A stretch of 64,000 nt of DNA from Erysipelotrichaceae bacterium. Lineage in GTDB: Bacteria; Bacillota_I; Bacilli_A; Erysipelotrichales; Erysipelotrichaceae. Location of the stretch: contig JAFYHQ010000029.1 in the NCBI GenBank assembly GCA_017539105.1, positions 62,001-126,000 of the forward strand. The letters are read 5' to 3'. The notes under the pieces are model-generated. The model did no database searches, had not been told where the DNA came from, and saw only the letters and a program-made list of their open reading frames with translations. Shown piece by piece: positions 1 to 64,000 of the stretch. The position numbers were made by a program, and so were the translations under genes. Positions within the stretch are counted from its first letter, which is position 1, and every line of letters starts with the position of its first letter.

Positions 1-457
1 AGTGGAGCTGGATAAAAAGAAATGCAAGGCTATCTACGGAACATTTATGTACAAGGGAGAAAAAATCATACTGGCAAAGCCTCAGACCTATATGAACCTT
101 TCCGGAGAATCCGTGCAGAGTCTGATGCATTTCTATCAGCTGTCAGAGGAAGATCTGATCGTAATCCATGATGATCTGGATCTGCCGGTAGGCAAGCTTC
201 GTTTACGGATGAAAGGCTCTTCCGGAGGACAGAAAGGGATGGGGAATATCATCACCCATCTGCATAGTTCCGATATCAGCCGTATCCGTATCGGTATCGG
301 GAACGATAAACAGATCGATACGAAAGATTACGTGCTTTCCCGTTTCCATAGGGAAGAAATACCCGCAATCAGAGAAGCCGTGAAAAAAGCGGCCGAGGCC
401 GTGATCTATTCCTTTGACCATCGTTTCGATGAAGTCATGTCCATTTACAATCAATGA
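1..457 (+). CDS. pth: peptidyl-tRNA hydrolase, 5'-truncated by window edge
   Basis: Peptidyl-tRNA hydrolase releases peptides from prematurely dissociated peptidyl-tRNAs in the cytoplasm. The visible 151 residues hold the family segments KPQTYMNLSGES, HDDLDLPVGKLRLR and GSSGGQKGMGNI, which carry catalytic and tRNA-contact positions. The family N-terminus with its GLGNPG segment and catalytic His lies left of the window, so the GTG at position 2 is an internal codon, not the start. The stop overlaps the mfd ATG (ATGA), the same pth-mfd order as in Bacillus, which suggests one transcript. Confidence 0.95.
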   Translation, partial: VELDKKKCKAIYGTFMYKGEKIILAKPQTYMNLSGESVQSLMHFYQLSEEDLIVIHDDLDLPVGKLRLRMKGSSGGQKGMGNIITHLHSSDISRIRIGIGNDKQIDTKDYVLSRFHREEIPAIREAVKKAAEAVIYSFDHRFDEVMSIYNQ

Positions 458-3400
458 GAAACACCGTCCTGTTAGATGAGATCAAAGATATCCTGAATGA
501 TGATTCAGGTTTTTTAAGTTACAGCAGTCTCATCGAAGAAGCATTGAAACTGGCGCTTCTGGCGAAAGAAAGCGATGTGCCGATCATTGCGGTCAAGGAA
601 AACAATTATCTCGTAAACAAGCTGCAGGAGATCCTGTGGTCTTATTTTACGGAAGAAGAGATCGTCAGCTATCTGCCGGAAGAATCCCTCAGGGCAGAAG
701 AGATCGCTTCCAGCTACGAGAACCGGGCCAACCGTCTGAACAGCCTGTACAGGATCATCCGCAGCGATCAGCTGAAGATCATCCTGATTTCTCCTTACGG
801 ATTCATCCGGCATCTTCCTCATAAGAAAGAACTCCAAGGAAAGCTTCTGAAACTCTCCAAGGATATGGAATACCGCAAAGAGGATCTGATCAGGAAACTG
901 ACCGAACTGGGCTACGAGAAAACCAATCATGTCGAGACGCCGATGACCTATGCCTCAAGAGGCTTCATCGTCGATGTGTATTCCGTCAATTACGATCATC
1001 CGATCCGTATCGAGTTCTTCGATGATATCATCGATTCCCTGCGTTTCTTCGATAACAGTACCCAGCGCACGATCAGCGAAGCGGAAGAAGTCGAGATCTG
1101 TTTTGCGAAAGACGTCTTTTTCGATGAGGATAAGAAACGTTACCTGGAAGACAATGTCCAGGCCTTGAGCGGACAGATGGAACTGGAACTGGAATACATC
1201 AAGTCGGATGTCTATCGACAGTCCCAGTATTTCTATTACTGCTACTTCGAACAGGAACATCTTAAGGATTATGTGAAGGATTTCAAGCTCTATCTTTCGG
1301 ATGAAGAAAAGATACGCTCTCATCTGAAACTGCTGAACGATGAAAGCATCGCTTATATCCAGGAGATGTATGACGAAAAGAAGCTTCCTTTGAGGTTTGC
1401 GGTCTATGCGGACTTCCATCGCGAATGCGCAAAACAGGAAATCATTGAAGGCCGTCCGTTTGCGGCTATCAGCCCATTAAGCGAGACCGATCTTCCTTAC
1501 GGCACTCTGGATTATATCATCAGTATCATTGCCAAGGAAAAGTATGAAAAGAAACTGATCGCGGTAGAAGAGAAGCAGTATGACGAGCTTCTGCATAGTC
1601 TGGAAAAGCAGGATCTTCCATATGCGGTATTCAAGAATCAGCTGAAGGAAGGACTGAATATCGCCAGAACGAATCTGTTTGGCGGTTTTGCGATCGATTC
1701 TCTTGATCTGGCTGTCTATACGCCAAGAGAAATCTTTAAGCAGAGAACGCATATCGGCCGTTTTGCGCACAAGTATGCCGAAGCGAGGACTCTGAACTCC
1801 TATGAAGAACTCAATCCCGGAGACTATGTCGTCCATGACCAGTACGGGATCGGACGTTTCGTGGCGATCGAACGCAGGGAAGTCAACGGAATCGAATGCG
1901 ACTACCTGAAAATCATCTATAAAGGAAACGATATCCTGCTGGTACCGCTGTCGCAGTTCTCTCTGGTCAGGAAGTATGTCTCCAGCGAAGGGGCTGTTCC
2001 GAAGCTGCATAAGCTTGGCTCCAAGGAATGGGTCGAAACCAAACGCAGAGTCGAAGAGAATGTCAATGACCTGGCAGGCAAGCTGATCGAACTGTACAGT
2101 ATCCGTGATACGGAAATCGGTTTTGCGTTCTCGAAAGACAACGAGATGCAGAAAGAATTCGAAGATACCTTCGAGTTCGACCTGACGCCGGATCAGATCG
2201 TGGCGATCGATGAAGTGAAAGCGGACATGGAAGCGAAGAAACCGATGGATCGTCTCTTGTGCGGAGATGTCGGTTTCGGCAAGACCGAGGTCGCGATAAG
2301 GGCAGCCTTCAAAGCTGTCAATGATGACAAGCAGGTCGCCTATCTCTGTCCGACGACCATCCTTTCGTTCCAGCATTATGACACCTTCAAGAAACGTTTC
2401 GAGAACTTCCCGGTAAGAGTTGAATTATTAAACCGTTACGTCCCTGCCGACCGGCAAAGAAGGATCATCGAAGACCTCGTGGCAGGCAAGGTGGATGTGC
2501 TGATCGGTACGCATCGCATCCTTTCGAAGGATATCGTTTATAAAGACTTAGGATTACTGATCATCGACGAGGAACAGCGTTTCGGAGTGGAACACAAGGA
2601 ACGGATCAAGCAGCTGAAGAATTCCATCGATGTCCTGTCGTTGAGCGCGACCCCGATCCCAAGAACCCTGCAGATGTCCCTGGTAGGCATACGCGGACTG
2701 TCTACGCTGGATACGCCTCCATCCAACCGTTATCCGGTACAGACCTATGTGGTCCACAAAAATGACAATCTTATCGAAGAAGTCATTTTAAGAGAACTGG
2801 AACGGGAGGGGCAGGTCTTCTATCTCTTTAATAATGTCGAAATGATCTATGCTTTGGCCCACAAGATCAAGGAACGCATCCCGTACGCCAATGTCGGGGT
2901 CGCCCATGGCCAGATGGACCGGCAGGAAATCGAAGATGTCATGTACCGCTTCTATGCGGGAGAGATCAATGTCCTGATTTGCACGACCATCATCGAAACA
3001 GGACTGGATATCCCGAATGCGAACACCATCATCATCGACAATGCCCAGAATTTCGGACTCTCCCAGCTCTATCAGATCAAGGGAAGGGTCGGCCGCTCCG
3101 ATCGTGTCGCCTATGCTTATCTGATCATTCCGGAAAAGAAACAGTTGAATGAGAACTCCCTGAAACGTCTGGAAGCGATCAAAGAATTCACTGCTTTAGG
3201 TTCCGGATACAAGATCGCCATGCGCGATCTCACCATCCGCGGCGCAGGAGATCTGTTAGGCGAGAAACAGTCCGGTTTCATCGACAATGTCGGCCTGGAT
3301 CTGTATCTGGCGATGCTGAATAAGGCAATCTCGAAAGCCAAAGGCGAAGAAGTCCAGGAAGAAGAAACGAAACCCAACATCAATATTCCTTTGTCCAGCT

Positions 3401-3825
3401 ATATTCCCGATGATTTCTCGGATAACGACTACGACAAGCTGTCGCTCTATCACGAACTCTATGATGTCAAAGACGGAGAAGAACTTTTCGCTTTCTATCT
3501 GAAAATCATGGACCAGTACGGAAAACTGCCGAAAGAAGTCGAAGCTTTGTTCAATAAAAAGAAGCTGGAACTGTTGTATAATCTCAATTTAGTTGATAAA
3601 GTAATGAATACGAAGGGCAAGTTCATGGTGACCTTATCGAAAGAGTATTCTGATCATATCGATGGCGTGAAACTCTTCGGCTACTGCAATGAACTGTCAC
3701 GGGATATCGATATTACATATAAAAACAATAAGCTTACGGTTTCCATCGATAATCAGAAGGAATCCATCAGCAAGCTGTTCAAACTGATCGATCATCTCGA
3801 TCAACTGGAGAAACATGAGGATTGA
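454..3825 (+). CDS. mfd: transcription-repair coupling factor Mfd
   Basis: Mfd displaces RNA polymerase stalled at DNA lesions and recruits UvrA. The 1123-residue length is normal for the family. Domains in order: UvrB-like N-terminal modules (about 1-330), the CarD-like RNA polymerase interaction domain (about 449-510, starting [17 protein letters not shown]), and the translocase core with Walker [10 protein letters not shown] (about 603), DEEQ box DEEQRFG (about 705) and motif VI GRVGRS (about 878). A C-terminal TRCF domain follows from about 970. It overlaps pth at its start and rqcP by 11 bases at its end, so translation is probably coupled. Confidence 0.97.
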
Positions 3826-4075
3826 CAAATATCTGAAAGTATCACGTATCCTGAAACGGAGAGAAGTCGCCAAACAGCTGGCTCTGAACGAGCGTCTTTT
3901 CATCAACGAAAAAACTGCCAAACCATCCAGCGAAGTCGAACCGGGAGATGAAGTACGCATCCTTTTCGGACACCGCGAGATCAGTATCCGGGTTCTGGAA
4001 GTCAGGGAATCCGTCAGCAAGCAGGATGCTTTCTCAATGTATGAAGTCGTTGAGGAGAAAAAAGAGGAACTATAG
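3815..4075 (+). CDS. rqcP: RqcP-type S4-domain RNA-binding protein
   Basis: This 86-residue protein is essentially one S4 RNA-binding domain ([22 protein letters not shown], then a second strand block ending near residue 60). It matches the RqcP/YabO family, which binds 50S subunits and promotes Ala-tail elongation in ribosome-associated quality control together with RqcH. The mfd-rqcP-divIC order is conserved in Bacillota. Its ATG lies inside the end of mfd with a GGAG element upstream. HslR-type heat-shock S4 proteins are the main alternative, but the context favours RqcP. Confidence 0.85.
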   Translation: MRIDKYLKVSRILKRREVAKQLALNERLFINEKTAKPSSEVEPGDEVRILFGHREISIRVLEVRESVSKQDAFSMYEVVEEKKEEL

Positions 4076-4081
4076 TATAAT
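4076..4081 (+). promoter_or_regulatory. -10 box six bases upstream of divIC ATG
   Basis: A perfect TATAAT begins one base after the rqcP stop codon and is followed by AAGAGC and then the divIC ATG at 4088. No Shine-Dalgarno lies in the usual window. A TTGAGG at 4050-4055 is 20 bases upstream, which is a poor -35 spacing. The A of ATG is the predicted +1, so the transcript would be leaderless. Confidence 0.6.
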
Positions 4082-4087
4082 AAGAGC

Positions 4088-4375
4088 ATGAGCGTAAAAA
4101 AGAAAAAAGGAAATCTGGTATCCAAGCTTGTTTCGATTCTGCTGATCGTGATGGCGATCGTTGTTTTAAGCGGCGTACTGAAGAAGATCTATACGATGTT
4201 TTCTTTGCAGCAGCAAGCCAAAGTGGTGGAACAGGAACTGGAAGCGTTGCGGGATGAAAACGCGTCTCTGATCGCGACCAAGGAGAAGCTGGAAGATCCC
4301 GAATATATACAGACCTATGCCCGGGGAGAGTACATGTTTTCGAAGGGTGATGAGAAGGTCTTCTATCTTCCTTAA
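4088..4375 (+). CDS. divIC: septum formation initiator, DivIC/FtsB family
   Basis: DivIC is a bitopic division protein that forms the FtsL-DivIC-DivIB (FtsLBQ) complex controlling septal peptidoglycan synthesis. The 95-residue protein has a basic cytoplasmic N-terminus, one membrane segment (about residues 14-32), a short coiled coil (about 36-66, rich in Leu, Glu and Gln) and the conserved tail YARGEYMFSKGDEKVFYLP. Size, topology and the position after rqcP all agree with the family. The start has no Shine-Dalgarno but a TATAAT exactly six bases upstream, so it may also be read from a leaderless transcript besides mfd-rqcP read-through. Confidence 0.92.
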   Translation: MSVKKKKGNLVSKLVSILLIVMAIVVLSGVLKKIYTMFSLQQQAKVVEQELEALRDENASLIATKEKLEDPEYIQTYARGEYMFSKGDEKVFYLP

Positions 4376-4379
4376 AAAC

Positions 4380-4400
4380 GTCATCGATCGATGACTTTTT
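4380..4400 (+). terminator. intrinsic terminator after divIC
   Basis: The stem GTCATC/GATGAC closes a GATC loop and is followed by TTTTT. It sits five bases after the divIC stop and separates the pth-divIC group from the nudix gene. Confidence 0.8.
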
Positions 4401-4451
4401 AATATATTTAGGATTATTTGATTTTCAAGTGAATAATATTGTGAGGCAATC

Positions 4452-4979
4452 ATGGAAAAACAGGTGGAAAGAGAAACGATCTATGACGGAAAGGTCATAA
4501 GAGTCTATAAAGACGAAGTCGAACTGGATGATGGAAGCAGATCCGTAAGGGAGATCGTCCAGCACAATGGCGGGGTCTGTATCGCTTTGAAACATGGCAA
4601 TATCTACTACATGGTGAAGCAGTACCGTTATGCTTTGGAAAGAGACATGCTGGAATTTCCGGCAGGCAAGATCGAAAAAGGGGAAGATCCTTTGGAAGCG
4701 ATCTTGCGGGAAGTCGTTGAAGAAACGGGATACAAGGCAGAGAATCTGCGTGAAATGGGCTATGTGATCCCGACCTGTGGATACTGTACGGAGAAGATCT
4801 ATCTTTATTATGCCGAAGCGGGAGAAGAAGTCGGTCAGCACCTGGATAAGGATGAACGCATCGATCTGTATACCTATACTTTCAAGGAAATCAAAGAAAT
4901 GATTGCGAACGGCACGATCAACGACAGCAAGACGATCGCGCTGGCTTACAGGATAGAAATGGAAGGATTGGATGCTTAG
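4452..4979 (+). CDS. nudF: Nudix hydrolase, ADP-ribose pyrophosphatase type
   Basis: The protein (175 residues) probably hydrolyses ADP-ribose to AMP and ribose 5-phosphate. A complete Nudix box (G-x5-E-x7-REVVEETGY) spans about residues 72-94, and the N-terminal strand layout (YDGKVIRVYKDEVEL) together with YRYALERDMLEFPAGK matches ADP-ribose pyrophosphatases rather than MutT. A GTGAGG Shine-Dalgarno element precedes the ATG. It overlaps the next gene by eight bases, so the two are probably co-transcribed. Substrate is inferred from the family. Confidence 0.88.
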   Translation: MEKQVERETIYDGKVIRVYKDEVELDDGSRSVREIVQHNGGVCIALKHGNIYYMVKQYRYALERDMLEFPAGKIEKGEDPLEAILREVVEETGYKAENLREMGYVIPTCGYCTEKIYLYYAEAGEEVGQHLDKDERIDLYTYTFKEIKEMIANGTINDSKTIALAYRIEMEGLDA

Positions 4980-5760
4980 CTATCAGGACCTGGTCAACGG
5001 ACTGTTTGAGGATAATGAGAACGTGCCGGAAGATTATCTGAATTCTTTTTTCACGGCGGAACATTTCAAGGATTATCAGATCGATGAGCGGGCAGACAAG
5101 TCTCAGATCAAAGCGATCCGGACGATGTTTACTTCCAGGAAAGATCTCGATTCCCGTATCGATAGCGCCTTGAAGATCGACCCCTTCTGTCTGGAAGCGT
5201 TCTTTGCGTATTTCATCCTGACGGAAGACGTATTCGTGAATTACCGTTTCGAATCCTATTATGCGCAGGCGAATCATTATGCGGACCTGGATGCCTATCA
5301 GAAGATGTGCTATCTCTCGATCATGGATTACTATGTCGAATTTCTTCTGGATCTTCACAACATCACTTCAGCCATCAAGATACAGCGTCTGATCGTCCGT
5401 CTAAGCAAAACCGTGACTCCTGCCATGACAGACCGTCTGGCGCTGATGTACAGCCTCACGGAGAATGCCGAAGAATTCTACCGTCTCTATCTGGACCACG
5501 AGTTCCAGACCTACGATTACCTTCTCCTGCTGGCAACGCTGCTGAAACACGAAGACAAGCTCCGTGCCAGACAAGTCCTCATGGACATGCTGGAGAAGAT
5601 CGAATATGCCGACTATCTGGACCATCTCTGGGACCTGGATCTGCAGGATCCCGGACAGAAAGCCTTTTACGATGTCGTCGAAGACTGCTACGACGAGATC
5701 AGCGCCATCCCGGATTTCTTCATCTGGGTCAACACGATCAAAGAAAAGATCGAAGAGTGA
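4972..5760 (+). CDS. uncharacterised helical-repeat protein
   Basis: I do not recognise this 262-residue protein. It is acidic, rich in Leu, Tyr and Asp, has no signal peptide or membrane segment, and appears all-helical. Two-helix stretches in the middle (IDSALKIDPFCLEAFFAYFI; LTENAEEFYRLYLDHEF; LRARQVLMDMLEKIEYADYL) look like degenerate TPR-type repeats, so a scaffold or partner-binding role is possible. The start lies inside the nudix gene with a GGAAGG ribosome site, which suggests translational coupling. No catalytic motif is visible. Confidence 0.75.
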   Translation: MLSYQDLVNGLFEDNENVPEDYLNSFFTAEHFKDYQIDERADKSQIKAIRTMFTSRKDLDSRIDSALKIDPFCLEAFFAYFILTEDVFVNYRFESYYAQANHYADLDAYQKMCYLSIMDYYVEFLLDLHNITSAIKIQRLIVRLSKTVTPAMTDRLALMYSLTENAEEFYRLYLDHEFQTYDYLLLLATLLKHEDKLRARQVLMDMLEKIEYADYLDHLWDLDLQDPGQKAFYDVVEDCYDEISAIPDFFIWVNTIKEKIEE

Positions 5761-5766
5761 TATAAT
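5758..5766 (+). promoter_or_regulatory. extended -10 promoter six bases upstream of the 5773 start
   Basis: TGA-TATAAT is an extended -10 motif. Six bases (TAATAC) separate it from the ATG at 5773. No -35 box of quality is seen at 16-18 bases and no Shine-Dalgarno is present, so the predicted transcript starts at the ATG. Confidence 0.6.
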
Positions 5767-5772
5767 TAATAC

Positions 5773-6072
5773 ATGGCAAATATCGATATCAGCAGACTCA
5801 GCAATATCTATGATGAACTCGAAGACCTGAATGGGAGCGATGTATTGTTTGTGGACGAAGGATCCCAAAGCAGGTATGTGATCATGCCGATCGAGATTTT
5901 TGATCAGCTGGAAGAACTCATAGCCATGCTGAAAGAACCGGAATCGATGCCGGTCGTGAAATTCAGCGGGGAAGATATTGAACTGAGCTACGATGAATAT
6001 GAACGGATCAAGAACCAGATCATGGAAGCGGTCGAAAAGACCCTGATGCCGAAACCGGAGAAACTGAACTGA
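5773..6072 (+). CDS. small protein with weak Phd/YefM antitoxin resemblance
   Basis: This 99-residue acidic protein is not confidently recognised. Residues 22-52 (DVLFVDEGSQSRYVIMPIEI followed by FDQLEELIAML) resemble the strand-helix portion of Phd/YefM antitoxins, where a strand reading KYVLMSIEEYE precedes a helix. No toxin gene is adjacent: tmk follows with a one-base overlap. The C-terminal half (GEDIELSYDEYERIKNQIMEAVEKTL) is helical. It could be an orphan antitoxin-like regulator or simply a conserved small protein of this lineage. Its start is leaderless-type. Confidence 0.6.
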   Translation: MANIDISRLSNIYDELEDLNGSDVLFVDEGSQSRYVIMPIEIFDQLEELIAMLKEPESMPVVKFSGEDIELSYDEYERIKNQIMEAVEKTLMPKPEKLN

Positions 6073-6710
6073 TGAAGGGTTTGTTTATAACATTTGAGGG
6101 ACCGGATGGTTCCGGGAAAACGACGGTAACGAATCGGATCTGCGATCTTCTGGCAGAAAAGGGTTACGATGTCATCCATACCAGGGAACCCGGAGGGATC
6201 GTGATCGCTGAACAGATCCGCAATGTCATCCTGGATCCCAAGAATACAGCCATGGATCCCAAGACTGAAGCGCTGCTGTATGCGGCATCGAGGCGCCAGC
6301 ACCTTGTCGAAAAAGTGCTTCCTGCGATGAAAGAAGGCAAGATCGTCATCTGCGAGCGTTTTCTTGATTCCTCGCTGGCTTACCAGGGTTTCGGAAGACA
6401 GCTTGGTTTCGATGAAGTATTGGGCATCAACCTGTTTGCGACAGACAATGTCTATCCCGATCTTACCATCTACCTGGATGTCGATGAAGAAGTCGGCTTA
6501 AGCCGGCTGAAAGACCGCGAAAACAAGGACCGTCTCGATCAGGAATCCATCGATTTCCATCATCGGGTCAGCGAAGGATATCGCGCCGTACTGGAACGCT
6601 TCAAAGACCGTATCCGCATCGTGGATGCCTCCAAGCCATTGGATGAAGTCGTGAATGCCAGCCTGAATGAGGTACTGAAACTTGTCGATCAAAGAAAGAC
6701 TGAGGGATAG
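6072..6710 (+). CDS. tmk: thymidylate kinase
   Basis: dTMP kinase phosphorylates dTMP to dTDP in the DNA precursor pathway. The 212-residue protein has the P-loop GPDGSGKTT (residues 10-18), the substrate motif ERFLDSSLAYQG (about 95-106) and a LID region with basic residues (RLKDRENKDRLDQE). GGAG six bases before the ATG serves as ribosome site. It overlaps the preceding gene by one base and holB by 29 bases, in the tmk-holB-ricT-rsmI cluster typical of Bacillota. Here the c-di-AMP receptor gene darA is not inside this cluster but at 24.9 kb. Confidence 0.96.
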   Translation: MKGLFITFEGPDGSGKTTVTNRICDLLAEKGYDVIHTREPGGIVIAEQIRNVILDPKNTAMDPKTEALLYAASRRQHLVEKVLPAMKEGKIVICERFLDSSLAYQGFGRQLGFDEVLGINLFATDNVYPDLTIYLDVDEEVGLSRLKDRENKDRLDQESIDFHHRVSEGYRAVLERFKDRIRIVDASKPLDEVVNASLNEVLKLVDQRKTEG

Positions 6711-7653
6711 CGAACCTGTCGCCTATACCTGTCTGCAGAATGCATTAAGAGAACAGAAAGTAGCGCACAGCTACTTGTTTTCAGGTGAATACAATCCATT
6801 GAAGATCGAAACAGCCTATCTTCTTGCCCAGTCCATCATCGAAGGGAAGAACGATTTCGCCTGCGAGACCTGTCCGACATGCGTACGGATCCGAAACAAC
6901 GAATATTACGACATCATCTACATCGATGGCTATCAGAAGACGATTAAGAAGGAAGATGCTTCCTGGATCCTGGATGAATTCTCCAAGACTGCGCTGGAAG
7001 CCGCAGGCAAGAAGGTCTATATCCTCGCCAACATCAACAACGCTTCCACAAAGGTCCTGAACATGATCCTGAAATTCATGGAAGAACCATCCAACGACAA
7101 TACCTTCGGCATCTTCATCACAGACAGGAAAGAAGACCTGCTTCCGACGATCATCTCCCGCTGTCAGGACATCCCGTTCCTTACAAGAGATTTCTCTTTC
7201 CTGATCGAAGATTATCAGAAGGCAGGATTCGACTATGTGGATGCCTATCTCTTGTCGGATATCCGGCACAGCTTCGATCCGGATTTCGATCTGAATGATC
7301 CCTATTATCTCAATGCCAAAGAATACGTCTATCAGACGATAGAGAATCTGGACAATAAGAACTACATCCCCGTGCTGTTCTATAAAGAGTTCTACACGGC
7401 ATTCAAAGACCGCGACGACTTCAGGAAATGTACAGACCACTATCTGGCAATCATGATCAAGATGCTGGAAGACTGCCTGGAGAAGAAAGAAATCAGCGAT
7501 GAAGAATATATGCGTCATCTGGATCTGCTGCGTGCCCATGATCCGGTGAAACTGCTGGATATCTTCGAACGTGCTGCGGACAAATGCGAAGTCAACGCGG
7601 AACGCAGGCTATTGTTTGACGCGATCAGTCATGAAATAATATCATATATTTGA
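6682..7653 (+). CDS. holB: DNA polymerase III delta' subunit
   Basis: HolB is the delta' subunit of the clamp loader that opens the sliding clamp. The 323-residue protein has the AAA+ delta' layout: HSYLFSGEY near the N-terminus, a zinc-module-like CETCPTC (about residues 58-64), KKVYILANINNASTKVLNMI and KFMEEPS (sensor region). The P-loop is degenerate, as expected for delta'. One of the usual four zinc cysteines seems absent: the segment reads LLAQSI where an earlier Cys is often found. The start is TTG at 6682 with GAGGT upstream, inside tmk. Confidence 0.9.
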   Translation: MSIKERLRDSEPVAYTCLQNALREQKVAHSYLFSGEYNPLKIETAYLLAQSIIEGKNDFACETCPTCVRIRNNEYYDIIYIDGYQKTIKKEDASWILDEFSKTALEAAGKKVYILANINNASTKVLNMILKFMEEPSNDNTFGIFITDRKEDLLPTIISRCQDIPFLTRDFSFLIEDYQKAGFDYVDAYLLSDIRHSFDPDFDLNDPYYLNAKEYVYQTIENLDNKNYIPVLFYKEFYTAFKDRDDFRKCTDHYLAIMIKMLEDCLEKKEISDEEYMRHLDLLRAHDPVKLLDIFERAADKCEVNAERRLLFDAISHEIISYI

Positions 7654-7662
7654 AGGTGAACT

Positions 7663-8517
7663 ATGGAAGAAACTACGAAATATATATCGGTTCGTTTTGA
7701 AACGACCAATAAGACTTATACATTCTCGACCGATGATCCGACGATCAGAAATAACGACGCGGTCGTGGTAGAGACCCAGAGAGGCCTGGAATATGCCAAG
7801 GTCGTCTCGGATCCTTTTGATAAACCGAATGTCGGAATGGAAATCAAGCCGATCATCCGCAAAGCCGATGAGAATGACGAGAGACAGTTTGAACGCAACA
7901 AGAAGGATGCGGCCAAAGCCAAAGAGATCTGTCAGAAAGAATCCGATGCCTTGGATCTGCAGATGAATGTCATTTCGGCAGAATACACCCTGGACCGGCA
8001 GAAGATCACATTCATCTATCTGGCAGATGACCGGGTGGATTTCAGAGAATTGCTGAAAGTCCTGGCATCGATTTTCCATTGCCGTATCGACTTAAGACAA
8101 GTCGGGACCCGTGACAAGGCCAAAATGGTTTCCGGGATCGGCGTCTGCGGAAGGGAACTGTGCTGTGCCCGTTTCATCGGCGATTTTGACCGTATTTCCA
8201 TCAATATGGCGAAGAATCAGCTGCTGGCTCTGAATATACAGAAGCTTTCCGGACAGTGCGGAAACCTGATGTGCTGCCTGAAATATGAAGACGACGCCTA
8301 CAAGAAACTGAGAAAAGACCTGCCGAAACTCAACTCCCAGGTCGAATTCGAAAAAGAGAAATACCGTATCACTTCGATGAACGTGATCAATAAGACCTGC
8401 AAACTGGAGAATGCCGAGCATGCGATTTTCATTACATTGGATGAACTGATCGCGAAAGGCAAGTATACAAAACAGGTAAGCAAAGAGGAAAAGGAAGAAA
8501 GTGTCGCTGAAGAATAA
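7663..8517 (+). CDS. ricT: RicT (YaaT), PSP1-domain regulator of RNA processing
   Basis: RicT belongs to the Y-complex (RicA-RicF-RicT), an Fe-S protein complex that stimulates RNase Y cleavage of mRNAs in Bacillus. The 284-residue protein carries a PSP1 domain with the cysteine clusters CGRELCC (about residue 162) and CGQ-less second cluster SGQCGNLMCCLKYE (about 200-213), which bind the cluster in the family. The C-terminus is an acidic tail. AAGGTG precedes the ATG. It lies between holB and rsmI as in Bacillus. RicA and RicF are not encoded in this window. Confidence 0.92.
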   Translation: MEETTKYISVRFETTNKTYTFSTDDPTIRNNDAVVVETQRGLEYAKVVSDPFDKPNVGMEIKPIIRKADENDERQFERNKKDAAKAKEICQKESDALDLQMNVISAEYTLDRQKITFIYLADDRVDFRELLKVLASIFHCRIDLRQVGTRDKAKMVSGIGVCGRELCCARFIGDFDRISINMAKNQLLALNIQKLSGQCGNLMCCLKYEDDAYKKLRKDLPKLNSQVEFEKEKYRITSMNVINKTCKLENAEHAIFITLDELIAKGKYTKQVSKEEKEESVAEE

Positions 8518-9340
8518 GGCTACACTTTTTCTTGTAGCCACGCCGATCGGAAATCTTAACGAAATGACCACGAGGGCCGTGGATGTTTTGAAGAACGTCC
8601 AGGTGATCGCCTGCGAGGATACGAGGAATACCTTGAAACTTCTGACGCATTTCGATATCCATACGAGGATGATCTCGTATCATAATTTCAATGAGGAAGA
8701 ATCCTCTGAAGGGATCATCAAATTAATGGAAGAAGGCAAGGATGTCGCTCTGGTATCGGATGCGGGCTATCCTTTGCTGTCGGATCCGGGATATCATCTG
8801 GTCAATCGTGTTATTGAAGAAGACTACAATATCGTGACGGTATCGGGACCGAATGCCGCATTGAATGCCTTGGTGGCTTCAGGACTGAAAACGAATCATT
8901 ATCTGTTCTATGGTTTCCTGAATGCAAAATCCGCCAAAGCAAGAAAAGAGCTGGAAGAGCTTAGATACTTCCCGTACACGCTGATTTTCTATGAAGCGCC
9001 TCATCGTATCGAAAAAACCTTAAAGCTCTGTCTGGAGGTCCTGGGAGAGCGCAGAGCGTGTCTGGCAAGGGAACTGACCAAGCTGCATGAAGAATATCAC
9101 AGAGGAAATTTGAGTGAACTGTGTGAGCTGTCGGATCTGAAAGGGGAAATGGTTCTGCTGATCGAGGGATATGAGAAAGAAGAGGAAGAAATCGATCAGG
9201 AAGAACTGTTCAAAGAGATCGGTGAGCTGATCGAAGAAGGGCACAAAACCAAAGAAGCCGTCGGCCAGATCGCCAAGGAACACGGACTGTCAAAGAATGC
9301 CTTATATAACGATTATCTGAAACATAACAATAAGGAATAA
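8501..9340 (+). CDS. rsmI: 16S rRNA (cytidine1402-2'-O)-methyltransferase
   Basis: RsmI uses SAM to methylate the ribose of C1402 in the 30S P-site. The 279-residue protein shows the tetrapyrrole-methylase fold motifs VATPIGNLNEMT (about 12-23), CEDTRNTLKLL, SDAGYPLLSDPG (about 86-97) and GPNAALNALVASG, followed by a helical C-terminal RsmI domain. It starts with GTG at 8501 behind GGAAGAAA inside ricT, giving a 17-base overlap. A terminator follows. Confidence 0.95.
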   Translation: MSLKNKATLFLVATPIGNLNEMTTRAVDVLKNVQVIACEDTRNTLKLLTHFDIHTRMISYHNFNEEESSEGIIKLMEEGKDVALVSDAGYPLLSDPGYHLVNRVIEEDYNIVTVSGPNAALNALVASGLKTNHYLFYGFLNAKSAKARKELEELRYFPYTLIFYEAPHRIEKTLKLCLEVLGERRACLARELTKLHEEYHRGNLSELCELSDLKGEMVLLIEGYEKEEEEIDQEELFKEIGELIEEGHKTKEAVGQIAKEHGLSKNALYNDYLKHNNKE

Positions 9341-9355
9341 TAAATGAACCTGAAG

Positions 9356-9377
9356 AAAGCCTGTAACAGGGCTTTTT
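9356..9377 (+). terminator. intrinsic terminator after rsmI
   Basis: AAAGCC and GGCTTT form a stem around the loop TGTAACAG and run into TTTTT. It ends the tmk-rsmI group. Confidence 0.65.
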
Positions 9378-9387
9378 CAAAAAAGGT

Positions 9388-9416
9388 TTGCAAATAGAGA
9401 AACAGTTGACTATAAT
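9388..9416 (+). promoter_or_regulatory. sigma-A-type promoter of the 9450 gene
   Basis: TTGCAA (9388-9393) and TATAAT (9411-9416) are separated by 17 bases. The resulting leader is about 27 bases and contains the ribosome site GGAAAGGAGGAG at about 9431-9442. Confidence 0.75.
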
Positions 9417-9449
9417 AAACATAATATTTCCGGAAAGGAGGAGTAAAAC

Positions 9450-9812
9450 ATGTTCAGGTCCAGAAAACAAGATCAGGAAAGATTCAAGACATACTATGAA
9501 AGAAAAAGGAACAGGAAGTACTCCCTTTTTGGAGCGGCAAAAGAGGCGTTTTCCTTCGCGGTGGCTATGCTTATGGGTATGGTGCTTCCGACGACGCTGA
9601 CTATCCTATATGCGGATAAACTGGGCATGTGGTGGTGGATCATCCTGCTGATTTACAGCACGATCCTGGCGATGACGATCTATGCCGTTTACCGTTATCG
9701 GGAAATCACAGAGATCCGGGGTTTCTTTACCCAGGAAGAATTCGATAAAGAGTTTAAGAACGAACTCTGGCTGATCCACTTCATGGATCGGGTCCATATC
9801 CTGATTCATTAA
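9450..9812 (+). CDS. small two-helix membrane protein, unknown function
   Basis: I do not recognise this 120-residue protein. A basic N-terminus (RSRKQDQERFKTYYERKRNRK) is followed by two membrane segments, about residues 33-54 (FAVAMLMGMVLPTTLTILY) and 59-80 (MWWWIILLIYSTILAMTIYAVY), and a cytoplasmic acidic C-terminal segment of about 40 residues. The positive-inside rule places both ends in the cytoplasm. It has its own strong promoter and Shine-Dalgarno and stands alone between two terminators. Confidence 0.75.
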   Translation: MFRSRKQDQERFKTYYERKRNRKYSLFGAAKEAFSFAVAMLMGMVLPTTLTILYADKLGMWWWIILLIYSTILAMTIYAVYRYREITEIRGFFTQEEFDKEFKNELWLIHFMDRVHILIH

Positions 9813-9838
9813 TTTTTAGACAATAATATTAAATATAA

Positions 9839-9871
9839 AAGAACGATACTTCATTTCGAAGCATCGTTCTT
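9839..9871. terminator. bidirectional terminator between the 9450 gene and the flotillin gene
   Basis: AAGAACGAT-A-CTTC pairs with GAAG-C-ATCGTTCTT around a five-base loop, with one mismatch. A-rich sequence on the left and T-rich on the right allow function on both strands between the convergent genes. Confidence 0.75.
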
Positions 9872-9882
9872 GTATTAACGGT

Positions 9883-11313
9883 TTATTCGTTAACGTTTTC
9901 TAAGCCTGTGACATTGATGTTTTTGTTTACCTTGGCATCATAGGTATTGGCTTTCATAATCTCCCTGAAATCCACACCTGTGGCCTCTGACATCGTATCA
10001 AAGACTTGTTTCATGATGACAGGCATATTGCCTGAAACCTGCGATACGCCGCTCTCGCCATTGCCGGAATCGTAAATTGTGACCTTGTCGATCGCTGAAA
10101 TCGGTTTTGCGATTTCCGCAGCCAGCTGAGGCATGATCTTGATCATCATTTCCGCCATGGCAGCGCCATTGTATTTCTGGTAGGCTTCTGCTTTCTTTTC
10201 CATGGCTTCCGCTTCTGCGATACCTTTCTGACGGATCGCTTCGGCTTCTGCCTTGCCCTTGGCCTCAATGCCTTCCGCTTCCATCTGCGCCAGATACTTC
10301 TTGGCTTCCGCTTCTTTTCTCATTTTGATGAGATCGGCTTCCGCCTGCTGTTCGCTGGCATACTTGTTCGCATCGGCCTGTTTCTCGATCGTCGCAGCCA
10401 GTTCCCGCTGACGGATCTCGACTTCTTTCTTCTTCAATTCCGCCTCGCGTTCCGCTTTTGCGATCTGTGCATTGACGGTCGCGGTCTGGATGGAACGTTC
10501 CTGTTCCTGGTTCTGGATCTCATACGCGGCATCTGCCATCGCTTTCTTCTTATCGGATTCCAGCTTCAGTTCCGCCTGTTTGATGGCCAATTCATTATTC
10601 CGTTCCGCGATTTCCGTTTCCGCAGCGACTCTGGCATCGTTGGCAGCCTTATCGGCCTTTGCCTTGGCAATCGCCACGTCTCTGTCGGCTTCCGCTTTTG
10701 CGATCTGCGCATCTTTCTTGATCTTGGAAGTATTATCCATACCCAGATCATTGATCAGGCCGTTCTCATCGATAACATTCTGAATGTTACAGGAGAGGAT
10801 CTCGATGCCCAGTTTCTCCATATCTTTGCTGGCTTTCGCCATAACCTGATCGGAGAAAGAATCACGGTCCGTATTGATCGTTTTCAGATCCAGCGTGCCG
10901 ATGATCTCACGCATGTTGCCTTGCAGGGAATCCTGCAGTTCATAGGCGATCTCGTTCGGTTCCTTGTTCAGGAAGTTCCGTTCCGCCTTCAGCATACCTT
11001 CCGGAGAAGTATCGACTCTCACCTTGGCGATCGCATCGACTTTGACATTGATGAAATCATTCGTAGGAATGAATGTATCTGTCTTGATGTCGACGGAAAT
11101 CTGACCGAGATGCAGATGGTCGACCTTTTCAAAGAAGGGAAGCTTGATTCCGGCGCGTCCGATCAGGACTTTTGGAGTCTTCTTCAGACCCGAGATGATG
11201 ATTGCTACATCCGGAGACGCTTTGACATAGCCGTTTTTCACGATGATAAACAGCAGCAGTACGGCGCCTGCGATCGGCAATACCGGAAATAAATATCTTA
11301 AAATCAGATTCAT
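9883..11313 (-). CDS. floT: flotillin-like SPFH/band-7 protein
   Basis: Flotillins scaffold membrane microdomains on the cytoplasmic face. The 476-residue protein has an N-terminal membrane helix (about residues 5-25), an SPFH/PHB domain (about 26-200: ASPDVAIIISGLKKTPKVLIGRAG, then VDIKTDTFIPTND) and a long coiled coil (about 200-400) rich in Ala-Glu repeats such as EAEAK. This is the FloT/YuaG architecture. The usual NfeD-type partner (YuaF) is not adjacent. GGAGG lies eleven bases before the ATG. The leader holds a probable metal riboswitch and an intrinsic terminator, so transcription appears conditional. Confidence 0.9.
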   Translation of the reverse strand: MNLILRYLFPVLPIAGAVLLLFIIVKNGYVKASPDVAIIISGLKKTPKVLIGRAGIKLPFFEKVDHLHLGQISVDIKTDTFIPTNDFINVKVDAIAKVRVDTSPEGMLKAERNFLNKEPNEIAYELQDSLQGNMREIIGTLDLKTINTDRDSFSDQVMAKASKDMEKLGIEILSCNIQNVIDENGLINDLGMDNTSKIKKDAQIAKAEADRDVAIAKAKADKAANDARVAAETEIAERNNELAIKQAELKLESDKKKAMADAAYEIQNQEQERSIQTATVNAQIAKAEREAELKKKEVEIRQRELAATIEKQADANKYASEQQAEADLIKMRKEAEAKKYLAQMEAEGIEAKGKAEAEAIRQKGIAEAEAMEKKAEAYQKYNGAAMAEMMIKIMPQLAAEIAKPISAIDKVTIYDSGNGESGVSQVSGNMPVIMKQVFDTMSEATGVDFREIMKANTYDAKVNKNINVTGLENVNE

Positions 11314-11336
11314 TGTCTTTTACCTCCTTTACCTAT

Positions 11337-11361
11337 AAAAAAGACTCACAGCAATGAGTCT
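11337..11361 (-). terminator. leader terminator upstream of the flotillin gene
   Basis: On the minus strand AGACTCA and TGAGTCT form a 7-bp stem with loop TTGCTG, followed by TTTTTT. It lies only about 25 bases before the flotillin ATG, inside the 5' leader, which is the position of a riboswitch expression platform. Confidence 0.85.
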
Positions 11362-11439
11362 CACTATTTAAAGTCAGCCGGATCTTTTGGATCGTCATGA
11401 CGGCTTTCCTTCCGATAAAGGATGTTACTCCCTCAATGT
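11352..11439 (-). promoter_or_regulatory. probable yybP-ykoY-type (Mn2+) riboswitch aptamer
   Basis: Reading the minus strand, the leader shows GGGAGTA just after the transcription start, a local hairpin, AAAGCCGTCATGACG, a small stem-loop (GATC-CAAAA-GATC), then CCGGCTGACTTT. This order matches the yybP-ykoY motif as I know it from Lactococcus (GGGGAGUAG, AAGUCGUCA, stem-loop, CCGGCUUUG). A closing stem can form between CATTGAG (11438-11432) and CTCATTG (11358-11352) with one mismatch. The 3' strand of that stem overlaps the 5' arm of the terminator, so ligand binding should favour antitermination. Family assignment is by eye. Confidence 0.6.
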
Positions 11440-11445
11440 ACTTTG

Positions 11446-11474
11446 ATTGTATCACATGGTCATATGACCGTCAA
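11446..11474 (-). promoter_or_regulatory. sigma-A promoter of the flotillin leader
   Basis: On the minus strand TTGACG (11474-11469) and TACAAT (11451-11446) are 17 bases apart. The expected start is near 11439, giving a leader of about 125 bases. Confidence 0.85.
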
Positions 11475-11639
11475 GAGGTTTTTTTGAAGTTTTTATAGAT
11501 AATGGATTTCGGTTTAGGAAAATCTTATTTTTTTTGTGAATAATGTATAGAAGGTTTGGATTTCGAACGCAATGCGATCGTCAAAGATTTATCAAATTGG
11601 TCAAGTATCGCATGGCCAATCATCCAAACGTATTATAAG

Positions 11640-12644
11640 ATGGATTTGACAGACAGTTTTTATGAAGAAATAAGGAATATTCTTGATTCTGCCCGTAGTA
11701 AAGTGTATCAGACGGTGAATTTTGCCATGGTTGAAGCGTATTGGCAGATAGGAAGGATGATCGTTGAAGAACAGGGTGGAACAGAACGTGCAGAATATGG
11801 AAAAAATCTGATAAATGAATTATCTATCAGAATGACAAAAGATTTTGGAAAAGGATATACAATAAGAAATCTTGAAATGATGAGGCAATTTTATCTATCA
11901 TTTCAAAATACGAACGCACTGCGTTCGGAATTGAGTTGGACTCATTATCGTTTACTCATGAGAGTGGAAAATGAAAATGCCAGACAGTTTTATCTTAATG
12001 AGTCTGTAAGATCACAATGGAGTACCAGGCAGTTGGAAAGACAGATCAATTCTTTCTTTTACGAGCGACTTCTTTCCAGCAAAGATAAGGAATCTGTTTC
12101 GAAAGAAATCAATTCATTGGAACCGGCTAAAACTCCGAAAGATATCATTAGAGACCCGTACGTTTTGGAGTTTCTTGATTTAAGACAGAGCGATGAATTC
12201 TATGAAAGCGATCTGGAACAGGCTCTGATTACGCATTTACAGAAGTTTTTGTTGGAATTAGGAAGAGATTATTCCTTTGTTGCAAGACAGCAAAGGATCA
12301 CGCTTGACGGGCGTAATTTTTTCTGTGATCTTATCTTTTATAATTACATTTTGAAGTGTTTCGTTCCGATTGATCTGAAACTCGGTGATCTTACCCATCA
12401 GGATTTGGGACAGATGCAGATGTATACACATTATTACGAAAGAGAAATGATGAGCGAAGGGGATAACCCTCCGATTGGAATCGTGTTATGTGCAGACAAA
12501 AGCGATGCTGTCGTAAGGCATACCTTGCCAGAAGATGAAACACATATATTCGCGTCTAAATACAAATTATATCTTCCTAATGAAAAAGAATTATTGAATG
12601 AAATAAAACAAGAATACAGAGCTTTAGAATTCTCTAGAAAATAA
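11640..12644 (+). CDS. DUF1016/YhcG-family PDDEXK nuclease
   Basis: The protein has the DUF1016 N-terminal domain (AMVEAYWQIGRMIVEEQ, LSWTHYRLLMRVEN, WSTRQLERQINS-FFYERLLSSKD) and a C-terminal PDDEXK nuclease core with candidate catalytic residues in FFCDLIFYN and PIDLKLG, then QMQMY. Members are found near restriction systems and mobile DNA; the biological role is unsettled. The ATG at 11640 matches the family N-terminus. The frame stays open to a TTG at 11556 that would add 28 residues, but neither start has a good ribosome site. The gene is visibly more AT-rich than its neighbours, which suggests recent acquisition. Confidence 0.85.
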   Translation: MDLTDSFYEEIRNILDSARSKVYQTVNFAMVEAYWQIGRMIVEEQGGTERAEYGKNLINELSIRMTKDFGKGYTIRNLEMMRQFYLSFQNTNALRSELSWTHYRLLMRVENENARQFYLNESVRSQWSTRQLERQINSFFYERLLSSKDKESVSKEINSLEPAKTPKDIIRDPYVLEFLDLRQSDEFYESDLEQALITHLQKFLLELGRDYSFVARQQRITLDGRNFFCDLIFYNYILKCFVPIDLKLGDLTHQDLGQMQMYTHYYEREMMSEGDNPPIGIVLCADKSDAVVRHTLPEDETHIFASKYKLYLPNEKELLNEIKQEYRALEFSRK

Positions 12645-12652
12645 GAATAAAT

Positions 12653-12674
12653 AAAAAAGCATTTTCAGGCTTTC
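12653..12674. terminator. terminator between the convergent nuclease and cyclase genes
   Basis: AAAGC/GCTTT with an eight-base loop. On the minus strand it is followed by TTTTTT and serves the cyclase-family gene; on the plus strand it is weaker. Confidence 0.55.
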
Positions 12675-12686
12675 TGCGACAGATGA

Positions 12687-13280
12687 TTACAAAAAGATTA
12701 GCACAGCTCTGCATGGCGCTCCGTCGGATCCTCCCAGATTGAGCGGAGCACAATCCAGCAGATAGATGCCTTCTTCGACATCGTTCAGCCTTATTCCTTC
12801 CAGCAGAACGATTTCCGCCCCCAGCATAGTCATGTGTACGGCTTTTCCGGTTTCTTTGGTACCTACGGTCTGCGCTTCGTTTCCGTAAAGCAGGATGTGG
12901 TTTTCTGCAAATATTTCTGCAGCATCCGGCGTAAGAATCGCCTTTCCTTTCACCAGGATCCTTTTCGCCGCTTCTTCATCTGCTTTCCTGGCCTTTTCCA
13001 GCATCTTTATGGCATCTTCTTTACTTATATCGCCTTCATGGGAAACGACAAAGGCTTTGCCTATAAAACGGTTCAAATCGACTTCATCGATCCGTTTTCC
13101 TTCCTCGATAAAATGATAAGGCGCATCGACATGCGTTCCATTATGGACACACATGCTGAAAGCAGACATGTTGCAGGAACCGCCTTCGCTTTTCTTACGC
13201 AGAATGACGCGTTCCGGTCCGGGATTGCCCGGATAGACTTCGCAGGTGAATACTTCCTGAGAGATATCGTAGATTTTCAT
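12687..13280 (-). CDS. cyclase/arylformamidase-family metal hydrolase
   Basis: This 197-residue protein belongs to the kynurenine formamidase/cyclase family of metal-dependent hydrolases. The signature HNGTHVDAPYHF (about residues 47-58) supplies metal-binding His and Asp, and a second block GLLLYGNEA-like segment (ILLYGNEAQTVG) and IYLLDCAPLNLGGSDGAPCRAVLI close the barrel. I chose the ATG at 13280 (MKIYDISQ) because GGAACG lies seven bases upstream; a further in-frame ATG at 13307 would include that ribosome site in the coding region. No tryptophan-degradation genes are nearby, so the substrate is unknown. Confidence 0.82.
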   Translation of the reverse strand: MKIYDISQEVFTCEVYPGNPGPERVILRKKSEGGSCNMSAFSMCVHNGTHVDAPYHFIEEGKRIDEVDLNRFIGKAFVVSHEGDISKEDAIKMLEKARKADEEAAKRILVKGKAILTPDAAEIFAENHILLYGNEAQTVGTKETGKAVHMTMLGAEIVLLEGIRLNDVEEGIYLLDCAPLNLGGSDGAPCRAVLIFL

Positions 13281-13320
13281 GGTTCGTTCCTTTTCTAAAA
13301 CAATCATAACAGACGATAAG

Positions 13321-13348
13321 CAAAAACAAAAAGCCTTTTCAGGCTTTT
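13321..13348 (-). terminator. terminator of tRNA-Leu(GAG)
   Basis: On the minus strand AAAAGCC, loop TGAAAA, GGCTTTT and a run TTGTTTTTG follow the tRNA 3' end by about eight bases. Confidence 0.8.
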
Positions 13349-13356
13349 GATTTCAG

Positions 13357-13441
13357 TGGTGCACCAAGCGAGACTTGAACTCGCACGAGTTGCCTCACAC
13401 GCCCCTCAAACGTGCGCGTATACCGATTCCGCCATTGGTGC
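13357..13441 (-). tRNA. tRNA-Leu (anticodon GAG)
   Basis: The minus strand folds as a class II tRNA: acceptor GCACCAA/TTGGTGC with discriminator A and an encoded CCA, D arm GCGGAATCGGTATACGC, anticodon stem CACGT/GCGTG around loop TTGAGGG, a long variable arm, and T arm with GTTCAAGTC. The anticodon is GAG, reading CUC and CUU. The leuS T-box in this window has a CTC specifier, which pairs with this tRNA. Confidence 0.95.
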
Positions 13442-13449
13442 CTGCTATT

Positions 13450-13455
13450 ATTATA
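13450..13455 (-). promoter_or_regulatory. -10 box of tRNA-Leu(GAG)
   Basis: TATAAT on the minus strand lies eight bases before the mature 5' G, so the primary transcript would have only about two extra 5' bases. The -35 region is not clear. Confidence 0.5.
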
Positions 13456-13565
13456 TATCATTTATTCTAAAAGAAAAGAACTATCGTTCCTGCAGGACAA
13501 AAGAACTTTGTTCATATCTGTCAACCAAATATTTGCTAGAATAGAGATGAAAGAGGTAAATATAC

Positions 13566-14504
13566 ATGAGCTCATTTAAAGATCTACGTATCGTCGATAA
13601 TTTCTATCAGACCTCCGCATTCTATCCGATGCCTACGGTCTGCATCAGTACGGTCAATCCCGATGGCAGTCTGAATATCGGAAGCTATTCCCTGGTATTC
13701 CCATACTACATTGCTGGCAAGGACCGTTATGCGATGCTGCTGGAGTGCCGCAATACCTCCAATACCTGCCAGAACCTGCTGAGGACACATAAGTGCGCCT
13801 TGAACTTCATTCCGGATGACAGGAAGTATTTCAAAGAAGCGGTAAGACTGGGATTCCCTGGTCCGAGTGCCGAGAAGATGAAAGAGAAACTTCTGTTTAC
13901 GATGGAAAAGGGACAAGCCGATCCCGAAGATCCGAACCGTCCGTTAGTCATCGCGGAAGCCTTCCAGGTATTCGAATGCACATGGAACGCTGATCTGGAG
14001 GATGCCGGAAAGTTCAAAGCCGAAGACATCGATGACGGACATCCGGGTCCTTACAACAATTTCAACGGCATCACTTCCAAGTATGGCGCACATTTCATTC
14101 TCAGCATCGATAAGATCCTGATGAAGGAACAGTACTACAACGCGATCGTCGATGGCGTCAACAAGAACAGTTTCCCGCCGGTTCCGGTGGACTATGGCTA
14201 CCGTGATTCGACTAATTTCTGGTACACGCGCTTCCCGAAACTGACCAAACCGATCAGCGAACCGATCCCTGCGCCGAAAGAAGTCGATCTGGAATCTATC
14301 CGCTATGCCGCCAACCGCTGCGATCCGGATGTCAAGTTTACCGATGATGCTCTGAAGAATTTCGTCAAAGTGCCTCGTCCGTTCCTGAAGACGGTACTGA
14401 ATGGATGTGTCGCGTGGGCAAAAGAAAACGGCGTTACTCTGATCACCGATGAACATGTCAAGATCATCAACGACAAACGGAACGCTGAGAAACAGAAACG
14501 ATAA
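13566..14504 (+). CDS. flavin-reductase-like split-barrel protein with PCP_red-like C-terminal domain
   Basis: The 312-residue protein begins with a flavin reductase-like FMN-binding split barrel (about residues 1-215: FYPMPTVCISTVNPDGSLNIGSY, then LLECRNTSNTCQNLLRTHKCALNF). A linker rich in Pro (about 225-245) leads to a C-terminal module (about 245-305) reading VKFTDDALKNFVKVPRPFLK, followed by CVAWAKENGVTLITDEHV. That module resembles the small PCP_red-like domain first seen in light-independent protochlorophyllide reductase subunits. The combination suggests an FMN-binding redox protein. AGAGGT precedes the ATG. Function and substrate are unknown. Confidence 0.75.
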   Translation: MSSFKDLRIVDNFYQTSAFYPMPTVCISTVNPDGSLNIGSYSLVFPYYIAGKDRYAMLLECRNTSNTCQNLLRTHKCALNFIPDDRKYFKEAVRLGFPGPSAEKMKEKLLFTMEKGQADPEDPNRPLVIAEAFQVFECTWNADLEDAGKFKAEDIDDGHPGPYNNFNGITSKYGAHFILSIDKILMKEQYYNAIVDGVNKNSFPPVPVDYGYRDSTNFWYTRFPKLTKPISEPIPAPKEVDLESIRYAANRCDPDVKFTDDALKNFVKVPRPFLKTVLNGCVAWAKENGVTLITDEHVKIINDKRNAEKQKR

Positions 14505-14519
14505 GAAAACAATCAGAAA

Positions 14520-14549
14520 AAAGATCACGGTTCAAACCGTGATCTTTTA
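14520..14549. terminator. bidirectional terminator between convergent genes
   Basis: AAAGATCACGGTT, loop CAA and its exact complement form a 13-bp stem flanked by A-runs and T-runs. The lipoprotein stop codon lies in its right edge. Confidence 0.9.
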
Positions 14550-15431
14550 ACGTGAATGATCGTAGAGGTCTTCGCGCTGCAGACGGGCGACGACTTCGTT
14601 CCAGAGAGACAGGGTCCATTTTCTGGCGCTTTCGGCTTCGTTGAGGAAATCATAGGTCTCATCTTCGATCGGTACGCCATAGGCGTTCATGATGTATTCG
14701 ATCGCATGAGTCGCAAACGCATTGACCTTCGGTCCCGCATCGCCCTTCATCTTGTTGGTGTATTCCTGCAGTTGCAAGGCGGCGCTGTACAATTCCTGGG
14801 CTGCCTCCTGTTTGTCTTCGGTCACGCCATAGCGGAGTTCTTCATAATGATCGACGATGTAGTTCTTCAACGTCACCAGCTGTTCCTCGGTGACTTCTTT
14901 TTTCTTTGTCATATTGGCAACGACTTCTTTGGCGAATTCGTCATAGCTTTCCATGACATCTTCCCATCTGATCAGCTTGCGTTTTTCCACGGAAGCCCAC
15001 ATGTCATCGCTCCAGTTTCCGATTGCGTTCAGTTTTTCCTTGATCCCGTTCCGCAGATCTTCGAAGCCATCTGTTTTATTATAGGCAAGCACGACCAGTT
15101 CCTTGACGGACTCTGCCAGAAGTTCCAGTTGCGAGGAACTGTCATTCGAGAATAAGGTTGAGATCTTTTCCAGCTTGACCGCCGTTTCATACAAGGCATC
15201 TGCCGTTGCGGTATCGTCCTTGGCGATCCCCGCCTGCAAGGCATCCACGCCTTCTTCGATCTCGTCCAGCAGGCTCTGATAATCCTTTCTGGTAAACTCT
15301 TCCGCCTGTTCCACGAGATTCTCTGCCGTCGCTTCCATTTCCGCATACTTCTCTTGCACATCCTCCCACTTCAAAGAATTGCTGCAGGCACACAACAGTA
15401 TCGCCAATAAGATTGCCATGATCTTCTTCAT
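14547..15431 (-). CDS. lipoprotein with an internal duplication, unknown function
   Basis: The 294-residue protein starts with a lipoprotein signal (MKKIMAILLAILLCAC, lipobox LLCAC). The mature part is helical and acidic and appears to contain two related halves: the first begins SLKWEDVQEKYAEMEATAEN (about residue 20), the second IRWEDVMESYDEFAKEVVAN (about 158), each followed by a long helical bundle with Leu-rich heptads. I do not recognise the family. I chose the ATG at 15431 because AGGGGG lies eight bases upstream; a TTG at 15437 is too close to that site. It probably sits on the outer face of the membrane. Confidence 0.8.
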   Translation of the reverse strand: MKKIMAILLAILLCACSNSLKWEDVQEKYAEMEATAENLVEQAEEFTRKDYQSLLDEIEEGVDALQAGIAKDDTATADALYETAVKLEKISTLFSNDSSSQLELLAESVKELVVLAYNKTDGFEDLRNGIKEKLNAIGNWSDDMWASVEKRKLIRWEDVMESYDEFAKEVVANMTKKKEVTEEQLVTLKNYIVDHYEELRYGVTEDKQEAAQELYSAALQLQEYTNKMKGDAGPKVNAFATHAIEYIMNAYGVPIEDETYDFLNEAESARKWTLSLWNEVVARLQREDLYDHSR

Positions 15432-15490
15432 TGCCAAATCCCCCTGATTTCAATTCTATTATATATGTTCTATCCAATAAGAAAGAATAA

Positions 15491-15522
15491 AAAATAAAAA
15501 GCCATGATCGAATCATGACTTT
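15491..15522 (-). terminator. terminator of tRNA-Leu(CAG)
   Basis: On the minus strand AAAGTCATGAT, loop TCG and ATCATGGCTTT form a stem with one mismatch, followed by TTATTTTTTATT. Confidence 0.8.
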
Positions 15523-15531
15523 CTTTTGCAG

Positions 15532-15617
15532 TGGTGCACCAGACAGGACTTGAACCTGCACGAAGTTGCCCCATATGAACCTGAATCATACGCGTCTGCC
15601 AATTCCGCCACTGGTGC
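15532..15617 (-). tRNA. tRNA-Leu (anticodon CAG)
   Basis: The minus strand folds as a class II tRNA: acceptor GCACCAG/CTGGTGC with discriminator A and encoded CCA, D arm GCGGAATTGGCAGACGC, anticodon stem TATGA/TCATA around loop TTCAGGT, a long variable arm and a T arm with GTTCAAGTC. The anticodon is CAG, reading CUG. Its promoter region overlaps the divergent typA promoter. Confidence 0.95.
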
Positions 15618-15644
15618 ATGCACATCTATTTTACTACAAAAATG

Positions 15645-15672
15645 TTGAATGTTGGCAACATAATGTTAAAAT
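15645..15672 (+). promoter_or_regulatory. typA promoter giving a near-leaderless start
   Basis: TTGAAT (15645-15650) and TAAAAT (15667-15672) are 16 bases apart. The ATG of typA follows the -10 box by eight bases, so the transcript should begin at or within two bases of the start codon. No Shine-Dalgarno is present. Confidence 0.6.
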
Positions 15673-15680
15673 AATTGCGT

Positions 15681-17510
15681 ATGGAATACAAAAAAATGAT
15701 AAATGTAGCCGTAATTGCGCATGTTGACGCAGGAAAATCGACTCTTGTCGATGCTTTTCTGGCCCAGTCGCATGTGTTCGGGGAACACGAAGAGATCGTT
15801 TCCCAGGTCATGGATTCCAACGATCTGGAGCGTGAAAGGGGCATTACGATCTATTCCAAGAACTGTTCCATCAACTACAAGGACTACAAAATAAACATTG
15901 TCGATACGCCGGGTCATGCGGATTTTTCCAGTGAAGTGGAGCGTATCATCAAGACCGTGGATACCGTCATCTTATTGGTAGATTCTTCGGAGGGTCCGAT
16001 GCCGCAGACGCGTTTCGTTTTGAAGAAATCGCTGGAAGCGGGTTTATGTCCGATCCTTCTCATCAACAAGATCGATAAGAAAGATGCCAGGATCAACGAA
16101 GTCATCGACGAGGTCTATGATCTGTTCCTGGATCTGAGCGCCAATGATGACCAGCTGGATTTCCCGATCCTGTACGGCATCGCCAGAGAAGGGATCGTAC
16201 GATACGATCCGAAGGATACCAACGAGAATATCGATCCGCTGTTTGAGACGATCGTGAATCATGTGAAAGCCTATCCGAACCGGATGGATGAACCGCTGCA
16301 GATGCAGGTCAGCGCATTGGCTTACGACGACTATATCGGACGTATCGGAATCGGACGTGTGTATGCAGGCGTGATTAAGCAGAACGTAATGGTTTCCGTC
16401 TGCAACAACAATGGCAAGAAAGAGAACCGAAAGATTGCGAATCTGTACAACTATCAGGGACTCAAGAGAGTTCCGATTACGGAAGCGCAATGCGGAGATA
16501 TCGTTCTCTTAAGCGGTATCGAGAATATCGAAATCGGCGATACGATCGGTCCGGAAAATGTCTTCGATCCTATGCCGCAGATCGAGATCGAAGAACCTAC
16601 TTTAAGCATGAATTTCATGGTCAACACTTCACCGTTCCAAGGCAAATCAGGCAAGTATGTGACCAGCCGCAATATCAAGGAACGTCTGGAGAAGGAACTG
16701 GAGGTCAATGTCGGACTGAAGGTGGAAGCGACCGATACGACGGATACCTTCAAGGTTTCAGGCAGAGGCGAGCTGCATCTTTCCATTCTTCTGGAAAATA
16801 TGAGAAGAGAAGGCTATGAAGTCGCAGTCTCCCGTCCGGAAGTCATTTTCAAGACCATCGATGGCAGGAAATACGAACCGATCGAGGAAGTGATCTGTTC
16901 CGTTCCGAATGAATATTCGGGTTCCGTCATAAACAAGCTGAATCTCAGGAAAGGCCAGATGATCGATATCCAGGATGAGGGATCTTATACGAAGGTCATC
17001 TATCATGTGCCGACCAGAGGGCTTTTGGGATACCGCAGCGAGTTCATCAATGATACCAAAGGAGAAGGCGTCATGGTGCGCAAATTCATCGCTTATGAGC
17101 CTTTTGTGGGCGAAGTGCCACAGCGAAACAATGGCGTACTGGTTTCCATGGCATCTGGCAAGGCAATGACTTATGCCTTATGGAACCTGCAGGAAAGAGG
17201 ACAGCTCTTTGTCACTCCGCAGACCGAGATCTACGAAGGCATGATTATCGGCGTCTGCCCGAAACCGCAGGATATCGAAGTCAATCCTACCGTCAACAAG
17301 AAGATGACAGCCATCCGTTCGACCGGAGCCGACGAAGCGATGAAACTGACGCCGGCAAGGATCTTCTCCCTGGAAGAAGCATTGGAATTCATCAACGACG
17401 ACGAACTGGTCGAAATCACGCCTGACAGCATCCGTCTGAGGAAACGCTATCTGACCAACCTGGATCGTCGCAGACATATGCGTGAAGTCAACAAGATGGC
17501 TTCAGAATAG
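15681..17510 (+). CDS. typA: translational GTPase TypA/BipA
   Basis: TypA is a ribosome-binding GTPase related to EF-G and involved in ribosome assembly and stress growth. The 609-residue length fits. GTPase motifs: G1 AHVDAGKST (about 9-17), G2/switch ERERGITIYSKN, G3 DTPGHADF, G4 NKID. EF-G-like domains II, III and V and the TypA C-terminal domain follow. G1 reads HVDAGKST instead of the usual BipA HVDHGKTT, a variant I associate with a Clostridia-type TypA subfamily. I start it at the ATG at 15681; a TTG at 15675 is unlikely. It is followed after two bases by trhP1. Confidence 0.92.
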   Translation: MEYKKMINVAVIAHVDAGKSTLVDAFLAQSHVFGEHEEIVSQVMDSNDLERERGITIYSKNCSINYKDYKINIVDTPGHADFSSEVERIIKTVDTVILLVDSSEGPMPQTRFVLKKSLEAGLCPILLINKIDKKDARINEVIDEVYDLFLDLSANDDQLDFPILYGIAREGIVRYDPKDTNENIDPLFETIVNHVKAYPNRMDEPLQMQVSALAYDDYIGRIGIGRVYAGVIKQNVMVSVCNNNGKKENRKIANLYNYQGLKRVPITEAQCGDIVLLSGIENIEIGDTIGPENVFDPMPQIEIEEPTLSMNFMVNTSPFQGKSGKYVTSRNIKERLEKELEVNVGLKVEATDTTDTFKVSGRGELHLSILLENMRREGYEVAVSRPEVIFKTIDGRKYEPIEEVICSVPNEYSGSVINKLNLRKGQMIDIQDEGSYTKVIYHVPTRGLLGYRSEFINDTKGEGVMVRKFIAYEPFVGEVPQRNNGVLVSMASGKAMTYALWNLQERGQLFVTPQTEIYEGMIIGVCPKPQDIEVNPTVNKKMTAIRSTGADEAMKLTPARIFSLEEALEFINDDELVEITPDSIRLRKRYLTNLDRRRHMREVNKMASE

Positions 17511-17512
17511 AT

Positions 17513-18385
17513 ATGGAATTACTGGTAACCTTAAGAAAAAGAGAATTATTGGAAAAGGTCCTGCCTTTCGTCGACGGGATCATCGTCGGCAAGTTTTTTA
17601 CAAGCAGTTATCACTGCAGTCTTAAGGAGATCGTTGAGATCAACGTGATCTGCAAAGCGAATCAGAAGAAGATCTATATCGTACTGGATGATTTCATCAG
17701 CGAAGATGACATCGATGCGTTATACAAATATCTGGAATTCATCAGGAAGCTGGAACCCGATGGGATCTATTTTCATGATTTGGGCATCGTTACCGCAGCG
17801 AAAAAGTACGGCCTGTCCGATAAGCTGATCTATGATGGCAAGACTGTGGCTTGCAACTCGCTGGATACGGCTTTTCTTTTGAGCAAGGGCATCGATTCCG
17901 TTGTGCTTTCCCGCGAACTGACTCTGGAAGAAATCGTCAGGATCCTTCAGAACAATCCCCGTCAGATCGATCTGCAGATCTTCGGACACCAGAGATTATC
18001 CTATTCCAAGCGCCGTTTCCTGACCAATTACTTCAATGAGATCAATAAAGAATTTGACTATCTCGATAAAGAAGATCTTTTTCTTGTTGAGGAACAAAGA
18101 GATTATAAGCTTCCGATCATCGAGAACGAGGAAGGAACGTTCATCTACTCGGATTATGTATTCGAAATGTTCAATGAACTCCCTGACCTGATCCCTTATC
18201 TCAGACGGGGCATCGTCGATACGCTGTTTATCGAAGACCAGACCGTGATCGATCTGTGCTGCGATCTGCATCGCCTGACTGGAGAAAACAAGTCTTTCTT
18301 AAGAGACAACCTATATCAGAATCATCCGGATCGTTACAGCAGCGGATTTTTGTATCAGAGGACCAATATCACGAAAGATGAGTAA
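17513..18385 (+). CDS. trhP1: U32-family protein, TrhP1 (YrrN)-like
   Basis: This 290-residue protein resembles the shorter U32-family member (YrrN, TrhP1) that pairs with TrhP2 in Bacillus for prephenate-dependent 5-hydroxyuridine formation at tRNA position 34. TIM-barrel strands are visible (VDGIIVGKF, KIYIVLDD, PDGIYFHDLG, LIYDGKTVACNS, IDSVVLSRELTLEEI, DLQIFGHQRLSYSKRRFLTNYF). The last block corresponds to the U32 signature in degenerate form. It overlaps trhP2 by eight bases, the same gene order as yrrN-yrrO. Assignment rests on context and family resemblance. Confidence 0.8.
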   Translation: MELLVTLRKRELLEKVLPFVDGIIVGKFFTSSYHCSLKEIVEINVICKANQKKIYIVLDDFISEDDIDALYKYLEFIRKLEPDGIYFHDLGIVTAAKKYGLSDKLIYDGKTVACNSLDTAFLLSKGIDSVVLSRELTLEEIVRILQNNPRQIDLQIFGHQRLSYSKRRFLTNYFNEINKEFDYLDKEDLFLVEEQRDYKLPIIENEEGTFIYSDYVFEMFNELPDLIPYLRRGIVDTLFIEDQTVIDLCCDLHRLTGENKSFLRDNLYQNHPDRYSSGFLYQRTNITKDE

Positions 18386-19583
18386 GATCGAACTTTTAGC
18401 ACCGGCGAAAGACTTGCAGAAAGCAAAGATCGCCATCATGTATGGAGCGGATGCCGTCTATGTCGGCGGCAAGTTCTTTTCCTTACGCTCCCGGGCTTCC
18501 AATTTTACCATCGATGATCTGAGGGAACTGTGCGCCTTTAAGAAAAACTATGGGGCAAAGCTTTACGTGACTGTCAATATCGTCTTCCACGACGATGATT
18601 ACGAAGGAATACGGGAATATCTGAAGATCCTGGATGACATGGGAGTCGATGGGATCATCATTTCCTCGCTGGCTTTGCTGCGTATCGCCAGAAAGGTCGC
18701 TCCGGGACTGGAGTGTCATATTTCGACCCAGCTGTCTTCTTTGAATTCTCTTGCTGTTCAAACGCTGAAAGAATATGGCGCAGACCGGATCGTACTGGCC
18801 CGTGAAGCCAGCATGGATCAGATCAAAAAGATCGCTTACAGCACCTCCGTGCCTCTGGAAGTGTTCATCCATGGCGGCATGTGTTCCAACTATTCCGGGA
18901 GATGCGTCTTATCCAATCGCATGACGTTACGAGACGCGAACCGGGGAGGCTGCGCCCATTCCTGCCGCTGGAAGTATCATCTGTTTGAAGGAGATCAGAT
19001 CATTTCAAATCCCAACTGTCTCTTATCGATGTCTTCCAAGGATCTCCGAGCTTCCGCTTATGTAGAAGAAATGATACGATGTGGGATCGCTTCCCTGAAG
19101 ATCGAAGGAAGAATGAAATCCGAATACTATATCGGACAAGTCGTCAAGACCTATCGCAAGATGATCGATGAGATCGGACTCTATGGACATCTGACAGAAG
19201 AACGTCTGGCATACTATGATGAAGAACTCTCGAAAGCGGAGAACCGTCCTTCCGATGACGGTTTCCTTTCCGGAGACTGCGATCATTCGAAGCATCTTTA
19301 CGGCATCAATGGCGCAGGAGTGACTCATGATTATGTCGCCTATGTGCATCGTTATGACGAAGCAAGATCTTTGTGCATGATCGAGGTCAAGAACATCTTC
19401 AAACGGGGAGATAAAATCGAAGTCTTCGGACCGGAAGTAGACAATGAGCAGTTTACGATCGATCAGATGTTCGATCAGAACTGGAACCTTGTCGAACTTG
19501 CGAACAAGCCGACGCAGCTGCTGTTTCTGCGCATTCCTTTCAAAGTCCATCAGGGAGACATGTTCAGGAAGGTGAGTCTGTGA
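18378..19583 (+). CDS. trhP2: U32-family tRNA hydroxylation protein TrhP2 (YrrO)-like
   Basis: The 401-residue protein has the full U32 architecture: LLAPAKDLQKAKIAIMYGAD at the N-terminus, barrel strands, then the signature EVFIHGGMCSNYSGRCVLSN (about 160-180) with GGCAHSCRWKY, whose Cys residues are candidate Fe-S ligands. In Bacillus TrhP2 works with TrhP1 in 5-hydroxyuridine synthesis at the tRNA wobble base. The older peptidase label for U32 is probably wrong for this clade. It is immediately followed, with a four-base overlap, by a SpoU methyltransferase gene. Confidence 0.88.
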   Translation: MSKIELLAPAKDLQKAKIAIMYGADAVYVGGKFFSLRSRASNFTIDDLRELCAFKKNYGAKLYVTVNIVFHDDDYEGIREYLKILDDMGVDGIIISSLALLRIARKVAPGLECHISTQLSSLNSLAVQTLKEYGADRIVLAREASMDQIKKIAYSTSVPLEVFIHGGMCSNYSGRCVLSNRMTLRDANRGGCAHSCRWKYHLFEGDQIISNPNCLLSMSSKDLRASAYVEEMIRCGIASLKIEGRMKSEYYIGQVVKTYRKMIDEIGLYGHLTEERLAYYDEELSKAENRPSDDGFLSGDCDHSKHLYGINGAGVTHDYVAYVHRYDEARSLCMIEVKNIFKRGDKIEVFGPEVDNEQFTIDQMFDQNWNLVELANKPTQLLFLRIPFKVHQGDMFRKVSL

Positions 19584-20284
19584 TCATAGAAGGTGCGATC
19601 GCGGTCAAGTCCGCCATAAACAATCATAAGAGAACGGTATCCAAGGTCTTTATAGACAGGAACAAGAAGACCAAGGATTTTAATTATATCCGCAAACTGT
19701 GCAGGATAAGCGGGATCGATGTGCAGGAAATGGAGATGGATGAACTCAGGGAACTGCTGAAGGGCAAGACGCATGGCGGGATCGGTGCGGAGGTTTCGGA
19801 AAGAAAGGAAGATGATTTTTCACAAGGGGACATCTTTTATCTGGAAGGCATCGAAGATCCATTCAATCTGGGCTATGCGATGCGTACCTTGTATGCCTTG
19901 GGTATAAACAATGTCCTGCTGGGTTCAAGGGATTATACCGGCATGCAGGATCAGCTGCTGAAGTCTTCGGCTGGCGCTTACGACTTTCTCAATGTACGGA
20001 TCATCAAGGATGAAATCAGTGAATTGAAGCAGTTCAAAGAAACCGGTTATCATCTTTACAGTCTGTATCGCGGAGAGGACTCGAAGGATATTTTCGAAGT
20101 CGCATTCAAGGACAAAGCCTTATACATGCTGGGAGGAGAAAAACGGGGTCTGAAGACGGAAGTGCTGGAACTGGCGGATGAGAGCCTGTATATCTCTTAT
20201 GGCAATGAATTCCGTAATGCCCTGAATGCCTGTGCCGCCGTCGATGTCGTAGCGACGCTGCGCTACAGTCAGAAGAGAAAATGA
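19580..20284 (+). CDS. TrmH/SpoU-family RNA 2'-O-methyltransferase
   Basis: This 234-residue SPOUT enzyme probably methylates a ribose in rRNA or tRNA using SAM. The N-terminal substrate-binding part includes IIEGAIAVKSAI and KGKTHGGIGAEV. The knotted catalytic domain holds motif 1 LEGIEDPFNLGYAMRTLYALG (N and R conserved), motif 2 MLGGEKRGL and motif 3 YGNEFRNALNACAAVDV. Motif 3 reads FRNALNACAA where SLNVAVAAGI-like sequence is usual, so it is a divergent member. GTG start at 19580 with AAGGTG upstream. The specific target cannot be told from sequence. Confidence 0.85.
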   Translation: MIIEGAIAVKSAINNHKRTVSKVFIDRNKKTKDFNYIRKLCRISGIDVQEMEMDELRELLKGKTHGGIGAEVSERKEDDFSQGDIFYLEGIEDPFNLGYAMRTLYALGINNVLLGSRDYTGMQDQLLKSSAGAYDFLNVRIIKDEISELKQFKETGYHLYSLYRGEDSKDIFEVAFKDKALYMLGGEKRGLKTEVLELADESLYISYGNEFRNALNACAAVDVVATLRYSQKRK

Positions 20285-20994
20285 TCACTTCATTGGATAA
20301 TAAAACGGTCAAGAATCTGACCAAGCTGCATCAGAAAAAGTATCGTGAAGACCGTTTTCTGGTGCTTGACGATGAAACTCTGAAGGAAGCTCATGCGCAT
20401 GATCAGCTGATCCAGCTGGTCTATAGCGATGAACTGCCTTTTCCTTTTGAGAATACGTTACAGGTATCTGAAGAAGTCATGCGCAAGATCAGCAAAAAAG
20501 ACGATCAGAAATATCTGGGCGTTTCAAGAATGATCAAAGAAAATGATGATTATGGAAAACGCGTCATCCTTCTGGATGAACTGCAGGATCCTTTGAATAT
20601 CGGCAGGATCATGGAAGCGGCGCTGCTGTTTGGTTTCGATTCTGTGATTTTGAGTCCCGGCTGTGCGGATATCTATAACGAGAAATGTCTCAGCAATTCC
20701 CGTGGCGCGATTTATTCTTTGAATCTCTGTCACAAAGATCTATTGGAAGAAATAAAAACGTTGCAACAGAACGGCTGTAAAGTCTATGCGACCGGACTGC
20801 GCAACGAAACGAGAATGTTCAATGAAATCGAAGCATCTGATAGGATGGCATTCGTTTTAGGTAACGAAGGAAGCGGGGTACGTGAAGAGATCATGGACCT
20901 CTGCGATGAGATCGTCAAGATCGATATGCGCAATATCGATTCCCTCAATGTCGCCATGGCGGCAGCCATCATCATGTATCACTTCAGTATCTGA
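20281..20994 (+). CDS. TrmH/SpoU-family RNA methyltransferase (second, tandem)
   Basis: A second SPOUT methyltransferase of 237 residues lies directly after the first with a four-base overlap. It has the YsgA-type layout: N-terminal substrate-binding domain ([20 protein letters not shown]), motif 1 [21 protein letters not shown], motif 2 VLGNEGSGV and motif 3 [18 protein letters not shown], all canonical. The pair share fold and motifs but low identity, so they are probably functionally distinct rather than a recent duplication. Its 3' end overlaps the convergent acylphosphatase gene by 11 bases. Confidence 0.87.
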
Positions 20995-21250
20995 CACTGA
21001 AGTTTTTTTCATATTCGACGACAGGAATCTCTTTGATTGCATAATCGTCGATGCGGATCCAGTGATCCTGGCTGAAGGTTCCTTTGAAGAACGCATCCAC
21101 GTCTTCTCCCTGGACCTCGACTTCGACATCGCCATTGTCCAGATTCCGGGCAAAGCCTGTCACATTCAGCTGATCTGCCAGCATCATCAGTTTCCACCGG
21201 AATCCGACACCCTGGACCCTTCCTTTATAAACGATATAATAACGTTTCAT
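20984..21250 (-). CDS. acyP: acylphosphatase
   Basis: Acylphosphatase hydrolyses carboxyl-phosphate bonds such as acetyl phosphate. The 88-residue protein has the signature [11 protein letters not shown] (catalytic Arg) and [16 protein letters not shown] (catalytic Asn). I start it at the ATG at 21250 (MKRYYIVY), which matches the family; the open frame extends further upstream without sense. No Shine-Dalgarno is present, but TACAAT lies exactly six bases upstream of the ATG. Its 3' end overlaps the convergent SpoU gene. Confidence 0.92.
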
Positions 21251-21256
21251 AATCTC

Positions 21257-21262
21257 ATTGTA
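21257..21262 (-). promoter_or_regulatory. -10 box six bases upstream of acyP ATG
   Basis: TACAAT on the minus strand, then GAGATT, then ATG at 21250. No Shine-Dalgarno and no clear -35. A leaderless start is predicted. Confidence 0.55.
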
Positions 21263-21270
21263 ATATAGAA

Positions 21271-21301
21271 CAACAAAAAAAGAACCTCTAGGAGGTTCTT
21301 T
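21271..21301 (-). terminator. terminator of the flavodiiron gene
   Basis: On the minus strand AAAGAACCTC, loop CTA and GAGGTTCTTT form a 10-bp stem followed by TTTTTGTTG. The flavodiiron stop codon overlaps its start. Confidence 0.88.
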
Positions 21302-23093
21302 AGGAAATCGGTTCGAAATCGCTGGCTCCGTGCTTGCACAGAGGACAGATGAAGTCATCCGGCAGTTCATCGCCTTCATAGATGTATCCGCAGACTTTGC
21401 AGACGAAACCTTTCTTGCCTTCCGTCTGAGGCTTCGGCTTGACATTGGACTGATAATAGGTGTAGGTCATCGTTTCCACATTGTTGATGACGCGGGCTTC
21501 GGTTACCGAGCAGATAAACATGCCATGGGTATTCATATCGATGTAGTTCTCGACTTTCAGAGAGAAGAACGCATTGATATAACGCGACAGGAAGATCAGG
21601 CCGTTATCGGAGCGTAAGAGTTCCTGCTCGTTCTTGAACTTATCGACATTTCTTCCGGACTGGAAGCCGAACTGTTCGAAGACCTTGAATGGCGCTTCCT
21701 TGTTCAGGCAGTTGACATTCATGATGCCTGTCTGTTTGATGACATGATGGGAATAATTGTTCTTGTTGATGGAGACCATGACCCTGAACGGATTGTCCGT
21801 CAGCTGAGCCACGGTATTGACGATCAGGCCGTTGTCTTTCTTTCCGTCATTGGAAGTGACCACATACAAGCCATAGCCGATATTGAACAGAGCCTTCATA
21901 TCGTTCTTGTTCGCCTTGTTTTCATCACGTGCGACATAATCGACACACAATGCCTGCGCCAGTTTTTCGATCTCTTCCTTGTTGGCGTCGTTCATCGAAG
22001 ATTTGATATGAACAACAGGATCTACAAAAGTCAGATTGACGCATTTGCCAAGCATTTCTTTCATGGTCTTGGCAGCCATCGGGGCCCAGGATCCGTTCTC
22101 CACGAGAGCGATCTTGCGATTCTGGAAGTTGCGTTCGGTCAGATGATTGATGAACTCTTTCATGAACGGATAGATATCCGCGTTGTAAGTGGTTGTTGCC
22201 AGAACGAGCTTGCCGTAGCTGAAGGCGTCTGCGACCGCTTCCGACATGTCGCATCTTGCCAGGTCATAGACCTTGACTTCCGGCGCATTCTGCACTTTCA
22301 GCTGTTCCACGAGCTTGTCGACCGCAGCCTTGGTATGGCCGTAGACCGACGTGTAGCAGACCACGATGCCGTCTTTCTCGATATCGTAAGAGGACCAGGT
22401 ATTGTACAGATCCAGATAGTAAGGAAGATTCTTGTACAGGAACGGTCCGTGCAGCGGCAGGATCATCGAAATGTCCAGACTGGACGCTTTCTTCAGGACG
22501 GCCTGCACCTGCTTGCCGTATTTGCCGACGATACCGATATAGTAGCGTCTTGCTTCATCGACCCAGTCTTCTTCCACATCCAAAGCGCCGAACTTGCCGA
22601 AGCCGTCTGCCGAGAAGAGCGCTCTCTCGTAGCTGTCGTAGGTCATCATGACTTCCGGCCAGTGGACCATCGGAGCCGCCACGAAATGCAGAGTATGCTT
22701 GCCCAGTTCCAGCTGATCGCCTTCTTTGATGACGATATGTCTTTCCTCGTATTGCGTACCGAAATAGTTCTCCATCATCGCAAATGCCTTATCGGAAGAG
22801 ACGATGACTGCTTTATCATAGATCTTCATGAAATTGGCGATGTTGGCGGAATGATCCGGTTCCATATGCTGGATGACAAGATAGTCAGGCTGTGCTCCAT
22901 TCAAGACATTCTGGATGTTGTCCAGCCACTCATGAGTGAAATGCTGGTCGACCGTATCCATGATCGCGATCTTCTCATCAAGAATGACATAGGAATTGTA
23001 GGACATGCCATTGGGAACTTTGTACTGTCCTTCGAAAAGATCGACCTGATGGTCATTGACGCCGACATAGCGGATATCGTTTGTTATTTGCAT
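21300..23093 (-). CDS. multidomain flavodiiron protein (FDP-flavin reductase-rubredoxin)
   Basis: Flavodiiron proteins reduce O2 to water or NO to N2O in anaerobes. The 597-residue protein has four modules. A metallo-beta-lactamase domain carries the diiron ligands H76, E78, D80 and H81 (HMEPDH), H144, D163 and H215. A flavodoxin domain (about 250-390) binds FMN ([12 protein letters not shown]). A flavin reductase-like domain spans about 405-540 ([15 protein letters not shown]). A rubredoxin domain (about 548-597) has [10 protein letters not shown] and CPLCK. Such fusions allow electron delivery within one chain. GGAGG before the ATG. Terminator follows. Confidence 0.95.
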
Positions 23094-23194
23094 GATTTTT
23101 CCTCCATCTTCATTATAATCGGGATGCGTTAAAATCGGGTGAAATACACGAATAAAGCAGAATCATGTATGATATTGGTAACAGAGGTTCGTTT

Positions 23195-23854
23195 ATGAAA
23201 AAGAAGATGAAACGTGTGCTGCCTGTCTTTGCCTTGCTGGTCCTGTTCTGTATCGGAGGATATCTGCTGTTTATTCAGAACAGATCTTACAGGATCATCT
23301 GTCTGAGCAGCGATGTCACAGACTGTCAAAGGCAGGCCAGAAAAGGCGAGACGGTTACGGTTGCGACCGTTTCCATCAGCGATGGGGAACTGTGCCTGTA
23401 TGTGGATGGCGTGGAGATCGCGGCAGAACAGGAAGGGATCTATCGTTTCGTCATGCCGGGTCATGACGTTGATATCACGACCGTGATCATTCCGACGTAT
23501 AATTACGATACTTTGGATAGTCCGATCTATTTCGAAATAAAAACGCCTGTCAAGGCGCATTATGACCGTCTCTGGGAATACAGCGACAGCGCGGAAACGG
23601 AAGATCCGGAAATGCTCGAAAAGATCGTTGATGCCCTGAGGATCATCACGATCGGCCCGGGTCCGGTCGATGTGGCCATCGATGACTATACCGATCGGAT
23701 CTTCCTGACCTATGAGGACGGAAGCGAAGCCTGTTTCGTCTTTGAAGCGGATTATTATATTTCCGATCTGAACGGAGGGCATTATCCGGTCACTCAGGGT
23801 CTGAAAGAATTAAGAAGCGTTCTTGATCGGATCATCGCAAACAAAGGGGAATAG
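23195..23854 (+). CDS. membrane-anchored exported protein, unknown function
   Basis: I do not recognise this 219-residue protein. A basic start (MKKKMKR) and one hydrophobic segment (about residues 8-26, VLPVFALLVLFCIGGYLLF) form an uncleaved anchor or signal. The outside part begins with a beta-rich module containing the segment EGIYRFVMPGHDVDITTVI, which resembles the bacterial repeat/InlB_B-like style strand PxxDVxxTA. A second acidic module (about 110-215) follows. I prefer the ATG at 23195 to the upstream ATG at 23165 because AGAGG lies nearby. It is divergent from the flavodiiron gene and convergent with azlD. Confidence 0.65.
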   Translation: MKKKMKRVLPVFALLVLFCIGGYLLFIQNRSYRIICLSSDVTDCQRQARKGETVTVATVSISDGELCLYVDGVEIAAEQEGIYRFVMPGHDVDITTVIIPTYNYDTLDSPIYFEIKTPVKAHYDRLWEYSDSAETEDPEMLEKIVDALRIITIGPGPVDVAIDDYTDRIFLTYEDGSEACFVFEADYYISDLNGGHYPVTQGLKELRSVLDRIIANKGE

Positions 23855-23875
23855 CCTATCGGATCATCGCAAACA
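23826..23875. repeat. 18-base direct repeat linking two convergent gene ends
   Basis: The 18-base sequence ATCGGATCATCGCAAACA occurs at 23826-23843 and again at 23858-23875, 32 bases apart. The first copy encodes the C-terminal RIIANK of the 23195 gene; the second, read on the other strand, encodes the last residues and stop of azlD. This looks like a local duplication that created one of the two 3' ends. Confidence 0.9.
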
Positions 23876-24170
23876 GATATTCCATGAGCAGTACGGTGAC
23901 GCAGCATAAGACGGTCACTTTGAATAAACCGAGATCCTTGTAGGAAGCGATCAGCCCTATGATGAAAGCGATGATGCCGGAATAGGGATGGATGGTCGCA
24001 TCGATCATGGCAGGGAAGCTCATGACAGCCAATGTAACGTATGGCACGTAGTATAAGAAGGAACGGAGAAATCGGTTCCTTATTTTCTTTCTTATCAGTG
24101 TCAGAGGCAGGACCCGGATCAGATAGACCGTTACCGTCATGACGAGAATATAGACATAGATATTATGCAT
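23856..24170 (-). CDS. azlD: AzlD-type branched-chain amino acid exporter subunit
   Basis: AzlD is the small subunit of the AzlCD branched-chain amino acid (and analogue) exporter. The 104-residue protein has three to four membrane segments and the family motif TVYLIRVLPLTLIRKKIRNRFLRSFLYYVPYVTLAVMSFPAM, which is quoted here only in part as RVLPLTL and YVPYVTLAVM. Its start overlaps azlC by eight bases. The extreme C-terminus lies within an 18-base direct repeat shared with the convergent gene. Confidence 0.9.
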   Translation of the reverse strand: MHNIYVYILVMTVTVYLIRVLPLTLIRKKIRNRFLRSFLYYVPYVTLAVMSFPAMIDATIHPYSGIIAFIIGLIASYKDLGLFKVTVLCCVTVLLMEYLFAMIR

Positions 24171-24852
24171 CTTCGTCCTCCCTTGGAGCGATGAGAGCTC
24201 CGAAGCTTGCGATCGCTATTGTCAGGAGGATCGTGATATAACTTTCCGACAATGACGTGAAACGGGAGAAAAGATAACTGCAGACAAAGCTGAGCAGCAC
24301 CAGCAGCGTGATGATCCTGTCTTTCTTGCAGGCAGGGACGAAGATCGCCATAAACATGCCATACAGAGCCACCGACAGTGCGCTGACGATATTGAGAGGC
24401 AGGACGTTGCCCATGATGATGCCTAATGCTGTTCCTATTGCCCAGCAAGGCGAGGCGAAAGAGATCGCTCCATACATGTATACAGGATCCACATAGCCAT
24501 CCTGCGCGATTTCCAGAGCGAAATATTCATCCGTCAGAAAGAAACCCAGAATCAGACGGTGGATGATGGACATTTTAGGATCGATCTTCTGTGATAACGC
24601 GAACGACATCAGCACATAGCGGATATTGCTTACCAACATGATCATGATCATCTGCAGATAGGATGCGTTCTCTTTGATTGCGATGAAAGCCGCATTCTCT
24701 CCTGCCGAAGCATTGACCAGAAGAGATGTCAGGAAACCCTGGAATGCCATAATGCCCGCATTCGATGCGATGATCCCTAACGAAAAAGCTACCGCAAAGT
24801 AGCCTAAACCGATAGGAATCGCATGTTTCAATCCTGTTTTAAAACGGTTCAT
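24163..24852 (-). CDS. azlC: AzlC-family branched-chain amino acid exporter
   Basis: AzlC is the large membrane subunit of the AzlCD exporter. The 229-residue protein shows the family N-terminus GLKHAIPIGLGYFAVAFSLG, the segment QGFLTSLLVNASAGENAAF and about six membrane helices, including LILGFFLTDEYFAL. No Shine-Dalgarno is visible before the ATG at 24852, and the darA terminator lies immediately upstream. Expression may come from read-through of that terminator or from an unseen promoter. Confidence 0.9.
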   Translation of the reverse strand: MNRFKTGLKHAIPIGLGYFAVAFSLGIIASNAGIMAFQGFLTSLLVNASAGENAAFIAIKENASYLQMIMIMLVSNIRYVLMSFALSQKIDPKMSIIHRLILGFFLTDEYFALEIAQDGYVDPVYMYGAISFASPCWAIGTALGIIMGNVLPLNIVSALSVALYGMFMAIFVPACKKDRIITLLVLLSFVCSYLFSRFTSLSESYITILLTIAIASFGALIAPREDEDA

Positions 24853-24854
24853 AT

Positions 24855-24880
24855 TTTAAAAAGAACTATTTCTAGTTCTT
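24855..24880 (-). terminator. terminator after darA
   Basis: On the minus strand AAGAACTA, loop GAAA, TAGTTCTT and TTT. It begins two bases after the darA stop and ends just before the azlC ATG. Confidence 0.75.
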
Positions 24881-24882
24881 AT

Positions 24883-25206
24883 TTAGAGTTTACGGAAATC
24901 GTCCACATTCAAGACAAAGATGGTTGCACCGCCTACTTCGACCTCGATCGGATAAGATACCAGATTGGACATATCGGAAGAAATCGTAGAAGGAACCGCC
25001 TCTTTTCTTCTCTGCGATTCATTGCCGATGATTTCGATCGCCTTCTCTACTTCTTTGTCTTCGCAGCCGATGATCAGCGTGGTATTACCTGAAGAAAGGA
25101 AACCACCGGTCGTAGCCAGACGTGTGACATGAAAAGATGCCTTATTCAAAGCAGAGATACATGCTTTCGTGTCATCCGTTGAGATAATCGCCAGTATGAG
25201 TTTCAT
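24883..25206 (-). CDS. darA: cyclic-di-AMP receptor DarA (PII-like)
   Basis: DarA is a trimeric PII-like protein that binds c-di-AMP. The 107-residue protein starts MKLILAIISTDDTKACISALNKASF and contains the conserved VTRLATTGGFLSSGNTTLIIG, where the TGGFL and GNT segments form the ligand pocket. I start it at the ATG at 25206, which has AGGAGGTGG upstream; the longer open frame to 25290 has no ribosome site. In Bacillus darA lies between tmk and holB; here it is 17 kb away. Confidence 0.95.
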   Translation of the reverse strand: MKLILAIISTDDTKACISALNKASFHVTRLATTGGFLSSGNTTLIIGCEDKEVEKAIEIIGNESQRRKEAVPSTISSDMSNLVSYPIEVEVGGATIFVLNVDDFRKL

Positions 25207-25281
25207 ATCCCCACCTCCTAATAAATACATTCTATCATCATATTGTGTGTTTTTGGTGATTATTTTATCAGGTATCTTTAT

Positions 25282-25310
25282 TTGAGTCATGCAGATGATA
25301 ATGTTATAAT
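25282..25310 (+). promoter_or_regulatory. ftsE promoter with near-leaderless start
   Basis: TTGAGT (25282-25287), a 17-base spacer and TGT-TATAAT (-10 at 25305-25310) form an almost perfect extended promoter. The ATG of ftsE at 25320 is nine bases after the -10 box, so the leader would be about three bases. No Shine-Dalgarno is present. Confidence 0.8.
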
Positions 25311-25319
25311 TTGATGAGT

Positions 25320-26561
25320 ATGATAGAACTGATAAATGTCTCTAAGAAATATAAAGACGGCACCCGTGCCTTGCACGATGTGAGTCTTAAGATCAATGAC
25401 GGAGAATTCGTCTATGTCATGGGAAAAACGGGATCAGGGAAGACGACTCTGGTGAAACTACTGGATGGCGAGGAAAAGCCAAGCAGCGGCAAGGTCCTGG
25501 TTTCGGGCGTCAATGTGGGACGCCTGAGGAAATCAAGAGTCTACCTGTATCGCCGGAAGATCGGTGTCGTGTTCCAGGATTACCGTCTCTTGCCGGAGAA
25601 GACGGTTTTTGAGAATGTGGCTTATGCTTTGGAGATCCTGGATACGCCAAGGGATAAATTGCGTAAGCGAGTCAGAGAGGTACTGAAAATGGTCGATCTC
25701 TCGGACAAGTCCAATTCCAAGCCGGATCAGCTTTCAGGCGGTCAGAAGCAGCGTACGGCGATTGCCAGGGCGTTGGCGAAGCGTCCGATGATCATCATCG
25801 CGGATGAGCCGACCGGCAATCTGGATCCGGATATGACCGATGAAATGATTTCCCTGCTGGAAAAAATAAACAACGAAGAGAAGACGACCATTATCGTCGT
25901 CACGCATGAAATATCGACTGTCAGAAAACATCCGAAGCGTACGATACGGATCGAAGAGGGTCATGTAGTGAGCGATTCTTTCTTCATGAAAGAGAATGCG
26001 CTCAGCAAGGATGTGGAAGAAGAGAAAGAAGAAAACAAGGAAGATACAGCCGTTTCGGAAACGATTGCGGAAGAAGAATCCGTGAATGAAGAAATGATTC
26101 CGGTAGAGGAGAACATTACGGAAGAAACAGTAGCTGTTGAGGAAACGGTCAAGGAAGAACCGGCCGAGGAAGAACCGGTCGTCATGGAGTCCGTGAAAGA
26201 AGAGGAAAACGTCGAAGAACCAATGGCTGAAACTGCAGTGGAAGAAACTGCTGTCATTTCGCAGGAAGAAGCGATCGCAGAACCGGAAAATATAGAAATT
26301 CCTGTCAAGGAAGAAACGGTTACGCCGATCGAAGATACGATTTCCGTAGCCTTCAACAAAGAACCGGCTGCAGATGAGACAAAAGAAGACGATTCCTATG
26401 AAGCGATCAAACGAAGGATCGAAACCTCGCTTGCCCAGGCAAGGATCCTGGTCAAAGAAGATGACCTTCTGATCGAAGACTATACGGGAGCTGCCCCTGT
26501 GCTGAATGAAGAAACAGGCGTCACTTTCCCGGTACATAATGATACGGAGGATAAGTCATGA
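25320..26561 (+). CDS. ftsE: cell-division ABC ATPase FtsE with long acidic C-terminal tail
   Basis: FtsE is the ATPase of the FtsEX complex that activates peptidoglycan hydrolases at the division site. Walker A GKTGSGKTT (about 35-43), Q-loop FQDYRLL, signature LSGGQKQR (about 139) and Walker B IIIADEPTGNLD are intact. The ATPase ends near residue 220, as usual. About 190 extra residues follow, extremely rich in Glu and Val with repeats of the type EETV and EEPV, closing with a predicted helix (DSYEAIKRRIETSLAQARIL). Such a tail is not part of the family. I use the ATG at 25320 (MIELINVSKKY); an ATG at 25314 would precede the predicted +1. Confidence 0.93.
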   Translation: MIELINVSKKYKDGTRALHDVSLKINDGEFVYVMGKTGSGKTTLVKLLDGEEKPSSGKVLVSGVNVGRLRKSRVYLYRRKIGVVFQDYRLLPEKTVFENVAYALEILDTPRDKLRKRVREVLKMVDLSDKSNSKPDQLSGGQKQRTAIARALAKRPMIIIADEPTGNLDPDMTDEMISLLEKINNEEKTTIIVVTHEISTVRKHPKRTIRIEEGHVVSDSFFMKENALSKDVEEEKEENKEDTAVSETIAEEESVNEEMIPVEENITEETVAVEETVKEEPAEEEPVVMESVKEEENVEEPMAETAVEETAVISQEEAIAEPENIEIPVKEETVTPIEDTISVAFNKEPAADETKEDDSYEAIKRRIETSLAQARILVKEDDLLIEDYTGAAPVLNEETGVTFPVHNDTEDKS

Positions 26562-27460
26562 AACTCATCCGTCGTTTTTTCCGTCATATCCGGGAAGGTT
26601 TTATCGGAGTAAAGCGTCATTTTGCGATGGCTGTTTCCAGCGCTTCGGCGATTACGATCACATTATTGCTGGTGGGAGCTTTTGCGATTTTTGCGTTGAA
26701 TATGGCATTCCTTACGCAGGAGATCGAACAGTCCATTTCGATGGTTGCTTTGATCGATTATGAAGTTGAAAACAAAACGGATATCATGACGATGCAGACC
26801 AAGATCAAATCCATGGAAGGAGTCGACCGGGTTGAATATCGGACCAAGGATCAGGAGTTCGATTATTATTGCGAAACGTATCCGGAAATGGTGGAATTCT
26901 CGGAATTATATCGGGAGGATAATCCGTTTCATGATGCGTTTATCATTTATCTGAGCGATCCGAGTCAGCTGTCGAAGATCCGTACCGATATCATGGCGAT
27001 CCAGGGGATATCTTCGGTCGAAGACGGAGGTTCCAATACCTATACTTTGATCAGCATCCTGCAGGCAATCAGGAATATCGGAGGGATCGTCATACTGGCT
27101 TTGCTGGCTTTGGCGGTCTATCTCATCTATAATACGATCAAGATCACGATCGCGGCAAGGAAAGACGAGATCTGGATCATGCGCAATGTCGGAGCGAGAA
27201 ACGGCTATATCCGTGCGCCTTTCCTGGTAGAGGGGATCATCATCGGACTCTTCGGTTCGATCATCCCTGTCGCTTTGCTGATTTATGGATACTACCGTCT
27301 GTATGTCTATACCAATGGCGTCGTAGCCGGGGTGATTACTCTGGTTCCGATCATGCCTTTCGTTCTGTATCTGGGCGGAGCTTTGCTGGCGGTCGGCGTG
27401 ATCGTCGGTTTCATCGGTTCCTATATTTCTGTCTGTCGTTTCTTAGGAGCGGTACGCTGA
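26558..27460 (+). CDS. ftsX: cell-division protein FtsX
   Basis: FtsX is the membrane partner of FtsE. The 300-residue protein has a short basic N-terminus, a first membrane helix (about 28-50), an extracellular domain (about 55-165) with the region that contacts hydrolases, and three C-terminal helices (about 170-195, 225-250, 268-295). RKDEIWIMRNVGARNGYIRAPFLVEG is the conserved cytoplasmic loop, cited here as WIMRNVGA and PFLVEG. It overlaps ftsE by four bases and abuts the hydrolase gene, its likely target. Confidence 0.95.
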   Translation: MKLIRRFFRHIREGFIGVKRHFAMAVSSASAITITLLLVGAFAIFALNMAFLTQEIEQSISMVALIDYEVENKTDIMTMQTKIKSMEGVDRVEYRTKDQEFDYYCETYPEMVEFSELYREDNPFHDAFIIYLSDPSQLSKIRTDIMAIQGISSVEDGGSNTYTLISILQAIRNIGGIVILALLALAVYLIYNTIKITIAARKDEIWIMRNVGARNGYIRAPFLVEGIIIGLFGSIIPVALLIYGYYRLYVYTNGVVAGVITLVPIMPFVLYLGGALLAVGVIVGFIGSYISVCRFLGAVR

Positions 27461-28806
27461 TGTATAAGAAGATCTTATGTATCCTGCTGGCTTGTTTCCT
27501 GTGCATGCCGATCTTTGCGGATGCCCGTTTTATTCTGGCTGAAGATGAGGAAGAAGAGGAAAAGTCCGACTATGAGAAGTGTGTCGTAGACAAGGACAGA
27601 GCAGCCTGTTCCGCGATCGCCCAGAATACCCAGAACAATATCAAGGAGATCGAGCAGCAGATCGAGACGGCAAAAGCGGACCGGGAGAAAGCGGTTGCTC
27701 TTGCCCGTGAATATGCCGAGAAAGCCCAGAGCATGCAGTCTCAGATCAACAAGCTTGCGAAAGAGATCGAAGAACTGAAAGAAAAGATCACGGTTCTTGA
27801 GGTACAGATCGAACAGAATGAACAGAAGGTCGATGCCTTGAACAGCAGAGTCCGTTCCAGGATGGTTCAATCCCAGAAGACGATGCATTTCAACGGCTAT
27901 CTGGAATTCATTCTTGGTTCCAAGTCGTTCTCGGATATGCTTTCGAGAGTCTATGGCGTGGAAGCGATCGTCTCCAAGGATCAGAATGACCGGGTGGAAC
28001 TGCTGGATGTGATACAGCAGTTGAGCAGCGATAAGGCGGAACTCGATGAAGCGAAAGTGACGCTGGATGCGAACTATCAGGAAATCGTGGCCCGGCAGGC
28101 GGAACTGCTTGCCATGCAGGAATTCTACGAAGAAGAAGAAGCCAGGATTCAGAATGAACTGGATGAGATGACCGAAGAACGCGACAACATCTATGAGTCG
28201 TTTGAAGATCTGCAGTCCACTTTAAGAGAAGTCGGTGTCACCAGCGCGGGATTTGTGGCAGCGGTGCATAATTCGACCATCGTTGCGACGGTATGGAACT
28301 ATTCTCCTGATTTTCTTGATGGCAGATGGCATCTGGGGGTCGACTATGCGGCAAGCCGCGGTACGGAGATTCATGCGCCTGCCAGCGGTATCGTGATCCG
28401 TGCGGATGATTCATGCGCAGACCCGGGTTATCTTGGCAGCGCCTGCGGTTACTGGATCTCGGGCGGAGGCAATCAGGTCTATATGATGTGCGAAGTCAAT
28501 GGAAAAGTCTATGGCATCATCTTTTTCCATCTGAATCGGGTGGATGTATCTTATGGCGATTATCTCTTGCAGGATGATGTGATCGGTACGGTAGGATCTT
28601 CAGGTTCTTCGACCGGTCCGCACTGCCATATCGAAATGTATTATCTTGGCAGCGGTTATCTTATGGATTATGTGGCGATGGGCTGGAACGCGACGTTCTC
28701 GGTAGGAAGAGGCGCGACGGCTTACAACAACAGGTGTTACTATGACGATGGTTCATTCCGTCAGGGTGCTCCATGTATCCTGAATCCGGAATGGTATTTG
28801 CCTTGA
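27460..28806 (+). CDS. FtsEX-linked M23 peptidoglycan hydrolase with coiled coil
   Basis: The 448-residue exported protein has a signal peptide (about 1-25), a long coiled coil (about 50-250, EIEQQIETAKADREK and similar) and a C-terminal LytM/M23 domain (about 275-448). Zinc and catalytic residues are present: WHLGVDYAA (His and Asp) and GPHCHIE (HxH). This is the EnvC/PcsB-type layout of hydrolases activated by FtsEX. The mature protein holds eight cysteines, several in close pairs (SCADPGYLGSAC; RCYYDDGSFRQGAPC), which is unusual for an exported Bacillota protein. It follows ftsX with a one-base overlap. Confidence 0.92.
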   Translation: MYKKILCILLACFLCMPIFADARFILAEDEEEEEKSDYEKCVVDKDRAACSAIAQNTQNNIKEIEQQIETAKADREKAVALAREYAEKAQSMQSQINKLAKEIEELKEKITVLEVQIEQNEQKVDALNSRVRSRMVQSQKTMHFNGYLEFILGSKSFSDMLSRVYGVEAIVSKDQNDRVELLDVIQQLSSDKAELDEAKVTLDANYQEIVARQAELLAMQEFYEEEEARIQNELDEMTEERDNIYESFEDLQSTLREVGVTSAGFVAAVHNSTIVATVWNYSPDFLDGRWHLGVDYAASRGTEIHAPASGIVIRADDSCADPGYLGSACGYWISGGGNQVYMMCEVNGKVYGIIFFHLNRVDVSYGDYLLQDDVIGTVGSSGSSTGPHCHIEMYYLGSGYLMDYVAMGWNATFSVGRGATAYNNRCYYDDGSFRQGAPCILNPEWYLP

Positions 28807-28815
28807 GGATAAATT

Positions 28816-30297
28816 ATGGAAGAAAACAACGAGTATTATTTTGATTTAAAGAAAGTTCCTTTGAAATCAGAACGGGAAGAAAGAAGAAAGAAACGCTGGA
28901 AGATCCTTTTCACGATCTTTTTGTGTCTGTTCTGTTTTGTGACAGGTATCATAGGAGGTTATTTCATTAGGAAGGTCTCACATCCCGCTTATGAGGCCGA
29001 TAGCAAGGATACGATGGGGGAGATCGAATATCTGATGGATCGTTACTGGCTTTACAGCGGCGATTATGAGGATCTGAACAAGGAACTGGAAGATAAGGCG
29101 CTCTATGGGATGACGTCGTTTGATTATGATCCTTATACGTCCTATATGTCCGCTGCGGAGATGGATAACTTCTCTACCAGCATCAATATGAATTATGTGG
29201 GAATCGGTGTCGAATATTCTTATGTGAATGACATTGCTTTGATCAAGAAGGTGTTCAAAGATTCTCCTGCCGAAGCGGCAGGGATCGAAGCGGGCGACAT
29301 CATCAAAGCGATCGATGGTGAACCGATCGATGACATGACGACCGAGGATATCCGGGAACGGGTCATCGGAGAAGAGGGTACGGAAGTGGTGATCAGCGTC
29401 TTAAGAGGCGGCGAGATCATCGATGTGCCGATCATCCGTGGTCCGGTGGATAGCACCGTTTATGCGTATAAAGAGAACGATTATGTCGTGCTGGAACTGA
29501 ACAGTTTCGGCGCGGATTCCGGAAGCAGATGTATGACGTATCTGGATCAGTGGACGGATGTTGAAAAGATCATCATCGATTTAAGAGACAATACCGGCGG
29601 TTATCAGTCTTCGGTTAAAGAGATCAGCGGTCTGTTTATCGGAGATGAAAAGGTCTATCTCAGGCAGAAGGATTCCAAAGGGCTGGAAACGGTCGATGTG
29701 ACCGACTGTCGCAAGACTTATGACAACTTTAAGCAGATCGTCGTTCTGATTAACGAGAACACGGCATCGGCAGCCGAAGTGCTGGCGATCTGCCTCAAGG
29801 AGCAGCATCCGAATACGACGCTGGTCGGTGTTACCACCTATGGCAAAGGCGTCATTCAGACCAACAGGCTGCTGAATAACGATGGCGTACTGAAGATGAC
29901 GTCCTACTACTGGTATTCCCCGAATGGCGTTTCCATCCATGGAGCAGGTGTCGTTCCGGATGTGGAAGTATGGATGCCGGATATCTATTACGAGTATTAC
30001 TATGCTTTGGAAGAAGATGAGACTTATGAATTCGATGAGGTCGGTTCGACGATCCGGACAGCGGAAATGGCTTTGGATTATCTGGGCTACGATGTGGATC
30101 GTACGGATGGCTACTTCGATCAGAGTTTTGCGGATGCCCTGGTTCGGTTCAAAGCCGATAACAATCTTGAGGCTGTGCCGGTCATTGACGCATTGACGTT
30201 TGAAACGATCATTTCCGAAGTCAATCGCGAGATGGCGAACAATGTCGAAAAGGATACGCAGATGAATGCAGCAAAGGAAGCGTTGCGTGGAAATTAA
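28816..30297 (+). CDS. ctpA: S41-family C-terminal processing protease with PDZ and PG-binding domain
   Basis: The 493-residue protein has a cytoplasmic basic stretch, one membrane anchor (about 30-52), a PDZ domain (about 115-205: VKKVFKDSPAEAAGIEAGDI-type segment), the S41 protease core with catalytic Ser in ENTASAAEV and Lys in TTYGKGVIQT, and a C-terminal peptidoglycan-binding domain (about 400-470: TAEMALDYLGYDVDRTDGYF). Such Ctp proteases process envelope proteins and often accompany ftsEX. GAGG precedes the ATG. It overlaps the next gene by 11 bases. Confidence 0.93.
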   Translation: MEENNEYYFDLKKVPLKSEREERRKKRWKILFTIFLCLFCFVTGIIGGYFIRKVSHPAYEADSKDTMGEIEYLMDRYWLYSGDYEDLNKELEDKALYGMTSFDYDPYTSYMSAAEMDNFSTSINMNYVGIGVEYSYVNDIALIKKVFKDSPAEAAGIEAGDIIKAIDGEPIDDMTTEDIRERVIGEEGTEVVISVLRGGEIIDVPIIRGPVDSTVYAYKENDYVVLELNSFGADSGSRCMTYLDQWTDVEKIIIDLRDNTGGYQSSVKEISGLFIGDEKVYLRQKDSKGLETVDVTDCRKTYDNFKQIVVLINENTASAAEVLAICLKEQHPNTTLVGVTTYGKGVIQTNRLLNNDGVLKMTSYYWYSPNGVSIHGAGVVPDVEVWMPDIYYEYYYALEEDETYEFDEVGSTIRTAEMALDYLGYDVDRTDGYFDQSFADALVRFKADNNLEAVPVIDALTFETIISEVNREMANNVEKDTQMNAAKEALRGN

Positions 30298-30907
30298 AGT
30301 CAACAGTCAGTCCAGCATCAAAGTAATATCGGATAAGATCATTTATTTTGATCCTTATCAGATCAGGGAAGAAATGCATGATGCGGATATCATTTTCATT
30401 ACCCATGATCATCCGGATCATTTTTCCATCGAAGATATCACAAAAGTTGAAAAGGAAGACACCGTTTACGTGATTCCCGACTGCATGTATAACCTTCTGG
30501 GCGGGGAGAACGTGATCACGCTGAATCCTTATGAGAAAACGGAAGTGGAAGGCTATGAAACTGTGACCTTGCCATCGTACAATGTCCGTTCCGGATTCCA
30601 TCCGAAGGAGAAAAACTATCTGGGTTATATCGTGACCGTTGAAGGGAAACGGATCTATGTGGCAGGAGACTGCGACAGGGACGATTACAATGTCAAGGTC
30701 CGCTGCGATATCGCCTGTGTCCCGATCGGCGGGAAATTCACCATGGATATCGAAGATGCCGCAAAGCTGATCAACGAGATTCGTCCGGATACCGTCATTC
30801 CGACGCATTACGGATCCTTTGTCGGAGGAAAAGACGCAGGGAAACGGTTCAAGGAACTTGTCGAGAAAGAAATCGAAGTTAAACTCCTGTTGGATGAAAA
30901 TGGATAA
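30287..30907 (+). CDS. MBL-fold metal-dependent hydrolase (UPF0173 type)
   Basis: This 206-residue metallo-beta-lactamase-fold protein has the metal-binding motif THDHPDHFS, a further YVAGDCDRDD and the closing IPTHYGSFVG. It lacks a signal peptide, so it acts in the cytoplasm; the substrate of the UPF0173 group is unknown. I chose the GTG at 30287 (MEIKVNSQ) because AAAGGAAG lies seven bases upstream. An in-frame ATG at 30266 has no ribosome site. Confidence 0.82.
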   Translation: MEIKVNSQSSIKVISDKIIYFDPYQIREEMHDADIIFITHDHPDHFSIEDITKVEKEDTVYVIPDCMYNLLGGENVITLNPYEKTEVEGYETVTLPSYNVRSGFHPKEKNYLGYIVTVEGKRIYVAGDCDRDDYNVKVRCDIACVPIGGKFTMDIEDAAKLINEIRPDTVIPTHYGSFVGGKDAGKRFKELVEKEIEVKLLLDENG

Positions 30908-30920
30908 ATGATACAGATAT

Positions 30921-30948
30921 TTGCATAATCCTGATAAAATGTTAAGAT
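30921..30948 (+). promoter_or_regulatory. promoter of the leuS T-box leader
   Basis: TTGCAT (30921-30926) and TAAGAT (30943-30948) are 16 bases apart. The start is expected near 30955, at the 5' end of the T-box. Confidence 0.6.
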
Positions 30949-30954
30949 AATAAC

Positions 30955-31136
30955 GTGGTCTTCAAGAGTAGTAGTCTTGGAACTGTTACAGAGAGCCGAT
31001 GGATGGTGGAAATCGGCACAGGGAAAGGATGAACTCGCTTGAATGGATAGGATCAATCGTAGGATCTGCGATAAAGATCAAGAGCGAGAAATAAAGGTGG
31101 TACCGCGCAATAGCGCCCTTGTGATCACCTTTTTAT
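30955..31136 (+). ncRNA. T-box leader of leuS, CTC specifier
   Basis: The leader has the T-box parts in order: stem I with AGAGAG, GGTGGAAATCGG and a specifier loop GAACTCGC (CTC, Leu, at 31034-31036), then the T-box sequence AAAGGTGGTACCGCG (31093-31107) and a terminator in which AAAGGTG pairs with CACCTTT followed by TTTA. Uncharged tRNA-Leu with anticodon GAG would pair with the specifier and with the T-box bulge, preventing termination. A tRNA-Leu(GAG) gene lies at 13357-13441. Confidence 0.93.
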
Positions 31137-31152
31137 TTTAAAGGAGTCTGTT

Positions 31153-33552
31153 ATGAGTGTATTTGATTTTAAGCGTATCGAGAAGAAGTGGCAGAAACAT
31201 TGGGAAGAGAATGAGACCTATAAGACGGATCTCCATGATTTTTCCAAACCGAAATTCTATGCGTTGGATATGTTTCCATATCCTTCCGGCGTCGGTCTGC
31301 ATGCCGGACATCCGGAGGGTTATACCGCAACCGATGTCGTGAGCCGTTACAAGAGGATGAAAGGCTTTAACGTCCTGCATCCGATGGGTTTCGACTCGTT
31401 CGGTCTGCCTGCGGAACAGTATGCGATACAGACGGGAAATCATCCGGCGATCTTTACGGAGAAGAATATCGAACATTTTACGGAACAGCTGAAAACCTTA
31501 GGTTTTTCTTATGACTGGTCCAAGGTCGTGTCTACCAGCGATCCTGCCTACTACAAGTGGACGCAATGGATCTTTAAGCAGCTTTTCCTGGATGGCTATG
31601 CCAAGTGCATCGAGATGCCGGTGAACTGGTGCGAGGAACTGGGATGCGTATTGGCGAATGATGAGGTCATCAATGGCAAGTCCGAGCGTGGAGGCTATCC
31701 GGTGGTCCGTAAGAATATGAAGCAGTGGATCATCGATATTCCTGCGTATGCGGAAAGACTTTTGGAAAATCTGGATACCATCGACTGGCCGGAGTCCACC
31801 AAAGAGATTCAGCGCAACTGGATCGGCAAGTCCATCGGTGCGCAGATCGATTTCAAGGTCGATGGAACGGACGAGACATTCACGGTCTTTACGACACGTT
31901 CCGATACCTTGTTTGGAGCGACTTACTGCGTCCTGTCGCCGGAGCATCCTCTGGTGGATAAGATCACGACAAACGATAAGAAAGACGAAGTGAAAGCCTA
32001 TCAGGAAGCCTGTGCGTCGAAATCTGAGATGGAACGTACCGAACTGAACAAAGACAAGACAGGCGTTTTTACCGGAGCCTATGCGATCAATCCTGCCAAC
32101 GGAAAGAAGATCCCGATCTGGATCTCCGACTATGTACTGATGACTTATGGAACAGGCGCGATCATGGCGGTCCCTGCGCATGATGAAAGGGACTATGACT
32201 TTGCGAAGAAATTCGGTATCGATATCATTCAGGTACTCGAAGGCGGAGATATCTCCAAGGAAGCCTTTACGGGAGATGGAACGCATATCAATTCCGATTT
32301 CCTGAATGGCTTGGATAAACAGGAAGCTTTGGATAAGATGAACGACTGGCTGGTCGAACAGGGGATCGGCGAGAAGAAGGTCAATTATAAATTAAGAGAG
32401 TGGATCTTTGCGCGTCAGAGATACTGGGGCGAACCGATTCCGATCATTCATTATGAAGATGGAACCATTGGTGTCCTTGCGGATGAAGATCTTCCATTGA
32501 TTCTGCCTGAACTGTCCGATTACGGTCCATCCAAGACCGGAGCTCCTTTGGACAAGGCAACGGACTGGGTCAATGTGGAATACGATGGAAAGAAAGGCAA
32601 GAGAGAGACTTCGACCATGCCTGGTTCGGCCGGTTCTTCGTGGTATTTCTTAAGATACATCGATCCGCATAACGACAAAGAATTTGCGGATCAGGAACTT
32701 CTGAAACACTGGATGCCTGTGGATCTCTATGTGGGCGGTCCGGAACATGCCGTTGGGCATCTGCTGTATGCACGTATGTGGAACAATTACCTTTACGACA
32801 AAGGTTTATCTCCTGTTGCTGAACCGTTCCAGAAGCTGGTGCATCAGGGTTACATCTTGGGTTCCAACGGCATCAAGATGGGCAAGCGTTATCCGGAATA
32901 TGTCGTCAATCCAAGCGATATCGTGGAACAGTACGGCGCGGATACGCTGAGGTTATATGAGATGTTTATGGGTCCGCTGGAGGCAGATAAGCCTTGGTCG
33001 ACCCAGGGCATCGAAGGCGCGCATCGCTGGCTGGAGCGGGTCTGGCGTTTTCTGATCGAGCAGAAAGACAAGCTCATGGATGAAAATGACGGGACACTGG
33101 ATTATTCTTACAACTTCTTGGTAAAGAAAGTCTCGGAAGATATCGAGAATCTGCGTCTGAATACCGCGATTTCCCAGATGATGATCTTCATCAACGACTG
33201 CTACAAAGAAGGCAAAGTATATAAAGAATATGCGTTGAATTTCATACAGATGCTGTCGGTCTTCGCTCCGCATGTCTGTGCGGAAATGTATGAGATCCTG
33301 ACGGGCAGAACAGATCTGGAAAGCCGTCCTTGGCCGGAATATGATCCTGCCAAGCTGGAAGTGGCGGAAATGGAAATCGCCGTCCAGGTCAACGGAAAGC
33401 TGCGCGGCAAGTTCATGATCCACAGCGATGCGAACGAAGAAGAGATGTATGAAGCGGCATTGCAGGTAGAAAATGTCCAGAAATACATCGAGGGACATGA
33501 TATAAAGAAACATTTCGTCATCAAAGGAAAGATCGTCAATATCGTGATCTGA
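31153..33552 (+). CDS. leuS: leucyl-tRNA synthetase
   Basis: The 799-residue class I synthetase charges tRNA-Leu. Motifs: HIGH region [16 protein letters not shown] (about 43-58), the CP1 editing domain with [16 protein letters not shown] and the conserved [15 protein letters not shown], the leucyl-specific WYFLRYIDP, and the second signature KMGKR (about 576) in place of KMSKS, followed by [21 protein letters not shown] retains both lysines. The anticodon-binding and C-terminal domains are complete. AAGGAG precedes the ATG; control is by the T-box upstream. Confidence 0.97.
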
Positions 33553-33572
33553 TTTATCACAAACCTTTCATA

Positions 33573-33590
33573 TTCATTGTTTACAATGAA
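33573..33590. promoter_or_regulatory. 18-base palindrome over the CBS-gene promoter
   Basis: TTCATTGT, two bases and ACAATGAA form a perfect 8-2-8 inverted repeat. It covers the -10 box (33582-33587) and ends three bases before the ATG. No T-run follows, so it is more like an operator than a terminator. Confidence 0.5.
33582..33587 (+). promoter_or_regulatory. -10 box six bases upstream of the CBS-gene ATG
   Basis: TACAAT, then GAAAGT, then ATG at 33594. No Shine-Dalgarno and no clear -35. Leaderless start predicted. Confidence 0.55.
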
Positions 33591-33593
33591 AGT

Positions 33594-34004
33594 ATGGAAA
33601 AGACAAATGTGCTGCTATTGTTGACGCCAAAAAAAGAAGTTGCATATTTAGATGAAAAAATGAACGCCCGACAGGCCATGGAGAAGATGAGAGCCCATGG
33701 CTATCGGATCATACCCCTGATTTCCAAACATGGCGAATATCTGGGAACCATCTCGGAAGGAGATATCCTGTGGCATATCGTCAATGAGAAAGAATTCTCT
33801 TTGGAGAAACTCGAAGAGATCAAGGTCAGGACGCTGATACGTAACGACTATGTCACTCCGGTCAAAGTGGATGCGCATATCGATGAACTGGTGAATGCGA
33901 TCGTGGATCACAACTTCGTGCCGGTCGTCGATGACCGCGGAGTGTTCATGGGGATCGTCACAAGAAGCAAGGTTCTTCAGGAACTGTTAAAGAGTTTAAG
34001 GTGA
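33594..34004 (+). CDS. two-CBS-domain protein
   Basis: The 136-residue protein is a tandem pair of CBS motifs (a Bateman module), which bind adenosine nucleotides. The first covers about residues 1-65 (NARQAMEKMRAHGYRIIPLI, EYLGTISEGDILWHIV), the second about 75-135 (VDAHIDELVNAIVDHNFVPV, GVFMGIVTRSKVLQELL). Length and organisation recall DarB/CbpB, the c-di-AMP-binding CBS protein of Bacillus, and the window also encodes DarA; this is only a resemblance. It has its own leaderless-type promoter with an overlapping palindrome and its own terminator. Confidence 0.85.
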   Translation: MEKTNVLLLLTPKKEVAYLDEKMNARQAMEKMRAHGYRIIPLISKHGEYLGTISEGDILWHIVNEKEFSLEKLEEIKVRTLIRNDYVTPVKVDAHIDELVNAIVDHNFVPVVDDRGVFMGIVTRSKVLQELLKSLR

Positions 34005-34027
34005 TCTTATGGATCACCTTTCTTTTG
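33998..34027 (+). terminator. terminator after the CBS gene
   Basis: AAGGTGATC, loop TTATG and GATCACCTT, then TCTTTT. The stop codon lies in the left arm. Confidence 0.8.
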
Positions 34028-34070
34028 CGTTCCGTCAGTCCGTTGGGATGCGTTTTTGCGTGATGGAAGG

Positions 34071-34076
34071 TATAAT
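34071..34076 (+). promoter_or_regulatory. -10 box six bases upstream of the 34083 ATG
   Basis: TATAAT, then GGAACT, then ATG at 34083. No -35 of quality and no Shine-Dalgarno at proper spacing. Leaderless start predicted. Confidence 0.6.
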
Positions 34077-34082
34077 GGAACT

Positions 34083-35084
34083 ATGAATGATAAAGAACGT
34101 TTTCCGCCTCTGTTTAAGTTTATTTTCGGTGCAGGCGCTGTTTTGTTTGGATTGCTGCTGATACTGTTTATCCTGACTTCGGCTATGACCGGTATCAGCA
34201 TGTCGCTTCAGGGGATCAAGGATCTGTTTTCGACGCTGTTTGTGATATCGATCTATATCCTGGCTGCTTTGGTGCTGTTTGGTTTCATCATGATGGCGAT
34301 CACGATGAAAAAGAATCCTGCGGCAGCCAGCAGCATGGTCGTGAGAGACAATTATCTCAAGTATGAATATATCGACAAGGATGGGAAAAAGAAAAAGAGA
34401 ACGTTCTCTTTGGTTAATATCAACAAATATCTGGAAACGCGCGGACAGATGAAACTGATCGACGGTCTTGTCTTAAGCAAGGATGGCCATGACAGCAAGG
34501 CCAGTATCCGTAATCTCATGGTCTCTACGGAAGAGAAGAAACAGTCTTTGGCAACTGTCTATAATGAAGATCCTGCGGAATATCAGCGTATCGCAATGTT
34601 TCTGGACCATATTTCCACGCATGACGAGATCGATCTGGATTTCCATCTGGATACGTATATTTTCAGAGAGAATATGGCAGAGGAAGGAAAGAAACTGCAG
34701 TCTTCGCTGCGCAGCCGGCTGAAGGGGATCGAAGACGAAGAGATCCGGAACCGTATCATTGAAACGATACAGGAACTGCAGAAAGCGGAAGGGCTGCTGG
34801 ATGATTCCGGATATGACGACAAATTGCGCAAGCTGTATACAACATATGTACCGATGCTGATCGGGATCTTGGAAACATATGGAGGATTGGATCGCAACGA
34901 TCAAGATCTGAAACGGAAAGAAAAAGCGAGAATGGAACTAATGGAGACGTTCGATCTGATCCTTGCCGCTTTTGCTTCTTTGAATGATAAGAAAGAGGAA
35001 GAAGGCTTCGATCGTCTGGAAGCGGCTTCCGATTCGCTGGAACAGATACTGCAGACAGGACATGAGGAGGTAAGAAATGGCTGA
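34083..35084 (+). CDS. membrane protein with XpaC-like C-terminal region
   Basis: The 333-residue protein has two N-terminal membrane helices (about 9-35 and 50-75) and a cytoplasmic helical C-terminal part. The segment SGYDDKLRKLYTTYVPMLIG with ILETYGGLDRND resembles the XpaC family (5-bromo-4-chloroindolyl phosphate hydrolysis protein), often linked to TelA-like genes; no telA is present here. I start it at the ATG at 34083 rather than an upstream TTG at 34056. Its stop overlaps the MuiA-like gene by eight bases, so the two probably work together. Confidence 0.65.
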   Translation: MNDKERFPPLFKFIFGAGAVLFGLLLILFILTSAMTGISMSLQGIKDLFSTLFVISIYILAALVLFGFIMMAITMKKNPAAASSMVVRDNYLKYEYIDKDGKKKKRTFSLVNINKYLETRGQMKLIDGLVLSKDGHDSKASIRNLMVSTEEKKQSLATVYNEDPAEYQRIAMFLDHISTHDEIDLDFHLDTYIFRENMAEEGKKLQSSLRSRLKGIEDEEIRNRIIETIQELQKAEGLLDDSGYDDKLRKLYTTYVPMLIGILETYGGLDRNDQDLKRKEKARMELMETFDLILAAFASLNDKKEEEGFDRLEAASDSLEQILQTGHEEVRNG

Positions 35085-36657
35085 TCTATTGACACAAGTT
35101 AAAACGGTAAATGTCTTCCGTAATGGCGCAGAAGTAATACGTACAGGAAAGACTGAACTGAAGGAAGGGATGCAAACGCTTTATGTGCATGGTCTGACAA
35201 ATACCGCTTCGAACGATACGGCACGTCTGTATATCGAAGAAGGCGTATCTTGCGCGAATCTGCGTTTTGAGGAAGCGGACAAGGAGAATGCGCATTCCAA
35301 GGAACTGCAGGAAAAGATCGCTTTGCTTGAGAAGCAAATCGAAGTCAAAGAAATGCAGCTGACTTTGTGGCAGAACAACGGCGATTTCACAAGCCATGAT
35401 AATGTGTCCGCAACTGAGATCCAGGATTATATCGAAAAGCTTCCGGAACGGATGGAGAAGCTTCACAAAGAGATCGTTGCTTTAGGTAAAGAGATCCGGG
35501 ATCTGCAGAAGGAAGCGGAAGAAGAACTCCAGAAGGAGAGTCTGCCGGTACTGGTAGCGGATGTGACTGCGGATCATGATGGCACATATGCATGCGAGCT
35601 GCATTACCATGAAAATGCCGCAGGCTGGGATCCGGTTTACGAGATCCGTTCCGAGAAGGAAGAAGAAATCGAGATCCGCATGCGCGGCGAAATCAGAGAA
35701 GATACCAATGAAGACTGGAAGGATGTGAAAGTATCGCTGTTCACGGGAGATCCATCGACTGACGATGTGCTGCCGGAACTGCTGCCTCTGTATCTGAATA
35801 TCCAGGAGAATATCGCTGTGGGCAGGGCAAGGAACGCAAGAGCGGCAGGCGCCATGGCAATGAAAGCATCCATGGATATGGAAGATATGATGGTGATGGA
35901 AGAAGCCGCGGAAGTGCCGATGATGCGGATGGAAACCCAGGAAGCGGAAGTCCAGAACGAGGAAACGATGACGGAATATGCTTTGGCAGGCAATCGCGAT
36001 ATCCTGAAGGGAAACAAGGGCACCATGGCAGATCTGCAGAAGTATGTGATTCCGGCGGAATACAATATCGTTACCGTTCCGAAAGCCGATCCGCATGCCT
36101 ATCTGGTTGCTTCGATCAAGACAGTGGATCTGCCTGTTCTGAATGCGGTCGAAGCAGGCATCTATCTCAAAGGTCGTTATACCGGAAGCATCTACCTGGA
36201 TTCGGATATGACGAAAGAGAAAGTCGATATCACTTTAGGCAAGGAAGAACGTGTCCATGTCTCTTTTAAAGAACTTGCCAAAAAGAATTCCACAACTTTG
36301 CTGAAAGCGCAGAAAGTGGTCGAACATCAGTATGAGACGAAGATCACGAACCTGTCCGATGAAGATATCACGGTGCTTCTGAAGGATCAGCTTCCGGTTT
36401 CCCAGAATAAGGATATCACGGTCGAAGCATTGGATCTTGGCGGAGCGAAACTGGATAAAGATTATGGAATGCTGGAGAAGAAGATCGATGTGAAAGCAAA
36501 AGAGACAGAAACGTATCTGCTTAATTACAAGGTCATGTGGCCGAAGGATAAGAGGATACAGCAGACCAGGGCGTACAGGCGTACATTCTGTCCGGTCTGC
36601 GGAGCTCCGGTAACCGGCAGGTTCTGTCCGGAATGCGGAAGCGATACTTCCGTATAG
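35077..36657 (+). CDS. MuiA-like DUF4139 protein with C-terminal zinc ribbon
   Basis: The 526-residue protein has an N-terminal DUF4140-type region (VNVFRNGAEVIRTGKTEL), a coiled coil (about 60-160) and a DUF4139 beta-rich core (YHENAAGWDPVYEIRSE, then DWKDVKVSLFTG). This is the mucoidy inhibitor MuiA family. A Met-rich stretch (about residues 250-300, with MAMKASMDMEDMMVMEE) interrupts the core. A zinc ribbon CPVCGAPVTGRFCPECG closes the protein. No signal peptide is visible, unlike many Gram-negative relatives. GAGGAGG precedes the ATG; a terminator follows. Confidence 0.75.
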   Translation: MADLLTQVKTVNVFRNGAEVIRTGKTELKEGMQTLYVHGLTNTASNDTARLYIEEGVSCANLRFEEADKENAHSKELQEKIALLEKQIEVKEMQLTLWQNNGDFTSHDNVSATEIQDYIEKLPERMEKLHKEIVALGKEIRDLQKEAEEELQKESLPVLVADVTADHDGTYACELHYHENAAGWDPVYEIRSEKEEEIEIRMRGEIREDTNEDWKDVKVSLFTGDPSTDDVLPELLPLYLNIQENIAVGRARNARAAGAMAMKASMDMEDMMVMEEAAEVPMMRMETQEAEVQNEETMTEYALAGNRDILKGNKGTMADLQKYVIPAEYNIVTVPKADPHAYLVASIKTVDLPVLNAVEAGIYLKGRYTGSIYLDSDMTKEKVDITLGKEERVHVSFKELAKKNSTTLLKAQKVVEHQYETKITNLSDEDITVLLKDQLPVSQNKDITVEALDLGGAKLDKDYGMLEKKIDVKAKETETYLLNYKVMWPKDKRIQQTRAYRRTFCPVCGAPVTGRFCPECGSDTSV

Positions 36658-36677
36658 CATTCTGTCAATAACGATCA

Positions 36678-36704
36678 AGATGCATCACTGGATGCATCTT
36701 TTTT
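36678..36704 (+). terminator. terminator after the MuiA-like gene
   Basis: AGATGCATC, loop ACTG and GATGCATCT form a 9-bp stem followed by TTTTT. Confidence 0.9.
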
Positions 36705-36736
36705 ATGCTTTGTTCGGCTTTTTGAGTCGCCTGTAA

Positions 36737-36742
36737 TATAAT
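36737..36742 (+). promoter_or_regulatory. -10 box six bases upstream of the 36749 ATG
   Basis: TATAAT, then AGAGTT, then ATG at 36749. It lies just after a terminator, so an independent promoter is expected here. No Shine-Dalgarno. Leaderless start predicted. Confidence 0.65.
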
Positions 36743-36748
36743 AGAGTT

Positions 36749-38560
36749 ATGTTTGATAGAAAACGCTTCAAGAGCCAAGCAAGGCAGATGCTGAAAAAGC
36801 ACTATACGCTTCTGGTGATCGCCTGTCTGATCGCGGCAATCGCAGGCAGCAGTTACAGTTATTCGGTTTCTGCGAGTACCTATACTTCTTCCATCAAGGA
36901 AGCGGCGGACGTTGTCGATGCCGGTACGACATATATCGATGTCCCTTCGATCGGAGACGCTCTTTATAAACTGTTCGGTCTCGATCTGAGCGGAACGTTC
37001 CAATACGATGAAGAGGGGAAACTGACGCATATCGGTGATCTGGAATTAGGCAGACGCAAGGGAGTCTATTCTTCTCTGCTGAATCGCATCAGCAATGCCC
37101 GTTTCTTTTCACTGGCATTGCAGACGGTCCATTCTCTGATCACGACGAAATCGCTTGCTTTGGATTTCAATATCCTCATCGCTTCGATGATCGTCATGGG
37201 GATCACGGCTTTCGTGAAGCATTTCTATAGCATCGCTTATCGCAGGATCTTTATGGAATCCTATCAGTACGACGTTACGAAATCATCCAGATTCCTATTC
37301 CTGTTTCGGACCGGAAAATGGCTCAAAGCCTGTACGACGATCTTTGTTGTGAATGTGTATCAGTTCTTATGGAATTTCACGATCATCGGAGGGATCATCG
37401 CCCGATACGATTATATGTTTATTCCGTATATCGTTGCAGAGAATCCAGGAATCGATCGGCGCGAAGCGATCCGGCTGTCAAAACGCATGGTTTACGGCCA
37501 TCGTTTCGATTTGTTCAAGACACAGCTTTCGTTCCTGCCATGGCTGGTCCTGGGACGTTTCACGTTTGGCATCAGCGATATCCTGTTTGCGAACCCATAT
37601 CTGGAAGCGACGATCTGCCAGTATTATTTTGCGTTACGCAAGATGGCAAAGATTCAGGGCGTTTCTTATGTGAATAATCTGAATGATACCTATCTTGCCG
37701 AGAAAGCAAGCTATGCCTATATCGAAGAGAAATATGCCGATGTCGTCGAAATGATGACCAACGATCTGGATGTGAGAGATCTTGAACACGAAGGCCTGCG
37801 CGGTTTTGTGGAGGATCATCTGGGAATCATTTACAAAAACGATGAGGATCAGGATCTCTATAACGCGGCGATCGAAGAGACGGATGTCATCGATGACTAT
37901 CATCAGATCCTGAATCTCAGACAGTATCCGGATCGGCTGAGTCCATATGTTTCAGAGAATCGCAAGGAAAGCGATCAGATCCATTATCTGCGTCGTTATT
38001 CTTTGACTTCCATTATTCTTATGTTTTTCTCTTTCAGCTTCGTAGGATGGCTCTGGGAGGTCCTGCTGCATATCATCAATGACGGACGTTTCGTGAACCG
38101 GGGCGTCATGCACGGACCTTGGCTGCCGATCTATGGAAGCGGAGCGGTACTGATCCTGGTGATGTTGTTCCGATATCGCAGAAAACCGGTCGTGGAAGCG
38201 ACACTGATGATCCTGTTATGCGGCGTCGTCGAATATCTCGGATCGTGGTATCTGGAAGTGACCAAGGGTCTGAAATGGTGGGATTATTCCGGTTATTTTA
38301 TCAATCTCCACGGCAGGATCTGCGCGGAAGGGCTGACGGTCTTCATGATCGGCGGACTGGCTGCCGTCTATGTCCTGGCGCCGCTGCTGGATAACAGGCT
38401 GAAAAAGATCAGCCGGCCTCTCAAAGCCATGATCTGTCTTCTGTTGCTGCTGGCCTTTGGCTATGACATGTATTATACCCATGATCATCCGAATACCGGC
38501 AAAGGGATCACGGATTATGATGAAGTATCTTATCGCACCGATCAGAAAGGCCGTCAATGA
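36749..38560 (+). CDS. membrane fusion: DUF975-like plus CmpB-like permease domain
   Basis: The 603-residue protein joins two membrane families. The N-terminal half (about 1-310) is DUF975-like with several helices and the segment RREAIRLSKRMVYGHRFDLF. A cytoplasmic stretch (about 320-410) leads to a C-terminal five-helix domain (about 420-580) of the putative ABC permease CmpB type (FVGWLWEVLLHI, RGVMHGPWLPIYGSGA, WWDYSGYFINLHGRICAEG). Each half is usually a separate gene. No ATP-binding partner is nearby, so transport is not supported. The stop overlaps the phosphoesterase start. Confidence 0.72.
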   Translation: MFDRKRFKSQARQMLKKHYTLLVIACLIAAIAGSSYSYSVSASTYTSSIKEAADVVDAGTTYIDVPSIGDALYKLFGLDLSGTFQYDEEGKLTHIGDLELGRRKGVYSSLLNRISNARFFSLALQTVHSLITTKSLALDFNILIASMIVMGITAFVKHFYSIAYRRIFMESYQYDVTKSSRFLFLFRTGKWLKACTTIFVVNVYQFLWNFTIIGGIIARYDYMFIPYIVAENPGIDRREAIRLSKRMVYGHRFDLFKTQLSFLPWLVLGRFTFGISDILFANPYLEATICQYYFALRKMAKIQGVSYVNNLNDTYLAEKASYAYIEEKYADVVEMMTNDLDVRDLEHEGLRGFVEDHLGIIYKNDEDQDLYNAAIEETDVIDDYHQILNLRQYPDRLSPYVSENRKESDQIHYLRRYSLTSIILMFFSFSFVGWLWEVLLHIINDGRFVNRGVMHGPWLPIYGSGAVLILVMLFRYRRKPVVEATLMILLCGVVEYLGSWYLEVTKGLKWWDYSGYFINLHGRICAEGLTVFMIGGLAAVYVLAPLLDNRLKKISRPLKAMICLLLLLAFGYDMYYTHDHPNTGKGITDYDEVSYRTDQKGRQ

Positions 38561-39750
38561 TCGGTGCTTTTCTGATTCCTTTTATGATCGTTGTTCTGAT
38601 GATCCTTTTCAGGATCATCCGGAACTATCTTAAGTCCATTCATCTGGGTCATTTCTCTGTGATTGCTGCCGCATTCCTCTTTGGCGGTCCGCTTGCCATT
38701 CTGGGCGGCTTTTTTCTTCCTGCGGAAATGAACGCCATGCTTGGCGGATGGAAGAGAACTTTGACCCGTATCGGTTTCTACTGGCTGGGAGTGATGCTGT
38801 ATTTCGTGCTGGCTCTGCTGCTATGCGGCATCTGCTGCTTCATCCTTCGCCGTATTCTGAAGGACCGCTATTCCAGACAGCTTGTCCGGAATCTCACGGC
38901 GCTGTTCGTAGCTGTTTTTACCGGAATCATGAGTCTTTATGGCATCCGGAACGCGCATGATCTTCATGTCACGGAATATGAGGTTCCTGTCGACAAAGAT
39001 TCCGTTCTGGATGAACTGAATATCGTCCTGATCGGCGATACCCATCTAGGCTACAACATTACCGTGAAGCAGGTGGAAGAAATGGTCGATCTGATCAACC
39101 GCCAGGATCCCGATGTGGTGCTGATCGCAGGCGATATTTTCGATAACGAATACGAAGCGATCGAAGAACCGGAAGAAATGATCAGACTGTTTCAGCAGAT
39201 CCATAGCCGTTACGGGACTTATGCGGTCTGGGGCAACCATGATATCCAGGAAAAGATCCTGCTGGGCTTTACGTTCAGCTGGATGAATAAAGAGAAACAT
39301 ATCGTACAGGCAGATGAAAGGATGCTGGAATTCGTCAAGGAAGCGGGGATTCAGACTTTGTATGACCAGTGGATCAGCATCGAAGATATCCTGCTGTACG
39401 GACGTCCGGATAAGGCAAAAATCAATTTCGGTCACACAAACAGAAGAGAAGTTTCCGAATTCATGAAAGATGCCGATCCGGATAAACCCATCATCGTATT
39501 GGACCATGAACCAAGCGATGCCATGCTTCTTTCTGAATATGGAGCGGATCTGTATCTCAACGGACATACCCATGACGGACAGATGTGGCCGGGAACCTGG
39601 ACGATCCATCTGTTCTGGGACAATGCGTACGGCATGAAGCGTTATGGCGATCTCTATAATATCGTAACCAGCGGTGTCGGCCTGTTCGGCGCCAATATGC
39701 GTACGGACTCTATTGCGGAGATCTGCAAGATCCATGTAACGTTCAGATAA
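38557..39750 (+). CDS. membrane-anchored metallophosphoesterase
   Basis: The 397-residue protein has about four N-terminal membrane helices (up to about residue 132) and a calcineurin-type phosphoesterase domain. Metal-binding motifs are complete: GDTHLGYN, AGDIFDNE, WGNHDIQ, LDHEPSD and NGHTHDGQMWPG. Relatives of the YkuE type act on phospholipid-linked or UDP-linked envelope precursors, but the substrate here is unknown. It overlaps the fusion membrane gene by four bases, so the two form an operon. Confidence 0.88.
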   Translation: MIGAFLIPFMIVVLMILFRIIRNYLKSIHLGHFSVIAAAFLFGGPLAILGGFFLPAEMNAMLGGWKRTLTRIGFYWLGVMLYFVLALLLCGICCFILRRILKDRYSRQLVRNLTALFVAVFTGIMSLYGIRNAHDLHVTEYEVPVDKDSVLDELNIVLIGDTHLGYNITVKQVEEMVDLINRQDPDVVLIAGDIFDNEYEAIEEPEEMIRLFQQIHSRYGTYAVWGNHDIQEKILLGFTFSWMNKEKHIVQADERMLEFVKEAGIQTLYDQWISIEDILLYGRPDKAKINFGHTNRREVSEFMKDADPDKPIIVLDHEPSDAMLLSEYGADLYLNGHTHDGQMWPGTWTIHLFWDNAYGMKRYGDLYNIVTSGVGLFGANMRTDSIAEICKIHVTFR

Positions 39751-39774
39751 GCCTATATATTTATTAAATATTTA

Positions 39775-39803
39775 TTGAATTTCCTGATGAAATAGCATAC
39801 AAT
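39775..39803 (+). promoter_or_regulatory. rplM-rpsI promoter
   Basis: TTGAAT (39775-39780) and TACAAT (39798-39803) are 17 bases apart. The leader of about 48 bases carries AAAGGAG before the rplM ATG. No clear protein-binding hairpin is seen in it. Confidence 0.8.
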
Positions 39804-39858
39804 AATAAATGCCTTATTTTTTTTAATTTTAGCCCCGGAAACTAAAAGGAGAGAAAAT

Positions 39859-40287
39859 ATGCGTCAAACAACTATGCTGAAACCAGCAGACGTTAAGAAA
39901 GACTGGTATGTCGTTGATGCGAGCGGTAAGACTTTAGGTAGACTGGCTACCCAATGCGCAGCTATCTTAAGAGGAAAGCACAAACCAACGTTCACACCGA
40001 ATGTCGATTGCGGCGATAATGTGATCATTATCAATGCAGCAAAGGTCGTCTATTCAGGCGATCAGGAAAACAAGAAGACCTACTATCACCATTCAATGTA
40101 TCCGGGAGGATTGAAAGCCAGATCTATTGGTAAGATGAAGAGAGATTATCCTGTCGAGTTGGTGGAAAAAGCTGTCAAAGGCATGCTTCCGCACAACAAA
40201 TTGGGTGACAAGATGAGAACTCATTTATTTGTTTACGAAGGTGATGAGCACCCTCACGCTGCTCAAAAACCAATTGAGCTTAAGTAA
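39859..40287 (+). CDS. rplM: 50S ribosomal protein L13
   Basis: The 142-residue protein is L13, an early assembly protein of the large subunit. Diagnostic segments are [33 protein letters not shown] and [15 protein letters not shown]. Length is standard. It is followed after 11 bases by rpsI, the universal rplM-rpsI pair, and starts behind AAAGGAGAG. Confidence 0.99.
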
Positions 40288-40298
40288 GGAGAATTTCA

Positions 40299-40703
40299 AT
40301 GCCTAAAAAGAAAACAAATGTAACTTATCAAGGAACAGGAAGACGTAAATCTTCCGTGGCTCGTGTCTATCTGACACCTGGCACAGGCAAGATCATGGTC
40401 GGCGAAAAGACTCTGGAAGAGTATCTCCCACAGGAAATTCTTAGAATGGTCGTGAAATCTCCGTTGGTCGAGACAGGAACGGAAGGTCAGTATGACATCT
40501 TCATCAATGTCTATGGCGGCGGATTGACAGGTCAGGCTGGCGCTATGCGTCACGGCATCTCACGTGCTTTGCTTGAAGTAGGTGATGATCTGAGACCTGT
40601 ATTGAAAAAAGCAGGATTCTTGACTCGTGATTCTCGTGCGAAAGAACGTAAGAAGTACGGTCTGAAAGGTGCCCGTAGAGCTCCTCAGTACTCGAAGCGT
40701 TAA
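40299..40703 (+). CDS. rpsI: 30S ribosomal protein S9
   Basis: The 134-residue protein is S9, with [16 protein letters not shown] at the N-terminus, [20 protein letters not shown] and the basic C-terminal tail ending YSKR, which reaches the P-site tRNA. AAGGAG precedes the ATG. A strong terminator follows. Confidence 0.99.
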
Positions 40704-40720
40704 TTCTTGGGATTACGTGA

Positions 40721-40746
40721 AAGCGCTCCAGATGGAGCGCTTTTTT
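40721..40746 (+). terminator. terminator after rpsI
   Basis: AAGCGCTCC, loop AGAT and GGAGCGCTT form a 9-bp stem followed by TTTT. Confidence 0.93.
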
Positions 40747-40767
40747 CTTTTATGTTGTTTTTTCTGA

Positions 40768-41682
40768 TTATTCGAATAAGATATCCGGATAGGTTCCGTT
40801 GTCTTTGAGAGACTGTATCTTCTCTACGACGATCGGCCGGTCTTCCTTGTAGGTGACGCCGAACCAGCTGTCGCTGGAAGTCAAGACCTTGACCTTTGCC
40901 AGTCCGCGATCCACCAGGACACCTACATGATTCGGAAGCAGAGCTTCATATTTCAGAGGATTCTTTTCGATTCCGATCGGAAGTTCCTCTCTGAAGATCT
41001 CGCCTAACTGTTTCAGGACATTCGGCGTAAAGCCCCAGAAGTTCATCGAAACCGGCACATCGGCAGCGATCGGTTTGTATACGCCATCATCTTCATATAC
41101 GACACCCTGATGGTCTTCTTTCCAGCGGATATTCATGATCTCTTTGATGGAACTCAGATCGTCGTTTTCATCCTTCTGGCAGTATCCTCTTGTGACCGTG
41201 CCATGATCGCTTAAGGTCTTCTGCAGTTCATAGCCTACCATGCAGTAGTGCTCGTCATCGATGCCGTTATGGAAGTAGTCGATGATCGTTTCAAACGCAT
41301 TCCTTCCATAGAAATCATCGGCATTACATACGACGAACGGATCTTCTTTCAGTATGTCTCTGCAAGCTAGCAGCGCATGTGTGGTTCCCCATGGCTTGAC
41401 TCTTCCTTCCGGTACGACAATGCCATCAGGCAGATCGTTGAGATCCTGGAAAGCATATTCGACTTCCACATAAGGCCTGATCTTTGAAACCAGCGCTTCT
41501 TCAAACAACTCCTGATGTTCTTTTTTGATGATCAGTACGACTTTCTTAAAACCGCTTCTGATCGCGTCATAGATCGTGAATTCAATGATCGGCTCGTTGT
41601 GATTGCCGACCCCATCGACCTGTTTCAGGCCGCCGTATCTCGAACCCATGCCGGCTGCCAATATGACTAGTGTTTCTTTCAT
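40768..41682 (-). CDS. sugar-phosphate nucleotidyltransferase-like protein
   Basis: The 304-residue protein has the nucleotidyltransferase signature ILAAGMGSRYGGLKQVDG near its N-terminus and the acidic metal site VVCNADDFYG (about 103-112). The family activates sugar 1-phosphates as NDP-sugars. The segment WGTTHALLACRDIL is the nucleobase/phosphate region. I start it at the ATG at 41682 (MKETLVILAAG), which has GGAGG upstream; the longer open frame to 41745 overlaps the divergent glpK promoter region. The specific sugar cannot be told. Confidence 0.85.
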   Translation of the reverse strand: MKETLVILAAGMGSRYGGLKQVDGVGNHNEPIIEFTIYDAIRSGFKKVVLIIKKEHQELFEEALVSKIRPYVEVEYAFQDLNDLPDGIVVPEGRVKPWGTTHALLACRDILKEDPFVVCNADDFYGRNAFETIIDYFHNGIDDEHYCMVGYELQKTLSDHGTVTRGYCQKDENDDLSSIKEIMNIRWKEDHQGVVYEDDGVYKPIAADVPVSMNFWGFTPNVLKQLGEIFREELPIGIEKNPLKYEALLPNHVGVLVDRGLAKVKVLTSSDSWFGVTYKEDRPIVVEKIQSLKDNGTYPDILFE

Positions 41683-41745
41683 AATCGATCCTCCGATTTC
41701 CATATTTATTATATAATGTAAATGAAAATACGAGGAGTCAATCAT

Positions 41746-43215
41746 ATGAAGAAATATGTCTTAGCTATCGATCAGGGTACGACCAGCACCAGAGCTATCG
41801 TTTTTGACCGTGATCAGAAAGTAATCAAAGTCGCCCAGAAAGAAATACAGAATTTCTTCCCGCATCCGGGATGGGTCGAACAGGACGCCAACGAGATCTG
41901 GCTGTCTACCCTGGCGGTCATGGCACAGATCTTTGATGGCGGGCAGATTAAACCGGAGGAGATCATATCTATCGGCATCACCAACCAGCGTGAGACGACG
42001 GTGGTATGGGATAAGAATACAGGCATTCCGGTCTATCACGCGATCGTCTGGCAGTCCCGTCAGACTGCCGATATCGTCAACGATCTGAAACAGAAAGGGC
42101 TGGAACCGTTCTTCAAAGAAAAGACCGGACTGGTTCTGGATCCTTATTTCTCCGCTTCCAAGATCCGTTGGATACTCGATCATGTGGAAGGGGCACAGGA
42201 GAATGAGAATCTCCTGTTCGGTACGATCGATACGTTCCTGCTTTGGAAATTCACTTGCGGCGAGGTCCATGCGACGGATGTGACAAATGCGTCAAGAACC
42301 TTGCTGTTCAATATCCATACCTTGAACTGGGATGAAGAACTGCTGAAAGTTTTCAATATCCCGAGAAGAATGCTTCCGGAAATCAAAGATACTTCGGGTA
42401 TTTTCGGCAATATCGATCCGAGGCATTTCTTTAATCAGACTTGTCCGATTGCGGCTTTGGTCGGAGACCAGCAGGCGGCATTGTTCGGAGAAAGTTGTTT
42501 CAAGAAAGGCGATGTCAAGAATACCTATGGCACAGGCGGATTCATCCTGGTCAATACCGGCGAGGAAGAGATCATTTCCCGATTCGGTCTGCTGTCGACC
42601 GTCGCCTGGAAGATCAAAGATGAAGTCAAGTATGCGCTGGAAGGTTCCATTTTCGTTTCGGGTTCTTTGATTCAGTGGCTGCGCGATGAGATGAAGTTCT
42701 TCACTTCTGCGGCAGACAGCGAGGAACTAGCTGCCAGCGTGGAGGATTCCCATGGTGTCGTCGTCGTTCCGGCATTTACGGGACTGGGAGCTCCATACTG
42801 GAATGATTCCTGCAAAGGCGCGATCTTCGGTCTGACCCGCGGTACCAGCAGAGAACATATCATCCGTGCCTGCATCGAGGCGATGGCTTATCAGTCCAAG
42901 GATCTGATCCGTATCATGGAAGAAGAACTTGGAGAAAAGATCGATTCCATCAAAGTCGATGGCGGAGCCAGCGTGAATAAGCTTCTGGTGCAGTTCCAGT
43001 CGGATATCCTGGAGATTCCTGTCATCAAGCCGGAACTGGCGGAAACGACGGCATTGGGTGCAGCAAGGCTTGCAGGCATGGCAGTCGATTTCTATCATTA
43101 CGAGGATTTCGCGGATGAAGAGATGACGGTCTATGAACCGAAGATGGCTCATGAAGAAGTCGAAGAAAAATACGCCAGATGGCTGAAAGCGATCGATGCG
43201 ACGATATTATTCTAG
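41746..43215 (+). CDS. glpK: glycerol kinase
   Basis: Glycerol kinase makes sn-glycerol 3-phosphate from glycerol and ATP. The 489-residue protein has the FGGY-family motifs AIDQGTTSTRAIVFD, GITNQRETTVVWD, GTIDTFLLWKFT, the ATP site YGTGGFILVNTG and the signature region KVDGGASVNKLLVQFQSDIL. I start it at the ATG at 41746 (MKKYVLAIDQG) behind GAGGAG. No glpF or glpD is adjacent. A TATAAT at 41712-41717 may be its -10 box. Confidence 0.96.
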   Translation: MKKYVLAIDQGTTSTRAIVFDRDQKVIKVAQKEIQNFFPHPGWVEQDANEIWLSTLAVMAQIFDGGQIKPEEIISIGITNQRETTVVWDKNTGIPVYHAIVWQSRQTADIVNDLKQKGLEPFFKEKTGLVLDPYFSASKIRWILDHVEGAQENENLLFGTIDTFLLWKFTCGEVHATDVTNASRTLLFNIHTLNWDEELLKVFNIPRRMLPEIKDTSGIFGNIDPRHFFNQTCPIAALVGDQQAALFGESCFKKGDVKNTYGTGGFILVNTGEEEIISRFGLLSTVAWKIKDEVKYALEGSIFVSGSLIQWLRDEMKFFTSAADSEELAASVEDSHGVVVVPAFTGLGAPYWNDSCKGAIFGLTRGTSREHIIRACIEAMAYQSKDLIRIMEEELGEKIDSIKVDGGASVNKLLVQFQSDILEIPVIKPELAETTALGAARLAGMAVDFYHYEDFADEEMTVYEPKMAHEEVEEKYARWLKAIDATILF

Positions 43216-43224
43216 GAGCAGCAA

Positions 43225-43848
43225 ATGAAGGTACTGATCATCAACGGCAGTCCGCATAAGCAAGGCTGTACTTATACGGCATTGCATGAGGTCGAGAAGA
43301 TCCTGAATGAAGAAGGGATCGAAACGGTCTATGTGAATGTTCCGGCAGATTGTCCCTCCTGCATGGCTTGCGATTACTGTCACAGGACCCATCAAGGGTG
43401 CATCAAAAAAGATATCGTGAATGATACCTATCAGCTGATGGATGAGTGCGATGGCTTGCTGGTGGGGACACCGGTCTATTATGCGGAACCGAGCGGTTCG
43501 CTGATGTCTTTCCTGGATCGTTTCTTTTACTCGTATCCGCATAAGAAATCGTTCAATCTGAAAGCGGCAGCCTGTATCGCGAATTCGCGTCGCGCAGGCA
43601 ATCTTACCAGCAATGATACGATCAGCAGGTTCTTTTCGATCAGCGGCATGACCATCATTACTTCGACCTACTGGAATGATACCCATGGCTTTAGTCCGGA
43701 GGATGTCATGAAAGATGAGGAAGGCATGCAGACGATGCACAATCTGGGAAGGAATATGGCTTACTATCTCAAGATGCGGGAAATGACAAAAGACAAGCTG
43801 GAGGAGCCTGTCATTGAAAAAGGAAACGTTACGAATTTTATCAGATAA
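43225..43848 (+). CDS. NADPH-dependent FMN reductase/flavodoxin-like protein
   Basis: The 207-residue protein has a flavodoxin-like FMN-binding fold: N-terminal strand and phosphate loop VLIINGSPHKQGCTYTAL, a Cys-rich segment CPSCMACDYCHRTHQGC (about 43-59) and the loop GTPVYYAEPSGSLMSFLDR. The Cys cluster is typical of iron-sulfur flavoproteins and related NAD(P)H oxidoreductases in anaerobes, and may bind a 4Fe-4S cluster. GGAG precedes the ATG. It follows glpK after nine bases. Physiological partner unknown. Confidence 0.85.
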   Translation: MKVLIINGSPHKQGCTYTALHEVEKILNEEGIETVYVNVPADCPSCMACDYCHRTHQGCIKKDIVNDTYQLMDECDGLLVGTPVYYAEPSGSLMSFLDRFFYSYPHKKSFNLKAAACIANSRRAGNLTSNDTISRFFSISGMTIITSTYWNDTHGFSPEDVMKDEEGMQTMHNLGRNMAYYLKMREMTKDKLEEPVIEKGNVTNFIR

Positions 43849-43870
43849 AAAAGGGTCTCGATTGAGACCC
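43847..43870 (-). terminator. terminator after the sirtuin gene
   Basis: On the minus strand GGGTCTC, loop AATC and GAGACCC, then TTTTTT. The sirtuin stop overlaps the stem. On the plus strand it can also end the glpK-flavoprotein transcript. Confidence 0.8.
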
Positions 43871-44577
43871 TATATTTTGATTTGCTTGAAGGTTTCGACC
43901 AGATCGTCATGGATGACGATATCGCAGTTATGATCATAGGAGGTCGCATCCCGGTTGACGATCGCCAAGGTATCGCCATTGAAGTAATTGATGAATCCGG
44001 CTGCCGGATAGACGACAAGGGAAGTGCCGCATACCACAAGCAGATCCGCTTTGGAGATGGCCCGGATCGCTTCCGTGATGACTTTATCATCCAGCGATTC
44101 TTCATAAAGGACTACATCCGGCTTGATGATGGCATGGCATTCGTCGCAGTAAGGAACGCCATCGGCTTTGACGATATAGTCCAAGTCAAAGAACTTGCCG
44201 CATCTGGTGCAGTAGTTTCTTAACACGGAACCATGCAGTTCGCAAACCTTCTTGTTTCCGGCCATCTGATGGAGTCCGTCGATATTCTGGGTGACGACTG
44301 TCACATCTTTGGTATCCTGCAATCTGGCGATGAATTCATGGACATAATTCGGTTTGGCATCGGGATATAACATCTTGGTTTTATAGAATTCATAGAATTC
44401 TTGCGGGTCCTGAACGAAGAAATGATGCGAAAGCATTTCTTCGGCCCGGTAGATGTTTTTGTACAGACCGGTCGCAGAACGGAAGTCCGGAATTCCGGAA
44501 GCGGTAGACATGCCTGCTCCGGTAAAGAAAACGATTTTATTGGCCTCTTGTATGGCGTTCTGAAGTTTGTTGATCAT
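43870..44577 (-). CDS. cobB: Sir2-type NAD-dependent protein deacylase
   Basis: Sirtuins remove acyl groups from lysines using NAD. The 235-residue protein has the NAD motif FTGAGMSTASGIPDFRS, the catalytic block TQNIDGLHQMAG with His, four zinc cysteines (YCTRCGKF and PYCDECHA) and the closing VCGTSLVVYPAAGF. Tyr and Arg typical of desuccinylases are not clear in the acyl pocket, so plain deacetylation is likely. The start has no Shine-Dalgarno but TATAAT exactly six bases upstream. Its promoter region overlaps the divergent ribU promoter. Confidence 0.93.
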   Translation of the reverse strand: MINKLQNAIQEANKIVFFTGAGMSTASGIPDFRSATGLYKNIYRAEEMLSHHFFVQDPQEFYEFYKTKMLYPDAKPNYVHEFIARLQDTKDVTVVTQNIDGLHQMAGNKKVCELHGSVLRNYCTRCGKFFDLDYIVKADGVPYCDECHAIIKPDVVLYEESLDDKVITEAIRAISKADLLVVCGTSLVVYPAAGFINYFNGDTLAIVNRDATSYDHNCDIVIHDDLVETFKQIKI

Positions 44578-44583
44578 ATCTTT

Positions 44584-44589
44584 ATTATA
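44584..44589 (-). promoter_or_regulatory. -10 box six bases upstream of the sirtuin ATG
   Basis: On the minus strand TATAAT, then AAAGAT, then ATG at 44577. No Shine-Dalgarno. Leaderless start predicted. Confidence 0.65.
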
Positions 44590-44599
44590 GCTTATGAGA

Positions 44600-44627
44600 T
44601 TGCATATAACGGGACTTCTGTTATAAT
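44600..44627 (+). promoter_or_regulatory. ribU promoter
   Basis: TTGCAT (44600-44605), a 16-base spacer and TGT-TATAAT (-10 at 44622-44627). The start is expected near 44634, just before the FMN riboswitch. Confidence 0.8.
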
Positions 44628-44636
44628 TTTGGTAGA

Positions 44637-44740
44637 AACATCAGGGCAGGGTGAAATTCCCTGATCGGCGGTATACCCCGCGAGCAAAAGCAGAACTTGT
44701 GCGATTCAAGTGGCGACTGTACAGTCAGGATGAAAGAGAG
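44637..44740 (+). ncRNA. FMN riboswitch (RFN element)
   Basis: The conserved blocks are all present: CAGGGCAGGGTGAAATTCCC, GATCGGCGGTATACCCCGCGAGC, the variable stem, TGCGATTCAAGTGGCGACTG, ACAGTCAGGATGAAAGAGAG. The last block runs into AGAGAGG, the ribosome site of ribU, and no terminator hairpin is seen, so FMN probably blocks translation start. Confidence 0.97.
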
Positions 44741-44751
44741 GTTTTTTTATT

Positions 44752-45345
44752 TTGAAAAATAGTTTAAGTGTTAGAAATATCGCAACGATTGCGATTCTGG
44801 GTGTCTTGGGAGCGATTCTGATGCTGTTTGATTTTCCGATTGCGATCGCACCAAGTTTCTATAAACTGGATCTGTCGGATCTGCCTTGCCTGATCGGGGC
44901 GTTTGCTTTGGGACCGGTTCCGGCTTTCTTTATCCAGGTCATCAAGATCATCGTCAAAATGCTGCTGAAACCGACTTCTACGGCATTTGTCGGAGAACTG
45001 GCTGCTTTTGTCATCTCTACGACCTACTGCGTCAGCGCGGCTTTCATCTATCAGAGAAACCGAACCAAGAAAGGTGCCGTCCTGGCGATGCTGGCAGGTT
45101 CTTTATGCATGGCGATCATCGGAACGATCGCGAACTATGCTTTCATCATCCCGTTCTATGTAGACTGGTTCCATCTTCCTCTGGAAACGATCATCGCCAT
45201 GGGGAATGCCATATTTCCAGTCATCCATGACAAGCTCAGTTTCGTATTATGTTGCGTTTTGCCATTCAACCTGATCAAAGCGCTGATCGTCGATATCGTG
45301 ACGTTCGTGATCTATAAGCACGTGTCTCCACTGCTGAAAGCATAA
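44752..45345 (+). CDS. ribU: riboflavin ECF transporter S component RibU
   Basis: RibU is the substrate-binding membrane subunit for riboflavin uptake; it needs the shared ECF module, which is not in this window. The 197-residue protein has about six helices and the family segments LMLFDFPIAIAPSFYKLDLSDLPCLIG (cited in part: FDFPIAIAPSFYKLD) and GAFALGPVPAFFIQ. The start is TTG at 44752. Control by the FMN riboswitch immediately upstream confirms the substrate. Confidence 0.95.
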   Translation: MKNSLSVRNIATIAILGVLGAILMLFDFPIAIAPSFYKLDLSDLPCLIGAFALGPVPAFFIQVIKIIVKMLLKPTSTAFVGELAAFVISTTYCVSAAFIYQRNRTKKGAVLAMLAGSLCMAIIGTIANYAFIIPFYVDWFHLPLETIIAMGNAIFPVIHDKLSFVLCCVLPFNLIKALIVDIVTFVIYKHVSPLLKA

Positions 45346-45369
45346 GAAAAGAAAACGCTTTCTTATTAT

Positions 45370-45398
45370 TTAACAATATTTTGATAATATGATATAAT
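45370..45398 (+). promoter_or_regulatory. promoter of the tail-anchored protein gene
   Basis: TTAACA (45370-45375), 17 bases and TGA-TATAAT (-10 at 45393-45398). The leader of about 23 bases contains GGAGG before the ATG at 45428. Confidence 0.8.
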
Positions 45399-45427
45399 CT
45401 TTTAGTATCACATTTGGAGGTTTTGTT

Positions 45428-46642
45428 ATGGCTAAATTAACAAGAACACAAAAATATGCGACATTAAGAGATAATCTCGCAAATGACTCTGAATCGTCGT
45501 TATCAACCAAAGATTTATCTACATACGAAAACAAGTTGAATGATATCACTGCCCGTTCCGAGGCAAGAAAACCTGCTCCAAGCAGCGATGAAGTCACTTG
45601 GGTCGATTATCCCGACCTGATGTCTGTCGATGATCTGGTTGATTCTTTCATCAACAAGAACAAGCAGGCTGTCGAACAGACACCGGAACCTGTCGCTGTT
45701 CAGCCGGAACCGGTAAGACCGGAACCTGTCATCAAACCGCAGCCGCCGATCGACAGCAGTTTCGAGAATAAGATCAGTGAAATCATCGATGATGTTTCCC
45801 TGAACAATCTCTACAATACCGCGCCGGTCGTCAATGAACCTGTAAGACAGGAAACGCCGCAGACGGTACAGATCCAGAAAGAGATTGCCGAACTGGAAGA
45901 GAAACCGGAAACGCCATTCATGGGATACTACCATAATCCATCCATCGAGCCTGTTCATCAGGAAGTCAGACCGGAGCCGGTAGTTACGCCTTATGTCCAG
46001 CAGCCGGTCACTTATCAGCCGGCACCGGAACCGGTAAGACCGGAACCTGTCGTCAATCCGACGGTAGAATATCCGCAGAATACTGCAGGCAATTCATTGA
46101 TCAATGAAGTGATTGATGAAGTCGACCAGCATATCAAAGCCTCCGGGGAACAGAATATCGGCCAGATCACCAACGAGATCGTTGATGAGATCAGACATGC
46201 CGAACGTCCTGTTTATCCTGAAACGGCAGCAAAAGAAGATGAAACATATTCGAATACCGTTTCTATGGAAATCAGCAAGATCATGGATGAAATGATCGAT
46301 ACTGCCCCGACAAAACCGATCCAAGAAGAAAACAGACAGCCTGAACCTGTCGTCAATGAACACCCGGTTCTGGCAAAAACTCTGGAAGAAGAAAAAGCAG
46401 AAGATATCGTAGAAATCAAGAATATCGATGAAATCGACCTCGGACCGCGTCCGACCAAAGAAGCTCCGACCGGTACGATCCCATTCATCGTTTCCGCTAC
46501 CGATGATGAAGACCTGATCGAAGATGACGAAGAAGGTTCCAACACGATCCTGAATATCATCCTGGTGATTCTGATCATCATCCTGTTGGCGGTATTAGGC
46601 CTGATCATCTTCTATATCCTGAAGACGAAAGGAATCATCTGA
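45428..46642 (+). CDS. tail-anchored Pro/Glu-rich cytoplasmic protein
   Basis: I do not recognise this 404-residue protein. It has a basic N-terminal motif (MAKLTRTQKYATLRDNLAND), a conserved-looking segment VTWVDYPDLMSVDDLVDSFI (about 56-75), then a disordered linker with repeated PEPVRPEPV-type units (about 85-215) alternating with short helices (SFENKISEIIDDV; SLINEVIDEVDQHI; NIGQITNEIVDEI). A single membrane helix ends the protein (about 377-399) with a six-residue tail. The layout resembles a reversed ZipA: a membrane tether with helical peptide motifs. It overlaps cmk by one base. Function unknown. Confidence 0.78.
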   Translation: MAKLTRTQKYATLRDNLANDSESSLSTKDLSTYENKLNDITARSEARKPAPSSDEVTWVDYPDLMSVDDLVDSFINKNKQAVEQTPEPVAVQPEPVRPEPVIKPQPPIDSSFENKISEIIDDVSLNNLYNTAPVVNEPVRQETPQTVQIQKEIAELEEKPETPFMGYYHNPSIEPVHQEVRPEPVVTPYVQQPVTYQPAPEPVRPEPVVNPTVEYPQNTAGNSLINEVIDEVDQHIKASGEQNIGQITNEIVDEIRHAERPVYPETAAKEDETYSNTVSMEISKIMDEMIDTAPTKPIQEENRQPEPVVNEHPVLAKTLEEEKAEDIVEIKNIDEIDLGPRPTKEAPTGTIPFIVSATDDEDLIEDDEEGSNTILNIILVILIIILLAVLGLIIFYILKTKGII

Positions 46643-47304
46643 TGCTGATCAATATCGCGATCGATGGTCCGAGTGCCGCAGGAAAATCGACGATTGCCGA
46701 TCTGCTGGCAGAAGAACTGGGCTATATCCATCTGGATACGGGAGCCATGTATCGGGCTGTCGCTTATGATGCTTTGAAAAAGGGAATTCCTTTTGATGAT
46801 GAAGAAGCGATCGTCGCGATGATCGATGGGATGGACCTGGTCATGGATACCGATGGAGATGTCCTGCTGGATGGCGAAGACATCACGGAAGCGATCCGGG
46901 CCAATGAAATCTCCATGGGTGCCTCCGATGTCTCGAAGCTGCAGAAATGCCGGGAAGCGATGGTAGCGATGCAGCAGAAGATCTGCGAGAGCGGGGGCTA
47001 TATCCTGGATGGAAGGGACATCGGTACCGTTGTCCTGAAGAATGCGCCGGTCAAGATCTATCTGACGGCGACTCCGGAAGCAAGAGCGCTTCGAAGAGTG
47101 AAACAGAACGAAGAAAAAGGTCTTGATGCGGATTATGAAACGATCCTGGAGGATATCATCAAACGGGATTATCAGGATATGCATCGTGAGTTCTCGCCTC
47201 TGACAAAAGCCGAGGATGCGATCGAAATCGATACTTCGGATATGAGCATCGAAGAGGTTGTCAGCCAGGCAATGGAACTCGTGAACCAAATATTAGGAGA
47301 ATAA
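46642..47304 (+). CDS. cmk: cytidylate kinase
   Basis: CMP kinase phosphorylates CMP and dCMP. The 220-residue protein has the P-loop IDGPSAAGKST (about 6-16), the segment YIHLDTGAMYRAVAY and the CMP-binding GYILDGRDIGTVVLKNA, with the lid LRRVKQNEEKG. The GTPase gene der follows after three bases, an order also seen near cmk in other Bacillota. The start overlaps the preceding stop; AAAGGAATC lies upstream. Confidence 0.97.
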   Translation: MLINIAIDGPSAAGKSTIADLLAEELGYIHLDTGAMYRAVAYDALKKGIPFDDEEAIVAMIDGMDLVMDTDGDVLLDGEDITEAIRANEISMGASDVSKLQKCREAMVAMQQKICESGGYILDGRDIGTVVLKNAPVKIYLTATPEARALRRVKQNEEKGLDADYETILEDIIKRDYQDMHREFSPLTKAEDAIEIDTSDMSIEEVVSQAMELVNQILGE

Positions 47305-47307
47305 GAA

Positions 47308-48621
47308 ATGATAGATGGAACTGTCGCAATCGTTGGGAGACCCAATGTCGGTAAGTCGACAGTTTTTAATAGGATGCTGTCGGAAAGGCTGGCGATCGTC
47401 GAGGATACGCCTGGCGTGACCAGGGACAGGATCTATGGGGATTGCGAATGGCTGTCCAAGACTTACCGTCTGATCGATACAGGCGGTTTTCAGATCGAGG
47501 ATGTGCCGTTTCAGAAAGAGATCAATGCCCAGGTTGAGATTGCTGTAGAAGAAGCGGATGTCATCATTTTTATCGTAGATGGCAGAAGCGGCTTGTCTTC
47601 GGATGATGAATATATTGCCAGACTGTTGAGGAAGTCGAATAAGCCGATCATTCTGGCGGTGAATAAGATCGATGATGTCTCTCTGATCGATAATATCTAT
47701 GAGTATTATAATCTCGGGATCGGCGAACCGATTGCCGTATCGGGAGTCCATGGCATAGGCATTGGCGATCTTTTGGACAAGGTCACGGAGGTCATGCCGT
47801 ATCGGCAGATCGATGATCATGAAGGGATGATCCGTTTTGCGGTGATTGGCCGTCCGAATGTCGGGAAGTCTTCTCTGACGAACGCGTTCCTCAAGCAGGA
47901 CAGGGTCATCGTTTCGGATATCGAAGGAACGACCAGGGATGCGATCGATACGGTATTCCGGGTCAATGGGAAAGATTATGTGGTCGTGGATACCGCGGGC
48001 ATACGTAAAAGAGGCAAGATCTACGAGAATATTGAAAAATACGCCGTATTACGCGCTAAGAGCGCGATAGAGCGATGTGACATCGCTTTGGTACTGTTGG
48101 ATGCTTCGACCGGAATCATCGAGCAGGACAAGCATGTGGCAGGCTTAGCGCATGAGGCGAAGAAGGGTGTCATCATCGTCTACAACAAGTGGGACCTGGT
48201 CGAGAAGGATGACAAGACCATGGCCAATATCACCAAAGAGATCCGGAAACAGTTCGTTTATCTTGATTACGCGCCGATCGCCTTCATATCCGCCAAAGAC
48301 AACAAGAGAGTCGATACCCTGCTTCCATTGATCGATCTGGTCTATGAGAATCTCAATCTCAGGATCAAGACCAACGTATTGAACGAAGTGATCCTGGATG
48401 CCCAGCTGGATAATCCGGCAAAACCTCATAACGGCAAACGTCTGAAGATCTACTACGCTTCCCAGGTATCCAGCGCGCCATGCACGATCGTACTGTTCGT
48501 CAATGATCCGAAGCTGATGCATTTCTCTTATGAGAGGTATCTCGAAAACAAGCTTCGGGAGGCATTCGGATTCGAAGGCGTTCCAATCAATATCGTCTGC
48601 CGGAAGAAAAGCGAAGACTAA
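47308..48621 (+). CDS. der: ribosome-assembly GTPase Der (EngA)
   Basis: Der has two tandem GTPase domains and a KH-like C-terminal domain and acts in 50S assembly. The 437-residue protein shows G1 GRPNVGKST and G3 DTGG in domain 1, G4 NKID, then a second set GRPNVGKSS, DTAGIRKRG and NKWD. The KH-like domain (about 350-437) includes KIYYASQVSSAPCTIVLFVN. AGGAG precedes the ATG. A terminator follows. Confidence 0.98.
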   Translation: MIDGTVAIVGRPNVGKSTVFNRMLSERLAIVEDTPGVTRDRIYGDCEWLSKTYRLIDTGGFQIEDVPFQKEINAQVEIAVEEADVIIFIVDGRSGLSSDDEYIARLLRKSNKPIILAVNKIDDVSLIDNIYEYYNLGIGEPIAVSGVHGIGIGDLLDKVTEVMPYRQIDDHEGMIRFAVIGRPNVGKSSLTNAFLKQDRVIVSDIEGTTRDAIDTVFRVNGKDYVVVDTAGIRKRGKIYENIEKYAVLRAKSAIERCDIALVLLDASTGIIEQDKHVAGLAHEAKKGVIIVYNKWDLVEKDDKTMANITKEIRKQFVYLDYAPIAFISAKDNKRVDTLLPLIDLVYENLNLRIKTNVLNEVILDAQLDNPAKPHNGKRLKIYYASQVSSAPCTIVLFVNDPKLMHFSYERYLENKLREAFGFEGVPINIVCRKKSED

Positions 48622-48651
48622 AAAAAGATCATGTTTCCATGATCTTTTTTT
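48620..48651. terminator. bidirectional terminator between der and pbp1A
   Basis: AAAGATCATG, loop TTTC and CATGATCTTT form a 10-bp stem flanked by A-runs and T-runs; the two genes are convergent. Confidence 0.93.
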
Positions 48652-48656
48652 ATGAT

Positions 48657-51600
48657 TTATTCCGTTACTCCTGTATCCTGACCGGCAGCCAGCGTAATGC
48701 AGGCTTGCGATTTGGATGTACTTGGCCAGACGCAGGCAGTCACTTTTGAAGACTCCGGAACGCCGATCGAGAAGCCGAGATCATCGGTTGCTCCGCTGAT
48801 GACTTCGCCGCTATCGACTTTGACCGAGAACATGAATGGCGGTTCTGCCGTTCCGGTATAGATCGTATTCCAGTGCGGGAACCAGACGACGCCGGAAGCA
48901 TAGGTCGTTTCGCCATAGAGGTTGGTGGCAGACAAGTCGCATACGCCGGAACACATGCCGCTTTCTCCTGATCCGGTACCGAACCAGACAGAGACGGTCG
49001 AACCATCGAATGCTCCGCCGATATTGGCGATACCGCCATGGACGTATTTGGTGTTCTGGCGGGAATACTCATAGGCTGCCGATACGGAACCCAGAGGATG
49101 TTCCTCCAGGGCTTTGGCACTGATATAGCCGGTGACACTGCCGCTTTCTCCTGATCCTGCGGCATATGGATAAGCGCCTTTCACATGGGTGATCTTGACC
49201 ACGGAATCCGGCATCTCCAGTGGTTTATAAGGATCATACTCGCCGCTGTAATGGGTCTCCAGCTGTTCCAGGACTTTGGTGACGATCTTGCTCTTGGTAT
49301 TATCCTGATATTCTCTGCTGGTGAAATATGCTCCCGGAGCAAGTTCATCATAACCGGTCCAGCAGGATACGGTATATTTGTTCGTCTGCATGACGAGCCA
49401 ACTGTCTTTGGTGGAACTGACTGGGATACCGAATTCAACACCGGAATCGCCCCAGTCGGTCGTACCGGTCTTGCCATAGAGCGGGTAATCCAGATACTTC
49501 TTGCAGTACCACATCAGAGATGAGAAGTTGCCTGACATGTTGTATTCTTCCAGGTAAGCGACCATCCAGGCAGTCGCATCCGATAAGATCTGCTCTCCCT
49601 GGGTATCCGCAACGAAATTCGGTCTTCCATCATTGTATTCGATATAGTTGATCGTATGCGGCTTGATATAGCGTCCGCCATTGATAAACATCGCGTGTGC
49701 TCCTGCCAGCTGCAGAGGCGTGACCAGGCAACGGTTTCCGCCGATCGCGAACTGCAGGTCGAAGTCCTCATAATCGAATTTGAAGCCGATCGAATTCAGA
49801 TAATCGACGACAGCTTCTTCGCCGATTTCCGCAACGACGGCAGCCAAGGCCTGTACCGCAGGTGTATTCTGCGATCTTCCCAGCGCTTCCGTCATCAGCA
49901 TATCTCCATGGTACTCATGGTCATAGTTGGAGATCAGGACGTTGCCGTCATACAGATAATAAGGCATATCGGTAAAGGTATGCGAGGTCGCATAACCAAG
50001 TTTTTCAATACATAACGCATAGTCGATGACCGGCTTGATGGAAGAACCCGGATTGAGGTAGGCGCTGGTTGCACGGTTGAATTTTCTTGCGCTATCCGTT
50101 TCGCCTCTGCCTCCGCCCAATGCTTCGACCGCGCCGATCTGGTTATCCATGACAACGATCGCGCTCTGGCAGAGTTCGTTCGGGAATTTGATCGTCGTGT
50201 ATTCTTCTTCGTTCTGCAGGTCATAGATGTATTCCTGCATATAAGGGTTCATATTGGTATAGATCCTCATACCGACGTTGTAAGGGCTCTCTCCGGTCGT
50301 TTCTTCGACTTCATCGATGACCGCGTCGATATAGGACTGATATTTCTCGTTCATTTCCGAGAAACGGACATCCTGGCCAGCCAGAAGGTCTTCGATACGT
50401 ACGGACTTCGCCAGTTCCGCTTCCGTTTCGGAAATATAGCCGTGATAGACCATCAGATCCAGCACCTCATTGCGGCGCTGCGTACCGGCTTGCAGGTATT
50501 CGCTATCCGGATCGAGATAATAGTTGTCGTTCTTATATAAGTCGTTATACGGGTTATAAGTATTCGGCGAGTTGATCAGACCGGCCAGGAAGGCGGATTC
50601 GGTCAGAGTAAGATTCTTCGCATCCTTGCCAAAGTAATACTGTGCCGCTTTCTGTACGCCACGGATATTATCGCCATAGTTGACTTTGTTGATATACATG
50701 GCCATGATATCCTGTTTCCTTGTATCGGTCTTGAGTTCCAGTTCCAGTGCCAGCCAGATCTCCTGCATCTTACGCTTGATGCCGGACATACCCTCACGGG
50801 CCGCGATCGTCGATTCATCATCCGCATCGATCGAATAGTAGGTATTCTTGATCAGCTGCATGGTGATCGTTGAACCGCCTTGCGAGAAGTCTCTGGTACG
50901 GATGTTGGCTAATGCCGCCTTGGTGAAACGCGGGATATCGAAACCCGGATGTTCAAAGAAACGGGAGTCTTCGATGGATAGGAACGCATCGATCAGGCTG
51001 TTTGGCATTTCCTCATAAGAGATGTTTTCTCTCAGATACATGCCCAGTTCCATGATGATATTGCCTTCGGAATCATAGACTGTCGTTGAATCCGGTGCTA
51101 CCAGTTCATCGACATTCAGTTCCGGTTTGCCTTCCAGCAGCTTGGAAGCGAAATAGACTGCGCCAGCTGCGCCGCAGACGCCAAGGAACAGCACGATACA
51201 CATCAGAACAGCCAGAACGACAGTGAATGCTCTTGCTTTTGGTCTTGGCTCTTTCTGTTTCCTGACTCTGGTTTTCTTTTCTTTCTTCGGTTTCCGGACC
51301 TCTTCCTGAATGCCTTCCGTTACGGATGGGACGCTTGTTTCGGTTGCGGTTTCCGCGTGAGGAATGAACGATTCGATCTCGCTCAAGACATCGCGTTCCT
51401 GCGTGACAGCTTCCGCTGCAAGCAGTTTTTCTTCTTCTTTTTTAAGCTTCTGGAGTTCTTTTTCTGCTTTTTTATTGTTTCGTTTTTCGGATAATCCGTT
51501 ACGGAACCTTTTCAGATTGTCAAAGACAGAAGTCTTGACCTTGTTTTCCACCTCCACAGGTTTTTCCGTATATAAAATATCCTGCTTCTTCATTTCCGCA

Positions 51601-51704
51601 TGAACGGGAAACTGCATCTGTTTCTGGGAATGAACCGAGGCTCTGCGCCTGACGCTGTTAAGAGCCCGTTCCTCGTGCCTGTTAAGTTCCTTTTCTTTCT
51701 TCAT
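48657..51704 (-). CDS. ponA: class A penicillin-binding protein PBP1A with C-terminal extension
   Basis: Bifunctional glycosyltransferase/transpeptidase of peptidoglycan synthesis, 1015 residues. A cytoplasmic N-terminus of about 165 Lys/Glu-rich residues precedes one membrane helix (about 165-190). GT51 motifs include EDSRFFEHPGFD (about 243) and GGSTITMQLIKN. Transpeptidase motifs are NPGSSIKP (SxxK, about 553), GRSQNT (SxN) and YGKTGTTD (KTG, about 748). About 170 residues follow the transpeptidase, Ser/Gly-rich with two short Cys pairs (MCSGVC; TACVWPSTSKSQAC). No Shine-Dalgarno precedes the ATG; a -10 box lies ten bases upstream. Confidence 0.95.
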   Translation of the reverse strand: MKKEKELNRHEERALNSVRRRASVHSQKQMQFPVHAEMKKQDILYTEKPVEVENKVKTSVFDNLKRFRNGLSEKRNNKKAEKELQKLKKEEEKLLAAEAVTQERDVLSEIESFIPHAETATETSVPSVTEGIQEEVRKPKKEKKTRVRKQKEPRPKARAFTVVLAVLMCIVLFLGVCGAAGAVYFASKLLEGKPELNVDELVAPDSTTVYDSEGNIIMELGMYLRENISYEEMPNSLIDAFLSIEDSRFFEHPGFDIPRFTKAALANIRTRDFSQGGSTITMQLIKNTYYSIDADDESTIAAREGMSGIKRKMQEIWLALELELKTDTRKQDIMAMYINKVNYGDNIRGVQKAAQYYFGKDAKNLTLTESAFLAGLINSPNTYNPYNDLYKNDNYYLDPDSEYLQAGTQRRNEVLDLMVYHGYISETEAELAKSVRIEDLLAGQDVRFSEMNEKYQSYIDAVIDEVEETTGESPYNVGMRIYTNMNPYMQEYIYDLQNEEEYTTIKFPNELCQSAIVVMDNQIGAVEALGGGRGETDSARKFNRATSAYLNPGSSIKPVIDYALCIEKLGYATSHTFTDMPYYLYDGNVLISNYDHEYHGDMLMTEALGRSQNTPAVQALAAVVAEIGEEAVVDYLNSIGFKFDYEDFDLQFAIGGNRCLVTPLQLAGAHAMFINGGRYIKPHTINYIEYNDGRPNFVADTQGEQILSDATAWMVAYLEEYNMSGNFSSLMWYCKKYLDYPLYGKTGTTDWGDSGVEFGIPVSSTKDSWLVMQTNKYTVSCWTGYDELAPGAYFTSREYQDNTKSKIVTKVLEQLETHYSGEYDPYKPLEMPDSVVKITHVKGAYPYAAGSGESGSVTGYISAKALEEHPLGSVSAAYEYSRQNTKYVHGGIANIGGAFDGSTVSVWFGTGSGESGMCSGVCDLSATNLYGETTYASGVVWFPHWNTIYTGTAEPPFMFSVKVDSGEVISGATDDLGFSIGVPESSKVTACVWPSTSKSQACITLAAGQDTGVTE

Positions 51705-51714
51705 ACAATTTATT

Positions 51715-51720
51715 ATTATA
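51715..51720 (-). promoter_or_regulatory. -10 box of ponA
   Basis: TATAAT on the minus strand, then ten bases, then the ponA ATG at 51704. The leader would be about three to four bases, so near-leaderless. Confidence 0.5.
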
Positions 51721-51738
51721 CTATATCAGTTTAATAAA

Positions 51739-51747
51739 TGATAATAT
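51739..51747 (+). promoter_or_regulatory. extended -10 box six bases upstream of pepP
   Basis: TGA-TAATAT, then AAAGAC, then ATG at 51754. TAATAT matches four of six consensus positions, so this is the weakest of the leaderless-type sites. No Shine-Dalgarno. Confidence 0.45.
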
Positions 51748-51753
51748 AAAGAC

Positions 51754-53511
51754 ATGATAAGAGAAAGATTAAACGCATTAAAAACGCTGATGAGACAGCA
51801 GAATATCGATGTCTACTATCTGAATACTTCTGACTATCATCTATCTGAATACGTACCGGAATACTTCAAAACGGTAGCCTGGTTTTCCGGTTTTACCGGT
51901 TCTCTGGCGACTTTGCTGGTGACACTGAATGATACTTATATCTTTGTGGATGGACGTTACTATCTGCAAGCCGATCAACAATGTCTGCCATATGGGATCA
52001 AGGTCGTGAAACTGGGGACAGAGGGGGCTCTGGAGCCTTTGGCCTTCCTGAAAGAAAACTATCCCGGAGCCATCGTCGGACTCGATGGCAAGCGCACAAG
52101 CATCGCTTTTGCGAAAGAACTGCTGAATCAGGGCAATCAGATCCGTAGCATCGACATCTATTCGTCACTGATTCAAAACAGGACTCCATTGTCTCACAGC
52201 AAGATCTTTGAAATGGATAACAGCTATGCCGGTCTTTCCCGCATAAGGAAAGTGAAACTGATCACGCATTGCTTAAGAGATATGGTCCATATCGTAGACA
52301 ATCTGGAATCGATCGCCTATCTTCTGAATCTTCGAGGCAATGACATCGCTTATACTCCGGTCTTTCTTTCATATATGGTCCTGCAGGATGGAGATGTCTA
52401 TCTGTTCTGCGATCTGGATCGTTTCAATGCGGATCTTTTGGATAAGCTTTATGCCGATGGGATCATTATCCGTCCGTACGATTCCTACTATGATTTCTTG
52501 AAAACCATCGAGAAACGCAAGATCGTTCTGGATGAACGCAAAGTCAATTATGAGAGCTATCTTGCCTTGTCTCAGGGAAACAATCTATTCTATGACCGCC
52601 GTTCCATCATTGAAGACATGAAAGCGATCAAGAACCCGATCGAACAGGATAATATCCGCAGGGCCCATATCTATGATGGGATCGCGGTACTGCGTTTTAT
52701 GATGTGGCTGGATTCGATCGATAAGAGAACGGTCAATGAATGCGACTGTTCCAGAAAGATCAACAGTCTGCGTATGGAGGTCGGAGCGAAGGATCTGAGC
52801 TTCGCATCCATCGTAGCATACAATGAAAACGCGGCAATCGTTCATTACTTCCCGGAAGAAGACAAATGCGCGAGACTGGACAACCGGGGGATCCTGCTGT
52901 TTGATACGGGAGGCCAGTATCTGGAAGGAACCACCGATATCACGAGAACGGTTGCTTTGGGCGAGGTCGATGAGGAAGTCAGAAGCTATTTCACCCTGGT
53001 TCTCAAATCGATGCTAGCATTGAGCGAACTGAAGTTTCTGTCCGGATTGTGCGGAAAACAGATCGATATCGTAGCCCGTCAGGAGTTGTGGGCATATAGC
53101 GTGGATTACCGTCATGGCACTGGACATGGGGTAGGGAACTATCTTGCGGTCCATGAAGGTCCGCCAAACATCCGTTACGGTTCGACAGAAACGAAAAACG
53201 AAGAAGTCGAACTGAAACCGGGCATGGTGTTCTCCGATGAACCGGGTGTCTATTTCGCGAACCGTTTCGGGATCCGCTGTGAGAATCTGTTGCTGTGCAA
53301 GAAAGTGGAAGAAAATGAATACGGACGTTTCTTAGGCTTTGAAACGCTGACGATGGTTCCGTTCGATCTGAAGCTGATCGATCGAGATCTCTTGGATGAA
53401 AAGAGTATCCGTGCTTTAAACAGTTACCATCAGAAAGTCTATGATACGCTTTCGCCTTTCATTACGGAAGAAGAAAGAGCTTATCTTAAGGAGAAAACGC
53501 AGGCGATATGA
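51754..53511 (+). CDS. pepP: Xaa-Pro aminopeptidase (M24B)
   Basis: The 585-residue enzyme removes N-terminal residues preceding proline. It has the three-domain M24B layout: two creatinase-like N-terminal domains (about 1-300) and the pita-bread catalytic domain (about 310-585). Metal-binding residues are visible in LLFDTGGQYLEGTTDITRT (two Asp), HGTGHGVGNYLAVHEGP (His), SDEPGVY (Glu) and RCENL (Glu). No signal peptide, so cytoplasmic. It overlaps exoA by four bases. Confidence 0.95.
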   Translation: MIRERLNALKTLMRQQNIDVYYLNTSDYHLSEYVPEYFKTVAWFSGFTGSLATLLVTLNDTYIFVDGRYYLQADQQCLPYGIKVVKLGTEGALEPLAFLKENYPGAIVGLDGKRTSIAFAKELLNQGNQIRSIDIYSSLIQNRTPLSHSKIFEMDNSYAGLSRIRKVKLITHCLRDMVHIVDNLESIAYLLNLRGNDIAYTPVFLSYMVLQDGDVYLFCDLDRFNADLLDKLYADGIIIRPYDSYYDFLKTIEKRKIVLDERKVNYESYLALSQGNNLFYDRRSIIEDMKAIKNPIEQDNIRRAHIYDGIAVLRFMMWLDSIDKRTVNECDCSRKINSLRMEVGAKDLSFASIVAYNENAAIVHYFPEEDKCARLDNRGILLFDTGGQYLEGTTDITRTVALGEVDEEVRSYFTLVLKSMLALSELKFLSGLCGKQIDIVARQELWAYSVDYRHGTGHGVGNYLAVHEGPPNIRYGSTETKNEEVELKPGMVFSDEPGVYFANRFGIRCENLLLCKKVEENEYGRFLGFETLTMVPFDLKLIDRDLLDEKSIRALNSYHQKVYDTLSPFITEEERAYLKEKTQAI

Positions 53512-54257
53512 AACTGATCAGCTGGAACGTGAATGGCTTACGGGCTTGCATGAAAAAAGGATTTGCGGATTTCTTTCTGAAGGAAGATGCCGATATTTTT
53601 GCGATACAGGAAACCAAGATGCAGGAAGATCAGCTGGAACTGGGAATGCGCTTCGAAGGATATCATCTGTATATGAACAGCGCGGAAAAGAAGGGTTATT
53701 CCGGTACTCTGGTCTACAGCAAACAGGAACCTTTGAGTGTCGCTTATGATATCGAAGACGAAGGCTGCGATGAGGGAAGAGTCATCACTCTGGAATATCC
53801 GGATTTCTATTTCGTCACGGCCTATGTGCCAAACTCCAAAGACGGCTTGCTGCGTCTGGATTTTAGGATGATCTGGGAAGATGCCTTGCGCAGGCATCTG
53901 ATGAAACTGGATCAGAAAAAACCGGTCATCTATACAGGGGATCTCAATGTGGCGCATGAAGAGATCGATCTGAAGAATCCCGATGAGAATCATTATTCGG
54001 CAGGATTTTCGGATGAGGAACGCGGCAAGTTCACAGAATTGTTAGCTGCAGGATTCAGCGACAGTTTCCGTGTCCTTTATCCTGAGAAAGAGAAATATAC
54101 CTGGTGGTCTTATAGGACCAGAGCAAGGGAACGCAATGTCGGTTGGCGTATCGATTATTTCGTGGTGTCCGATCGGTTCATGAAAGAAGTCAGGGACAGC
54201 CTGATTTATGATGAGATCGAAGGCAGCGATCATTGTCCGATCGGCTTGCTGATATAG
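53508..54257 (+). CDS. exoA: exodeoxyribonuclease III (AP endonuclease)
   Basis: Exonuclease III cleaves DNA at abasic sites in base-excision repair. The 249-residue protein contains LISWNVNGLRACMKKG (metal Asn), FAIQETKMQ (Glu), YTGDLNVAHEEIDL (Asp and Asn), TWWSYRTRARERNVGWRIDY and the closing EGSDHCPIGL with catalytic Asp-His. Length is normal. No ribosome site is clear; translation is probably coupled to pepP through the overlapping stop and start. Confidence 0.97.
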   Translation: MKLISWNVNGLRACMKKGFADFFLKEDADIFAIQETKMQEDQLELGMRFEGYHLYMNSAEKKGYSGTLVYSKQEPLSVAYDIEDEGCDEGRVITLEYPDFYFVTAYVPNSKDGLLRLDFRMIWEDALRRHLMKLDQKKPVIYTGDLNVAHEEIDLKNPDENHYSAGFSDEERGKFTELLAAGFSDSFRVLYPEKEKYTWWSYRTRARERNVGWRIDYFVVSDRFMKEVRDSLIYDEIEGSDHCPIGLLI

Positions 54258-54266
54258 GAGGGTAAG

Positions 54267-55613
54267 ATGGAAATCAGACAGTTTATCGAAGAGAACATTG
54301 ATGCAATGAAGCAGGATCTGAAGAAACTGGTTTCTTATAATTCGGTCTATAGCGAGGATGAGAAACCGTTCGGCAAGATGAATCGTGCCGTTCTTGATTG
54401 CGCTTTAGGGCTGATGGAAGAAAAAGGTCTCAGAACGGAGAACGTGGATTATTACTGCGGTTTCGGCGAGACCGGAGAAGGAGAGAAACTGATCGGCATT
54501 CTGGCGCATCTGGATGTCGTTCCGGCAGGGGAAGGATGGAAACATGATCCGTTCGATATGACGGAGGAAGACGGTTACCTGTATGGCAGAGGCGTTTCCG
54601 ATGACAAGGGTGCAGCTATCGCTTCGATGTATGCCTTGAAGTACCTGATCCAGGAAAACTATCCGTTCCAAAAGAGAGTACGTCTGATCCTTGGCTGCAA
54701 CGAGGAGACAGGATCGCGATGCATCCGTCACTATGTCGAAAAGTACGGCCATATCGATTGCGGTTTCACGCCGGATGGAAACTTCCCCGGCATCTATGCA
54801 GAGAAGGGTATGGTTGCAGCAAAACTCGTCGGTCATGACAGCAGGATCATCGATATCAGAGGCGGTGAAGCATCCAATGTAGTCAACAAGAAGATCACTT
54901 GCAGTCTGCCTCTAGATCGTTTCGATGAAAATCTGTTCAAACAGTATCTGATGGACCACAAGCTTGCGTTCGATTATGCAAAAGGAGAAACCATCGATGT
55001 CACGGTCTATGGCGAAAGCGCACATGCCAGCATGCCTGACTTAGGCAAGAACGCGTTCAGCCATCTGATGGAAGCGCTGTACCATGCCGGTTTCGAAGAT
55101 ACGTTCGTAAGCTGGTTCCATAAATACTTCTCGCTGGAAGTCCATGGCGAGAAACTGGGCTATGAATCCCTGAAAGACGATATCTCCGATACTACCATCA
55201 ATTTCGGCATCATCGGCAAGCAGGACAATGACATCATCGTCAGCCTGGATATGCGTTTCCCGGTCAAGACGGACAGCGGAAAAGTCGTTGAACTGTTGAA
55301 CATCGGTGATGAACACAATGAACTGGTCATCATGAGCAGGACGGAACCGTTATACTTCGACATCGATTCACCGATGATCAAAGCGTTGAAGAAGGCTTAT
55401 GTCGATGTGACAGGGGACGACAAGACGCCCATGGAAGCGATCGGAGGAGGCACTTATGCGAAAGCCATTCACAACTGCATCGCTTTCGGCTGCGAATTCC
55501 AGGGAGAAAACAATCATATCCATGATCTCGATGAATGTCTCAATATCGATAATTTCAAGAAACAGGTCGAACTGTATGTTGCGGCGATCCGCAACTTAAA
55601 CGAGATCGGCTAG
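54267..55613 (+). CDS. pepV: M20 dipeptidase, PepV/Sapep type
   Basis: The 448-residue zinc dipeptidase hydrolyses Xaa-His and related dipeptides. Metal and catalytic residues appear in GILAHLDVVPAGEGW (His, Asp), GRGVSDDKGAAIASMYAL (Asp), GCNEETGSRC (Glu-Glu) and FTPDGNFPGIYAEKG (Asp). The lid domain insertion (about 185-330) and the final His (ENNHIHDLDE) are present. GGAGGG precedes the ATG. It completes a small peptide-salvage and repair group pepP-exoA-pepV. Confidence 0.93.
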   Translation: MEIRQFIEENIDAMKQDLKKLVSYNSVYSEDEKPFGKMNRAVLDCALGLMEEKGLRTENVDYYCGFGETGEGEKLIGILAHLDVVPAGEGWKHDPFDMTEEDGYLYGRGVSDDKGAAIASMYALKYLIQENYPFQKRVRLILGCNEETGSRCIRHYVEKYGHIDCGFTPDGNFPGIYAEKGMVAAKLVGHDSRIIDIRGGEASNVVNKKITCSLPLDRFDENLFKQYLMDHKLAFDYAKGETIDVTVYGESAHASMPDLGKNAFSHLMEALYHAGFEDTFVSWFHKYFSLEVHGEKLGYESLKDDISDTTINFGIIGKQDNDIIVSLDMRFPVKTDSGKVVELLNIGDEHNELVIMSRTEPLYFDIDSPMIKALKKAYVDVTGDDKTPMEAIGGGTYAKAIHNCIAFGCEFQGENNHIHDLDECLNIDNFKKQVELYVAAIRNLNEIG

Positions 55614-55615
55614 GA

Positions 55616-55624
55616 TGTTATAAT
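55616..55624 (+). promoter_or_regulatory. extended -10 box six bases upstream of the HAD gene
   Basis: TGT-TATAAT, then AGAAAT, then ATG at 55631. It begins three bases after the pepV stop. No Shine-Dalgarno. Leaderless start predicted. Confidence 0.65.
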
Positions 55625-55630
55625 AGAAAT

Positions 55631-56443
55631 ATGAAAAGAACGAAACTGGCACTGATCTACGACTTCGATAAGACGTTATCTCCGAGAGATATGCAAGAGT
55701 TTCATCTTTTAAGTACGCTGGGCTATGACGATCCCAATGCTTTCTGGGCGGAATGCGATGCGTTTGCGCGCAAGCATAACTGCGATGGCATTCTTTCTTA
55801 CATGTATCTGATGGTCATGAAAAATGACGGTCTCACCAGGGATCAGCTGATCGAAGAAGGAAAGTACATCGAACTGTACAAAGGAGTCAAGACCTGGTTT
55901 GAGCGGATCAACGAATATGGACGGAAACATCACATCACCGTCGAGCATTATGTCGTTTCTTCCGGTCTGACCGATATCATCATGGGTACGCCGATCGCGC
56001 GTGAATTCAAGAAGATCTATGCCTGTACCTATGTCTATGACAAAGACGGGAAAGTGAAATGGCCATCCAGAGTGGTCAACTATACGATGAAGACCCAGTA
56101 TCTTTTCAGGATCAACAAGGGTGTCCTGCAGGAAACCAATGATGCGGATCTGAACAATTCCACTCCGGAATCGGAGAAATACATTCCTTTGGAGAATATG
56201 ATCTATTTCGGAGATGGAAGCACGGATGTTCCGAGCATGAAGGTCGTGCAGCAGAATGGCGGGACCACGATCGCTGTGTTCGGGGATGATTCCAAGCGCA
56301 GCAAGGCCGAGGAACTGTTTAAAGACAAGAGGGCCACGTTTGCGGTCAAGGCTGATTATTCCAAGGGTTCCAAGATCGAAAAGATCGTGCAATGCATCAT
56401 CGATTCTCTGGAAGCCAAAGCAAAATTAGATAACTATCAATGA
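55631..56443 (+). CDS. HAD-superfamily phosphatase
   Basis: The 270-residue protein has HAD motifs: YDFDKTLSPRD (nucleophile Asp and acid Asp), VVSSGLTDII (motif II Ser) and FGDGSTDVPSM (motif IV Asp pair), with a basic residue in NKGVLQ as motif III candidate. The helical cap inserted after motif I (about 20-100) resembles phosphoserine phosphatase-type C1 caps. The substrate is unknown. It overlaps the debranching-enzyme gene by four bases, so it may be co-transcribed with the glycogen operon. Confidence 0.85.
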   Translation: MKRTKLALIYDFDKTLSPRDMQEFHLLSTLGYDDPNAFWAECDAFARKHNCDGILSYMYLMVMKNDGLTRDQLIEEGKYIELYKGVKTWFERINEYGRKHHITVEHYVVSSGLTDIIMGTPIAREFKKIYACTYVYDKDGKVKWPSRVVNYTMKTQYLFRINKGVLQETNDADLNNSTPESEKYIPLENMIYFGDGSTDVPSMKVVQQNGGTTIAVFGDDSKRSKAEELFKDKRATFAVKADYSKGSKIEKIVQCIIDSLEAKAKLDNYQ

Positions 56444-58134
56444 TGATCGAATACAGTTCAAATGATTTCAGCATCAACGAATTAGGTTGTTTATACACAA
56501 AAGAAAAATCGGTTTTTAGAGTATTCGCGCCTGGGCGGGATGCTCTTTTTTTAGTTCTGGATGGCAATCGGTATCCGATGGACCGGCAGCTGTATTCTTT
56601 TTCAGTAACGGTCGATGGCGATCATCATCTTTCCCGTTATCATTTCGAGGATGACAGAGGGGTCTCGTTCAAGGATCCGTTCGCTTATCTTGCGGATGGA
56701 ACGGATTCCATCATTCTGGATCCGGGAAGGTTCAATCAGACGATCGTAAAGCCGGAACCTTTTGAGGATATGGTGATCTATGAGACCAGCGTCCGGGATT
56801 TTTCTTCCTATGGCTATTTCGGGAAATATGCGAAAACTTTTAAGGCTTTGGGCATGGACGGCTTGAAGAGAGATGATTTCTTCATGCTGGGGCTGGATTA
56901 TCTGGAAAACCTGGGAATCACGCACCTGCAGCTTCTCCCGGTCATGGATTTCGACAATGACCGTAGCGAATACAACTGGGGCTACAATCCGCTTGCGTTC
57001 AATTACGTCAAGAAAGATTACGTCTATGACAGGAATAATCCTTATGCATATGTCAGTGAACTGCGCGAAGCCGTCAACAAGCTTCATGAGCACAATATCC
57101 GGGTCGTCCTGGACGTGGTGTTCAATCATGTCTATGATGTGAAGACCTTCGATATCGAGAAAATGATTCCCGGTCATTTCTTGCGAAGAAAGAACGATGG
57201 GAAGCTGGCAATGGGAACCTTCTGCGGCAGTGAGATCCGATCGGAGGATCCTTTTGTACGGGCTTATCTGATCAAAATGACTCTGCGTTATCTGGAACTG
57301 TTCGATATCGATGGCATACGCATCGATCTGATGGGGATCCTGGATATCGGTACGGTAAATGCCTTGCGGGATGCTTTGAAAACGAAGAAGCCGGATTTCG
57401 TGGTCTATGGCGAGGGCTGGAACATGGGCGATGCCTTGCCGGAAGAAGATCGCGCTACGATTTTGAATGCTGAAAAGATGCCGGAAATAAAGATGTTCAA
57501 TGATCACTTCAGGGAAACAATCAGCGCTTATGTCATGGGTGCGGATAATGTGCCTGAAGTCTGTAAAGCCCTGTCGGGAAGCGATTATCTTTCTTATGAT
57601 CATTCCATCGATTATGTCGAATGTCACGACGGACTGACCTTTTTTGACCGTCTGGGCGTCGATTGTATCAATGACAGTCCTGAAGAAGTCAGGAATAAGT
57701 GCAGGCTCGCTCTGGCCATGGTGATGGTGGCGAAAGGAACGCCTTTCATTCATTCCGGCCAGGAATTCCTGAGGACCAAGAAGGGGGTCGCCAACTCCTA
57801 CAACAGTCCCGATGAGATCAATGCCCTGAACTGGGACCTGCGCATCTACAACAACGAGGTCTGCGACTATCTCAAAGCGCTGATCCGCTTCCGTAAAGAA
57901 AGCAGATTGTATCGCGAAGATGCCCGGATCCGTTTCTTTGAATATGAATCCTGCCTCGTTTATCAGATCGATGATCTGCTGATCATCTTCAATCCGAAAC
58001 GGAAAAACGTTTCCTACGAAACACAGGAAACATACGAAGTCGTCTTCGATTGCAATGGTTTCATACATAATTTGACCAATAAGATCGAGCTTTCCGCCTA
58101 TTCCATGGTGATATGCAAACGTTATGTTGTATAA
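56440..58134 (+). CDS. pulA: GH13 pullulanase/debranching-type enzyme
   Basis: The 564-residue protein has an N-terminal CBM48-like beta domain (about 15-100) and a GH13 barrel. Conserved regions are DVVFNHVYD (I), GIRIDLMG (II, nucleophile Asp), VVYGEGWNMGD (III, acid Glu) and VECHDGLTFFDR (IV, Asp). YNWGYNP is the marker of pullulanase type I. It is shorter than secreted pullulanases and has no signal peptide, so it fits an intracellular alpha-1,6 debranching role next to glycogen synthesis genes. Confidence 0.92.
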   Translation: MMIEYSSNDFSINELGCLYTKEKSVFRVFAPGRDALFLVLDGNRYPMDRQLYSFSVTVDGDHHLSRYHFEDDRGVSFKDPFAYLADGTDSIILDPGRFNQTIVKPEPFEDMVIYETSVRDFSSYGYFGKYAKTFKALGMDGLKRDDFFMLGLDYLENLGITHLQLLPVMDFDNDRSEYNWGYNPLAFNYVKKDYVYDRNNPYAYVSELREAVNKLHEHNIRVVLDVVFNHVYDVKTFDIEKMIPGHFLRRKNDGKLAMGTFCGSEIRSEDPFVRAYLIKMTLRYLELFDIDGIRIDLMGILDIGTVNALRDALKTKKPDFVVYGEGWNMGDALPEEDRATILNAEKMPEIKMFNDHFRETISAYVMGADNVPEVCKALSGSDYLSYDHSIDYVECHDGLTFFDRLGVDCINDSPEEVRNKCRLALAMVMVAKGTPFIHSGQEFLRTKKGVANSYNSPDEINALNWDLRIYNNEVCDYLKALIRFRKESRLYREDARIRFFEYESCLVYQIDDLLIIFNPKRKNVSYETQETYEVVFDCNGFIHNLTNKIELSAYSMVICKRYVV

Positions 58135-58146
58135 TAAAACTATAAT
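58130..58146 (+). promoter_or_regulatory. two -10-like boxes upstream of glgC
   Basis: TATAAT occurs at 58130-58135 and again at 58141-58146. The second leaves a 14-base leader that contains AGAGGT before the ATG at 58161. No strong -35 is apparent. Confidence 0.35.
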
Positions 58147-58160
58147 CAAGAGGTAATATC

Positions 58161-59315
58161 ATGAAGAAAAATAATATGGTAGCAATGATACTGGCAGGAG
58201 GTAGAGGTTCACGTCTTTTTGAATTGACGAAGAAAGTAGCCAAGCCTGCCGTTCATTTCGGAGGGAAATATCGTATCATCGATTTTGCCTTATCCAATTG
58301 TGCCAATTCCCACATTTCTACGGTAGGAGTTCTGGTACAGTACGAATCCATCCTGTTGAGCTCATACAGCGCAAGAAGCTCGACCTGGGGACTTGATTCC
58401 AAGGGCGGAGGCGTCTATGTCCTGTCGCCAAGAGAGAAGGATGAGACCGGTCTGGGCCTGTATAAGGGCACGGCAGATGCCATCTATCAGAACCTGGATT
58501 TCCTTGATCAGGAAGAAGCGGAATACGTCCTGGTTCTTTCCGGCGACCACATCTATAAGATGGACTACGAAAAGATGCTGCAGGAACATATCCGTTCCAA
58601 AGCGGAAGCGACGATCGCTGTCATCGAAGTCCCGAAGAAAGAAGCAAGCCGCTTCGGTATCATGAATACCGATAAGAGCGATCGCATCATCGAATTCGAA
58701 GAAAAACCGAAAGAGCCGAAATCCAATCTGGCTTCCATGGGTGTCTATATCTTCACCTACAAGACGATGCGCAAATATCTCAAAGACGATGCCAAGGATC
58801 CGGCTTCTTCCCATGACTTCGGCAAGAACCTGATTCCGGCTTATCTGAGAGATAACCTGAAACTTCAGGCATACCGTTTCAAGGGCTACTGGAAGGATGT
58901 CGGTACGATCGATTCTTTGTGGGAAGCCAATATGGATCTTCTGAAAGACAACAGCGGTCTGGATCTTTTCGATCCCGACTGGAAGATCTATACGGATGAC
59001 GTAAGCGCTACGCCACAGTGCATCGGCGAGCAGGCGAAGATCGACAACGCTTTCATCACGCAAGGCGCGATCGTCAATGGCGAAGTCCATCACTCGGTCA
59101 TCTTCTCGGGTGTCGAGATCAAAGAAAAAGCGAAAGTCAATGAATCGGTCATCATGAATGATGCCGTGGTCGGCGAAGGCGCTGTTTTGAACAGATGTCT
59201 GGTTGCGGATGGCGTCAGAGTTCCTGATGGCGTGGTTCTGGGTAACAAAGAGAATAAAGAGATCCTTCTGGTATCGAAATCACTGATTGCAAAGGCAGGT
59301 GAAGAAAATGAGTAA
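58161..59315 (+). CDS. glgC: glucose-1-phosphate adenylyltransferase GlgC
   Basis: GlgC makes ADP-glucose, the committed step of glycogen synthesis. The 384-residue protein has the pyrophosphorylase motif [22 protein letters not shown], the metal Asp in [13 protein letters not shown], the substrate segment [11 protein letters not shown] and [20 protein letters not shown], followed by a left-handed beta-helix (about 290-370). AAGAGGT precedes the ATG. It overlaps glgD by eight bases. GlgC-GlgD pairs are typical of Bacillota. Confidence 0.97.
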
Positions 59316-60423
59316 AGTATTGGGTTTATTGAATTTTGAGCCTTCATATGTGCATGTTAAGGGGATCGAAGACTTCCGTCCGATTTCGGCTGCTTCGATT
59401 CTGGGCAGATATCGGGTAATCGATTTCATGCTGTCGAACTTTACCAACTCCGGTATCGATTCGATCAAGGTCTATATCAAGAACCGTCCGCGTTCGACGG
59501 TCGAGCATATCACGCGTACCAGTTACAATATCAACTCGAAGAGAGGCCGTATCCATCTTCTGCATGGCGAGGATGTCTTCAGCAATAACGATCTGTTCAA
59601 TGTCGATATCCTGGCATTCAAGACGTATATGGAATTCATCGATGTCGAGAATCCCGCTTATGTGGTGATCGCTCCTTCGCATTTCATCTTCAAACAGGAT
59701 TTCTCGGAACTGCTGGAACATCATATCGCTTCCAAGAACGATATCACGATCCTTTATCAGAGCGTGAATGATGCGAATACATCTTATCTGATGGGTGATC
59801 TTCTGGAGATCGATGACAAGAAACGTGTCGTCGGTGCCAGCAAGAATCATGGCAAATACAAGAGCGGGGATGTTTCTTTGGAGACCTATGTCATGTCTAC
59901 TTTGACCTTCAAGGAACTGGTGGAAGAAGCTTCCATGACTTCCAGCCTCTATTCCCTGGCTGATATCATCTGGGACAACATCCGGGTCATGAAGATCGGC
60001 GCCTACCGTCATCATGGCTACTGCGGATGCATCTCTACGTTGAACGCATATTACAATGCGAATATGTATCTGAAGAAAGAAAAGAATCTGACCAAGCTGA
60101 TCAATGACGACTGGCCGATCTATACGATGACCAATGACTCCTGCCCGACGCTGTATAAGCCAGGTGCGGAAGTCAGAGGTTCGCTGGTAGCCAATGGCTG
60201 CCAGATCGAAGGCACGGTCATCGATTCGGTCATTGGACGCAATGTCGTGATCCGGGAAGGCGTTGTCATCAAGGATTCCGTCATCCTTCCGGATACGTTG
60301 ATCGACAAGAATGTGAAACTGGAATGCGCGGTCGTCGACAGACTGTCGATCGTCACGCATATCAAGGATATCAAGGGGACCAAGGATGATCCTATCTATG
60401 TCAAGCGAGGAGACCGTATCTGA
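59308..60423 (+). CDS. glgD: GlgD, regulatory subunit of ADP-glucose pyrophosphorylase
   Basis: GlgD is a GlgC paralogue that forms an active heteromer with GlgC. The 371-residue protein keeps the overall fold ([40 protein letters not shown]) but lacks the GGxGxRL catalytic loop near its N-terminus, where it reads [15 protein letters not shown]. So it is catalytically weak or dead. I start it at the ATG at 59308 ([10 protein letters not shown]), which has AGGTGAAG upstream; the open frame continues 21 bases further back. Confidence 0.95.
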
Positions 60424-61865
60424 TGAAAAAAGTACTGTTTGTTTCGTTCGAATCACTGCCTTTTGTCAAGACCGGCGGATTGGCTGATGTCGTTTATGCT
60501 CTTCCGAAAGCGTTGGACAAGAGTGAATTCGAAGTCAGAGTCGTCATGCCGATGTTCAAGGTGATCAAAGAGAAATACCATGATGGCATGAATTATCTGG
60601 ATCATATCTATGTCCACAGCGGTTTCATCAATGAAGAAGCGAATGTCTATTCGTATTTCAATGAAGGGATCGAATATCTGTTTATCGAGAACGATACCTT
60701 CTTCAACCGGGATGGCGTCTATGGCTACAGCGATGATGCGGCACGTTTCTCGTTCTTCAATGTTGCCGTACTGGAAATGATGATCAAGATGGATTACTAT
60801 CCTGACATCTGCCACGAGCACGACTATCATACGGCGATCCTGCCTGCATTGTGCAAGATCCGTTACAACGCGATCGAATCGATCAGAAATATCAAGCATA
60901 TCCTGACGATCCATAACCTGGCCTACCAGGGAGAATATGACAAGCAGGTGCTGTTTGATTATCTCGGTTTCGATTACTACTATTACGAGAATGGCGATTT
61001 GCGTTTCAATGATTACTGCAACTTCATGAAGATCGGTATCGTCTATGCGGATTTCGTTACCACGGTTTCCAAGAGCTACGCCCAGGAGATACAGACGCCT
61101 GAATTGGGACACAATCTGGATGCGGTACTGCGTTACCGCGGACAGGATCTCTATGGCATTGTCAATGGCATCGATGTGGATTCCTTCAATCCGGCGACCG
61201 ATCCTGATATCTACAAGAATTACACGATCAGGAATTATCTTGTCGGCAAACGTGAAAACAAGGCGTCCCTGCAGTACCAGCTGGGTCTCAGGGATGAACC
61301 GGATACCATGATGATCGGTATGGTTTCCCGTCTGACCTTCCAAAAAGGTGCAGACCTTGTCCTGGGTGCGATCCAGGATATCCTGAGACACAATGTCCAG
61401 ATCGCTATCCTGGGCACAGGGGAATCCAAGTATGAATATTCCTTCAAGATGCTGGAAGAAGAGAACAAAGGCCGTTTCGTCTATTACTGCGGCTACAACG
61501 AGAAACTCGCTCACAGCATGTATGCGGGACTGGATATGCTGATGATGCCTTCGTTGTTTGAACCATGCGGCATCTCCCAGCTCATTTCCATGCGCTACGG
61601 TACGCTTCCGTTCGTCCGGGAAACAGGCGGCCTGAAAGATACCGTTGAACCATTGAATGAATACGAGAATACCGGAACCGGTTTCTCCTTCTACAATTAT
61701 TCGGTTGAAGATCTTCTGAATGTCTTCGAATACGCCTACAGCCAGTATTACGATTACCATGACCGCTGGAAGATGATGATCCGTAATGCGATGAAATATG
61801 ACGTGTCCTTCGAGAAATCGGCACGCGAATATGAAGAACTTTATAGAAAGGTCCTGATGAGATGA
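60423..61865 (+). CDS. glgA: glycogen synthase (ADP-glucose)
   Basis: GlgA is a GT5 glycosyltransferase that extends alpha-1,4 glucan from ADP-glucose. The 480-residue protein has the N-terminal KTGGLADV motif (about 17-24) that binds ADP-glucose, HEHDYHTAILPALCK, TIHNLAYQGEYD, and the C-terminal MVSRLTFQKGADLVLGAI and PSLFEPCGISQLISMRYGTLP with the conserved Glu. It starts one base into the glgD stop and overlaps glgB by four bases. Confidence 0.97.
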   Translation: MKKVLFVSFESLPFVKTGGLADVVYALPKALDKSEFEVRVVMPMFKVIKEKYHDGMNYLDHIYVHSGFINEEANVYSYFNEGIEYLFIENDTFFNRDGVYGYSDDAARFSFFNVAVLEMMIKMDYYPDICHEHDYHTAILPALCKIRYNAIESIRNIKHILTIHNLAYQGEYDKQVLFDYLGFDYYYYENGDLRFNDYCNFMKIGIVYADFVTTVSKSYAQEIQTPELGHNLDAVLRYRGQDLYGIVNGIDVDSFNPATDPDIYKNYTIRNYLVGKRENKASLQYQLGLRDEPDTMMIGMVSRLTFQKGADLVLGAIQDILRHNVQIAILGTGESKYEYSFKMLEEENKGRFVYYCGYNEKLAHSMYAGLDMLMMPSLFEPCGISQLISMRYGTLPFVRETGGLKDTVEPLNEYENTGTGFSFYNYSVEDLLNVFEYAYSQYYDYHDRWKMMIRNAMKYDVSFEKSAREYEELYRKVLMR

Positions 61866-63724
61866 ATTTAGACTACTACTTTTCCGGCATCGATACCGAA
61901 TGCTACAGATACATGGGTTGTCACAAGAAAGATGATGGCGTCGAGTTTTATCTGTGGGCTCCGCATGCCAGGAAAGTGGAAGTCTTTATGTCCAGAGACA
62001 GTTTCCAGGTCTACTATCCGTTTGAGAAAGTTGACGATCGGGGCATCTGGCATCTGTTTCTTCCGGATTGCGAATGCATCTATTCCTATCGCTACCGCAT
62101 CTGGACGGATGACAAGCATTTCGTAGAGAAAGCCGATCCTTGCGCATTCTACAGCGAAAAGCGTCCTGCCAATGCTTCGGTAATGTATGACCTGTCGCAG
62201 TATCATTTCACCGATAAGGCCTACATGGACAACCGTCATTTTTCCTATCAGGAACCGATGAATATCTATGAGCTGCATGTGAATGGCTTCATGCACAGCG
62301 CTCCGATGACAACCTATCAGGAACTGAAGGAGCAGCTGATCCCTTATGTCAAGAAAATGGGTTATACCCATATCGAACTGATGCCGATCGTCGAACATCC
62401 TTATGACGGTTCCTGGGGCTATCAGGCGACAGGCTTCATGTCGGCAACCAGCCGTTATGGAACGCCTTGGGATCTGATGGATCTGGTTAACGAGTGTCAT
62501 CTCAATGACATCGGCGTGATACTGGATGTCGCCTATGTGCATTTTGCGACCGACAGTTTCGGTCTGGCGAAATTCGATGGACAATCCTGTTACGAATATG
62601 AAGATGAACGTCTTTCCCGTTCGCAATGGGGTTCCTACCAGTTCAATCTTGGTTCGGGTCCGGTCATTTCTTATCTGATGTCGGCAGCGAATCTGTTTCT
62701 GAACGAGTATCATTTCGACGGTCTCAGGATGGATGCGGTTTCCAATATCATTTTCTATGATGGAAACAAGAATATCGGCGTCAACGAGAGCGGGCTGTCT
62801 TTCGTGAAGCGTTTCAACTATTCTTTGAAGCAGCAGCATCCGGATGTGATCATCATTGCGGAAGATTCCACGGATTATCCGAATGTGACAGTTCCTACGG
62901 AGTATCAGGGCCTGGGCTTCGACTACAAGTGGGATCTCGGATGGATGAATGATACCTTGAAATACTATGCGATGGACCCGGAATACCGGCAGTACCATCA
63001 CAACCAGCTGACTTTCTCGATGGCCTATTTCTATTCCGAGAAATTCATTCTTCCATTGTCGCACGATGAAGTGGTCCACTCCAAAGGAACCATCGTCGAC
63101 AAGATGTGGGGCGATTACGAAACCAAATTCGCGCAATGCCGGAACCTCTTCCTGTACATGTATACCCATCCTGGAAAGAAATTGAATTTCCTGGGGAATG
63201 ACATGGCCATGTTCAGGGAGTTCGATGAACAGAAAGAACTGGATTGGTTCCTGCTGCAGTATCCGATGCATGATTCGTTCAATCGTTACTTCAGGGATCT
63301 TTGTCAGATCTATCTGGCGCATAAGGCATTCAGCTGTTACGACTATGATCCGCTGTCATTCAAATGGATCGATGCGGATAACAACAAAGAATCGATTTAC
63401 ATCTATTCCCGTTACGACGAAGATTACTGTTACGTGATCGTTTTGAATATGAAACCGATCAGCTATCATGATTACACGATCGGCGTTCCTTTCTCGGGAA
63501 CCTATACGGAACTGATCAATTCGGAGAAAGATATCTATTCCGGTTGCAACATGTGCAACTTCAAGCCGGTCAGATCAAAGAAAGCCAAATCTCATGGGCT
63601 TCCTTATTCGATCGCGATCGATATCGCTCCATATGCGGGAATCATCTTTGCAACCAGAATCAAGAAAAAACCTGCACCGGTCTCGGAACCGCATACGCGC
63701 AAGCGCACAAGAGTTGCAGGATAA
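61862..63724 (+). CDS. glgB: 1,4-alpha-glucan branching enzyme
   Basis: GlgB introduces alpha-1,6 branches. The 620-residue protein has an N-terminal CBM48 domain (about 15-110) and GH13 barrel regions: DVAYVHFAT, GLRMDAVSNIIFY (nucleophile Asp), IIAEDSTDYP (acid Glu) and LPLSHDEVVHSKG (Asp), plus the C-terminal beta domain. Region I reads DVAYVHF where many GlgB have DWVPGHF, so its substrate loop differs. The last 20 residues form a basic tail (KKKPAPVSEPHTRKRTRVAG). It is the last gene of the operon. Confidence 0.95.
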   Translation: MNLDYYFSGIDTECYRYMGCHKKDDGVEFYLWAPHARKVEVFMSRDSFQVYYPFEKVDDRGIWHLFLPDCECIYSYRYRIWTDDKHFVEKADPCAFYSEKRPANASVMYDLSQYHFTDKAYMDNRHFSYQEPMNIYELHVNGFMHSAPMTTYQELKEQLIPYVKKMGYTHIELMPIVEHPYDGSWGYQATGFMSATSRYGTPWDLMDLVNECHLNDIGVILDVAYVHFATDSFGLAKFDGQSCYEYEDERLSRSQWGSYQFNLGSGPVISYLMSAANLFLNEYHFDGLRMDAVSNIIFYDGNKNIGVNESGLSFVKRFNYSLKQQHPDVIIIAEDSTDYPNVTVPTEYQGLGFDYKWDLGWMNDTLKYYAMDPEYRQYHHNQLTFSMAYFYSEKFILPLSHDEVVHSKGTIVDKMWGDYETKFAQCRNLFLYMYTHPGKKLNFLGNDMAMFREFDEQKELDWFLLQYPMHDSFNRYFRDLCQIYLAHKAFSCYDYDPLSFKWIDADNNKESIYIYSRYDEDYCYVIVLNMKPISYHDYTIGVPFSGTYTELINSEKDIYSGCNMCNFKPVRSKKAKSHGLPYSIAIDIAPYAGIIFATRIKKKPAPVSEPHTRKRTRVAG

Positions 63725-63735
63725 TCAGGAATGAA

Positions 63736-63757
63736 AGACGGATCGAAGGATCCGTCT
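63736..63757 (+). terminator. hairpin after glgB
   Basis: AGACGGATC, loop GAAG and GATCCGTCT form a 9-bp stem. The downstream sequence CTGTTT is a poor T-run, so termination may be partial. Confidence 0.5.
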
Positions 63758-63776
63758 CTGTTTGAAGGAGAAGATT

Positions 63777-64000
63777 ATGAAAACCAAAGATGTGACATTT
63801 CTTGCGTTAGGCATTGCATTGTTTGTGGTGTTGTCCATGTGTCTGAGAGTTCCGGTGTTTGAGAACTATTACCTCTGCCTTGGCTATATCGTCATGACGG
63901 TCTATATCTGGTGCTTCAACTGGTACGAAGGCGCGATCATCGGTTTTGTCGGAGTGATTCTGTACTGTATCATCGGCAATCTCGGTTTCAATGGCATGCC
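63777..64000 (+). CDS. ECF transporter S component, 3'-truncated by window edge
   Basis: GAAGGAG lies before the ATG at 63777 and the frame is open to the window end (74 codons). The translation has two to three membrane helices (VTFLALGIALFVVLSMCL, then YYLCLGYIVMTVYIWCF, then GAIIGFVGVILYCIIG) with the pattern LRVPVFENYYLCLGYIV, typical of energy-coupling-factor S subunits. The substrate cannot be told from this fragment, and no riboswitch lies upstream. Confidence 0.7.
   Translation, partial: MKTKDVTFLALGIALFVVLSMCLRVPVFENYYLCLGYIVMTVYIWCFNWYEGAIIGFVGVILYCIIGNLGFNGM

Follow-up and report, generated by a model that had tools for sequence, protein, structure and literature searches.

Nine genes in the window, the whole 64,000-nucleotide stretch of DNA analysed here from a gut bacterium of the Erysipelotrichaceae, have a box resembling a -10 promoter element, then exactly six bases, then ATG. 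Direct reading of the window sequence found all nine as the sequence-only reading had described them: six perfect TATAAT, two TACAAT, and one TAATAT, which has two mismatches. On the forward strand, the TATAAT of divIC (4076..4081), whose product matches DivIC (Pfam model PF04977), lies directly 3' of the TAG stop codon of the upstream gene, with the ATG at 4088. The gene starting at 5773, whose product has no family match in Pfam or NCBIfam, has TATAAT at 5761..5766. The TGA ahead of this box is both a stop codon and the TGn of an extended -10 element. The other forward-strand boxes are TACAAT at 33582..33587, before a CBS-domain gene whose product resembles the c-di-AMP-binding protein CbpB (92 bits to the NCBIfam CbpB model, below its cut-off of 125); TATAAT at 34071..34076, before the 34083 gene (333 residues, no family); TATAAT at 36737..36742, before the 36749 gene (603 residues, with DUF975 and ABC_trans_CmpB); TAATAT at 51742..51747, before an aminopeptidase P-like gene, pepP (PF00557), with a TGA before the box that makes it an extended -10; and TATAAT at 55619..55624, preceded by TGT, before a HAD-like gene whose family match is weak and below cut-off. 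Two boxes are on the reverse strand, TACAAT at 21257..21262 for the acylphosphatase gene acyP (PF00708) and TATAAT at 44584..44589 for a Sir2-family deacylase (sirtuin) gene (PF02146). By eye, a hairpin with a run of T is seen just upstream of the acyP box, about 24 bases before the acyP ATG. Wider gaps of 8, 9 and 10 bases, also reported earlier, are real for three genes that we take to be typA, ftsE and ponA, as they were then named, with starts at 15681, 25320 and, on the reverse strand, 51704, respectively.

Box spacing and start-site context

Of the 59 genes called in the window, 6 have perfect TATAAT at a spacing of six from an in-frame ATG; each of the 40 remaining spacings in the range 0 to 40 has between 0 and 2 such genes. 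In a genome sample of 445,362 bases with 402 called genes, the perfect box occurs at spacing six in 18 genes and at other spacings in 0 to 7. When one mismatch is allowed, spacing six is found in 38 of the 402 genes, while the other 40 spacings average 7.0 (standard deviation 3.2, maximum 14). The whole genome contains 92 instances of TATAAT, six bases and ATG, compared with 10 of the reversed pattern and 28 per spacing at spacings 9 to 13 (140 over five). The genome-wide peak named beforehand as a check is thus present and sharp relative to both kinds of control, other spacings and the reversed pattern. Coincidence had earlier been dismissed by a chance of 1 in 4096 per gene, a figure too simple for AT-rich upstream DNA, although the two controls return the same verdict. 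About 6 of the 38 matches are expected by chance, judging from spacings 3 to 12 except 6 (mean 6.2).

An artefact of chance or of coding frame has in its favour that upstream DNA is AT-rich and that a spacing of six is in frame, so that TAT AAT NNN NNN ATG could arise as codons. The other in-frame spacings 9, 12 and 15, however, yield only 3, 8 and 5 genes, whereas spacing six yields 37, and a family of the same order shows no excess across 24 genomes (pooled ratio 0.92). The spacing controls refute this explanation, and we assign it practically no probability.

The bases next to the start codon also set these genes apart. A pyrimidine immediately precedes the ATG at 34 of the 38 own-genome sites, compared with 122 of 204 Shine-Dalgarno genes of the same genome, and at 55 of 56 spacing-six sites in relatives, compared with 85 of 117 boxes at spacings 7 to 20. 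The boxed genes had been said to lack a Shine-Dalgarno sequence, and the larger set bears this out: one is found in 1 of the 38 (2 by a looser motif) but in 199 of the 355 other genes (Fisher p 1e-11), and among relatives in 3 of 56 spacing-six genes but in 194 of 428 others. One of the 38, the added candidate at 25230 on the reverse strand, does look as if its ATG had been miscalled, with the true start downstream behind a Shine-Dalgarno sequence. Its Pfam match starts at residue 9, where an internal ATG follows AGGAGG, and it is probably a false match. As an account of the set, miscalling is very improbable, given that in 35 of 36 genomes, this one included, the alignment of sirtuin homologs begins at residue 1, and that pepP homologs in the 30 loci listed begin to align at residues 1 to 5.

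Other promoter elements are sparse. A -35 element, said earlier to be mostly unclear, shows no enrichment at 16 to 18 bases from the boxes of the 38 own-genome sites, where the mean is 2.68 matches and control spacers give 2.55 to 2.74; box strength alone must therefore carry these promoters. In relatives there is some enrichment, with at least four matches at 22 of 56 sites and at 5 to 8 in controls. The TG reported before several of the boxes is present, but at only three of the nine (the 5773 gene, the HAD-like gene and pepP). Across the larger sets it is raised in frequency while limited to a minority of sites: 6 of 38 in this genome (background rate 0.055) and 13 of 56 in relatives (0.065). 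GTG starts at spacing six number 4 in this genome, where other spacings from 3 to 15 give 0 to 2, and 1 in relatives, where they likewise give 0 to 2. The divIC homologs at two relatives' loci (L025 and L054) start with GTG. GTG may thus be used in the leaderless set, but rarely.

Taxonomic distribution and conservation

The spacing-six peak is confined to certain lineages. Of 36 genomes of the same genus, 34 have an excess, as against none of 24 from the comparison family in the same order. Uncultured records bearing the name Solobacterium also lie in the clade with the excess. All comparison genomes from outside the order belong to the same class. Sampled stretches of individual genomes vary: spacing six accounts for 9 of 70 genes in one (G267) and for 10 of 132 in two others together (G257 and G198), in both cases more than at any other spacing from 0 to 25; for 4 of 92 in G149, a weak peak with up to 3 at other spacings; for 7 genes in G156, matched by 7 at spacing 23; and for 1 of 84 in a genome of the comparison family (G038). 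Loci from 37 named relatives give 56 of 500 genes at spacing six, and no other spacing between 0 and 30 exceeds 15. These loci represent one homologous neighbourhood, so that a few recurring genes (divIC, the 5773 gene and mnmE) account for many of the 56.

Orthologs often keep the six-base spacing, and related species share the trait, often at the same genes. The spacing-six box is found in 29 of 39 homologous loci for divIC, in 14 of 19 for the 5773 gene, and in both relatives found for the CBS-domain gene. For pepP it is found in 28 of 29, of which 11 have a box that differs at no more than one base and 17, counted by eye under a looser rule, have TAATAT or TAAGAT. The 34083 gene has it at only 5 of its 20 homologous loci, and some of the 20 may be paralogs. 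Boxes are kept even in species where copies of some of the divIC, 5773-gene, sirtuin and pepP proteins share only 50 to 60% identity.

Two genes divide between spacings, the sirtuin gene with spacing six in 15 and spacing eight in 14 of 29 homologous loci, and mnmE with spacing six in 11 and spacing eight in 12 of 27. This division is what would be expected if transcription began one to three bases away from the A of the start codon, so that the mRNAs had very short leaders instead of none; a start six bases after a box at spacing eight would leave leaders of two bases, for example AU-AUG or GU-AUG. In this genome, however, spacing six dominates, with 37 genes against 7 at spacing seven and 7 at spacing eight, and the pyrimidine sits right before the A of ATG. 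We consider such short leaders unlikely as the general rule, while granting them more weight than any other alternative.

The boxes might also be internal or secondary promoters, in which case the genes would be translated mainly through coupling to the preceding gene on longer read-through mRNAs. The divIC and 5773 genes do start 12 bases past a stop codon, and 8 of the 38 own-genome sites and 33 of the 56 in relatives have an upstream gene in the same direction within 30 bases. Yet at 19 of the 38 the closest upstream gene does not run in the same direction, the hairpin and T-run seen by eye stand about 24 bases ahead of the acyP ATG, and coupling has no need of a fixed distance from box to ATG. 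This explanation appears slightly less probable still than the one from short leaders.

Discussion

The sequence-only reading took the boxed genes for a leaderless class. Support for that interpretation comes from the fixed spacing with its sharp peak at six, the start-site-like context with a pyrimidine before the A, the exclusion of Shine-Dalgarno sequences, conservation at several genes, and restriction to certain lineages, all of them computed. We predict, with high confidence, that about 8% of the genes of this Erysipelotrichaceae genome, roughly one in twelve, are leaderless, beside ordinary starts, many of them with Shine-Dalgarno sequences. What we infer beyond this is where the mRNAs actually begin, which sigma factor acts, and that translation starts at a 5'-terminal AUG. 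A sigma-A-type -10 element, sometimes in extended TGn form, would place the start point of RNA polymerase on the A of ATG, six bases after the box, and the mRNA would begin 5'-AUG. Ribosomes carrying initiator tRNA would then begin at this terminal AUG without Shine-Dalgarno pairing, and the remaining genes would use ordinary starts, many of them Shine-Dalgarno-led. Reduced sensitivity to kasugamycin has been reported for the translation of leaderless mRNAs.

Loss of ribosomal protein S1 was considered as a cause of leaderless use. Full-length, multi-domain S1 (rpsA) gave no match over the cut-off of model TIGR00717, a strict one passed by only 2 of 14 control genomes, in any of the 32 genomes tested, whether or not they show the spacing peak. 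Since the match is lacking regardless of leaderless genes, S1 loss does not discriminate, and it is rejected as the cause.

Mycoplasma pneumoniae, Mesoplasma florum and the lineage described here probably belong to one class in GTDB. Both mollicutes have experimental leaderless maps, in the portions of the reports available (PMC10568206, PMC7745072); these cases rest on RNA mapping, while the present one is predicted from sequence. M. pneumoniae, which has no ribosomal protein S1, is described as having 16% leaderless-like mRNAs with 5' untranslated regions of at most 8 nucleotides, and Shine-Dalgarno sequences are rare in it (8.1% of genes, PMC10568206) but common here (199 of 355 other genes). 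In M. florum, most mapped starts are 6 or 7 bases past the -10 box, and some coincide exactly with start codons (PMC7745072).

Leaderless genes had been called rare in Bacillota, which overstates the case: the available text of Zheng et al. 2011 predicts them for 56 of the 209 Firmicutes genomes in that study, with a concentration in Lactobacillales and Mycoplasma (PMC3160421). The TA-like-signal class of that study shares with the present genes a TAtAAT box set a short, fixed way from the start codon, no Shine-Dalgarno sequence, and sometimes a TG before the box; the same text names no Erysipelotrichia, whereas here single genes are traced through one clade and the signal is not seen in another family of the order. 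Deinococcus has comparable genes, in which a box adjoining the reading frame was shown experimentally to be the promoter -10 and to need particular spacing from the frame, but the phylum is distant and the box is TANNNT rather than TATAAT (PMC12340547, in the part available). The leaderless share reported for Deinococcus-Thermus is also far higher, at 36 to 46% of genes (PMC3160421, likewise). In the part of the literature covered, no paper was found that ties leaderless genes to Erysipelotrichaceae.

The finding is therefore a new, well-delimited lineage for an already known, and itself unevenly spread, kind of gene start. It is doubtful that the set is a maintained regulon rather than a product of neutral drift, although divIC, the 5773 gene, sirtuin and pepP keep the box with a zero or near-zero leader; if it were one, changes in ribosome state or in the levels of initiation factors could let the cell favour or disfavour the set. 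Programs that call gene starts and are tuned to Shine-Dalgarno sequences could misplace some of these starts. Within a sharply bounded lineage, leaderless and Shine-Dalgarno starts coexist, close to a family of the same order in which no leaderless signal was seen. This contrast within one order allows the gain of leaderless initiation to be tested comparatively, and the comparison would run in bacteria without, among the 32 genomes, any protein over the full-length S1 cut-off.

A spacing peak at six bases

The nine -10-like hexamers from which the sequence-only reading had proposed leaderless genes are all present, on the strands it gave, each exactly six bases from ATG. Six are perfect TATAAT (divIC, 4076; the 5773 gene, 5761; the 34083 gene, 34071; the 36749 gene, 36737; sirtuin, 44589-44584, minus strand; HAD, 55619), two are TACAAT (acyP, 21262-21257, minus strand; the CBS gene, 33582) and one is TAATAT (pepP, 51742). 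The wider gaps at typA, ftsE and ponA, as that reading named them, hold at 8, 9 and 10 bases. A TG before the box, said to occur at several, is found at three of the nine, fewer than the wording implies. The genome-wide peak at spacing six that the proposal called for is present when judged against other spacings and the reversed pattern.

The sample from this genome, a 48-contig draft that is 89% complete, comprised the window and 20 other stretches, 445,362 bases with 402 genes called by a simple codon-based caller of our own, whose starts are candidates. Every in-frame ATG up to 20 codons beyond the called start was used and spacings 0 to 40 were all handled identically, so start choice cannot favour six. 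Perfect TATAAT lies at spacing six in 18 genes, and at other spacings in 0 to 7; a looser box (TANNNT, no more than one base away from TATAAT) does so in 38, other spacings having a mean of 7.0 (standard deviation 3.2, maximum 14). Nearby spacings set the chance level at 6.2, so that about six of the 38 are expected by chance and the corrected share is about 32 of 402 genes, or 8%. The window alone has TATAAT at spacing six in 6 of 59 genes, other spacings having 0 to 2 apiece. A count over the whole genome gives 92 instances of TATAAT-6-ATG; the reversed pattern gives 10, and spacings 9 to 13 average 28 each. A second, smaller excess of perfect TATAAT in the sample falls at spacing 18 (7 genes; 0 to 4 at most spacings), where the leader would be just long enough for a Shine-Dalgarno sequence.

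Start-site context and gene content

Four signs beyond the box agree in suggesting that genes with a spacing-six box are leaderless. Bacterial RNA polymerase usually starts with a pyrimidine at -1 and a purine at +1. A pyrimidine stands directly 5' of ATG in 34 of the 38 matches in this genome and in 55 of 56 from relatives' loci, the 56 not being independent because all come from one homologous neighbourhood; the comparison figures are 122/204 for Shine-Dalgarno genes and 85/117 for boxes in relatives that lie 7 to 20 bases from ATG. A Shine-Dalgarno sequence precedes one of the 38 (two with a looser motif) versus 199 of the 355 other genes. Between acyP and the preceding gene lies a hairpin with a T-run (21250-21300, minus strand), and the acyP ATG follows the T-run by about 24 bases, both recognized by eye, which leaves little room for a leader. 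Orthologues, finally, often retain the six-base spacing.

One of the 38, the start at 25230 on the minus strand, is probably a mis-start, since in this c-di-AMP receptor gene (PF06153; 24883-25230, minus strand) an internal ATG eight codons downstream is preceded by AGGAGG; residue 9 is where the PF06153 match starts. A CbpB-like CBS gene (33594) lies in the same window. No single common theme was seen among the 34 of 38 candidates, plus pepP, scanned against Pfam; matches include DivIC, acylphosphatase, Sir2, CutC, SpoIIE, Sua5/YrdC, IPP transferase, a MutS family protein with a Smr domain, NAD-dependent DNA ligase, and RNase HII-like and uracil-DNA glycosylase-like proteins. The 36749 gene product (36749-38557; 603 residues) has DUF975 and ABC_trans_CmpB matches in one chain. 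No multi-domain S1 protein above the TIGR00717 cut-off was found in 32 genomes, with or without leaderless genes; S1 matches there fall mostly in frames that are either short (about 120 to 140 residues) or long (about 700).

Occurrence across genomes

Of 402 genomes returned, 397 were surveyed for TATAAT-6-ATG, with the average count at spacings 9 to 13 as the baseline; 50 show an excess at p < 1e-4. These include 34 of 36 in the same genus (ratios 1.4 to 5.2), 6 of 26 in the rest of the family (genera g23, g24, g28 and g30), and 10 of 335 outside the family, namely five in g72 (family f16), four in g116 (family f8) and one in g77. None of 24 genomes in f2, another family of the same order and part of the 335, shows it. 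Genus g72, with small genomes, is probably mycoplasmas, though this is a guess based on size. In one genome, G393, the reversed control pattern outnumbers the forward one by 219 to 28, far off the other genomes, perhaps owing to a repeat family.

A quick Mfd tree groups g24, g27 and g30 with this genus in a single clade (42 rows, SH-aLRT 100), whose nine surveyed genomes have ratios of 1.6 to 4.6; g27 falls short of the cut-off (p 4e-4), and the g30 genome, G267, is on a long branch. Named rows of the clade include Erysipelotrichaceae metagenome-assembled genomes (many from ruminant gut), Solobacterium sp. records and Candidatus Colivicinus equi. Just outside it, g20, g22 and g25 have ratios below 1, and g23 and g28 have 2.1 to 2.3. 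We read this distribution as a single gain at the clade base, plus either an older origin with losses or separate nearby gains.

In sampled stretches, a spacing-six box occurs in 9 of 70 genes of G267 (at most 3 at others), 10 of 132 in the g116 genomes G257 and G198 (at most 3), 3 of 18 in the g72 genomes G371 and G395 (at most 2), 7 of 97 in G156 (g24), where spacing 23 likewise gives 7, and 4 of 92 in G149 (g23), barely above other spacings (up to 3). A pyrimidine precedes ATG in 31 of these 33; in G038, from f2, the box occurs in 1 of 84 genes and the base is A. The g116 genomes (loci L108 to L117), small, with 61% GC and from another family, have a pyrimidine in 9 of 10, and their peak is apparently an independent case.

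Conservation gene by gene

A search of 67 loci located divIC in 39; at least five locus pairs share an identical Mfd and are probably one genome sampled twice. The box is at six in 29 of the 39, two of them with GTG. It is at six in none of the six homologues from genera that lie beyond the main clade (g20, g23, g25 and g26), nor in divIC of G267, inside it. For the 5773 gene the box is at six in 14 of 19 homologous loci, and AGGAGG takes its place in one of the other five. At pepP, the box at six differs from TATAAT by one base or fewer in 11 of 29 loci; in 17 more, by eye under a looser rule, it reads TAATAT or TAAGAT, all 17 with TG before the box. Both relatives found for the CBS gene have the box; the 34083 gene has it at six in just 5 of 20 loci, where low-identity matches may be paralogues.

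Sirtuin has spacing six in 15 of 29 loci and eight in 14 more, and mnmE, outside the window, has six in 11 of 27 and eight in 12. In these spacing-eight loci (among L156 to L174 for sirtuin and L023 to L056 for mnmE), ATATG or GTATG often stands at the expected start, and a box at eight would give a two-base leader. In the window, typA (ATG at 15681) has the same GTATG form.

Relation to known leaderless systems

In Zheng et al. 2011 (PMC3160421), 207 of 953 bacterial genomes are predicted to have leaderless genes. Firmicutes contribute 56 of these, out of 209 (4.2% on average, at most 16.6%), centred on Lactobacillales and Mycoplasma; the boxes are of the TAtAAT type, and some show a TG peak. 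By GeneMarkS-2 prediction, 21.6% of bacterial species are reported to have leaderless transcription (PMC9581028). Mycoplasma pneumoniae is described as having 16% leaderless-like mRNAs, translated with an efficiency similar to leadered ones (PMC10568206), and Mesoplasma florum as starting some transcription exactly on start codons (PMC7745072); in Deinococcus, a box next to the open reading frame is reported from experiment to act as a promoter (PMC12340547). Given these reports, the mechanism is already known; what is new, as judged from sequence, is its putative use in this lineage, the share of genes involved and its conservation at single genes.
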